In this document: positions 1 through 32,707 of the stretch, one piece after another | Position numbering within the stretch: position 1 is the stretch's first letter | How the letters are laid out: the number at the start of each line of letters is the position of its first letter | From: Rhodospirillales bacterium | GTDB taxonomy: Bacteria; Pseudomonadota; Alphaproteobacteria; BOG-932; Roseiterribacteraceae | Length of the DNA stretch: 32,707 bases | Reading direction: 5' to 3' | Assembly (NCBI GenBank): GCA_028291365.1 | Contig: JAQGIE010000267.1 | Span: 1-32,707 of the forward strand | Made by a program: the position numbers and the translations under genes | The notes under the pieces: generated by a model | Told to the model about the DNA's origin: nothing | Database searches by the model: none | The model's input: the letters and a program-made list of their open reading frames with translations, nothing else

Positions 1-2526
1 GCCGACCGCGACCTCGTACCCGGCCGGCAGGTCGGCCTTCAGCGCATCCAGTTTCGGTTGCAGCGCCTGGATGACCGAGGCGGGCAGCGCGTCTGGCGCC
101 ACATCGCCCTGTACGGTCAGTGTCGGCTTCCGGTCACGACGCCAGATCAGCGGATATTCGCGCCCATATTCGACCGAGGCGATCTGGCCCAGCGGTACGG
201 TCTGGCCGTTGGTAATCGGCACCTGCAGCATGCGGATCGTCGATAGCGACATGCGTTGCCCGGGCGAGGCTCGCGCCACCACATCGACGAGATAGATCGA
301 GTCGCGAATCTGCGTGACGGTGGTGCCGGTGACCACGGTGTTGACAGCCTGCGCCAGCGCTTCCGAACTCAAGCCGAGCAGCCGCGCCTGATCCTGGTCG
401 ACGCGGATGGTCAGCGTGCGCTCGGGCTCCATCCAATCGTAGTTGATCTTCTGCACCGCGGGGTTTGAGGCGAGCAGGTCGGCGACCTTGAACGCGATCG
501 TGCGCAGCCGATCGGGGTCCGGTCCGCTGACGCGAAACTGCAGCGGCCAACCGACCGGCGGTCCAAGTTCCAGCGGGTAGATTCGAGCCACGACGTTGGG
601 AAACTCGGTCTCGACGGCATGCTCCAGCCGCGCCTGGACATGGCCGCGCTGCGCCAGTCCTTTGGTCACCACGACGAGCTGCGCGAAATGATCGTGCGGC
701 AGCTGGAGGTCCATCGGCAGGTAAAACCGCACCGCGCCCCGACCGGCGTAGCTGCTCCAATGGTCGACCTCGCGATCTTCGGCGAGCAACTGATCGATCC
801 GGGCCGACACGGCCCGGGTCGCCTCGAGCGACACGTTCTCCGGCAGCTTCACGTCGACCAGCAATTCCGGCCGGTCGGAGGGCGGAAAGAACTGCTGCGG
901 GACGAAGCCAAGGCCCACGATCGCGAGCGCGAGCACGGCGAGCGTCACCCCCACGGTGCGTCGGCGCGCGCGCATCGCCGTGTTCAGAACGCGACGGTAG
1001 ATACGCAGGACCCGGCCTGGCTGGCCGTCGTGCGACACCGCCGGGCGCTTCAAACCCCATACGCCCAGGAGGGGTGCGAACAACACCGCGACAACCCAGG
1101 ACGCGAGCAAGGCGATGGCCACGACGGCGAAGATGGAGAAGGTGTATTCGCCGGCCGCGCTGCGCGCGAAGCCGATCGGCACGAAGCCGGCCACCGTGAC
1201 GAGCGTGCCCGTCAGCATGGGAAACGCCGTCGACGTATAGGCGAAGGTGGCGGCGCGCTCTTTGCTGTCGCCGTGCTCCAACCGGGTGATCATCGTCTCG
1301 ACGGTGATCATCGCGTCATCGACGAGCAGCCCGAGCGCGATGATGAGCGCCCCGAGCGAGATGCGCTGCAAATCGATGCCGAGCAACTCCATGGCGACGA
1401 ACACCACCGCCAGGACCAGCGGAATCGAAGCTGCGACGACGCCGCCGGCGCGAAAACCGAGCGCAACGAAGCTGACCGCCAGCACGATCGCGATCGCCTC
1501 CCACAGCGCCTCCATGAACTCGTTGACGGCGCGTTCGACGGTGGCCGGCTGTTCGGCGATCAAGGTCGACTCGATACCCACCGGCAGCTCGGCCTTGATC
1601 TCGGCCATCGCGTGCTCGATGTTCTTCCCCAGTTCGAGCACGTTGCCGCCGTCGCGCATGGCGATGGCCAGGCCAATTCCATCCTTGCCGTTGACCCGGA
1701 AGATCGGCTGCGGCGGGTCCGCCGGCCCGCGCGTCACGCGCGCGATGTCGCTGAGGCGAATGGCGCGGCCGCCGACCATAAAGTTGACCGCCAGCAGATC
1801 CTGCTCGGATTGGAAGGCGCCCGTGATGCGCACCAGAATTTTTTCATCGCTCGTCTGGACCACGCCGGCGGGCGCGACTGCGTTCTGCGCTTGCAGCGCC
1901 GCGAGCAGCGCCGAGCGGTCGAGGCCGAGTCCAGCGAGCTGCGCCGTCGAAAATTCGATATAGACGCGCTCGTCTTGCGCGCCGAGGACCTCGATCTTGG
2001 CCGCGTCCGGCACTTGCAGCAGCCGCGAGCGTGCCTCGTCGACATAGTCCTTCAGCGCCCGGTGCGAGTAGCCGTCGGCGGTGAAGCCGTAGACGATTCC
2101 GAACGTATCACCGAACTCGTCGTTGAAACCCGGACCGACGACGCCCTGCGGCAAGGTCGGGCGGATGTCGCCGACTTTCTTGCGCACCTGATACCAGATG
2201 TCGGGCACAGCGGATGCGGGAACCGAGCCTTTGAGATTGACGAAGATCGTCGACTGTCCCGCCTTCGTATAGCTGCGCAGGTAATCGAGGCCCGGCGTCT
2301 CCTGCAGCTTGCGCTCGATGCGTTCGGTGACTTGCTGCAGCGTTTCGGTAACGGTGGCGCCAGGCCATCCGGTCTGCACCACCATCGTCTTGATGGTGAA
2401 CGCCGGATCCTCGTTGCGGCCCAAGCGGAAGTACGAGAACGTACCGGCGATCAGAATTACCGCCATGCAATAGGCGACGAAGGAGCGGTGATTGAGCGCC
2501 CATTCGGACAGGTTGAAGCCTTTCAT
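1..2526 (-). CDS. RND efflux permease, C-terminus cut by the window edge
   Basis: Inner-membrane proton-driven drug/solute pump of the HAE-1 RND family, which works with a periplasmic adaptor and an outer-membrane channel. The open frame runs from an ATG at 2524-2526 to base 1 without a stop, giving 842 residues; family members are about 1020-1050, so roughly the last 200 are outside the window. The protein begins MKGFNLSEWALNHRSF with the first membrane helix directly after. A large periplasmic loop with the usual porter segments follows, then the TM4 proton-relay motif LGLLVDDAMI with its paired aspartates. The start overlaps the stop of the adaptor gene by 4 bases (ATGA), so the two are translationally coupled and share the promoter at 3661-3689. 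Substrate cannot be told from sequence. Confidence 0.93.
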   Translation of the reverse strand, partial: MKGFNLSEWALNHRSFVAYCMAVILIAGTFSYFRLGRNEDPAFTIKTMVVQTGWPGATVTETLQQVTERIERKLQETPGLDYLRSYTKAGQSTIFVNLKGSVPASAVPDIWYQVRKKVGDIRPTLPQGVVGPGFNDEFGDTFGIVYGFTADGYSHRALKDYVDEARSRLLQVPDAAKIEVLGAQDERVYIEFSTAQLAGLGLDRSALLAALQAQNAVAPAGVVQTSDEKILVRITGAFQSEQDLLAVNFMVGGRAIRLSDIARVTRGPADPPQPIFRVNGKDGIGLAIAMRDGGNVLELGKNIEHAMAEIKAELPVGIESTLIAEQPATVERAVNEFMEALWEAIAIVLAVSFVALGFRAGGVVAASIPLVLAVVFVAMELLGIDLQRISLGALIIALGLLVDDAMITVETMITRLEHGDSKERAATFAYTSTAFPMLTGTLVTVAGFVPIGFARSAAGEYTFSIFAVVAIALLASWVVAVLFAPLLGVWGLKRPAVSHDGQPGRVLRIYRRVLNTAMRARRRTVGVTLAVLALAIVGLGFVPQQFFPPSDRPELLVDVKLPENVSLEATRAVSARIDQLLAEDREVDHWSSYAGRGAVRFYLPMDLQLPHDHFAQLVVVTKGLAQRGHVQARLEHAVETEFPNVVARIYPLELGPPVGWPLQFRVSGPDPDRLRTIAFKVADLLASNPAVQKINYDWMEPERTLTIRVDQDQARLLGLSSEALAQAVNTVVTGTTVTQIRDSIYLVDVVARASPGQRMSLSTIRMLQVPITNGQTVPLGQIASVEYGREYPLIWRRDRKPTLTVQGDVAPDALPASVIQALQPKLDALKADLPAGYEVAVG

Positions 2527-3596
2527 CGGTCGCCCTCCAGCACACGCACCTTCTGCCCCGGGCGCAGCACCTGGACACCGGCGGTGACGACCTTGTCCCC
2601 GGACTGAAGTCCCTCGGACACGACGATGCTGGTCGCGTCGTAGCGAAGCACGCCGACGCTGCGCAGCGACACGGTCTGACTCTGCGGATCGATCACCCAC
2701 ACGGCCGGGCGACCATCGGCCTGCGTGAGCGCGCTCGCCGGAATCTCGATTCCACGTGGCGCAGCGGTGGTGACGCGTCCTGTCACCGTCGCGCCGAGCC
2801 GCATCGCCGGTGGTGGATCGATCAATCCGACTTTGACCGCAAAGGTGCGCGTCGCCGGATCTGCCTGCGGTGCCAGCTCGCGCACGCGCCCCTTCGCCGC
2901 GATGCGCGGGTCGTCGGTCAACGCAATGTCGACGACCACGTCGGGCGAGACGGTGCGGATCAGTTGGGCCGGCACGGAGAACACCGCATCGAGTCCGCCG
3001 TCGCGCGCGACCTCGACCACCATGCGTCCGGGCGGCACCACCTCGCCGGGTTCTGCGCCGACAGCGGTCGCGGTGCCCGCCGCGTCGGCAACGAGCTGGG
3101 TAAAGCTCAGCTCTTCCTCGGCGGTGTGAAGCTGCGCGCGGGCGGCTGCGACCTGCGCCTCCGTCGTCTGCAGAGTCTGCTGCGCCTGGTCGAAATGGGT
3201 GCGCGACGTGTAGCCCTCGTTGAGCAGCGCCTGCTGACGGCCGAAGTTGTTCCGCGCCTGCAGGGCCTGGCCTTGTGCCGCCGTCAGATTCGCCTGCGCC
3301 GTCCGAAGCGCGTTCTGCTGCAGTTGCGGGTCAAGACGCGCGATCACCTGACCGGCAGCGACCCTGTCGCCGATCTGCACGCGGCGCTCGATCACCCGTC
3401 CGTCGACACGAAAGGCGAGGCTGGTCTGCACCTGCGCGCGGATCTGTCCGGTGAGGGAGATCGTTTCCCCGGCTGCGGAATTGGCCAACGTGACGGCTCG
3501 AACGGGGCGCGGCTTGGGGTCGGGCGGCGGGGCGTCGTCGCAGGCGACGAGCGGCGACGCCAATAGGAGCAGGACCGCGAAACGATAGATCAACAT
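2523..3596 (-). CDS. RND efflux periplasmic adaptor lipoprotein (membrane fusion protein)
   Basis: Periplasmic adaptor (HlyD/AcrA family, 357 residues) that links the permease encoded immediately downstream to an outer-membrane channel. The N-terminus is a lipoprotein signal, with a hydrophobic stretch ending in the lipobox LVAC at about residues 16-19. A barrel-sandwich/lipoyl-like half follows (GRVIERRVQIGDRVAAGQ), then an alpha-helical hairpin rich in Gln and Ala (about 105-165), the second lipoyl half (GTATAVGAEPGEVV), and a beta-barrel and membrane-proximal region. ATG start with GGAG about 8 bases upstream. First gene of the adaptor-permease pair, divergent from the TetR gene. No outer-membrane factor is present on this side; it may lie beyond base 1, or the pump may borrow the one at 8817-10286. 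Confidence 0.93.
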   Translation of the reverse strand: MLIYRFAVLLLLASPLVACDDAPPPDPKPRPVRAVTLANSAAGETISLTGQIRAQVQTSLAFRVDGRVIERRVQIGDRVAAGQVIARLDPQLQQNALRTAQANLTAAQGQALQARNNFGRQQALLNEGYTSRTHFDQAQQTLQTTEAQVAAARAQLHTAEEELSFTQLVADAAGTATAVGAEPGEVVPPGRMVVEVARDGGLDAVFSVPAQLIRTVSPDVVVDIALTDDPRIAAKGRVRELAPQADPATRTFAVKVGLIDPPPAMRLGATVTGRVTTAAPRGIEIPASALTQADGRPAVWVIDPQSQTVSLRSVGVLRYDATSIVVSEGLQSGDKVVTAGVQVLRPGQKVRVLEGDR

Positions 3597-3644
3597 CAGA
3601 GAAACTCCGCGGAAAACCTGGAGAACGGGATCTCACAGGCACGC

Positions 3645-3673
3645 TTGCTTTGCACTCGTGGATATACTAGATT
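3645..3673 (+). promoter_or_regulatory. Possible promoter of the TetR-type regulator gene
   Basis: TTGCTT (3645-3650) and TAGATT (3668-3673) are spaced 17 bases apart on the plus strand. The match is moderate. It would place the start site inside the operator-like palindrome and leave a leader of about 27 bases before the ATG at 3707, consistent with autorepression. Confidence 0.35.
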
Positions 3674-3689
3674 GCACTCATCAGTGCAA
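3661..3689 (-). promoter_or_regulatory. Sigma70-like promoter of the adaptor-permease operon
   Basis: Read on the minus strand, TTGCAC (3684-3689) and TATATC (3661-3666) are separated by exactly 17 bases, close to the TTGACA/TATAAT consensus. The -35 box lies inside the right arm of the inverted repeat at 3672-3689, so a bound repressor would block polymerase. Transcription would start near 3655, about 60 bases before the adaptor ATG. Confidence 0.6.
3672..3689. promoter_or_regulatory. Operator-like inverted repeat, probable TetR-family binding site
   Basis: Perfect inverted repeat TTGCACT-CATC-AGTGCAA with 7-base arms and a 4-base spacer, in the 110-base gap between divergent regulator and efflux genes. 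An extra copy of the half-site, TTGCACTC, lies at 3650-3657, exactly 22 bases (about two helical turns) from the same motif at 3672-3679. Size, symmetry and position fit a TetR-dimer operator controlling both directions. Confidence 0.7.
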
Positions 3690-3706
3690 CACTTGGCGAG
3701 TTCGCG

Positions 3707-4375
3707 ATGACGCAGACCAGACCCAAAGAAACCGCATCCCCTGATCGTCGGGGTGGTTCGCGCGACGCCATCGTGCGAGCGGCCGAGCGGCTTTTTCTCG
3801 AGCGCGGGTTCGGCGCGGTCAGCATGGACGATCTCGCATCCGAAGCCGGCGTTGCGCGGCGAACGCTCTACAACCAGTTCACCAGCAAAGAAGAGATCTT
3901 GCGCGAGATGCTGCGCGGCCTGTCGGAACAGCTGCGCGATGCGTTGCCGCCTGGCATCGAGACGCAAGGCGAAGTCGAAGAGGTGCTACGCCGCATCGGC
4001 AAGGGCGTGCTGACCTTTCAAGCCCCCGCCAGCTTTGTCGGGCTGGTGCGGATGACGGCCGCCGACGCGCAGCAATTTCCGTGGATCGCCGCCGGCTTCG
4101 ATGCGGTGCTGGATCCTCAGCTCAAACGTTTCGCGCGCTATCTTGCACATCTGACAACGTTGGGCGTCCTCGCCTGCCCGGATCCTTTGCTCGCCGCACA
4201 TCAGTTTCTGGGACTCCTCAACGAGCCCGTTCTCTGGCCGCGCGTGCTGCGCCGAGAGCAACCGCCCGTCACCGCGGATGCCGTCGTCGACGAAGCGGTC
4301 CAGATGTTCTTATGCCGCTATCGCGTCTCCGATCAGCGCAAGGTCACACGCGGCGGCAAGCGCTCTTCGAAATGA
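3707..4375 (+). CDS. TetR/AcrR-family transcriptional regulator
   Basis: 222-residue repressor-type protein. The helix-turn-helix lies at about residues 20-66: RDAIVRAAERLFLERGF, then VSMDDLASEAGVARRTLYNQF, the classical TetR recognition segment ending in the aromatic TLYNQF. The rest is the helical ligand-binding and dimer domain, including a C-terminal region typical of AcrR-type regulators of efflux pumps. ATG at 3707; the upstream GGCGAG is a weak ribosome site. Divergent from the adaptor-permease pair and convergent with the second efflux operon, which ends at 4536. It most likely represses the first pump and itself through the repeat at 3672-3689. Inducer unknown. Confidence 0.93.
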   Translation: MTQTRPKETASPDRRGGSRDAIVRAAERLFLERGFGAVSMDDLASEAGVARRTLYNQFTSKEEILREMLRGLSEQLRDALPPGIETQGEVEEVLRRIGKGVLTFQAPASFVGLVRMTAADAQQFPWIAAGFDAVLDPQLKRFARYLAHLTTLGVLACPDPLLAAHQFLGLLNEPVLWPRVLRREQPPVTADAVVDEAVQMFLCRYRVSDQRKVTRGGKRSSK

Positions 4376-4381
4376 CACAGC

Positions 4382-4393
4382 GCGAGCGCTCGC
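4382..4393. repeat. 12-bp perfect palindrome between convergent genes
   Basis: GCGAGCGCTCGC lies just after the regulator stop, in the 160-base gap before the permease stop at 4536. There is no loop and no T-tract, so it is not a convincing terminator. Nothing else recognisable is present in this gap. Confidence 0.3.
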
Positions 4394-4535
4394 AAGGCCG
4401 TGGCGCCGACTCCGCGGCGGCACCATGCCGTGTCTCCGCGCAATAACGGGCGCTAGATCGTGGGATGTCGAGCACCGCTCGCGCGCACGCAGAGGAGCGT
4501 CCCCAGTGCAGGAGCACCGCAATGCATGTCGGCGT

Positions 4536-7500
4536 TCATTCCGCCAGCACAGCGGCGGGATCCACGGGCGTTTGCTTCCGGCGCATCAGCCAGAGATTCA
4601 CGCGGTCGAGATACAGGTACACGACGGGCGTCGTGTACAGGGTGAGCAGTTGGCTCAGAAGCAAGCCGCCGACCATGGTGTAACCGAGAGGCTGCCGCAG
4701 CTCGGACCCCGTACCATTGCCGAGCAGCAGGGGCAGCGCGCCAAGAAGCGCGGCCATCGTCGTCATCAGGATGGGACGGAAGCGCAGCAGGCAGGCCTGG
4801 CGGATCGACGCTTCCGGACTCAGATGCTGGTTCCGCTCGGCCTGGATCGCGAAATCGACCATCATGATTCCGTTCTTCTTGACGATGCCGATCAGCAGGA
4901 TGATTCCGATCATCGCGATGACCGACAGGTCGAAATGGAACAGGTCCAGCACCAGCAATGCGCCGACACCTGCCGACGGCAGCGTCGACAAGATCGTCAG
5001 CGGGTGGATGTAGCTTTCGTACAGCACGCCAAGAATGATGTAGACGGCAACCAGCGCTGCGGCGATCAGCATCGGTTCGCTGGCAAGCGATGCCTGGAAT
5101 GCCTGGGCACTGCCCTGAAACGTGCCGGCCAGCGTCGCCGGTGCATGAAGCTGCGCTTCCGCCGCCTCGATGGCCTGCGTCGCCTGGCCGAGCGAAACAC
5201 CCGGTGCCAAATTGAACGAGAGCGTCGCTGCCGGGAATTGGCCCTGATGGTTGATCGACAGGTAGGCGCTCGGAATCGTCGTCCATTTGACGAAGGTCGC
5301 AAGCGGGACCTGCTGACCGGTCGTTGGTGAATTCACGTAGATCTGATTGAGCGCGGTCGGCGAGTTCTGCAGCCCCGGCAGGACTTCCATGACCACATGG
5401 TAGCTGTTGAGCTGCGTGAAATATTGCGTCACCTGCCGCTGGCCGAAGGCATCATTGAGGATGCTGTCGATCAGCATCGGCTGAATGCCGAAGCGAGCCG
5501 CCTGGTCGCGGTCGATCGTGAGGGTGACGGTGGCGCCGCCGGTTTGCTGGTCGCTCGCGACGTCGCGAAGTTCGGGCAGCGTCTTCAGCGTCCCGAGAAG
5601 CTTCGAAGCCCACTGATTGAGCTCGTCGAGATTGGGATCCTGCAGCGTGAACTGATACTGGGTTCGCGCGATGCGGCCTCCGACATTCAGGTCCTGGGCC
5701 ACCTGCATGAACAGCCTGGTCCCCTGAATCCGGGCGAGCTGGGGCTGCAGACGCCGAATGACCTGATCGGCGGAAACGTCGCGCTCCGCCTGCGGCTTCA
5801 GTGTGATGAAGAAGCGCGCATTGTTCTGCGTCTGGCCGCCACCGGCGCCCAGACTCATGCCGACCGTCGCGACCGCGGGATCCTTCCGCACGACATCGGA
5901 GATCGCAATCACGTCCTTCGACATCTGGGTGAAGGAAACATCCTGCGCCGACTCCGACGTGCCGACGATGATGCCGGTATCCTGCTGCGGAAAGAAGCCT
6001 TTCGGAATGGCGACGAACAGGCAGACGGTCGCCAGAACGGTCGCAATGAACACGCCGAACGTGACGCGGTGATGGCGGAGCGCGACGTCCAGGGACACGC
6101 GATATCCGGCGAGAAGACGATCGAACGCGTGCTCGGTGACGAGATAGAACCGGCCATGCTGACGACCCTGCTCGCTGCGCATGAACCGCGCCGACATCAT
6201 CGGCGTCAGCGTCAGGGACACCACGGCCGAGACCACAATCGTCGCGGTCACGGTGACGGCGAATTCGCGAAACAGCCTGCCGACGATGCCGCCCATGAAG
6301 AGGAGCGGAATGAAAACCGCGATCAGGGAGAGGCTGATCGAGAGAATGGTGAAGCCGATTTCACCGGCGCCCTTGAATGCGGCTTCGAGCGGTGGAAGCC
6401 CTTCCTCGATATACCGGTGAATATTCTCCAGCATCACGATGGCGTCATCGACCACGAAGCCGACCGCAATGGTGAGTGCCATCAGCGAAAGATTGTCGAA
6501 ACTGTAGCCCAGCGGATACATCAGCGCGAACGTGCCGACCAGGGCGAGGGGGACCGTGATGCTGGGAATGACGGTCGCCCACACGCTACGCAGAAACAGG
6601 AAGATCACCAGGACGACCAGTGCGATGGTCAGGACCAGGGTGAACTGGACGTCGGCAACCGAGGCGCGGATCGTCTGTGTGCGGTCGCTCAGAATCTCCA
6701 CTTTGACCGAAGGCGGAATGGCGGCCTGCAAGCGCGGAAGCGCCGCGATGACGCTGTCGACGGTCTGAACGACATTGGCGCTCGGGAGCTTGAACACCGT
6801 CAGCAGGACCGCGCGCTTGCCGTTGGCCCAGGCGGCGAGCTTGACGTTCTCGGGCCCGTCGATCGCGCGCCCGATATCGCGCACGCGCACCGGGGCACCG
6901 TTCTTGTAAGCGATGATCACATCGTTCCAGGGACCCGCTGCAAGTTCCTGATCATTGTCGTAGATCGTGAAGGTCTGGGTCGCACCGTCGATCGAACCTT
7001 TGGCACTGTTGCTCGTGGCTACGGCAAGGACGTTGCGGACGTCTTCGAGCGAGAGGCCGAGCGCCGCAAGTTTTGCCGGATCGAGCTGGACTCGCACGGC
7101 GGGTTTTTGCTGGCCGCCGAAGCCGACCTGGCCGACTCCGGAAATCTGACTGATCTGCTGCGAAAGATTGTTTTCGGCGTAGTCGTCGACCACGGTCAGC
7201 GGCAGCGCATCGGAGGTGATCGCCAGAACCAGAATCGGCGCGTCGGCTGGATTGACCTTGCGATAGGTCGGCGGCGAAGGAAGGGTGGTCGGGAGCTGGC
7301 CGCTCGCGGCATTGATCGCGGTCTGCACGTCCTGCGCCGCGCCGTCGATGTTGCGCGAGAGATCGAACTGCAGCGTGATGGAGCTGTTGCCGAGCGTGCT
7401 GCTCGACGTCATTTGCGTGACACCCGGGATCTGCGCGAACTGCCGCTCCAGCGGCTGCGTAACCGCCGACGCCATCGTTTCGGGACTCGCGCCGGGCAGC

Positions 7501-7649
7501 TGCGCCGAAACCTGGATCGTCGGGAAGTCGATCTGCGGCAGCGAAGCGACGGGAAGCAGCGGATAGGCGGCAAGGCCGACGAGCAGGATCGCCGCCATGA
7601 GCAGCGACGTCGCGATGGGACGCCGGATGAAGGGGCTCGATAGGCTCAC
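4536..7649 (-). CDS. RND multidrug efflux permease, MdtB/MdtC-like
   Basis: Full-length HAE-1 RND pump of 1037 residues, the normal size. It opens with MSLSSPFIRRPIATSLLM and continues with the MdtB/C-type signature PLLPVASLPQIDFPTIQVSA. The TM4 proton-relay motif GFVVDDAIVMLENIH (paired Asp) is intact, and two repeated halves each carry about six helices and a periplasmic porter loop. The start is a GTG at 7647-7649, read as GTGA over the adaptor stop, so the genes are translationally coupled. It is the last gene of the operon outer-membrane factor, adaptor, permease. A single MdtB/C-type permease suggests a homotrimer rather than the MdtB2C heterotrimer of enterobacteria (inference). Likely substrates are amphipathic compounds; export of a locally made metabolite is possible but not shown. 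Confidence 0.95.
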   Translation of the reverse strand: MSLSSPFIRRPIATSLLMAAILLVGLAAYPLLPVASLPQIDFPTIQVSAQLPGASPETMASAVTQPLERQFAQIPGVTQMTSSSTLGNSSITLQFDLSRNIDGAAQDVQTAINAASGQLPTTLPSPPTYRKVNPADAPILVLAITSDALPLTVVDDYAENNLSQQISQISGVGQVGFGGQQKPAVRVQLDPAKLAALGLSLEDVRNVLAVATSNSAKGSIDGATQTFTIYDNDQELAAGPWNDVIIAYKNGAPVRVRDIGRAIDGPENVKLAAWANGKRAVLLTVFKLPSANVVQTVDSVIAALPRLQAAIPPSVKVEILSDRTQTIRASVADVQFTLVLTIALVVLVIFLFLRSVWATVIPSITVPLALVGTFALMYPLGYSFDNLSLMALTIAVGFVVDDAIVMLENIHRYIEEGLPPLEAAFKGAGEIGFTILSISLSLIAVFIPLLFMGGIVGRLFREFAVTVTATIVVSAVVSLTLTPMMSARFMRSEQGRQHGRFYLVTEHAFDRLLAGYRVSLDVALRHHRVTFGVFIATVLATVCLFVAIPKGFFPQQDTGIIVGTSESAQDVSFTQMSKDVIAISDVVRKDPAVATVGMSLGAGGGQTQNNARFFITLKPQAERDVSADQVIRRLQPQLARIQGTRLFMQVAQDLNVGGRIARTQYQFTLQDPNLDELNQWASKLLGTLKTLPELRDVASDQQTGGATVTLTIDRDQAARFGIQPMLIDSILNDAFGQRQVTQYFTQLNSYHVVMEVLPGLQNSPTALNQIYVNSPTTGQQVPLATFVKWTTIPSAYLSINHQGQFPAATLSFNLAPGVSLGQATQAIEAAEAQLHAPATLAGTFQGSAQAFQASLASEPMLIAAALVAVYIILGVLYESYIHPLTILSTLPSAGVGALLVLDLFHFDLSVIAMIGIILLIGIVKKNGIMMVDFAIQAERNQHLSPEASIRQACLLRFRPILMTTMAALLGALPLLLGNGTGSELRQPLGYTMVGGLLLSQLLTLYTTPVVYLYLDRVNLWLMRRKQTPVDPAAVLAE

Positions 7650-8824
7650 CTGGATTTCTCCGTCGCATCCACCTGCTTGTGGTCCGAAGTGGCGGGGGCG
7701 GTTGCCTGGATATGAGCGCCCGGCTGGAGCCGGTATTGACCGGCGCTTACCACCGTTTCTCCCGGCTGCAGACCGCTGCTGACGACGGCAGCGCCATCAT
7801 TGAACTGCTGCAGCGAAATGGGACGGATTTCGACGGTCGTGTCCGGCTTGACGACATAGACATACAGGCCGTCGGGACCGCGCTGCACCGAAGCCGCCGG
7901 AACCGTCACGACATTCTTCTCGGTCCGCACCAGCACCTTCACATTGACGAAATCCCCCGGCCACAGAGTCTCCTTGGCGTTCGGAAAGGTCGCCTTCAGA
8001 CGTGCCGTTCCGGTGGCCTGGTTGATCTGATTGTCCAGTACCGCAATGGTTCCGCGGTCGAGCTCGGTATTGCCGTCGCGCGAAAGACCGATCGCCGTGA
8101 GCGGCCCGTTCGCCATTCCGCTCCTGATGGCGGCAAGCTCTTCTTCCGGGAGCGTGACGACGACCGAGATCGGCCGCAGTTGCGTCACGACGACGAGGCC
8201 CGTATTTGCCGAGGCGACCAGATTGTTGCCGGCATCGACCTGGCGAATTCCGGTCCGTCCGTCGATCGGCGAGCGGATCGTCGTGTAGTCGAGATTTGTC
8301 TTCGCGCTGTCGATCACCGCCTGATCGAACTTTGTCTGGGCTTCAAGCTGCGCCACCAGGGCGCGCTGCGTGTCGAAGCTCTGCTTGCTGGTGTAGTTTT
8401 GCGGCGCAAGCGTTGCGAAGCGCTGCAGGTCGAGCCTGGCGTTCGCAAGCTGCGCCTGGTCTTTTCCTTCGGTTGCGACGGCCTGATCGAAGACCGCCTG
8501 GTACGGGCGGGAATCGATCTGCGCCAGCACGTCGCCGGTCTTCACCTCCTGGCCTTCAACGAAGTTGATGCGCTGCAGCTGTCCGTCCACTCTGGTCGTG
8601 ACGGTGATCGTATTGAACGCCTGCACCGCGCCGAGCCCGTCGAGATAGACCGGCGCGTCGGTGAGCGCGGCGACCGATGTCTCGACCGGAATAGCCGGTT
8701 GCGCGTTGCTCGCCGGCGCCGGCCCGGGCCGGTGCCATAGCCAGGCGCCGAGAAGGACAGCGAACAGCGCCGACCCGGAGAGCCAGAGCTTCTTGCGGTT
8801 TCCCAGGAATGAAAATCTAGGCAC
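7646..8824 (-). CDS. RND efflux periplasmic adaptor, MdtA-like
   Basis: 392-residue membrane-fusion protein. The N-terminal membrane anchor is at about residues 12-29 (LWLSGSALFAVLLGAWLW), followed by the MdtA-type motif DAPVYLDGLGAVQAFNTIT and a lipoyl half (VEGQEVKTGDVLAQIDSRPY). A helical hairpin comes next at about 110-170, then the second lipoyl half with RSPIDGRTGIRQVDAG. The start is GTG at 8822-8824, supported by AGGAGA about 6 bases upstream. It overlaps the stop of the outer-membrane factor gene by 8 bases and the start of the permease gene by 4. It has no lipobox, unlike the adaptor at 2523-3596, so the two pumps anchor their adaptors differently. Confidence 0.94.
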   Translation of the reverse strand: MPRFSFLGNRKKLWLSGSALFAVLLGAWLWHRPGPAPASNAQPAIPVETSVAALTDAPVYLDGLGAVQAFNTITVTTRVDGQLQRINFVEGQEVKTGDVLAQIDSRPYQAVFDQAVATEGKDQAQLANARLDLQRFATLAPQNYTSKQSFDTQRALVAQLEAQTKFDQAVIDSAKTNLDYTTIRSPIDGRTGIRQVDAGNNLVASANTGLVVVTQLRPISVVVTLPEEELAAIRSGMANGPLTAIGLSRDGNTELDRGTIAVLDNQINQATGTARLKATFPNAKETLWPGDFVNVKVLVRTEKNVVTVPAASVQRGPDGLYVYVVKPDTTVEIRPISLQQFNDGAAVVSSGLQPGETVVSAGQYRLQPGAHIQATAPATSDHKQVDATEKSR

Positions 8825-10286
8825 GCTGGTCTCCTGATTGCCACCCGCCGCCCAGCGCTTTGAACAGGCTGACGATTGCGTTCAGGCGAGCAAATCGAAC
8901 TTGGGCCAAGGTCGTCTCGGCGGTGAAAAGCGCGGACTCCGTATTGAGGACGGTCAGCGTGTTCACCGTTCCGGCGTGCAGCTGCGCATTGGCCGCGTCA
9001 TAGGCTCGCCGCGCGGAGTTGACGGCTGCCTGCTGCCGTTTCTCCTGCTCGATCGTCTGCTGCGTGGCGGCGAGCGCGTCCTCGACGTCCTGGAAGGCCG
9101 ATATCGTCGACTTCCGATAATCGGCGAGCAGCTCGTCGTAAAAGGCTTGCGAGAACTGGTACTGACCCTCGAGCTTGCCGCCCGAGAAGATCGGCTGCGC
9201 GAGTCCTGCCGCGAGGCTGAACATCATGCCGGCTGGGCTGAAGAGAGAGGAGAGCGCGGTGCTTTCAAAGCCGCCCTGCGCGGTGAGCTGAAGCGACGGC
9301 AAGAACGCGGCACGCGCCACCTTGATGTCGGCGTTCGCGGCTTTCAGCTGCGCTTCGGCCATCGCCACGTCGGGGCGCCGCGCAAGCAGCTCCGATGGCA
9401 AGCCGGGAGCGACGGCGGGGCTGGACAGATCCGACAGGCTGCCGGTGGCGACGTCGACCGCTTGGGGAGTCTTGCCGACGAGAATGGCTAGCGCGTCGGT
9501 AAACTGACGCAATTGCTGGTGAAGCGGCGGCAGCTGGGCTTCCAGCGTCAGCACGGTCGTCTGCTGCTGCGCAACGTCGAGCGCCGTCACCGTTCCGGCG
9601 GCGTCCTGGGCTTCCAGCGCGGCCAATATTTCTCGGGCGCTGTTGAGATTGCGCGAAGTCGTGTCGATCTGGTCGCGCAGCTCCAGGATCTGGAAGTACG
9701 TGGTCGCGACGCTCGCAATCGTGGTGAGCGCAATGGTTTCCGCATTATAGCGGCTCGCCGCCGCGTTTTGCCTGGCGGCATCGACAGAGGCGTGATTGGC
9801 GCCCCAGAAATCGACTTCGTAGCTCGCGCTCAGGTCCGCGTTGAAGAGCGTCCTGGTGCTGCCGCCGCTGCCTGCTGCGGAGCTGGCGTTCGGCGCGCTG
9901 CGCGAGCGCGTGGCGCCGCCCGTGAAGCCGACCGAAGGCAACAACGCGGCGCCGGCGACGCGCACCTGCGCATCGGCCTCGCGGATCCGGGCGGCGGCGG
10001 CGGCAATGTCCAGATTCCCGGTTTTCGCTTCCCCGATGAAGGTGTCGAGCTGCGGCGAACCAAAGCCCTGCCACCAATCGGCAGCGGGCCATACCGGCTG
10101 GTCCGCAGCCTGGTCGCGCCATGTTGCGGGCACATCCAGGCCCGGACGCTCATAGGTCGGACCGACACTGCAACCACTCATGCCGATGATCAGCAGCGGT
10201 GCAAAAAATGCCGCTCGCGCACGGCCCATGCCAATGCGCGAAGGACGTGTTGAATCACCGGCGCGCGCGGTCCTGTGCATCACCAT
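8817..10286 (-). CDS. Outer-membrane efflux lipoprotein, NodT/OprM type
   Basis: Outer-membrane channel of a tripartite pump (OEP family, NodT type), 489 residues from the first ATG. A lipobox (GMSGC) is followed by the family hallmark SVGPTYERPGLDVPATW. Two homologous OEP repeats are rich in long helices with Gln/Ala heptads, with RPDVAMAEAQLKAAN in the middle. ATG at 10284-10286 has AAGAGA upstream. A second ATG at 10227-10229 would give 470 residues and a more usual short signal peptide, so the start is uncertain. It is the first gene of the operon with the adaptor and permease, an order opposite to the more common adaptor-first arrangement. The 258-base gap upstream (10287-10544) should contain the promoter; I see no convincing box there. 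Confidence 0.93.
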   Translation of the reverse strand: MVMHRTARAGDSTRPSRIGMGRARAAFFAPLLIIGMSGCSVGPTYERPGLDVPATWRDQAADQPVWPAADWWQGFGSPQLDTFIGEAKTGNLDIAAAAARIREADAQVRVAGAALLPSVGFTGGATRSRSAPNASSAAGSGGSTRTLFNADLSASYEVDFWGANHASVDAARQNAAASRYNAETIALTTIASVATTYFQILELRDQIDTTSRNLNSAREILAALEAQDAAGTVTALDVAQQQTTVLTLEAQLPPLHQQLRQFTDALAILVGKTPQAVDVATGSLSDLSSPAVAPGLPSELLARRPDVAMAEAQLKAANADIKVARAAFLPSLQLTAQGGFESTALSSLFSPAGMMFSLAAGLAQPIFSGGKLEGQYQFSQAFYDELLADYRKSTISAFQDVEDALAATQQTIEQEKRQQAAVNSARRAYDAANAQLHAGTVNTLTVLNTESALFTAETTLAQVRFARLNAIVSLFKALGGGWQSGDQRA

Positions 10287-10544
10287 CGGATCTCTTCTTC
10301 GTCATCGCGACGCACTGACATTGCGCGATCACTGGCGAATACATCCGCGACACCGTGTCCACATCGCGAGGCACGCTTACAGAGCAGGCGAGCCAGGCTG
10401 ACTCAGCGCAGCGCGCTCGTCGATTAAACTTTCCTTCATGCAAGGTGCACGGAGGCATTTGCGACGAGGACGATGGTCAGCCGGTTGCGCGGGCTGGCAG
10501 GCGATCCCGGTCCAATTGGGTCCGTCGGCGCGGACTGGGGACTG

Positions 10545-12107
10545 CTACCTGATCGGCGCCGTGTGGTTCCGCGTGACACCGTCGGCCATGAATCGCTCCA
10601 GATCCTGCGCAAGTTTTTTGTGCTCGGCTTCGTCGCGATACATCATGTGGCCGCCTTCATAACATTTGACCGTAATGCGCCTGGTCAGGTCGTCGGGCAG
10701 CGTCGCGATCGAACGCGCTTGTCCCTCGCAGCTATTGGTCGGGTCATAGCGGCCCACCGCGACAAGGATCTGTAGCCCGGGTTGCAGCTGCATCGCGTTC
10801 TGCACCCATGACGGATTCTCGTTGAACATATGCCAGACTTCGCCGTCGACACGTCCCATCGCAAGCGCGGCCGCCGCGCCGTCGGTCTGGTTGTACGACC
10901 ATTGCTTGCCACTGCTGCGCCGCTCCGCTCCCGGCGTCGGCATATACCCCGCTTCCAGCGCGCGATAGGCGAGGTCGGTGTTGAAGCCGAGCGCGCCCGT
11001 GTAGCCGAGATCGGTTGCATAGCCCAACTCTTCGCGTAGATAGCGCGATATGTGGAACTGCCGTTCAGGTGGCTGCTTTTCGTCGCCGAACCGGCGCGTG
11101 TCGACCTCCGCCAACTCGCGCGCCCTGTCGCCGTCGAAAAAGCCCGTGAGGAATTGTCGCGTGTTCATCACAAGCGTTTTGGCGTCGATTTGGTCGGGAC
11201 GCACGCCGGTATAGGCGGCGAGCTGCTCGATGATATTTTTGCGCTCCGCGTCGGACAGCGTGTCGGCTTTGTCCAGCGCCGGCAGATAGGCCGCAGCCAC
11301 CCACGCATCGACCTGTCGCATCGTTATAACGGGAACGCGCTGCAGGTCGGGCGACAGGCGCCTGTAGTGGAGGGCGGTTGCGGCGTGGTTCTGCACGTTC
11401 ATCGCATTCCAGAACGACACCGGCATCTTCACGCTGGGAAACCCGCCGGAGATCAGCAGAAGCCCCGTGACGTTCAGGCCGCGTTTGGCTAGAAACTCCG
11501 CCACCGCAGCGGCGCGCCACACGCCATAGCTTTCGCCCAGCAGGAACAACGGCTGCGTCTGCGCGCCAAAGCGGGCGCGATAGGCGCGCACGAACTCGGA
11601 CGCGGCCGCGACATCACCCTTCATGTTGAAGAATTCAGGCGCGAATTGCGGCTGCGCCAGGCGACTGAAGCCGGTCTCGACCGGGTCGTAGAACACCAGA
11701 TCCGACGTAGTCAGCAGGGTCAGCAGATTGTCGACGACGCCGTCCTTGGTGATACGGCGGGGTCCGAGAAACTCGGTGTGAACATAGATTGACGGAATCG
11801 TCGGCCCGCCGTTCCAGGCGATCATCAGCGGCCGCGGCGCGCTGCCAGCCTTCTGCTTAACCACATAGGCGACGAAAAAGACATGCGCGTGCACCTCGCC
11901 CGTCTCGTCGACACGGATCGGCAGGCGGCCCACGCGTGCCTCGTACTGCAACGGACCGTGCGCAGTCTGCATCGTGTGCTCGGTGATGACGATCGGCTCG
12001 TCGCCGGTCACCAGCGGTGCGATCATGCGTGACCACGCGTGTGCCGCGTGTGCGCTACCGGCCGCGAATGCTACGGCGAGCGCGACGGCGATGGCGGCGT
12101 GCTTCAT
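10545..12107 (-). CDS. Exported serine carboxypeptidase-like protein (peptidase family S10)
   Basis: 520-residue secreted alpha/beta hydrolase that would remove C-terminal residues from peptides. The signal peptide is MKHAAIAVALAVAFAAGSAHA. The S10 features appear in order: IAWNGGPTIPS (about 96-106, the oxyanion region, normally NGGPG), the nucleophile motif GESYG with Ser193, a catalytic Asp in VAVGRYDPTNSC and a catalytic His in YEGGHMMY near the end. The start at 12105-12107 was chosen because it begins the signal peptide and overlaps the S9 peptidase stop as ATGA. The frame stays open upstream to 12734, but that part is antisense to the S9 gene and not coding. Last gene of the sigma-FecR-receptor-peptidase series. 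Substrate unknown. Confidence 0.88.
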   Translation of the reverse strand: MKHAAIAVALAVAFAAGSAHAAHAWSRMIAPLVTGDEPIVITEHTMQTAHGPLQYEARVGRLPIRVDETGEVHAHVFFVAYVVKQKAGSAPRPLMIAWNGGPTIPSIYVHTEFLGPRRITKDGVVDNLLTLLTTSDLVFYDPVETGFSRLAQPQFAPEFFNMKGDVAAASEFVRAYRARFGAQTQPLFLLGESYGVWRAAAVAEFLAKRGLNVTGLLLISGGFPSVKMPVSFWNAMNVQNHAATALHYRRLSPDLQRVPVITMRQVDAWVAAAYLPALDKADTLSDAERKNIIEQLAAYTGVRPDQIDAKTLVMNTRQFLTGFFDGDRARELAEVDTRRFGDEKQPPERQFHISRYLREELGYATDLGYTGALGFNTDLAYRALEAGYMPTPGAERRSSGKQWSYNQTDGAAAALAMGRVDGEVWHMFNENPSWVQNAMQLQPGLQILVAVGRYDPTNSCEGQARSIATLPDDLTRRITVKCYEGGHMMYRDEAEHKKLAQDLERFMADGVTRNHTAPIR

Positions 12108-14248
12108 TTCGTTCGGTCCGGCATCAGTGCGTCGATGAAGAACATCATTTCGGCGGCGACGAGTTCGGGTTGTTTGATCGAGTCCGGCACCGAATGGCCG
12201 CCTTGCGCTTCTTCGATCAGCAGCGGTTTCGCGCCCACCTCTTCCAGCTTGGCGACGAATTTGCGCGCCTGACCGGGACCGACCTGGTTGTCCTCGGTCG
12301 AAGTCATCACAAGAATGCGCGGATAGGGCAGGCCGGTACGGATGTTCTGGTACGGCGACCAGGACAGGATCGTCGGCAGGATTTTCGGATCGTCCCAGTC
12401 GCCGAACTCCGTCTTCTGGCCTTTGATGATGCCCGAGCCCGACGTGCTGAGCGCGCCGACATCGGTCACCGGCACGCCGACGAAAATCGCACCGAACAGA
12501 TCGGGATGCTGCGTCACCATCGCGGCGGTCAGCAGTCCGCCGCCCGAACGGCCGAACGCACCGAGCCTGTTCGGCGCAGTGAAGCCGCTGGCGATCAGGT
12601 CCTCCGCCACCGCGGCGAAATCGTCGAAAGAGTTCTGCTTGTTCAGACCGGTGCCGGCGAGTCGCCACGCGTCGCCGCGCTCGCCCCCGCCACGGATCGC
12701 GGTCGCCGCATAGGCACCGCCGCGCGCGAGCCACGACACCATCCCACGCCCGAGTCCCGACGAGAAATAATCGGGGCTGAAATTGAGTCCGAAACTACCA
12801 TAGCCGCTCATCACGGTCGGCACTGGTCCGGGCGCGGGATATTTCGGCCGCACCAGATAGTAATCGACCAAGGTGCCGTCCTTGGATTTCGCTGCGCGGA
12901 CCTCGACCGTGAAGTCGCGCGCCTCGAAGATCTGCTTGCCCGCTTCGATCTCGACCGGCTTTTTGCCGGGCGCGAGCAAGTCGAGCGTGCTGGGCGTCAG
13001 AAAGCCTTTCCGTTCGACCAACAGCTCGCTACTGACGCCGTCGGGCTTGATCACGTTCAGCGCGACACCGGGCGGCGCCGATTGCAGCTTGCGCACCGAC
13101 CAGCCCTTTGTGGTCGGCGTCGCACGCATCAGTGTCTTTCGGAGGTTGTTGTCTTCGACGAACACAATGCTGTCGCCAGTGCCGTCGATCCCATCGCTGA
13201 CATATGTGCCGCGATCCGGCACGAAGACTGCGCTGACATGGCTGGGCACATCGGCGCGAACGTCGTAGGCGACGATCGTCTCGGCCGCGTACGCCTCGCC
13301 CTCGATCGTCGCGGGAGCGGCGAGCTGCACCGATATGTAGGGGTAGCGCAGCGCAGGACGTCCGACATATTTCAGCTTCTGCGGCAGGTCGATCTTCGAC
13401 AAGGTGCCGCCCGAGTCGATCAGTCGGTATTCGATCGTCGAATAGTCGTGGATGATCGTCAGCACGCCGCGCCGCTGCACACCGGCGCCCAGCGCGAACG
13501 CTTCGACGAGCGAGGTGGACGGCGGTGCTTCGTACAGTTTCTTCGCGTCGACGAGGTTCGTGCCGCGCTTCCACAAATAGAGTGCGGCGGGGAAGTTGCT
13601 CGGTAGCGCCGGACTTCCGTCGAGTGAATGTGCAATTAGAAGCGTGTCCTGGTTCAGCCAGGCGGTGAAAGAACGATTGGGCCTGGTGCGGAAGCCACCT
13701 TCGACGAAGTCGCCTTTGCGCAGATCGAACTCGCGCAGCTCCAGGCTCGACGAGCCACCGGGCGACAGCGCCAGCAAACAGCGGTTGAAGTCGGGCGGCA
13801 GACAGCGGCTGGGAAAGTCGAACATGCTGAGCCCGCTCAACACGTAGGACGCGCCTTCGCGACGATTGAGTTCACCGACATCGAGCACGGTGCGCCAGCC
13901 CGACGGCGCGCGGCCCGCGCGCTTGGGCGCGACTTGCAGCAGGCCCGACGAATGTGCCGCGTCGCGCGTCAGACGCACGAAATGATCGCCCAGCAGAAAC
14001 GTCGGCGGGCGCGGCGCGCTGGCGGCGAGACTGTCGCGCAGCTCGCGTTCCAAGGTGGGGAAGAGCGGTTTGGCCGACAAGTTCGCGACGGCGCGGTCGC
14101 GCCGTTCCTTGGCCCAGGCGATCGCGGCCGGCGCGCGCTGTTCTTCGAGCCAGCGATACTTATCGATGGCGGTCGCTGCGTCCTGCGCGACAGCGAGAGG
14201 CGCCGCGAGCGACAGTGCGAACGACACGGCGAGCAGCCGGATCACCAT
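12104..14248 (-). CDS. Exported prolyl oligopeptidase-family serine peptidase (S9)
   Basis: 714-residue peptidase with signal peptide MVIRLLAVSFALSLAAPLAVAQ. A beta-propeller region (about 90-440) gates the C-terminal alpha/beta hydrolase domain. That domain carries S9A hallmarks: SGYGSFGLNFSPDY, AIRGGGERGDAW and KQNSFDDF, the nucleophile Ser568 in GRSGGG, Asp653 in TEDNQVGP and His685 in AQGGHS, so the triad is intact. S9 enzymes cut after proline or other preferred residues in short peptides. Position directly behind a TonB receptor, with 58 bases between them, suggests it acts on an imported peptide. Exported S9 enzymes beside TonB receptors include lasso-peptide isopeptidases; the motifs here look more like ordinary S9A, so that function is only a possibility. 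Confidence 0.92.
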   Translation of the reverse strand: MVIRLLAVSFALSLAAPLAVAQDAATAIDKYRWLEEQRAPAAIAWAKERRDRAVANLSAKPLFPTLERELRDSLAASAPRPPTFLLGDHFVRLTRDAAHSSGLLQVAPKRAGRAPSGWRTVLDVGELNRREGASYVLSGLSMFDFPSRCLPPDFNRCLLALSPGGSSSLELREFDLRKGDFVEGGFRTRPNRSFTAWLNQDTLLIAHSLDGSPALPSNFPAALYLWKRGTNLVDAKKLYEAPPSTSLVEAFALGAGVQRRGVLTIIHDYSTIEYRLIDSGGTLSKIDLPQKLKYVGRPALRYPYISVQLAAPATIEGEAYAAETIVAYDVRADVPSHVSAVFVPDRGTYVSDGIDGTGDSIVFVEDNNLRKTLMRATPTTKGWSVRKLQSAPPGVALNVIKPDGVSSELLVERKGFLTPSTLDLLAPGKKPVEIEAGKQIFEARDFTVEVRAAKSKDGTLVDYYLVRPKYPAPGPVPTVMSGYGSFGLNFSPDYFSSGLGRGMVSWLARGGAYAATAIRGGGERGDAWRLAGTGLNKQNSFDDFAAVAEDLIASGFTAPNRLGAFGRSGGGLLTAAMVTQHPDLFGAIFVGVPVTDVGALSTSGSGIIKGQKTEFGDWDDPKILPTILSWSPYQNIRTGLPYPRILVMTSTEDNQVGPGQARKFVAKLEEVGAKPLLIEEAQGGHSVPDSIKQPELVAAEMMFFIDALMPDRTK

Positions 14249-14306
14249 CCTGTTCGTCCGTCCAGATGGCGGGATGCCCGTGCGAACGCTCGCACGGGCG
14301 CGCCAA

Positions 14307-16811
14307 TTACCATTTCTGCGTGACGCTGATGCCGATCGTGCGCGGCGGATTCACTGCGTAGCGATACGGGTCGCCGGGCTGGTTGCCGCCACCGGTGTAA
14401 CCAAGCAGGCTGCGCTTGTCGGCAAGGTTGATGACGAAGGCGCTGATCCGGGTTCCGTCGCGCTCGACACCGACATGCATGCCGATCTGGCCAAAGCCGG
14501 GCATGCGGAAATCGATCGCGTCGAGCATGGAGCTGCGATAGCGATAGTCGGCGCCGATGAACCCGTCCCAGTTCTGGAACAACTCGTGGCGATACTCCGC
14601 CTGTAGCGAGGCGACGAACTTGGCGACGAACTGTAGCTGGTCGCCGTCATTTACGGTGCCAACCGTCTGCGTGAAATGCGCGTCGGTGTAGGCGACGCCC
14701 GCGACGAGATCGAGACCCGGTAGCGGCGTCAGTTGGAACTGTCCTTCAAAGCCTTTGCTGACCGCAGTGCCGCCATTTCCGTTGACCAGGAACGGCTGGC
14801 CAACCACCGCTGGCACCAGCGTCTGGACGTCGGTCCAGTCGATATAGAAGACATCGACATCAAACACCGCGCGGCCGCCCCAGGCCTTCGCCTTGATGCC
14901 CGTCTCGTAGCTCCACACCGTGTCAGGATTGTAGGTGAACACGAAGTTCGGAATGTCGAGCGGTGGCTGCGGACGGCCGCCGCCGGGACGAAAACCGCTG
15001 GCGGCGCGCACATAAAGCAGCGCGTCGTCGGTGATGCGCCAGCGGATGCCGGCCGAGTAGGTGTCGACATCGTTGATTGGCCGGTCGTGACGCGAGATCA
15101 CTGCGGTCGGGTTGGCCGGGGTGAAGACATAGCCCGTCTGCACCGTGTCGTTGGCCTGCGAGATATGGCTACGCCGATAGCCGACGCTGACATCAATGTC
15201 GGGGCGGATGTAGTAGGTCGCGTTCACGAAGCCCGCGAACTCCTGCAGGTCGTTGCTGGAATTGCTGAGCGACGCGATGCCGGCCGGCTGCGGCAGCAGC
15301 ACATACTCCGGGCTGCGGATATTGACCGTGCCGCCGGTGTGCGACGTCTCTTTCTGATAGATGCCGCCGACCACCCATTCGAACACGTCGTTGGCGGCTG
15401 ATTGCAGCCGCGCCTCTTCCGAGACTTTCTTGATGTTGTAGTTGTTGACCAGGCTGGCGACGCTGCCGACCGGCTCGTGCAGCGCGTTGACGTATGACGC
15501 GCGCGTGTAGGTGCCGGTGACATCGGTGAATCGGTAGATGTCCTCGCGCGACGCGCCGGTCGCGGACACGAGCGACGCGAAGCCCAGATCGTAGCGAACT
15601 TCCGCCGTATAGATCTGGTCCTTGACGCTGTTGGGCTGGGGCAGGCGCAGCCATTGATTGAGGTCGCCGTGCAGCGCGATGAAGGGGGGCGGCGCATTGG
15701 GCGCAGCGTTGTACGACACCGCGTTCAAACCGTCGGCCTTGGCTTGCTGGTACACCGCGCCCAGCTTGATCTGCAGCTTGTCGGTCGGCTCGTACAGAAT
15801 GCTGGCGCGCAGGCCCCAGGCGCGATCGCTGTTGACGTCCTTGCGGCCGTTCAGCCCGTTATCGATGAAGCCACCGTCGCGACGGTAGAAACCGCTCAAG
15901 CGCACGCCCAGCACGTCCTGCACGATCGGTGCCGAACCTGCAGCGCGCAGCTTGTAGCCGATTTCGCCGTGCTCGATGCTGCCCATCTCGGCGCTGGTGG
16001 TGAAATCGGTCGACGACAGGTTGGGCGACTTGGTCACGTATTTCAGCACGCCGCCCAGTGACGATGCGCCGTACAACGTGCCTTGCGGACCTTTCAGAAC
16101 TTCGACGTGATCAAGATCGGCTGGATCGATGTCGGGTGTATAGTTTGATCCCTGCGCCTCGTTGCTCGCCGAACCGACCGGGATTTCGTCGACATAGGTC
16201 GCGACCGACGAGCCGAGACCCAGCGCCGCGACACCGCGGATGGTGATCTGGTTCTGGCCCGGCCGCCCGAACGACGTGAAGGCGACGCCGGGTACGAAGC
16301 CGAGATAGTCTTCAAGATTGTTGGCGTTAAGCCTTTCCAGCGTGTCGCCGCTGATGGCCGAGATGCCAGCGCCGATCGACGACAGTTTCTCGGACTTCTT
16401 GTTGGCGGTAACGATGATTTCGGCGACATCGCTGCCGCCGACCAGCGTTTGTCCGCGCCGTCCAGCCGGCGACGCGGCCGCACCGACGCGCGTGATCACC
16501 GCCGACCCGTCGATCCCGATCGAATAACGCAGGCCCGATCCCGCCAGCAGCTGCTGCAACGCCGCTTCGAATCCGGTCGCCTTGTCGATGGCAGGCGCGC
16601 GCATGCCGCGCACCAGCGCCGTGTCGAACAGCACGTTGCGGTTGAAGAACCGTCCGGTCGCGAGCAGCGCGTCGCCGAGATCCTGCGCCGGCAGCGAAAT
16701 CGCCGATGGGGCCGGGCTCGCTGCAGTCTGTGCAGATGCCGGTCCAGCGGCGATCGAACTTAGACAGACGCAGACCAATGCTGCGAGTTTCAACTTCACG
16801 CTCATCGCCAT
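14307..16811 (-). CDS. TonB-dependent outer-membrane receptor with N-terminal STN signalling domain
   Basis: 834-residue FecA/FpvA-type transducer. The signal peptide ends around PASAQ (residue 28). An STN domain follows at about 38-112 (ISLPAQDLGDALLATGRFFN, GLRYSI). Next is a TonB-box-like segment (DVAEIIVTA, about 128-136), a plug domain (ITIRGVAALG, LKGPQGTLYGASSLGG) and a 22-strand barrel ending in ISVTQKW with a terminal aromatic residue. The STN domain contacts a FecR protein to signal substrate binding; the FecR and sigma genes lie directly upstream, 103 bases away, so regulation by its own ligand is expected. Two in-frame ATGs (16811 and 16805) are possible. Barrel features place it with general receptors; the ligand (ferric siderophore, peptide or other) is not evident. 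Confidence 0.95.
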   Translation of the reverse strand: MAMSVKLKLAALVCVCLSSIAAGPASAQTAASPAPSAISLPAQDLGDALLATGRFFNRNVLFDTALVRGMRAPAIDKATGFEAALQQLLAGSGLRYSIGIDGSAVITRVGAAASPAGRRGQTLVGGSDVAEIIVTANKKSEKLSSIGAGISAISGDTLERLNANNLEDYLGFVPGVAFTSFGRPGQNQITIRGVAALGLGSSVATYVDEIPVGSASNEAQGSNYTPDIDPADLDHVEVLKGPQGTLYGASSLGGVLKYVTKSPNLSSTDFTTSAEMGSIEHGEIGYKLRAAGSAPIVQDVLGVRLSGFYRRDGGFIDNGLNGRKDVNSDRAWGLRASILYEPTDKLQIKLGAVYQQAKADGLNAVSYNAAPNAPPPFIALHGDLNQWLRLPQPNSVKDQIYTAEVRYDLGFASLVSATGASREDIYRFTDVTGTYTRASYVNALHEPVGSVASLVNNYNIKKVSEEARLQSAANDVFEWVVGGIYQKETSHTGGTVNIRSPEYVLLPQPAGIASLSNSSNDLQEFAGFVNATYYIRPDIDVSVGYRRSHISQANDTVQTGYVFTPANPTAVISRHDRPINDVDTYSAGIRWRITDDALLYVRAASGFRPGGGRPQPPLDIPNFVFTYNPDTVWSYETGIKAKAWGGRAVFDVDVFYIDWTDVQTLVPAVVGQPFLVNGNGGTAVSKGFEGQFQLTPLPGLDLVAGVAYTDAHFTQTVGTVNDGDQLQFVAKFVASLQAEYRHELFQNWDGFIGADYRYRSSMLDAIDFRMPGFGQIGMHVGVERDGTRISAFVINLADKRSLLGYTGGGNQPGDPYRYAVNPPRTIGISVTQKW

Positions 16812-16914
16812 CCCCGTCCTGTGATGGCCCGGTTCGTTCGGGCTCTTGTGGTGAGACGCGGCACGAAAGGAGATTTGCCAGCGCGTTGCGAAAATCTATC
16901 GCCGTGTTACGCGC

Positions 16915-17937
16915 CTACTGCTTGCGGCGGGCGATCTGGATCGTACCGTCGGGCTGGCGTTGCCACGTCAGCGGGAAAGCGCGGGTGAGGTTGTCGAGGA
17001 ACGATGGAAAATCGTTGACGCGGTAGATGCCGCTGACCTGCAACGCTTCGAGATCGGGCGTCGCCAGCCGGATCGTCGCAGGCGAGTAGCGCGCGAATTC
17101 GCGCACCGCGGCACCGAGGAATGTGCCGGCAAACACGATCTTGCCCGAACGCCAGGCGAGTTCGTCATTCGGATCGACGCGCCTGATCGTCGGCGCGCGT
17201 CCTTGCGGCAGCCCGGGCTCATAACTTGCTTTCTGTCCCGGCTCGAGCACTGCTTCAATTGCGCTTGAGCGCGCGTTGCGCAGCTCGACCCGACCGCTAA
17301 CCAGCACCACCGCGGTTGTCGATTCGTCCCGGCGCACCGCGAAATCGGTGCCGGTCGCGTGCACGACGACGCGATCGGCGGCAACGGTGAAGGGGCGGTA
17401 GCTCTCGTGCGCGACGTCGAACTCGGCTTCGCCGGTCAGCAGAAGCAGCTCGCGCTTTCGCCACAACATGCGCACCGCGATCTGCGTCGATCCGTTCAAA
17501 CGGACGCGGCTGCCGTCACTGAGCTGCACGTCGAGCCGTTCACCCTGGCTCGACTCATAGTGATCGGTTGCGACACTTTCGGCTCGGTAGAGGACAATCG
17601 CGGCAGCCAGCACGGCAGCGGCGGCAACCCAACGGGCCGCGCTCACCGGTCGCGTCATCTCAGCCGGTTGCGACCGGTCGCGCCGCGGCAATGGCCCGCG
17701 GGCAGTACCGCGCGCGGCTTCGGCCAGCACGCGCCGCCACAGCACCGGATTGCCCAGCGCCGACCAAGTCCGTTCGGTCAGGTCCATCGCATAGGCATGT
17801 CGCGGATCGGCCGCGATCCAGCTGCGCAGCGCCTCGACGTCGACCGTGTCGGGTTCGCCCGCCAGCCGGCCCAGCCAGTCGGCGGCGACGTCCATCGTCG
17901 CATCGTCGGGCAGGTTGGCGGTGCCGCGCGTGCTCAT
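16915..17937 (-). CDS. FecR-family anti-sigma / signal-transducing inner-membrane protein
   Basis: 340-residue inner-membrane regulator that holds the ECF sigma factor and relays the signal from the receptor STN domain. The N-terminal cytoplasmic part contains the DUF4880-like DVAADWLGRLAG and LRSWIAADPRHAYAMD. One transmembrane helix follows at about 101-120 (AARWVAAAAVLAAAIVLY). The periplasmic FecR domain has GERLDVQLSDGSRVRLNGST and LLTGEAEFDVAHE, and the end is an STN-like C-terminal domain (VSGIYRVNDFPSFLDNLTRAFPL). The start at 17935-17937 overlaps the sigma stop as ATGA. The same frame is open farther upstream to 18162, but that is antisense to the sigma gene. Confidence 0.93.
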   Translation of the reverse strand: MSTRGTANLPDDATMDVAADWLGRLAGEPDTVDVEALRSWIAADPRHAYAMDLTERTWSALGNPVLWRRVLAEAARGTARGPLPRRDRSQPAEMTRPVSAARWVAAAAVLAAAIVLYRAESVATDHYESSQGERLDVQLSDGSRVRLNGSTQIAVRMLWRKRELLLLTGEAEFDVAHESYRPFTVAADRVVVHATGTDFAVRRDESTTAVVLVSGRVELRNARSSAIEAVLEPGQKASYEPGLPQGRAPTIRRVDPNDELAWRSGKIVFAGTFLGAAVREFARYSPATIRLATPDLEALQVSGIYRVNDFPSFLDNLTRAFPLTWQRQPDGTIQIARRKQ

Positions 17938-18491
17938 GTTTGCATCCGGCGTTTGACAAGATGCGCGATCGCACGCTTCAGATGGACGCGCACGGTCGCG
18001 ACATCGATCCCCAGCCGTTTTGCGATCTCGGCGTGGCTGATGCCTTCGAGGCGCGCCAGCATGAGCACGTCGCGGCGCATCGGATCCATCAAGGTTAGTT
18101 CTTCCTGTAGAACCCGCAGCTCGTCGCGCTGCGCCAGCACCATTTCGGGCGAGGGCTGCCACGCGTCGGCGAGATCGATCGCTGCTTCGATGGGCACGTC
18201 TTCTCTGGCTCTGCGCAACGTCGCCCTGCGCCGATACGAGTCCTTCAGAAGGTTAGACGCGGTTTGCAGAAGAAATGCCCGCATGTTCGAAATTCTCTCG
18301 ACCCCGGTCGAGGCGATGACGCGCGCGAACACCTCCTGCACGTAATCGTCGGTATCGACGTCGTTGCGGAGTCGCCGCCGGAAGAAGGCGCGCAATTCCG
18401 AGGTTTCGGCCAGCAGCCGACGTTCCGGCTCCTGTTCGAGCAGGTCCTTGTCGCCGACGGTGGGCGTGCGGGGTGGGCGCATCGTCGGCAC
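17934..18491 (-). CDS. FecI-like ECF RNA polymerase sigma factor
   Basis: 185-residue extracytoplasmic-function sigma factor. Region 2 is at about 28-95 (LRAFFRRRLRNDVDTDDYVQEVFARV, NMRAFLLQTASNLLKDSYRRR). Region 4 is at about 125-178 (LTLMDPMRRDVLMLARLEGISHAEIAKRLGIDVATVRVHLKRA), a clear helix-turn-helix. GTG at 18489-18491 and ATG at 18480-18482 are both possible starts, differing by three residues; neither has a strong ribosome site. First gene of the series sigma, FecR, receptor, S9, S10, and divergent from the PLP enzyme gene. FecI-type sigma factors usually drive their own receptor operon and become active when receptor substrate is sensed. Confidence 0.94.
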   Translation of the reverse strand: MPTMRPPRTPTVGDKDLLEQEPERRLLAETSELRAFFRRRLRNDVDTDDYVQEVFARVIASTGVERISNMRAFLLQTASNLLKDSYRRRATLRRAREDVPIEAAIDLADAWQPSPEMVLAQRDELRVLQEELTLMDPMRRDVLMLARLEGISHAEIAKRLGIDVATVRVHLKRAIAHLVKRRMQT

Positions 18492-18555
18492 GATCCGCGC
18501 CAGTGCCGCAGAAGGTCAAGTTTTCCAACGCCGAAAACACACTGGATTCTTTGCC

Positions 18556-18571
18556 GCAAAAACTTTTTTGC
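18556..18571. promoter_or_regulatory. Perfect inverted repeat in the sigma / PLP-enzyme divergent promoter region
   Basis: GCAAAAA-CT-TTTTTGC has 7-base arms and a 2-base spacer, inside the AT-richer 119-base gap between the divergent genes. It does not match the Fur, RirA or Irr consensus I know. It could be a regulator site or part of a promoter; I cannot decide which. Confidence 0.35.
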
Positions 18572-18610
18572 ACGCCTGGCAATTCGCCCGTGATTGCGCG
18601 TCTACCGCAG

Positions 18611-19846
18611 ATGGCCCTTCCACGCGCTCTCCGGCGACGCCGCGTCCTGCAACTGGCGGCCGCGCTGCCGCTCACTGCCGCACTTCCGGCCCGATCCGCG
18701 TCGAGCGTGCCGATCCGACTGCCCGACAAGGCAAGCTTCTCGTTCGATGGGACGCACCTGAACGCGGCCTATGCGCACCCGTTGTGTACCCGCACAGCCG
18801 AAGCGGCGGCTGCATTTCTCCACAGCCGCGCCCACGATCCCGACCGCAACTGGCCGGTCGACAATCCGCGCGACGCTGCGGTGGCGTTGTTCGCCAAGCT
18901 GATCAACGCCGACGCGCACGACGTCGCGGTCGTGCCCAGCACCCTGATCGGCGAGAACCTGATCGCGTCGGCGCTGGGGCTCGGCGCTGATGCGGGCGTG
19001 GTGACCGATCCGTTCCACTACGACGCGTCCCTGGTTCTGTATGGCGAGTTGCACAAGCGGGGCATGCCGCTGGAACTGGTGACGCCGCGCGACAACCGCA
19101 TCGATCTTGCCGATCTCGACGCAGCGATTAGGGCCGATACGCGGCTGGTCGCGATTTCACTCGTGTCGAGCGACACCGGCTATCTCCACGACCTGCATGC
19201 CGTCTGCGAGATCGCGCATCGCAAAGGAGCGATGGTCTATGCTGACGTCATTCAAGCGGCGGGTGCCGTGTCGATCGACGTCAAGGCGGCCGGTGTCGAT
19301 TTCTGCTGTGCCGGGACCTACAAATGGCTGATGGGCGAGTTCGGAACGGCGTTTCTGTACGTGCGCCCCGATCGTCTGCGCGATCTGAAACGCGTGCAGT
19401 TCGGCTGGCGTTCGACAGCGAGGCATCACAAGCATTTCTTGCCCTTCGACGAGCCTGGCCCGTTGATCGGCGACTGGGAGCTTGGCAACGATGCGGCCAG
19501 CCGGTTCGAAGTCAGCACGCCGAGTTGGGTTGCGTTGGCGGCCGTCGCGGGCTCGCTGTCCTACATTCACGAGATTGGCGTCGGCGCGATCGCGCGCCAC
19601 CGCGCGCCGCTGTTGCAGCGGCTGCAGGACGACCTCCCCAAACACGGTTTCCTGCCGCTGACATCGCGATCCGCGCAGGGACCGTATGTGGTGTTCGCGT
19701 ATGAAGGCGTACGCGCCCGCTTCGGCAAAGCGCTCAGCGACGCGAAAATATATACGACGATCTATCGCAACAAGATCCGCATCGCGCCGTCGGTCCATAG
19801 CGACATGCATGATATCGAGCGTCTGCTGCAGGTCCTGTCCGCGTAG
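18611..19846 (+). CDS. Tat-exported PLP-dependent enzyme, class V aminotransferase / isopenicillin-N-epimerase fold (PvdN-like)
   Basis: 411-residue fold-type I PLP enzyme. The N-terminus has a twin-arginine signal (RRRRVLQL followed by a weakly hydrophobic stretch to ALPARSA, about residues 8-30), so it is folded with its cofactor and then exported. PLP-binding residues are visible: Asp212 in VYADVIQAAG with Gln215, and the Schiff-base Lys238 in CAGTYKWLMG. The start at 18611 was chosen because it opens the Tat signal; in-frame GTG and earlier starts lack a ribosome site and would lengthen the n-region. Known relatives include isopenicillin-N epimerase-like proteins and the periplasmic pyoverdine-tailoring enzyme PvdN, which has the same fold and export route. 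Divergent from the sigma gene, suggesting a role with the receptor system. Reaction unknown. Confidence 0.87.
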   Translation: MALPRALRRRRVLQLAAALPLTAALPARSASSVPIRLPDKASFSFDGTHLNAAYAHPLCTRTAEAAAAFLHSRAHDPDRNWPVDNPRDAAVALFAKLINADAHDVAVVPSTLIGENLIASALGLGADAGVVTDPFHYDASLVLYGELHKRGMPLELVTPRDNRIDLADLDAAIRADTRLVAISLVSSDTGYLHDLHAVCEIAHRKGAMVYADVIQAAGAVSIDVKAAGVDFCCAGTYKWLMGEFGTAFLYVRPDRLRDLKRVQFGWRSTARHHKHFLPFDEPGPLIGDWELGNDAASRFEVSTPSWVALAAVAGSLSYIHEIGVGAIARHRAPLLQRLQDDLPKHGFLPLTSRSAQGPYVVFAYEGVRARFGKALSDAKIYTTIYRNKIRIAPSVHSDMHDIERLLQVLSA

Positions 19847-19879
19847 CGCGGCCGGGCCAGCATCTCGGCCGGCGAGATC

Positions 19880-20377
19880 ATGATGATACCCAGCCGCCCG
19901 GGGTCGTTCGTCCCCTTTCTCGCTGCCGCAGCGGGCCAGGTGCCGGAAGCAGATGGCGGCAGACAGCCTGCCGACGACGTGCTCGCATCGCACGCGCATC
20001 CGCTCTTCACGGTTGCCCAGGCGCCGGTCCTGGACATCGTGCGCTTGCGGCTCATGGCTGGCGATGTCGTCGACCGCGAGTTCCTCATGCAACTCGCTGC
20101 CGCCTTCCGCGAGGACTGCGAGCGCTCGCTGGAGGTGATGGCGCGCGCACTCGCCGACCAGAATAGCGCCCAGTTCTGGGAGGCGGCGCACGCCTTGAGC
20201 TCGGCTGCGGTGCAGACCGGCGCGATGCGACTGTCGGCCTACATACGCGGCGCGGGCCAGGACACGACGGATTTCCCGGCGGATGCCGCTGAATTGTTGC
20301 GACAAGCGCGAGCGGAAATGTTCGCCGCCTTGCGCGCGGTCGACGATGTCCGCGACGAACGGACCGGCACCGCATAA
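19880..20377 (+). CDS. Hpt-domain-like (histidine phosphotransfer) protein
   Basis: 165-residue soluble protein. Its C-terminal half (about 52-155) is a helical bundle resembling a histidine phosphotransfer domain: DREFLMQLAAAFREDCERSLEVMARAL, then FWEAAHALSSAAVQTGAMRLSAY, matching the Hpt pattern AHxLKGxxxxxGAxxL with phospho-acceptor candidate His104. The usual Lys after HxL is Ser here (Ser107). The first 45 residues are low-complexity and match nothing I recognise. It starts 33 bases after the PLP enzyme gene and is probably co-transcribed, although no sensor kinase or response regulator is present in the window. ATG at 19880 or 19883; the ribosome site is weak. Confidence 0.7.
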   Translation: MMIPSRPGSFVPFLAAAAGQVPEADGGRQPADDVLASHAHPLFTVAQAPVLDIVRLRLMAGDVVDREFLMQLAAAFREDCERSLEVMARALADQNSAQFWEAAHALSSAAVQTGAMRLSAYIRGAGQDTTDFPADAAELLRQARAEMFAALRAVDDVRDERTGTA

Positions 20378-20711
20378 GCCTGCGAACCGCCGTCGCTGAC
20401 GCGTAGGGATCGTTCCCATGCGAGCAAGTTGTTCGCCACCAAGATCCCAAACGATCTCGGCCCAGACGTCGTGGTCCGCGATGACGCGCCGGCGACGCAA
20501 TGCGCAAGCTTGCTTGGCGCAGACTTGCGCACGAATGGCCGCAAGTTGTCGCGCTGGTACGTACCCGTTGTCGTGTCTGCTTACACTGTACGCAGGGCTT
20601 TTTCGCACCACAAAAAAAGCGCGAACGTTCGCAGTCGCCTAGCCGACTGGCCGCGGTCTTGCCTGGAAAACGGCTAAAGGCAAAATCCGCGAACATTGGG
20701 GAGGAACGACG
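20378..20711. other. 334-base intergenic region upstream of the PEP-CTERM gene
   Basis: No credible gene on either strand; a minus-strand frame here belongs to shadows of flanking genes. The stretch contains the 10-base palindrome GGTACGTACC (20556-20565), a GTGT-N6-ACAC element (20573-20586), a sigma54-like promoter (20647-20663) and a GGGGAGGA ribosome site ending about 7 bases before the ATG at 20712. I see no clear terminator after the Hpt gene. Confidence 0.6.
20647..20663 (+). promoter_or_regulatory. Sigma54-like -24/-12 promoter for the PEP-CTERM gene
   Basis: CTGGCCGCGGTCTTGCC carries the invariant GG (20649-20650) and GC (20661-20662) at the exact sigma54 spacing of ten bases, with a TTGC -12 block. 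The inner CACG of the consensus is not matched. It would start transcription near 20674, leaving a leader of about 38 bases. RpoN control of PEP-CTERM genes is known in other proteobacteria. Confidence 0.45.
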
Positions 20712-21992
20712 ATGTTGCGCTTGTATGCGTGCGGCAAGGTCGCTGGCTTGAACGCACTTTTGTTGACCACCGTCGGTCTCTGCCTGGGCGCACGCCCGGC
20801 GGTCGCGGCGCCGCTCTACGAGTTCGTCACCACCATCCCGATTCCAGTCGCGAGCAGCAATTCGGCCGGGACCTTTACGGGATATGACCTGAGCACGTTC
20901 GACCCGAAAACGCAGCTCTATTACCTGACCGATCGATCGAACAACGGCATCGACGTCTTCACGTCCAAGACCAACAGTTTCGTCGAGCGGATCGGCTCCG
21001 GCCTGTTCGCCGGTGCGACGCCAAGCAACGACAATGCCGGCCCGAACGGGATCGCGCTGGCCGACGTCGCCGGCGGCAAGCTGTTGGTCGTCGGTGATGG
21101 GCCGAGCACGTTCAAGACCTTCACCCTCATGCCCGACGGCCTCACCGTCGTGGGCACGCCGCGCACGACGTCCACGGCCCTGCCTGGCACGCCGACGCCG
21201 CCGAACCGCGTGGACGGCGTCGCCTTTGCGCCGACCACCAACAAGATCCTGGCCGCGAACAACGCCTCCAATCCCGGATTCGTCACGCTCACCGACAACA
21301 CGACGGGCACCGTCACCCGCTTGATCAAGCTCGACGGCACCGGCGGCTTCCCGAACGTCAACGGCGACGGAGTCGAGGCGACGATCTTCAACACGACGCG
21401 CGGAAGCTTTTTCGTCGCCGTCCCGAAATTCAACGGCGTCGGCGCCGGCGGCGTGATCGAATTGAGCGCGTCCAACGGCGACCTGCTGCACACCTACGAC
21501 TTCAATGCGATGGGCCTGTCCGGCGGCTGCGGCCCGACCGGCATGGCGCAAGGGCTGGGTGCAGCAATGGTGGTGGCGTGCGGCGACAGTCCCACCCAGA
21601 CGATCGTGCTCGATCCGACCGGCGCCGGGACGATCAAGTCTGTTCCGCAAGTGAGCGGCGGCGATCAGGTCGCCTTCGATCCGAAGCGAAACGTGTTTCT
21701 GGAAGCGGCGCGATTCCAGCCGGGCGGTCCGGTGCTGGGAATCTTCGACGGCGCCACCACCAGCTTCCTCCAGACGCTGCCGATCACGTTCAATGATCAT
21801 TCCGTTGCCGTCGATCCGATCACCGGCGAGGTCTTCGTGGCCTTCGGTGCGTCGACCGCATCGAACCCGAACGCGTATTGCCCGGCGGGCTGCATCGGCG
21901 TGTTCGCGCCGGTGCCGGAGCCGGGGTCGCTTCCGATCCTCGCGACTGCACTCGCGGCTCTCGCCATGATCGCGCTGCGGCGCCGCGCCTAG
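20712..21992 (+). CDS. Secreted PEP-CTERM-anchored protein, probable beta-propeller
   Basis: 426-residue exported protein. The signal peptide at about 1-33 ends ARPAVAA. The body is rich in repeated strand-like segments with Asp/Asn-Gly turns, such as YDLSTFDPKTQLYYLTDRSNNGIDVF, VAFAPTTNKILAANN and VAFDPKRNVFLEAARF, which suggests a YncE/NHL-like beta-propeller. The C-terminus is a textbook PEP-CTERM sorting signal: VPEPGS at about 401-406, a hydrophobic helix, then RRRA. Such proteins are processed by an exosortase, which is not in this window. Strong ribosome site (GGGGAGGA). Flanked by convergent ggt and followed directly by palindromic repeats. No obvious link to the biosynthetic genes; function unknown. 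Confidence 0.85.
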   Translation: MLRLYACGKVAGLNALLLTTVGLCLGARPAVAAPLYEFVTTIPIPVASSNSAGTFTGYDLSTFDPKTQLYYLTDRSNNGIDVFTSKTNSFVERIGSGLFAGATPSNDNAGPNGIALADVAGGKLLVVGDGPSTFKTFTLMPDGLTVVGTPRTTSTALPGTPTPPNRVDGVAFAPTTNKILAANNASNPGFVTLTDNTTGTVTRLIKLDGTGGFPNVNGDGVEATIFNTTRGSFFVAVPKFNGVGAGGVIELSASNGDLLHTYDFNAMGLSGGCGPTGMAQGLGAAMVVACGDSPTQTIVLDPTGAGTIKSVPQVSGGDQVAFDPKRNVFLEAARFQPGGPVLGIFDGATTSFLQTLPITFNDHSVAVDPITGEVFVAFGASTASNPNAYCPAGCIGVFAPVPEPGSLPILATALAALAMIALRRRA

Positions 21993-22039
21993 CGCGTTTT
22001 CCCGCGAAGTGGGTACCGGTTCGCGGAGGGAAAACGCGC
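21992..22039. repeat. Palindromic intergenic element (RIME-like), can act as a bidirectional terminator
   Basis: Outer arms GCGCGTTTTCCC (21992-22003) and GGGAAAACGCGC (22028-22039) are perfect 12-base inverted repeats. Inside them lie GCGAA/TTCGC (22004-22008/22020-22024) around a GGTACC core. It begins at the last base of the PEP-CTERM stop codon. From memory this arrangement matches highly repeated palindromic elements in Rhizobiales-type genomes. Confidence 0.7.
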
Positions 22040-22054
22040 CGCATCAAAAAGCTA

Positions 22055-22094
22055 GAGAGCATGACCCGATCCAATTTGATCGGGCCATGCTCTC
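22055..22094. repeat. Second palindromic intergenic element, 40 bp
   Basis: GAGAGCATG (22055-22063) pairs perfectly with CATGCTCTC (22086-22094), and CCCGATC (22065-22071) with GATCGGG (22078-22084) around an AATTT-containing loop. Only one base pair in the stem is mismatched. It sits 15 bases from the first palindrome and between convergent genes, so a hairpin terminator role for both sides is plausible. Confidence 0.7.
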
Positions 22095-22175
22095 ACGAGC
22101 TTGGCGCAGGGACGGGGCTCACCTCCCGTCCCTCGCGCGCTTGCTTGTCTATGGAACCGACGCTTTAGCCGCGGC

Positions 22176-23891
22176 TCAATGCGTCGCCACCGCGCCGGAG
22201 CCCATCTGCGCCGCCGCGTCGCCGTCCTTGCGCGGGTCCGAAGCGCCGTAATTCACCTTGGCGGCGAAGTCGCGCTGCACCGCCTGGCCGCCGCCCATCA
22301 CGGCGGGCGAGAAGGCGCCGCGCAGCTTGACGTCATGGCCGAGCCGGGTGAGTTCGGCGCGCACCTCGGCCGGGACGCGGTCTTCGATCTGCACGTCGCA
22401 GCCGGCGAAGGTCTCTTTGGAGAAGCGCGCCGCCTCCATCGCGGCCTGGATGTTCATGCCGAAATCGACGACGTTCGACACGAACTGCGCGTGCGCCTGG
22501 CTCTGGTTCCAGCCGCCCATGATGCCGAAGGCGATGCGCGTGTCGCCCTTGGCGAGAAAGCCCGGAATGATCGTGTGCACGGGCCGTTTGCGGCCGGCCA
22601 GGACGTTGGGGTCCTTGTCGTCGAGCGTGAACAGCCCGCCGCGATTCTGCAGCGCGAAGCCGCCGCCGTCGACGACCACGCCCGAACCGAATCCCAGGCT
22701 GACATAGTTGCTCTGGATCAGCGACACCATGTTGCCGTCGCGGTCGACGGTGCTGAGATAGATCGTGTCGGCGCCGACGCCCGGCGGCTTGGCGAAGCGA
22801 ACGTCGCAATTCGCCTTGTCGGAAGCGATCTGGGTCGCGCGCTGCTGCGCAAACTGTTTCGAGATCAGCCCCTCGGTCGGAATCTTGGCAAAGCGCGGGT
22901 CGGCGTCGTAGCGCAGCATGTCGGCATAGGCGAGCTTCTTCGCCTCGATCATCGCGTGCAGCGCGCGCGCCGAATTGTGCCCGTACGAAGCGATCGGGAA
23001 AGTCTCCAGGATGTTGAGCATTTCGAGCGCCGCGATGCCCTGGCCGTTGGGCGGCAGTTCGGTGACGGTCCAGCCGCGATAGAGCGTCGAGACCGGCTCG
23101 GCGAACTCGCCGCGATAGTCGGCGAGATCGGCGGCCACCATGGTGCCGCCCTTCGCCGCCGAGCTTTTCAGGATGCGTTGCGCGATCTCGCCTTTGTAGA
23201 ACGCGTCGCGGCCGTGCTGCGCCAACTGGCGATAGCTCCAGGCGAGGTCGGGATTGCGGAACAGCTCGCCGAGCCTGGGCGCGTGATCGCCGCCGATCAG
23301 GTAGGTGCGCGCCGCGACCGGGTCTTCGCGCAACGTCGAAACACTGCCGCGCCACAATCCTTCGACGACCTCGCCCGGGAAGATGCCTTCCTCGGCCGCC
23401 GCGATGCTGGGCGCCAGCACCTCGGCCAGAGTCTTGCTGCCGAAGCGCGCCAGCATCTGGTCCCACGCGTCGACCGTGCCGGGTACGGTGACCGAATGGA
23501 TGCCGCGCTTCGGCATCTTGTCGATCCCGTGCTGCTTGAGGAATTCGGGCGTGAGCGAAGCGGGCGCCCAGCCCGATCCGTTGAAGCCGTACAGCTTGCC
23601 GCTCTTGGCCTCGTAGATGATGGCGAAGAGGTCGCCGCCGATGCCGTTGCTCATCGGCGCGGTGAGCCCCATCGCCGCGTTGGCGGCCACCGCCGCGTCG
23701 ACCGCGTTGCCGCCCTGTTCGAGGATCTGCACCGCGATGCGCGAGGCGAGCGGATGTTCGCTGGCGGCGACACCGTATTGCGAAATCACCATCGAGCGCG
23801 CCTGCGACCGGTCCTGCGCGCCGGCATCCTGCGCCGAGGCCGGCCCGATTGCGCAACACGCCACGATCAAAGCTGCCAGGATCCGTTTCAT
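22176..23891 (-). CDS. ggt: Gamma-glutamyltransferase, exported (Ntn-hydrolase proenzyme)
   Basis: 571-residue periplasmic enzyme that cleaves or transfers gamma-glutamyl groups. It has a signal peptide (MKRILAALIVACCAIGPASAQ), a large-subunit motif MGLTAPMSNGIGGDLFAI and substrate residues in LPPNGQGIAALEML. The autoprocessing site is GADTIYLSTVDRDGN, with the predicted nucleophile Thr376 becoming the N-terminus of the small subunit. The gene points the same way as the biosynthetic operon, 109 bases after the SPFH gene, and may be its last member or an independent glutathione-recycling gene. If linked, it could trim or acyl-transfer a glutamyl group on the exported product (inference). The chain is slightly nearer the cephalosporin-acylase-like branch in wording, but I cannot place it firmly. 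Confidence 0.9.
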   Translation of the reverse strand: MKRILAALIVACCAIGPASAQDAGAQDRSQARSMVISQYGVAASEHPLASRIAVQILEQGGNAVDAAVAANAAMGLTAPMSNGIGGDLFAIIYEAKSGKLYGFNGSGWAPASLTPEFLKQHGIDKMPKRGIHSVTVPGTVDAWDQMLARFGSKTLAEVLAPSIAAAEEGIFPGEVVEGLWRGSVSTLREDPVAARTYLIGGDHAPRLGELFRNPDLAWSYRQLAQHGRDAFYKGEIAQRILKSSAAKGGTMVAADLADYRGEFAEPVSTLYRGWTVTELPPNGQGIAALEMLNILETFPIASYGHNSARALHAMIEAKKLAYADMLRYDADPRFAKIPTEGLISKQFAQQRATQIASDKANCDVRFAKPPGVGADTIYLSTVDRDGNMVSLIQSNYVSLGFGSGVVVDGGGFALQNRGGLFTLDDKDPNVLAGRKRPVHTIIPGFLAKGDTRIAFGIMGGWNQSQAHAQFVSNVVDFGMNIQAAMEAARFSKETFAGCDVQIEDRVPAEVRAELTRLGHDVKLRGAFSPAVMGGGQAVQRDFAAKVNYGASDPRKDGDAAAQMGSGAVATH

Positions 23892-24000
23892 CGCGCCCTC
23901 GCCGACATGGTCGGGACGCAGCAGATCATGGCCGGCCGGCCGGGCTCAAGCGTCGCTCCGTCGCACAAATTCACGAACGCGCGCCGCTATTCGCCTTCGA

Positions 24001-25149
24001 TCAGGGACGCTGCTCCGGTGGTCTGGGCGCCGGCGTCGCTGCGGCGGCCGGCGTCGCAACGGGCGGGGTCGGTTCGGCGGCGCTCGGTGACAACGGCGTC
24101 TGCGCCTTCTGCGCCGGCGCAGCTTCCTTGCTGGGCAGAACCGCGTTGGTCGATCTGGGCGACTGGGTTTTGACCGTTGCGCGCGGCACGACACCGCTGG
24201 GCGCGGCGGCGACCTCCGGTTTTTCGGCCGGCTTGTCAGCGGGCGGCGATTGCACGCCGGTGTCGTTGCCGAGAATCAGCGGCATGCCATGCTCGCCCGA
24301 TCCGATCACGACGACCTTGGCGTTGGGCGACTTGGCCAGCTCCAGCGTCGCCTCGATCCCCTTCCAGCGCAGATAGCCTTCGGTGATGCCGTTGGAGATG
24401 ATGTCCTGGAATTCGCGGATGCCCTGCGCCTCGATCTTCTTGCGCTCGGTCTCCTTGGCTTCGCGCAGCAGGCGGAAATCATATTCCTGATTGAGCTGGT
24501 ACTGCTCGTTCTTGCGCTCGACCGCCATTTCGATCGACCTGGGCAGGCGGATGCCGTTGATCAGCACATCCTCCAGCACGACGAACTCCATCTTGTCCGA
24601 CGCCTTCGGATTGAACTTGTGGCGCATGTCGGAACGCGCACGCTCCTGAATGTCGTGCTGCACCCGGTCGCGCGGCAAGCTGTAGATCTGCTCGGGCCGA
24701 TAGAGCGCGAAGATCTCGCGCAAATTGGCGCCGATCACCGGCGAGATCAGCGTGTCGCGATAATCCGGGCCGATATACTGGTGCATGTACCCGACATTGT
24801 CGGCCAGCACCTGATAGCGGTACGAGACCTCGACCGTGATGCCGAGCCCGTCCGATGACAGGACGTGATATTCGACGGTCGCCTGCTGCAGCCGGGCGTC
24901 ATAGATGAACAGCTTGTCCCACGGCCAGGTGATCTGCGTCCCTTCCTCGAGATGCTCGTTGATGACGGTGCCGTGGCCGAAGCGGCGCCAGATCACCGCG
25001 ACATGGCCGGGGTCGACCGTGTGGAAGATCAGCGGCGCGTAATAGACGACGAGGAAGATCGCGAGGAAGACGCCGATCCCGATCTCGAGCGAATAATAAC
25101 CGAGCCAATCGGTCACGCGTTTCCATAGACGACGGATGGTTCGCATCAC
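24001..25149 (-). CDS. SPFH/prohibitin-like (band 7) membrane protein
   Basis: 382-residue protein with one N-terminal transmembrane helix (about 21-43, LEIGIGVFLAIFLVVYYAPLIF). An SPFH/band-7 domain follows at about 45-210 (VDPGHVAVIWRRFG, VEVSYRYQV, IISPVIGANLREI-like segment). Next is a charged coiled-coil stretch (about 215-265, REAKETERKKIEAQGIREFQ) and a Pro/Ala-rich C-terminal tail of about 80 residues that is probably disordered. Family members oligomerise into ring- or cage-like membrane microdomains. It starts with GTG at 25149 (GTGA overlap with the ABC gene) or ATG at 25146 (TGATG). Tight coupling to the exporter suggests a scaffold or chaperone for export, an unusual partner for a peptide ABC transporter. 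Confidence 0.88.
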   Translation of the reverse strand: MMRTIRRLWKRVTDWLGYYSLEIGIGVFLAIFLVVYYAPLIFHTVDPGHVAVIWRRFGHGTVINEHLEEGTQITWPWDKLFIYDARLQQATVEYHVLSSDGLGITVEVSYRYQVLADNVGYMHQYIGPDYRDTLISPVIGANLREIFALYRPEQIYSLPRDRVQHDIQERARSDMRHKFNPKASDKMEFVVLEDVLINGIRLPRSIEMAVERKNEQYQLNQEYDFRLLREAKETERKKIEAQGIREFQDIISNGITEGYLRWKGIEATLELAKSPNAKVVVIGSGEHGMPLILGNDTGVQSPPADKPAEKPEVAAAPSGVVPRATVKTQSPRSTNAVLPSKEAAPAQKAQTPLSPSAAEPTPPVATPAAAATPAPRPPEQRP

Positions 25150-26783
25150 GCGACGGCCTCGCTGGCCAGTTCGAGCAACTTGCCTTCCTCCATCCGTAGC
25201 TGGCGATCGGCGAGATGGAAGTACCGGTCATCATGCGTCACCGCGATGATGGTGGCTCCCCGAGCGCGCAGGATCGGCAGGATTTCGTAATAGAATTTGC
25301 GCCGGAAGATCGGGTCCTGATCGGCCGCCCATTCGTCGAGGATGCAGATCGGCCGCCGTTCCAGCATGGCGACGAGCAGCGCCAGCCGCTTGCGCTGCCC
25401 CGCCGACAGATCGACCGTGTTGAAGGCGCGATCGACCAGCGCGGTTTTTTCGGTCAGCTCCATTTCATCGATCAGCGGCTGCACCTCGTCGGGCGAGTCG
25501 AAATCGACCCCGTGCAGCTTGCGAAACAGATGAAAGTCCGAGAACACGGTCGCGAACATGTCGCGATAGGACTGCGCGTTGACCGGCGTCACCAGCTCGC
25601 CGTCGATCTGGATGCTGCCGAGTTGCGGCAAATAGAGCGCGGTCAGAAGTTTGAGCAGGGTCGACTTGCCCGAACCGTTGCCGCCGGTCAGGAACACGAT
25701 CTCGCCGGCGCGCAAGGTCAGGTCGATCGGGCCAACCGCGAACGGCACGGCGTGGTTGTCGCGATGCTGGAAGACGACACCGCGCAGCACGATCTCGCGG
25801 AAGGCGCGGCGATTGCCGTTGGGCGTCGAGAGCAGCTGCGCGCGCTCGACCGGACCGGCCAGCATCTCGTCCAGCTTGATGATGTTGGCGGCGGCGATGT
25901 TGGCGTTGTTGAACACGGGCACGTTGGCCACCAGCCCCGAGATCGGTCCGATCAGGAACAGCACGGCCGTGGTCGTCTTGACCACGACGTCGCTGTAGCC
26001 CGAGGACAGCATCGGCACCAGGAACACCATGGTGCCGAGCAGCAGATAGAAGGTCGACTGGGCGAAGATGAAATTGCGCGCCAACTCGGTCTGGGCGCTG
26101 GTGCGCAGCGCCGCGGCCCGGGCCGAGGTGACATCGACCTCTTCCTGCACCGCAACGCTTCGGCGGCTGTTCATTTTGACTTCTTTGAAGCCGTCGAGCA
26201 GCCCGGTCAGCTCGTCATGCAGCGCGTTCTCCTGGAGCTGCGCTTCCTGCAGCACGGCGCTGACCCGCGCCGTCTTGCGCAGATAGACGGTCACCGCCAG
26301 GGACATGAACGCGACGGCGAGCGCGAAGGCGGTGAGCGAGAGCGAGATCAGATAGAGCGTGGCGAAAAAGATCAGCACCGCCGATTGCAGCGCCAGCACC
26401 AGCGGCGTCGCTGCCTGCGACATCGTCTGGGTGTCGGTGCGCACGCCGCCATAGATCCGCGCCCGGCCGATTTCCTCGAGGTCGCGCAACTCGCAGGTGC
26501 GCACGCGATCGATCAGCCGCACCCGGATCTGGTGGATCAGCTGTTCGACCTCAGCCGCCGTCTTGGTCATCACGAAGCGTTGGGCGAGCACGTAGATCGC
26601 CATCACCGCCACGAACAGCAGCACGTCGAGGCGGTCGGTGTCGGATTTGGCGGCGTGCTCGGCAGCGCTGTTGATCACGACGAGGATCAGCGCGTTGGCA
26701 ATGCCGGCAACGACCAGCATCATCAGCATGCGCCGGCGCGAGACGCCGACGAAACCGCGGTCGAGGAGGCGTAGCAGCTCCAT
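25146..26783 (-). CDS. Cyclic-peptide-type ABC exporter, SyrD/PvdE-like (fused membrane and ATPase domains)
   Basis: 545-residue half-transporter that would export a peptide-like product across the inner membrane as a homodimer. The membrane domain spans about 15-290, with helices at about 20-40, 52-72, 125-147, 150-168, 240-262 and 268-290. The ATPase domain has Walker A GGNGSGKST (367-375), signature LSAGQ (459-463) and Walker B ICILDE (479-484). Length and order match the cyclic peptide transporter family of SyrD and PvdE, which serves nonribosomal lipopeptides and siderophore precursors. There is no peptidase C39 domain, so a leader would have to be removed by something else. The ATG directly follows the TGA of the small membrane protein gene. 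Confidence 0.93.
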   Translation of the reverse strand: MELLRLLDRGFVGVSRRRMLMMLVVAGIANALILVVINSAAEHAAKSDTDRLDVLLFVAVMAIYVLAQRFVMTKTAAEVEQLIHQIRVRLIDRVRTCELRDLEEIGRARIYGGVRTDTQTMSQAATPLVLALQSAVLIFFATLYLISLSLTAFALAVAFMSLAVTVYLRKTARVSAVLQEAQLQENALHDELTGLLDGFKEVKMNSRRSVAVQEEVDVTSARAAALRTSAQTELARNFIFAQSTFYLLLGTMVFLVPMLSSGYSDVVVKTTTAVLFLIGPISGLVANVPVFNNANIAAANIIKLDEMLAGPVERAQLLSTPNGNRRAFREIVLRGVVFQHRDNHAVPFAVGPIDLTLRAGEIVFLTGGNGSGKSTLLKLLTALYLPQLGSIQIDGELVTPVNAQSYRDMFATVFSDFHLFRKLHGVDFDSPDEVQPLIDEMELTEKTALVDRAFNTVDLSAGQRKRLALLVAMLERRPICILDEWAADQDPIFRRKFYYEILPILRARGATIIAVTHDDRYFHLADRQLRMEEGKLLELASEAVA

Positions 26784-26975
26784 TCAGCTGGCCGCGATTG
26801 CTCGTTCACGACGCAAACGACGACGATCGATCGAGCGCAACATCAGCAGCGTGATCAAGGTGACGAACGGTGTGACGAAGATGGACAGCAGAAAATAACC
26901 GAAAAAGCCGGCCGGGCGGTTGATCGCCATCAGGCCGACGAGGAGGCAGAGCACGATATAGATTGCGATGGCCAT
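26784..26975 (-). CDS. Small membrane protein (63 residues), unknown function
   Basis: Two hydrophobic segments (about 2-19 and 24-46, FFGYFLLSIFVTPFVTLITLLML) are separated by a short NRPAG turn. A basic tail with RRRLRRERA follows, predicting both ends in the cytoplasm. The ATG at 26973-26975 has GGAGAG 5-6 bases upstream. It fits in a 206-base space between the secreted protein and the ABC exporter, with its stop abutting the exporter start, so it is co-translated. It could be an accessory subunit of the exporter. The longer open frame running upstream to 27647 is antisense-type noise. I do not recognise a family. Confidence 0.72.
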   Translation of the reverse strand: MAIAIYIVLCLLVGLMAINRPAGFFGYFLLSIFVTPFVTLITLLMLRSIDRRRLRRERAIAAS

Positions 26976-26989
26976 GATCTCTCCAGCGG

Positions 26990-27475
26990 TTACGGCGCAG
27001 CGCGCAGGGGGAAGAAGCCGAATTCGGAAAAGGTGACCAGCCGACGGCAATCGGTGCCGTCCTCCAGCTCGCAGACCTGGACCACCGCCTCGCCGCGCAA
27101 GCCTTGGCAGGTCGGCGAGTTGACCTGGGTCAAGATGCGCTGGTGGATGTCGTTGGGCAGAATGGTCGGGTGCGTGCTGAGGGAGGCGCCGACCGCGCGA
27201 CCGCCCGCATCGAAAAAGCGGATACCGAGCTCGACCACCCGGACCGGCAACCGCAGCGAATTGCGCACATAGATCCAGGGCGAGCAATACAGCCCCGCCG
27301 GATCGCGCATATCGCCATAGACCGGCGCGCGCGGGACGTTGACGCTGATGCGCGCAGGGCCGCGCAGCAGCTGCTCGACGAGTTTCTCGCCGGTCAGCGG
27401 TATCACCGAGGGCGGCTCCGCCGCCATCGCGGTGGCGGTCGCCAACCAGGTCAGCAGCGCCCATCGCAGCATCAT
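26990..27475 (-). CDS. Secreted hypothetical protein with four cysteines
   Basis: 161-residue protein with signal peptide MMLRWALLTWLATATAMAAE. Four cysteines in the mature part (in YCSPW, PTCQG, QVCEL and TDCRR) could form two disulfides in the periplasm. The middle is strand-rich (WIYVRNSLRLPVRVVELGIRF-type segments), suggesting a small beta-sandwich. The start at 27473-27475 overlaps the phosphopantetheinyl transferase stop as ATGA, and the stop lies 14 bases before the small membrane protein gene. No family recognised; its place beside an exporter suggests a periplasmic binding or maturation role for the product (inference). Confidence 0.75.
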   Translation of the reverse strand: MMLRWALLTWLATATAMAAEPPSVIPLTGEKLVEQLLRGPARISVNVPRAPVYGDMRDPAGLYCSPWIYVRNSLRLPVRVVELGIRFFDAGGRAVGASLSTHPTILPNDIHQRILTQVNSPTCQGLRGEAVVQVCELEDGTDCRRLVTFSEFGFFPLRAAP

Positions 27476-28164
27476 GCGAGTTCTCCCCACCGCACATGGC
27501 GGCGCTGGATCGGCCGGCCTGCCGCCGACGCGACCGCGGCGACAAAGTTCGGATCCGGCTCGAAGGTTTCGACCGACCAGGCGGTGCGCGCGGTGTCGGC
27601 GCGGATCTGCACGGTGCGGACGTCGAGGGCCGGCTCGGCGGTGCCATCGACCAGCCGCGGATCGATCTGCAGGCCGGCGCCGCAAGCTTTCAGGACGGCT
27701 TCCTTGCGCACCCAGCCGCGCAGGGTGCGGCGCGACGCGTCCGAACCGGCAGCGAGCGCGGCGCAATCGGCCGGCGTGAATGCGACGCGCAGCACGGAGT
27801 CGAGGTCCGGCAAAGTCTGGTAGCGTTCGACATCGATGCCGATCGGATCGGGTCCGGCCGCCACCGCGATCATGCTCGCATCGCTGCTGCTGCTCTGGTT
27901 GAACGCCAGCGACGGCATCCCGGCCAGCGCCGGTTTGCCGGTCGGTCCCGCGACCAGCGCCAGCGCGCCGGGATCGGCGCCGACATAGCGCGCCAGCACC
28001 CGCCGCAGCGCCACGCGGCGATCGGCGAAACGCTGCGCATCGCGCGGAGCGTGGAACCGGTCGCGCCGGGTGCGTTCGGCCGGCGAGAGCAGCGACCAGG
28101 CCGCGCGCGACTGGTCGTACGTGGCGTCGAGCCGGACGAACCACACGTCGATGGCGTCGCTCAT
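27472..28164 (-). CDS. 4'-phosphopantetheinyl transferase, Sfp type
   Basis: 230-residue enzyme that transfers phosphopantetheine from CoA to the serine of acyl- or peptidyl-carrier proteins. Visible motifs are PTGKPAL (about 74-80), the metal-binding GIDVE (Asp111, Glu113) and WVRKEAVLKACG (Trp151, Glu155, Lys159). The segment normally reading FNxSHS is FNQSSS (88-93), so the CoA-contacting His is Ser. The length matches Sfp-type enzymes. Overlaps the thioesterase gene by 4 bases. Its presence implies a carrier protein, which is not found in this window, so the partner lies outside or elsewhere in the genome. Confidence 0.92.
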   Translation of the reverse strand: MSDAIDVWFVRLDATYDQSRAAWSLLSPAERTRRDRFHAPRDAQRFADRRVALRRVLARYVGADPGALALVAGPTGKPALAGMPSLAFNQSSSSDASMIAVAAGPDPIGIDVERYQTLPDLDSVLRVAFTPADCAALAAGSDASRRTLRGWVRKEAVLKACGAGLQIDPRLVDGTAEPALDVRTVQIRADTARTAWSVETFEPDPNFVAAVASAAGRPIQRRHVRWGELA

Positions 28165-28928
28165 GCCATCGCCTCGGTGGCGAGCGTCGCGACCAGGTCG
28201 GGCAGCGACGATTGCTCGTGCAGGAAGAAATGACCGCCCGGCACCTGCAGCATGCGGAACGGGCCGCGCGTCGCGCGGGCCCAGCCCTGCAGCCCGGCCG
28301 CATCGACGAAACCGTCATCGGCGCCCCCCAGCGCCACGACGGGGCAGGCAAGCACCGTCGATTCCGGTGCGACCAGCGCCTCGTTCAAGGCGAAATCGGC
28401 GCGCAGCAGCGGCAACAGCAGCGCCAACAATTCGGGATTGTCGAAGACCTGCGCCGGCGTTCCGCCGAGGCTGCGCAGATGCGCGATGAAGGCGTCGTCC
28501 GGCAGCGCGTGGCGTCCGGGAAAGCGCGGCGGCGCCCACGGATTGTCGCGCGCCGCGACGACGAGGCGCTCCGGCGACGGCAAGCCGGCGGCTGCGAGCG
28601 CATTGGCGAAAGCGAAGGCGACGTTGGCGCCAAGACTGTAGCCGAACAGAGCGAAGGGCCGGTCGAGATACGGACCCAGCGCATCGAGCAGCGGCGGGAT
28701 CGCCGCTTGCGGCGTGCGCGCCAAGGTTTCGCGAAACCTTGCTTCACGGCCGGGCAACTGCACCGGACAGAATTCGACGTCGCGCACACGGCGCCACTTG
28801 CGGAACACCGACGCGCCGCCGCCCGCATAGGGAAAGCAGAAGATGCGCAACGCGGCACGCGGATCGGGCGCGCCCGACGGCAGATAGGGTGTGACCGGCA
28901 GTTCGCCGACGCGTTGCGCTTCACCCAT
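28161..28928 (-). CDS. Type II thioesterase (GrsT/SrfAD-like)
   Basis: 255-residue alpha/beta hydrolase that normally clears mis-loaded carrier proteins of NRPS/PKS lines. Hallmarks are FCFPYAGGGASVFRKW (30-45) and LPGREARFRE (58-67), the nucleophile Ser98 in GYSLGA, a catalytic Asp at about 204-205 in GGADDGFVD, and His233 in VPGGHFFLHE. ATG at 28926-28928 overlaps the dioxygenase gene by 8 bases. Together with the phosphopantetheinyl transferase it argues that the pathway uses thioester-bound intermediates, in apparent conflict with the lack of an NRPS in the window. Confidence 0.92.
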   Translation of the reverse strand: MGEAQRVGELPVTPYLPSGAPDPRAALRIFCFPYAGGGASVFRKWRRVRDVEFCPVQLPGREARFRETLARTPQAAIPPLLDALGPYLDRPFALFGYSLGANVAFAFANALAAAGLPSPERLVVAARDNPWAPPRFPGRHALPDDAFIAHLRSLGGTPAQVFDNPELLALLLPLLRADFALNEALVAPESTVLACPVVALGGADDGFVDAAGLQGWARATRGPFRMLQVPGGHFFLHEQSSLPDLVATLATEAMA

Positions 28929-29880
28929 GCGCCGCGACTTCGCTGTAGGGCGCGCTCATCGCCGCCAGGATCAGGCGCTTGCCGGTGAAGGAGTCGCGCC
29001 CGTGCGCGACCTGCATATTGTCAAGCAGCAGCACGTCGCCGCGCTGCCATGTGAAGCGCTGGATCTCGGCCGCGAAAGCGGCGCGGATGGCGGCGAGATC
29101 GTCCGCGTCGATGGCGCCGCCGTCGGCATGCACGGCATGGCGCGGCAGGCTGGATTCGCCGAACAGATCAAGCATGGCACGCGCCTGCTCGTCGCCGAGG
29201 CTCGACACGTGAAACAGATGCGCCTGGTTGAACCAGATCTCGCGCCCGCTCACGGGGTGCCGCGCGGTCGCCTGACAGGCCTGGCTGGTCTGCAGCCGGT
29301 CGCCGTCCCAGCGCGCGTCGATCGCATGCGCCGTGCAATAGGCGTCGACCTCGGCACGGTCGTCGGTCTGGAATACGGTCTGCCACGGCAAGTCGACATT
29401 GGGCGCGTAGTTGCGCACATAGCGCACGCCGCGTGCCGCGAAGCGCGCCATGCGATCGGCCCCGATCCGTTCGGTGACGCGCAGCATGTCGGCGAGCGGC
29501 GTCGCGCCGCCGCTGGCGGCGGCGATGGCGCAGTGAAAAGCCAGCCGTGTCGGCCAGTCGCGCTGATAGGCGTTCTCGCAATGCAGCGGGATTTCGAGAT
29601 CGGCGGGATAGATGGTGGCGGTGAAGACGCGATCGCCGACGCTGGTGCGCGGCGTCGAGCGATAGACATAGTCGAGTCGGTCAGCGCCCAGCGCATCGAC
29701 GAACTCGGCGAAGGAATCCTGGTCGGCGTCGAAACCGCGCAACAGCAACGCGCCATGCTGCAGCAGCTGCGCCTCCAGCAGCGCACGGTTGGCGACGGCG
29801 AAATCGGGCAGCGTCGCGACGCTGGCGGGTTCGATCACGAAGGGAAGCACGCGTTGCTGCGCGTCGGCGGCGGCGTGCAT
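28921..29880 (-). CDS. TauD/TfdA-family Fe(II)/2-oxoglutarate dioxygenase, SyrP-like
   Basis: 319-residue cupin-fold oxygenase expected to hydroxylate an amino-acid side chain using 2-oxoglutarate. The metal triad is visible: His100 and Glu102 in PLHCENAY (an HxE in place of HxD, common in the SyrP/TauD group) and His293 in MQVAHGRDSF. A 2-oxoglutarate-binding Arg is near 302 (GKRLIL). The segment WFNQAHLFHVSSL at about 216-228 is typical of SyrP-like enzymes that act on carrier-bound or peptide-bound residues such as aspartate. Starts 8 bases after the radical SAM stop. The substrate may be the peptide made by the cluster (inference). Confidence 0.9.
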   Translation of the reverse strand: MHAAADAQQRVLPFVIEPASVATLPDFAVANRALLEAQLLQHGALLLRGFDADQDSFAEFVDALGADRLDYVYRSTPRTSVGDRVFTATIYPADLEIPLHCENAYQRDWPTRLAFHCAIAAASGGATPLADMLRVTERIGADRMARFAARGVRYVRNYAPNVDLPWQTVFQTDDRAEVDAYCTAHAIDARWDGDRLQTSQACQATARHPVSGREIWFNQAHLFHVSSLGDEQARAMLDLFGESSLPRHAVHADGGAIDADDLAAIRAAFAAEIQRFTWQRGDVLLLDNMQVAHGRDSFTGKRLILAAMSAPYSEVAAHG

Positions 29881-29888
29881 CGAAGCGC

Positions 29889-31817
29889 TCAGGAAGCAAG
29901 CGCGCGCGATACCGCGACGCCGGAATCGCCGGTGGGAACCAGGCTCATGACACGGCCGCGCTCACGGAACACGAGGTTCTTGCGCACCAGCAGGTCGTAG
30001 GCGGCACCGAACTGGGCCTGCACCCCATCTTCCTCGCGCGGCTCGGCCAACGCGGCGAGACAGGCGAGCTCGCCTTCACCGAGGTCGGTTTCGATCATCA
30101 TGCCGCGGCGCGTGTCTTCGAGCGTGGTGCCGTATTCGCTTTCGATCAGCGTCAGGCCGGGCGCGAACAGACCATCCTGGGTGTGCCAGCGACGTTGCCA
30201 TTGCCCGACTGCTTCGCGCAGCGGCGCGATCCAGCTACCGACCGCCACCGCATACGGCGCGTCGGCATTCTGGTCGGCAAAGTAATAGGCCATGTTCATC
30301 AGCACGCGCGGCGGGAACGGATAGGCGAGCGCGTAATAATCCAGCGGCGCCAGCTTGAGTTCGTAGCGCGCGGCTTCGGTGAAATACGGGCTGAACCGGT
30401 CGAAGCGCACCGGGAACACGCCCTGCGGCGGCGGCAGATGTGCCAGGTGCGGCAGGTCTTCGAGATAGGTGCGATAGGTGTCGGCACTTTCGCCCGGAAA
30501 CCCGACCAGCAGGTTCCACATCGGCGTGACATCGTATTGCTTGCACAGGCTGAGGAACTTGAGATTGTTGAACGACGTCGTGCCCTTGCGCATCAGCTTG
30601 AGCGTCGACGTCGCCAGCGCCTCGATTCCGGGCTGCAGCTCGCGCACGCCGGCCTTCGCGAGGATGCGCAGATCGTCTTCCGACAGATCGGCCTTGACCT
30701 CGTAGAACATGACCACGTGCGGCGGCGTCTTCAACCGCGCGAACACGCCGTCCACATATTCGCGCGGCAGGATGTTGTCGACGCTGGCGAAGCGGTGCAC
30801 GCGATCGGCATAGCGATCGAACAGGCCTTCGATCATCGTGATCGCGGCGTCGGGAGCCATGGCGCGGTACGACATCGTGCCGCCGTTCAGGCCGCAAAAC
30901 GTGCAATGGGCGCGCTCGCCCCACCAGCATCCGCGCGACGTCTCGAACAGCAGCTCGACCCGGTCCGCAACCTCGGGGAATCGACCCACATAGGACTCGA
31001 GGAATCCGTCGTAATCGAGCGCCACCGGCGTCTGGATATCCAACTCGCGGCCCATCTCGGCGATGCCGTCCAGTTGGCGCTTGGGCGAATGCTTGCCGTA
31101 CACGACGACTTCGTCTTCGGGCACTGCGACTTCGATCGACCGGCTGTTCTGGCGGCTGAGAACGCCGTCGATCCGGTGCATCGCGTCGACGTTGCCGCTG
31201 GCGAGATGCTCGACGAATTCCGGGAACGACAGCAGCGCGTGGCCCGAAAACACGAAGTCGAGCGACGGCACGTGGTTGATGATCTCGATTCCCATCGTGC
31301 CTTCGCAATTGGCACCGCCCATCACGACGATCTGCTTGGGATTGCGCAGCTTGAGACGGCGCGCCAGTGCGAAGCTGGGCAGGTTCTGGAAGAACATCGA
31401 CGTCAGCCCGACGAGATCGGCCTGGTCGAGCCCGTGCTGATCGATCAGCTCGTCAAGAATGTCATCGAGGCGTGCCCGCACCGGTTCGATGACGCGCCCA
31501 TACAGCGCCAGCCGCTCGGGTCCGAAATGCTGGGCGTAGCGCGCGAAAAACGCGTCACTGTTGTCGGGCAGGTCGGGAAACGCCGAACGGCGGAACAGCC
31601 ATTCGCCAAAACCGCTGACATGCCCCTCCATGCTGTTGGCGATGAAGCCATAGGTCTCGATACCGAACAGGGTGCCGAAAGCATGGTTGAGATAGTGTAC
31701 GTCGACGCTTGCCCGGCCCGGCATCGCCGCTTCGACCACCGATCGCAGCTGCGTCAGCGCGATCGAGGGAATGTGCAGCGCCGAGAACGGCATGTTGACG
31801 AGCTGGATCTTGATCAT
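29889..31817 (-). CDS. B12-binding radical SAM enzyme, RiPP maturation type (rSAM_ocin / RiPP C-methyltransferase-like)
   Basis: 642-residue enzyme. The N-terminal part (about 1-240) is a Rossmann-like cobalamin-binding domain with family wording VNMPFSALHIPSIALTQL, VDVHYLNHAFG, MFFQNLPSFALARRLK and VMGGANCEG; a DxHxxG motif is not seen. The radical SAM core (about 285-520) has the cluster ligands Cys297, Cys305 and Cys308 in SRGCWWGERAHCTFCGLNG, the CWWG...CTFCG pattern of the ribosomal-peptide maturation subfamily TIGR03975, whose members sit beside leader peptides of the Nif11 or NHLP type. The last about 120 residues are variable. ATG at 31815-31817 has GGGGAG 6 bases upstream. Known members are proposed to C-methylate peptide residues. 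No typical leader peptide is seen nearby. Confidence 0.92.
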   Translation of the reverse strand: MIKIQLVNMPFSALHIPSIALTQLRSVVEAAMPGRASVDVHYLNHAFGTLFGIETYGFIANSMEGHVSGFGEWLFRRSAFPDLPDNSDAFFARYAQHFGPERLALYGRVIEPVRARLDDILDELIDQHGLDQADLVGLTSMFFQNLPSFALARRLKLRNPKQIVVMGGANCEGTMGIEIINHVPSLDFVFSGHALLSFPEFVEHLASGNVDAMHRIDGVLSRQNSRSIEVAVPEDEVVVYGKHSPKRQLDGIAEMGRELDIQTPVALDYDGFLESYVGRFPEVADRVELLFETSRGCWWGERAHCTFCGLNGGTMSYRAMAPDAAITMIEGLFDRYADRVHRFASVDNILPREYVDGVFARLKTPPHVVMFYEVKADLSEDDLRILAKAGVRELQPGIEALATSTLKLMRKGTTSFNNLKFLSLCKQYDVTPMWNLLVGFPGESADTYRTYLEDLPHLAHLPPPQGVFPVRFDRFSPYFTEAARYELKLAPLDYYALAYPFPPRVLMNMAYYFADQNADAPYAVAVGSWIAPLREAVGQWQRRWHTQDGLFAPGLTLIESEYGTTLEDTRRGMMIETDLGEGELACLAALAEPREEDGVQAQFGAAYDLLVRKNLVFRERGRVMSLVPTGDSGVAVSRALAS

Positions 31818-31921
31818 CGCAACTCCCCGCCGGCGCTCACCTGTAAGATCCCTGCCGGAGTCTCGGAGGCGGACCGGGGTGCGGACCTGCGCCGCAACGA
31901 GTAGGTCAGTTCGTGCCCGGT

Positions 31922-31960
31922 CGCTTCAGACGTCACGGCGGGGGCGTGACGCCTGAGCGA
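31922..31960 (-). terminator. Strong stem-loop between the first and second genes of the operon (attenuator candidate)
   Basis: Perfect 7-base stem CGTCACG (31931-31937) / CGTGACG (31945-31951) with a 7-base G-rich loop. It is extended by TCAG/CTGA (31926-31929/31953-31956) and outer CGCT/GCG pairs with one bulge. No T-run follows on the minus strand, so it looks more like a partial terminator or mRNA-processing/stability element than a full stop. It would favour the upstream gene's transcript. Confidence 0.55.
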
Positions 31961-31973
31961 ACGGTTTGTCAGA

Positions 31974-32453
31974 TCAGGCGACGGCGGGCTTGCGCGCGCG
32001 CGCTGCGTCGACCTCGGCGGCGAATTCCTGCTTCTTCGCCGACAGGTCGAAGGTCAGGAAGGTCCCGCCCTGCTCGAAATGACGCGCGAAGACGCGGCCC
32101 AGCGCGTAGGTCGCGGCCACCGACAGGCCCGGCATGGCGATCATGCCCGCCGCGGTGCCGATCACCGGGATCGCCTTGATCAGGCTGCCCGTCACGCTAG
32201 CCGCCGCGGCCGGGGCGAGGCTGCCCAGCAACGAGACGACCGTCGACTTCACCGCGTTGCGCTGGAACGGCACGTCATAGAGTTTCGACAACGAATGCAG
32301 CATCTTGAGCTGCACGGCGGTGAGCGCCGCGATGTCGGCGCCCGGCACCGGAATGAAGCCCGCACCAGCCGCCCAACCGGTGTAGCCGCCGACGAGCTTC
32401 ATCGCTTCGTCGTACTTGCCCACGCCGTTGCTTTCGATTTGAGACTGGGTCAC
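31974..32453 (-). CDS. DUF697 (YcjF-like) small membrane-associated protein, first gene of the biosynthetic operon
   Basis: 159-residue protein rich in Gly, Ala and Val. It has the DUF697-type core GFIPVPGADIAALTAVQLKML (about 32-52), LSKLYDVPFQRNAVKS and LIKAIPVIGTAAGMIAMPG (91-109). It also has several moderately hydrophobic helices (about 22-45, 70-90, 95-120), a charged segment DLSAKKQEFAAEVDAARARK and a short tail ending KPAVA. The start is GTG at 32451-32453 with GGGAGGG 4-5 bases upstream. There is no signal peptide. It precedes the radical SAM gene by 156 bases containing a stem-loop. It could anchor the biosynthetic enzymes to the membrane, or itself carry a modified region, in the way of a large precursor; neither is shown. 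Confidence 0.8.
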   Translation of the reverse strand: MTQSQIESNGVGKYDEAMKLVGGYTGWAAGAGFIPVPGADIAALTAVQLKMLHSLSKLYDVPFQRNAVKSTVVSLLGSLAPAAAASVTGSLIKAIPVIGTAAGMIAMPGLSVAATYALGRVFARHFEQGGTFLTFDLSAKKQEFAAEVDAARARKPAVA

Positions 32454-32707
32454 GAGCCCTCCCGCACTGTTAGGTCATTAGCCTCAAAGGCCTATTTGGA
32501 CGCGTTCTTACACAGCAGCGAACGATATTGCTACAAGCAGAGCGCGTTTTTTTGAATCGCTCAAAATTACGGTGTTTAGCGAAACCTTAATTACCACTGC
32601 CTGAGTTGTCGTCGTTCCGTAGCTCGGTGCTTCGTTTGCGCGTTCGCCTTCTTTTGCGCGCCGACGCGATCCTGCGCTCGCCAAGAAAATGCCAGTCCAG
32701 CGCGGCT
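32454..32707. other. Upstream region of the biosynthetic operon, to the window end
   Basis: AT-richer than its surroundings between about 32500 and 32600. No credible coding frame seen on either strand. It should hold the operon promoter. The best guess read on the minus strand is TTGTAG (plus 32532-32537 region) with TGTAAG 18 bases on, which is weak. A small GCCT-CAA-AGGC hairpin lies near 32481-32491 in the presumed leader. The gene beyond the edge cannot be seen. Confidence 0.4.

Follow-up and report, generated by a model that had tools for sequence, protein, structure and literature searches.

We asked whether the exporter, tailoring enzymes, receptor and exported hydrolases encoded on this contig form one pyoverdine-like pathway, as a preliminary description of the locus had proposed, or belong to separate loci. 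The window, i.e., the whole stretch of DNA that was analyzed, is the complete contig C135 (32,707 bases) of genome G000 (4.37 Mb, 271 contigs). Positions 1-10286 constitute an efflux region with two RND pumps, two adaptors, an outer-membrane factor and a TetR gene. Family searches of the window's ORFs placed the genes previously named from 10545 onward in two minus-strand operons. Between these operons lie a divergent PLP gene, an Hpt-like ORF (19880-20377; PF01627 at 21.3 bits, below the cut-off of 24.6) and a PEP-CTERM-like gene. Our results suggest that 10545-19846 and 24001-32453 are very probably two unrelated loci: the right one would be the tailoring and export arm of a non-ribosomal peptide synthetase (NRPS) cluster and the left one a peptide uptake unit. 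Most of the genes announced in the preliminary description are indeed present, but they form two units rather than a single pyoverdine-like set, and that description had overlooked the TIGR03975 enzyme, the PPTase, the SPFH and DUF697 proteins, the fact that the window is an entire contig, and the NRPS gene that appears to start at the contig end.

The NRPS-side operon

The right-hand genes are the following, in the order of the operon:

31974-32453, minus strand: DUF697 protein, 159 aa, first gene of the operon (PF05128, 7.3e-10)
29889-31817, minus strand: B12-type radical-SAM C-methyltransferase (TIGR03975, 472.7 bits, cut-off 281.85)
28921-29880, minus strand: TauD/TfdA Fe(II)/2-oxoglutarate oxygenase (PF02668, 3.2e-41)
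28161-28928, minus strand: type II thioesterase (PF00975, 3.1e-35)
27472-28164, minus strand: 4'-phosphopantetheinyl transferase, PPTase (PF01648, 1.1e-13)
26990-27472, minus strand: small exported protein, 160 aa, with a signal-peptide-like N-terminus (from translation and operon position)
26784-26975, minus strand: small two-helix membrane protein, 63 aa (from translation)
25146-26783, minus strand: PvdE/SyrD-type cyclic-peptide export ABC transporter (TIGR01194, 343 bits, cut-off 286.2)
24001-25149, minus strand: SPFH/Band 7 membrane protein (PF01145, 2.5e-25)

From the radical-SAM gene through the SPFH gene (31817 to 24001), neighboring genes overlap or are separated by gaps within about 15 nt, and the DUF697 gene lies 156 nt upstream of the radical-SAM gene. 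The radical-SAM cysteines C297, C305 and C308 are invariant in all 20 aligned rows. The PvdE-like exporter and the type II thioesterase of the preliminary description are both confirmed by their family matches, and its SyrP-like hydroxylase is indeed an oxygenase, resolved to the TauD/TfdA level only. The HxE motif and distal H of this oxygenase were spotted by eye. A search of the PDB with the radical-SAM protein returned no match at 0.01, a search with the exporter at 1e-30 added nothing, and nothing specific was found in the literature on SPFH proteins with NRPSs.

A similar cassette was observed in locus L003, on contig JAGWRJ010000263 of the alphaproteobacterial MAG REEB323 (genome G096). 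This locus repeats the order DUF697, radical SAM, TauD, thioesterase, small membrane protein, ABC transporter and Band 7, with identities of 44-62% over the matched stretches. The DUF697 homolog is partial (44% over 48 aa) and occupies the same position, the exporter is 53% identical, the Band 7 protein is 45% identical over 147 aa, and the HxE motif of the oxygenase is present there too. By eye, a comparable small membrane ORF was recognized immediately ahead of the exporter gene (4369-4635 of L003). Between the thioesterase and the exporter, L003 presented no match to the PPTase or to the exported 160-aa protein, and its contig ends hide the flanks. Judging from these gene families, 24001-32453 is predicted to provide tailoring and export for an NRPS cluster. 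The earlier proposal of a non-ribosomal, exported peptide for the right half gains support from the families of the operon and from the NRPS that appears to begin at the contig end.

The probable NRPS beyond the contig end

The following feature probably connects the window to a second contig:

32686-32707, no strand: 22-nt end of the contig, shared without mismatch with the start of the NRPS contig C229 (sequence identity)

No other match to these last 22 bases was reported in the genome, and an end match of this kind would arise by chance among the 271 contigs with a probability of about 1.7e-8. Contig C229 encodes an NRPS that runs off its far end, where the last 22 bases occur only once in the genome. 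Contig C261, when reversed, begins in the same carrier domain, and abutting it to C229 yields a single frame of 3628 aa. The joins C135-C229-C261 are deduced from the sequences of the contig ends rather than from reads or a closed genome, and there is no overlap between C229 and C261. Along 3.2 kb, the DNA of the two contigs is 81% identical (another NRPS contig, C118, reaches at most 69%) and the longest exact repeat across their junction is 29 nt; this repeat and the 81% identity plausibly explain the assembly break. We infer that the NRPS of the right operon continues on C229 and C261 just past the contig end.

By motif, the first NRPS protein reads C-A-PCP-C-A-PCP-C-PCP-C-A-PCP and the second C-A-PCP-C-A-PCP-TE; the first was also domain-typed by Pfam, in two pieces, and the TE was assigned by motif only. 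The joined NRPS contains in total five A domains, one A-less module and a terminal thioesterase, i.e., about six modules. The A-less C-PCP module is the third, at about residues 2020-2600 of the joined NRPS (C261 side). On this predicted domain order, any residue that this module adds would have to be loaded from outside the module. The A-domain codes, in order, are DVWHISLID, DAFFLGGTF, DAFFLGVTF, DATKVGEVG and DAWTVAAVC, which we take to specify Ser, Val/Ile, Ile, Asn and Phe, respectively; the code positions and the C/A/PCP motifs follow general rules for NRPS domains. With the codes read in this way, none of the five is predicted for Orn, Dab or Asp.

Relatives of the radical-SAM enzyme

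We further analyzed the relatives of the radical-SAM enzyme. All 20 aligned proteins match TIGR03975 at 1e-50. For 19 loci from the genome collection, flanks of 10 kb on either side were fetched where the contig allowed, and tblastn identified NRPS matches within 10 kb of eight of them. These eight loci span five phyla (Gemmatimonadota, Acidobacteriota, Myxococcota, Actinomycetota and Pseudomonadota). At two loci, L011 and L015, an NRPS was seen by eye only and is not included in this count; the twentieth locus, L023, presented no NRPS match. The NRPS label was not clustered on the radical-SAM tree (seven changes, with 361 of 500 shuffles as low). An NRPS-only clade is therefore not demonstrated. 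The A-domain codes beside these relatives (15 domains) are mixed rather than uniformly Val/Ile, which leaves a uniform Val/Ile target without support. Near relatives are rare: at E ≤ 1e-100, a single genome among the 398 sampled from the phylum was found, the window's own. The nearest relative of the window's enzyme comes from an alphaproteobacterial MAG, which suggests that G000 is probably an alphaproteobacterium as well. TIGR03975 is curated as a RiPP maturation family, and the adjacency of this family to NRPS genes at 8 of 19 loci calls for caution in labeling TIGR03975 loci as RiPPs. In another study, RiPP clusters called by the TIGR03975 rule were discarded as likely false positives (PMC9426513).

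The gamma-glutamyltransferase gene

Two features lie downstream of the SPFH/Band 7 gene:

22176-23891, minus strand: exported gamma-glutamyltransferase, GGT (TIGR00066, 363.9 bits, cut-off 357.85)
22055-22094, minus strand: strong terminator hairpin after the GGT gene (17-pair stem and T-rich tail)

The exported GGT had been recognized in the preliminary description, and its family score is above the cut-off. The gene starts 109 nt after the SPFH/Band 7 gene with no terminator-like match in between, and the fold of the terminator (51 nt) reaches -36.3 kcal/mol (z -7.8). The gap without a terminator and the strong hairpin past the gene make it possible that the GGT gene belongs to the operon. 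The NRPS-side operon may end with this gene, in which case the unit would reach 22055 and a periplasmic maturation step would be possible. The relatives lend no support to this membership, since the nearest GGT relative in G096 has a different neighborhood: by eye, it is flanked by what looks like a FAD oxidoreductase gene and by an MsrA-like gene, and no Band 7 gene adjoins it. Genome G000 contains five GGT genes, so that the window's GGT is a paralog. A role as counterpart of PvdQ was rejected by family, as 22176-23891 matches only the GGT family PF01019 at E ≤ 0.001. A literature search on GGT prodrugs returned nothing specific.

The left unit

The genes of the left unit are the following:

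18611-19846, plus strand: class-V PLP enzyme with a Tat-like leader, seen by eye (PF00266, 1.4e-30)
17934-18491, minus strand: FecI-type ECF sigma factor (TIGR02937, 79 bits, cut-off 42.9)
16915-17937, minus strand: FecR-type anti-sigma factor, ATG at 17937 (PF04773, 4.9e-21)
14307-16811, minus strand: TonB-dependent receptor with an STN signaling domain (PF00593, PF07715, PF07660)
12104-14248, minus strand: S9 prolyl-oligopeptidase-family peptidase with a signal-like N-terminus (PF00326, 8.2e-44)
10545-12107, minus strand: exported S10 serine carboxypeptidase-family protein, ATG at 12107 (PF00450, 1.1e-7)

The FecI and FecR genes overlap, and the receptor, S9 and S10 genes follow within 103 nt or overlap, the start of the S10 gene overlapping the stop of the S9 gene. 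The STN receptor with FecI/FecR regulators that the preliminary description had reported is confirmed by the corresponding families. The receptor scored 150.9 bits against the TIGR01783 siderophore subfamily, below the cut-off of 223.5, and its best PDB matches, ranging from the colicin I receptor to the ferripyoverdine receptor, were partial. The PLP enzyme most likely starts at ATG 18611. It had been described as a Tat-exported enzyme of the PvdN fold; the class-V PLP assignment and the Tat-like N-terminus stand, but the fold is merely the general class-V fold: the enzyme scored 33 bits against the PvdN model NF051467 (cut-off 650) and, among the best 60 of its 71 PDB matches, the PvdN structure came near the bottom, below many cysteine desulfurases. 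Elsewhere in the genome, C63:17297-21059 contains two further class-V PLP matches related to 18611-19846. The best PDB match of the S9 protein is a post-proline cleaving enzyme and none of its 45 matches is named isopeptidase.

These families suggest that the left unit is most likely a cell-surface-signaling TonB operon that includes genes for two exported peptidases and is accompanied by a Tat-type PLP enzyme; the unit would sense, import and degrade environmental peptides, the presumed substrate. Peptide use fits the neighborhoods observed in G001, a 99% complete genome of the same genus, where the PLP genes adjoin S10, TonB receptor, amino-acid permease and amidohydrolase-like genes.

Conservation of the two halves

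The preliminary description had cautioned that the link between the two halves was unproven, and this caveat is upheld by the relatives. Genome G001 possesses a PLP-S10-TonB receptor island, with PLP relatives 49% and 43% identical to the window's enzyme and an adjacent S10 protein that is 54% identical at best. No radical-SAM match was found in G001 at E ≤ 0.001. The island presented no matches to S9, FecI or FecR, and it therefore represents a partial counterpart only. Apart from the window's own genome, the NRPS-side cassette was found in G096 alone; this genome presented no PLP match at E ≤ 1e-15, weak S10 matches (about 30% identity) and, in a fragmented assembly, no NRPS resembling that of C229 (best 28% identity). 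The halves are not co-conserved: each occurs independently of the other in the two directions available. Because there is one genome each way and G096 may be incomplete, this dissociation is evidence against a fixed link rather than proof.

Alternative explanations

We considered whether the contig could nevertheless encode one metallophore pathway. In this reading, the PvdE-like pump would export an NRPS siderophore, maturation would follow in the periplasm, and the STN receptor, controlled by FecI/FecR, would take the product back up. The surface-signaling trio lies on the same contig, and TauD enzymes carry out Asp hydroxylation in other siderophores, which counts in favor of this reading. 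PvdE-type exporters also serve pyoverdine and the siderophores of the phymabactin/ornibactin group, according to the passages on these systems in PMC6206403 and PMC10991261. However, no PF13434 ornithine/lysine hydroxylase (the PvdA family) was detected in the whole of G000 (12 of 14 controls were positive), the A-domain codes as we read them include none for Asp, Orn or Dab, the receptor and the PLP enzyme fall below the TIGR01783 and PvdN cut-offs, the latter by far, and the halves dissociate in G001 and G096. A single pyoverdine-like pathway was rejected on these grounds, and we regard one metallophore pathway of any such kind as very unlikely. Compared with the pyoverdine pathway, as far as it is outlined in PMC6206403, the locus shares an NRPS peptide and an exporter of the PvdE family; it differs by a GGT in place of a PvdQ-type acylase, by the lack of a PvdA-type hydroxylase and, by cut-off, of PvdN, and by a receptor unit that is unlinked. 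Of the peptidic metallophore with periplasmic maturation and re-uptake proposed earlier, the exported peptide is retained, but neither the metallophore nor the link to the receptor half is.

Two further readings each concern one of the loci. The left unit could recognize and linearize a lasso-type peptide, by comparison with isopeptidase clusters of related bacteria: the layout given for these clusters in part of PMC9266682 includes an S9-family peptidase, a TonB receptor and a sigma/anti-sigma pair, all found here. However, no lasso synthetase was found among the window's main ORFs that were scanned, the S10 peptidase and the PLP enzyme are extra, and the closest solved S9 relatives are the post-proline cleaving enzymes mentioned above, which makes this reading unlikely. 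The right operon could instead be a RiPP cluster whose short precursor might be, for example, the DUF697 protein, and the neighboring NRPS would be incidental. The curation of TIGR03975 agrees with this, as does the DUF697 gene, which opens the operon and is conserved in L003. However, the DUF697 protein has no leader-peptide family match, a PPTase and a type II thioesterase are typical of carrier-protein pathways, an NRPS appears to start at the contig end, and eight of the 19 TIGR03975 relatives adjoin NRPS genes; we consider a RiPP cluster highly improbable.

Proposed pathway and product

Under the two-locus reading, the PPTase of the right operon would prime the carrier domains of the NRPS, whose predicted product is a short peptide X-Ser-Val/Ile-(residue of the A-less module)-Ile-Asn-Phe. 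The methyl group added by the radical-SAM enzyme would go to an unactivated carbon, for which the beta position of a Val/Ile residue is the most likely candidate, as in the case of DscE. The TauD enzyme would hydroxylate one residue; both sites are putative. The type II thioesterase would free misloaded carriers, the PvdE/SyrD-type pump would export the product with the SPFH and small membrane proteins, and the GGT may trim the peptide in the periplasm.

The most useful new result is that a TIGR03975 methyltransferase accompanies an NRPS cluster; the logic of this cluster appears close to that of discodermin, and its peptide is undescribed. The sections of PMC12858407 on the discodermin dsc cluster describe, as here, an NRPS peptide and a cobalamin-dependent radical-SAM C-methyltransferase, DscE, which methylates a non-ribosomal peptide in vitro; Val/Ile targets are available in our locus. 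The dsc cluster has 14 modules versus about six here, DscE is likened to our enzyme by description and not by sequence, and the TauD, PvdE-type exporter, SPFH and DUF697 genes distinguish our locus from the cluster as described there (PMC12858407). By this analogy, a C-methylated non-ribosomal peptide made in the manner of discodermin is the supported product, and a pyoverdine-like metallophore is not supported. A concrete NRPS cluster, for which building blocks are predicted, takes the place of the metallophore hypothesis. Late C-methylation, reported for the non-ribosomal peptide discodermin (PMC12858407), becomes testable in more systems. Tentatively, and at less than even confidence, we propose a widespread and so far under-recognized class of non-ribosomal peptides with RiPP-style carbon methylation, in which TIGR03975 enzymes would act on NRPS products in several phyla; in the present case, Val/Ile would be converted to a tert-leucine-like residue, TauD would hydroxylate the peptide, a PvdE-type pump would export it with the help of the SPFH and DUF697 proteins, and the GGT would trim it in the periplasm.

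Other genes on the NRPS contigs

Beyond the NRPS, C261:50105-56873 encodes a carbamoyltransferase, ParA-like and porin-like proteins and a GDSL lipase autotransporter. A second NRPS locus, C118:5373-13304, contains an A-PCP protein, a region that is P450-like by eye followed by NRPS sequence, and a PPTase-like ORF. Finally, C165:3527-7750 encodes an A-PCP protein fused to hexapeptide-repeat transferase-like sequence.

Follow-up and report, generated by a model that had tools for sequence, protein, structure and literature searches.

A B12-dependent radical SAM enzyme in a nine-gene operon that very probably forms the tailoring and export arm of a non-ribosomal peptide cluster

The nine-gene operon at the end of this contig is very probably, as far as sequence can tell, the tailoring and export arm of a non-ribosomal peptide synthetase (NRPS) cluster of ordinary architecture, its divergent synthetase having been cut off where the assembly breaks, at 32707. 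This reading follows from the position of the synthetase, which adjoins the operon. What is unusual in such an operon is the presence of a B12 radical enzyme whose family is usually assigned to ribosomal peptides, together with a conserved set of membrane proteins. The most likely role of the operon would be to C-methylate and β-hydroxylate a peptide, either on its carrier or once finished, and then to export it from an SPFH-organised membrane patch.

The operon and the synthetase beyond the contig end

The window, meaning the whole stretch of DNA analysed (32,707 nucleotides), is a whole contig, and its end at 32707 lies 254 bases past the start of the operon. By ORF and profile checks, the nine genes were present as first described, all on the - strand:

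32454..32707, no strand: intergenic region between divergent genes, ending in 22 bases (32686-32707) shared exactly with C229:1-22
31974..32453, - strand: DUF697 protein, first operon gene (PF05128, 39.3 bits)
29889..31817, - strand: predicted B12-dependent radical SAM C-methyltransferase (rSAM; TIGR03975, 472.7 bits, Cx7CxxC motif)
28921..29880, - strand: TauD/clavaminate-synthase-like Fe(II)/2OG oxygenase, candidate beta-hydroxylase (PF02668, 142 bits)
28161..28928, - strand: type II (proofreading) thioesterase (PF00975, 123 bits)
27472..28164, - strand: Sfp/HetI-type 4'-phosphopantetheinyl transferase, PPTase (PF01648; HetI, 96 bits)
26990..27475, - strand: secreted/periplasmic protein of 161 aa with a signal-like N terminus (no Pfam match)
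26784..26975, - strand: 63-aa membrane protein, kept in the cassette (homologues beside other cassettes)
25146..26783, - strand: cyclic peptide export ABC transporter, SyrD/PvdE type (TIGR01194, 343 bits)
24001..25149, - strand: SPFH/prohibitin-family membrane protein (PF01145, 90 bits)
22176..23891, - strand: gamma-glutamyltranspeptidase (PF01019, 466 bits)

Few-base overlaps were found in four pairs of neighbouring genes, the remaining gaps measured 0-14 bases and the one large gap 156 bases. The original prediction was right about the single operon and about the gene identities, the secreted unknown matching no family. It was also right that helper genes of the NRPS kind stand together here with a radical SAM enzyme from a RiPP family (matches to TIGR03975 and to PPTase and thioesterase profiles). 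As in an NRPS cluster, a PPTase, a type II thioesterase and an exporter are encoded alongside, each recognised by its profile. The gamma-glutamyltranspeptidase gene, 109 bases from the operon end (SPFH), is possibly the last gene of the unit, its role in the pathway being unproven.

The window proteins scanned contained no NRPS domains, an Rfam search gave no match, and nothing was found by a promoter/terminator scan of the divergent region. Because the contig stops at 32707, the missing assembly line is a property of the contig and not of the locus, that is, an assembly artefact. The final 22 bases recur, on the same strand, at the beginning of C229, another contig of the same genome. At about C229:41, an NRPS gene starts on the + strand, divergent from the operon, and runs in frame into a third contig, C261. 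The C229-C261 junction falls within a carrier domain (26 protein letters, not shown) that matches the paralogous carrier of module 4 residue for residue; the joins are based on sequence and not on reads, that between C229 and C261 being without overlap. On the joined contigs, two NRPS ORFs of 3,628 and 2,334 aa contain six C, five A and six PCP domains and one TE, which amounts to a multimodular synthetase with a release domain, linked to the operon by the contig-end overlap. The earlier statement that there was no assembly line was wrong, as an NRPS lies directly past 32707 on C229 and C261, the very finding that the original prediction had named as its refutation.

The A-domain codes read, in order, Ser, Val-Ile, a module without an A domain, Val-Ile, Asn and Phe-TE; for module 6, the nearest solved single A domains are those of the Phe-activating TycA and GrsA. 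Interface domains recruit SyrP-like hydroxylases. Module 3, which lacks an A domain (C-PCP), was considered as an interface domain and dropped, as its C domain retains HHxxxDG and a supporting paper was not found. Carbamoyltransferase and ParA genes past the NRPS on C261 were at first considered as cluster members, but adjoin a porin and a GDSL autotransporter and were set aside.

The exporter-SPFH-DUF697 cassette

The exporter score against TIGR01194 exceeds the profile cut-off of 286.2 bits. In other genomes, an exporter homologue was encoded near SPFH in 15 of 19 loci, and DUF697 accompanied 15 of 19 SPFH loci compared to none of 18 control windows. Homologues of the 63-aa membrane protein, 31-47% identical, adjoin other cassettes, and the cassette is present in NRPS loci of Azospirillum, Skermanella and Tistrella. 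Judged by gene neighbourhood, DUF697, the small membrane protein, the TIGR01194 exporter and SPFH are a recurrent cassette of alphaproteobacterial NRPS clusters. The SPFH-exporter pair is not exclusive to NRPS, because four genomes that have it lack any condensation domain.

The gene order DUF697-rSAM-TauD-TE-membrane-ABC-SPFH is kept in a sister operon (L027). The loss of synteny in close relatives that had been named as a second possible refutation was not seen there, though in the same genus the one further genome searched had no rSAM. In the contigs examined of the L027 MAG, which is fragmented, no condensation-domain NRPS was seen.

Literature searches returned no papers on DUF697 with NRPS and no open paper tying the Tistrella cassette to didemnin. 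In one published neighbourhood, from Thalassobaculum, an NRPS/PKS cluster has next to it a gene for a cyclic peptide exporter, after which comes one of the prohibitin family; this is a single case, and radical SAM and DUF697 are not mentioned in the accessible part of that source (PMC12016528).

For SPFH, DUF697 and the small membrane protein only, it is plausible, though still tentative, that their role is self-protection against a membrane-active peptide and not that of a scaffold for biosynthesis and export. DUF697 (YcjF) and some SPFH proteins occur in envelope-stress contexts, and the cassette accompanies peptide exporters. However, it directly adjoins the exporter and not stress genes, and SPFH proximity to the exporter of an NRPS product is reported for balhimycin, where a paraslipin lies close to the exporter Tba (PMC11960670).

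The oxygenase and the product

The TauD-type oxygenase has HCE and a distal His in its sequence, corresponding to the HxD/E...H iron triad of the TauD/CAS fold, and its best solved relative is the clavaminate synthase-like At3g21360. A TauD-type gene also adjoins an Azospirillum NRPS. The enzyme is a candidate for β-hydroxylation of one residue, with Asn, suggested by the Asn-like code of module 5, as the best candidate.

That the product is a siderophore similar to pyoverdine or alterobactin is unlikely, and this alternative concerns the product and not the NRPS reading. It is suggested by the SyrP-like hydroxylase and the PvdE-like exporter (TIGR01194 takes in PvdE-type exporters), and on the same contig by ECF sigma, FecR and STN-type TonB receptor genes at 14307-18491 and a class-V aminotransferase at 18473-19846. 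However, the receptor genes lie over 5 kb away and form a separate unit, and the iron-ligand building blocks of a pyoverdine-like assembly line are missing from the five A-domain codes (module 3 having no A domain): none corresponds to hydroxyornithine or a catechol starter, and Ser, aliphatic, aliphatic, Asn-like and Phe provide one plausible ligand residue only.

The radical SAM enzyme and its clade

The rSAM matches TIGR03975 over its full length (residues 4-626; cut-off 281.85 bits), and the Cx7CxxC motif, with its [4Fe-4S] cysteines, is invariant across its clade. The predicted structure (pLDDT 83) has a cobalamin domain and a SAM barrel, with CysS, TsrM and TokK as the best fold matches. 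In a tree computed without DscE, the window enzyme falls into a TIGR03975 clade with support of 100/100, apart from RiPP-linked members; all 11 clade members scanned, including most of the NRPS-flanked ones, match the TIGR03975 model. An NRPS was present within 10 kb in 8 of the 18 other clade loci, whereas it was found in none of 14 loci outside the clade (Fisher p 0.004). NRPS or helper genes accompany 11 of the 18, and around 10 of the 18 no long match to an NRPS was seen within 10 kb. NRPS, rSAM, exporter and NRPS follow consecutively in Ca. Angelobacter (L031), and a Gemmatimonadota homologue (L028) shows the divergent NRPS and rSAM layout of the window locus. Another clade locus, L037, is near a RiPP-like locus.

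First-look searches of 59 relatives and a 398-genome phylum sample revealed no close rSAM homologues. Since a repeat with the clade profile gave a single match, from outside the clade, the clade is, by these searches, rare in this phylum.

A coincidental contig-end overlap, with the NRPS located elsewhere in the genome, is very improbable: the overlap is just 22 bases, NRPS sequences are repetitive and prone to misjoining, and no NRPS was seen in the sister genome, but the chance of such an overlap is about 1.7e-8, it is intergenic with no further copy found in a genome search, it puts the NRPS 5' end exactly where that of a divergent gene is expected, and L028 has the same layout.

A precursor peptide gene beside the maturase, as in a RiPP cluster, was not found. 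Neither the operon proteins scanned nor the upstream short ORF 32508-32705 matched a RiPP precursor family, in agreement with the earlier remark that no core or leader peptide was visible, and reading of the 156-base gap and the upstream region gave no convincing short ORF. It is hardly credible that the substrate of the rSAM is a ribosomal precursor with its gene elsewhere, NRPS-type genes having been co-opted: TIGR03975 takes its name from RiPP maturation, and many of its enzymes adjoin Nif11, NHLP, CefA or pheganomycin precursors, but the NRPS adjoins the operon, no precursor family was found at the locus and the rSAM groups apart from RiPP-linked members. The TIGR03975 enzymes of those RiPP loci share the family and the Cx7CxxC motif, although they are 31-38% identical, fall outside the clade and adjoin ribosomal precursors instead of NRPS.

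Among known systems, discodermin (dsc) from Ca. Entotheonella also combines an NRPS cluster with a RiPP-type cobalamin-dependent radical SAM C-methyltransferase, DscE, which was found in 2025 to methylate Val of the NRPS product in vitro; in contrast, its synthetase has 14 modules and belongs to an uncultured sponge symbiont, and the accessible part of the source reports no TauD-SPFH-DUF697 operon (PMC12858407). By analogy of function, not of sequence, DscE is a direct functional precedent for the window rSAM. Of the proposed meeting of RiPP-like modification and carrier-protein chemistry, a milder version survives, in which a C-methyltransferase from a RiPP family serves an NRPS pathway, with DscE as precedent; nothing supports the ribosomal part. 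CysS of cystobactamid, the best fold match, is a B12 radical SAM methylase of a carrier-bound NRPS substrate, but acts on methoxy-aminobenzoate (PMC8992657) and is 14% identical to the window enzyme, with no sequence match at E 0.01. Arg1 of argyrin is a radical SAM methyltransferase within an NRPS cluster, likened by cluster context and not by family, and its product is a Cystobacter octapeptide with methoxytryptophan (PMC6902895, PMC8631618).

In the favoured NRPS reading, the PPTase would activate the carrier domains, the type II thioesterase would clear misloaded ones, and the synthetase would build a roughly six-residue peptide (Ser, Val/Ile, X, Val/Ile, Asn, Phe), possibly N-acylated. 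It is rather probable, from its clade and the analogy with DscE, that the rSAM C-methylates this peptide, carrier-bound or released; the unactivated carbon would most likely be that of Val/Ile, as for DscE, an assignment of the site that we make tentatively. The TauD-type enzyme would add a β-hydroxyl group to one residue, the TIGR01194 exporter would move the product out, and SPFH, DUF697 and the small membrane protein would structure or protect the membrane surrounding synthetase and exporter.

More widely, there may exist a TIGR03975 clade that, in several phyla, serves non-ribosomal peptides only and, in Alphaproteobacteria, an SPFH/DUF697/small membrane protein/TIGR01194 module that tethers NRPSs to the exporter, with tailoring, synthesis and export in one membrane patch. 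Every TIGR03975 enzyme is labelled a RiPP maturase by genome-mining tools and NCBI, and one survey already treated TIGR03975 calls as probable false positives and left them out (PMC9426513). A clade from which C-methylation of non-ribosomal peptides (t-Leu and the like) can be predicted would put these labels right and supply tractable terrestrial counterparts of DscE, and the SPFH/DUF697/exporter cassette would offer a testable handle on synthetase-exporter coupling at the membrane.

The operon and its neighbours on the contig

All nine genes of the predicted operon, in which a B12 radical SAM enzyme (rSAM) of a family named for RiPP maturation is mixed with NRPS helpers but neither an assembly line nor a core peptide had been noticed, were found in place and belonged to the expected kinds of family. 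The proteins matched the DUF697, TIGR03975 (473 bits), TauD, type II thioesterase, Sfp/HetI PPTase, TIGR01194 (cyclic peptide exporter) and SPFH families; the two other members are a secreted protein without a family and a membrane protein of 63 aa. From the short overlaps between genes we infer a single transcription unit; a gamma-glutamyltranspeptidase gene comes after the SPFH gene.

32453-24001, minus strand: nine-gene operon
18473-19846: class-V aminotransferase, twin-arginine-like N terminus
14307-18491: ECF sigma factor, FecR and STN-domain TonB receptor (FecI/R/A-type signalling unit)
10545-14248: S9 and S10 peptidases, after the signalling unit
1-10286: OEP, HlyD and two RND pump genes, all in the same direction

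The aminotransferase resembles PvdN of pyoverdine maturation, and the signalling unit with the S9/S10 peptidases may take up and process a peptide or siderophore.

Linkage to a nonribosomal peptide synthetase

The assembly line reported as absent was found on two other contigs of the same genome, C229, joined to the window by a contig-end overlap, and C261. The source genome (4.37 Mb) is split into 271 contigs and the window is one of them in full (C135); therefore, the operon starts only 254 bases from a contig end. When the same genome was searched with this end, bases 1-22 of C229 proved identical, in the same orientation, to the window's final 22, an overlap with a chance of ~2e-8 across all contig-end pairs. 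Besides a short leader, C229 (6,053 bp) carries one NRPS frame on the plus strand, divergent from the operon. Neither ATG nor GTG suits the very beginning of this frame, and the likeliest start codon is CTG at C229:41 or TTG further in. C229 terminates inside a truncated carrier domain, the remainder of which is the end of C261; the gapless junction reads in frame (26 residues) and matches the carrier of module 4.

The joined synthetase, NRPS-1, has 3,628 aa (C-A-T, C-A-T, C-T, C-A-T), and NRPS-2 has 2,334 aa (C-A-T, C-A-T-TE). Aligned on GrsA anchor motifs, the five A domains gave specificity codes that read as Ser (DVWHISLIDK), beta-branched aliphatic (DAFFLGGTFK, DAFFLGVTFK), Asn-like (DATKVGEVGK) and Phe (DAWTVAAVCK). 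Module 3 of NRPS-1 consists of a C domain with an intact HHxxxDG and a carrier, without an A domain, and would have to be either loaded in trans or passed over. A second NRPS locus of this genome, on contig C118, has its own PPTase and transporter genes.

The radical SAM clade and the export cassette

The rSAM matches TIGR03975 along its full length and contains the Cx7CxxC motif. Its AlphaFold model (mean pLDDT 83, cysteine loop poorly modelled) was closest in fold to CysS, TsrM and TokK. A set of 84,980 species supplied 19 homologues with up to 10 kb of flanking sequence, and others came from plasmids and genomes. In the maximum-likelihood tree, the window enzyme fell within a 19-row clade (100/100), outside which lay every enzyme with an annotated RiPP precursor. 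Long NRPS matches were within reach in 8 of the 18 other clade loci, spanning Gemmatimonadota, Acidobacteria, Polyangium, Micromonospora, Actinocrinis, Massilia and others, versus 0/14 outside the clade. Three additional clade loci (L029, L035, L039) had MbtH, PPTase, TE or AMP-binding pieces, again versus 0/14. Fisher p was 0.004 for NRPS neighbourhood and 0.0004 counting helper pieces, both values ignoring relatedness and unequal sampling depth.

Locus L028 has the divergent NRPS/rSAM layout of the window locus. At L027 (62% identical), the order DUF697-rSAM-TauD-TE-membrane-ABC-SPFH is kept without the PPTase and secreted genes; no condensation-domain NRPS was seen among the contigs examined of this MAG, probably through the loss of repetitive genes from MAGs. 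Loci L036, L038 and L039 (Micromonospora, Actinocrinis) hold an NRPS, two MbtH genes, a halogenase-like FAD enzyme, a flavin reductase, the rSAM and an O-methyltransferase, with a second, divergent TIGR03975-like gene in L036 and L039. In an acidobacterial locus (L029:8764-17565), the rSAM adjoins diaminopropionate genes resembling SbnA/SbnB, along with genes for a PPTase and an MbtH protein.

The cassette (DUF697, small membrane protein, TIGR01194 exporter, SPFH) was searched by tblastn with the window SPFH protein, which led to the three loci listed below. In a sample of 385 genomes of the same class, probably Alphaproteobacteria, 17 others have an SPFH homologue at E <= 1e-25. Of the 19 SPFH loci in these genomes, 15 contained DUF697, 15 the exporter and 9 NRPS matches. 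For comparison, among 18 control windows drawn from those genomes, one had an NRPS match and none had DUF697 or SPFH. Condensation domains lay on the same contig, within ~25 kb, at about half of the SPFH loci.

Azospirillum argentinense: NRPS-TauD-ABC-exporter-TE-DUF697-small-SPFH
Skermanella mucosa: DUF697, hydrolase, exporter, prohibitin, MbtH, three NRPS genes
Tistrella mobilis pTM3: NRPS, RND, DUF697, small, exporter, SPFH, TE, PPTase

Besides the pump genes at 1-10286 of the window, RND genes flank the Tistrella cassette. The cassette is not exclusive to NRPS, because four genomes have the SPFH homologue without any condensation domain. SPFH-exporter pairs in stretches without NRPS occur at L114, L119, L121 and L124. 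As genomes G662, G742 and G735 lack condensation domains genome-wide, the cassette may be used for other peptides in them.

A proposed pathway

The sequences show the gene content, linkage, clade and cassette, and beyond these we infer the following steps. Carriers would be activated by the PPTase, with editing by the type II thioesterase. The rSAM may methylate Val/Ile, on the chain or the finished product, with DscE, which methylates Val in discodermin (PMC12858407), as a precedent and CysS as one for a carrier-bound substrate (PMC8992657). The TauD-type enzyme, clavaminate-synthase-like with HCE...H, would carry out beta-hydroxylation, with Asn as the best guess, and export would proceed through the TIGR01194 protein. 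A paraslipin was found near the balhimycin exporter Tba (PMC11960670), and one NRPS/PKS-exporter-prohibitin neighbourhood is described for Thalassobaculum (PMC12016528). SPFH and DUF697 probably arrange a membrane patch, a role in self-protection being nearly as likely.

The locus belongs to an NRPS cluster that the assembly has split, and is not the undescribed hybrid system of the original prediction. What remains is a further variant of the recently recognised RiPP-like radical methylation in nonribosomal biosynthesis, together with an export cassette that is conserved and little noticed so far.
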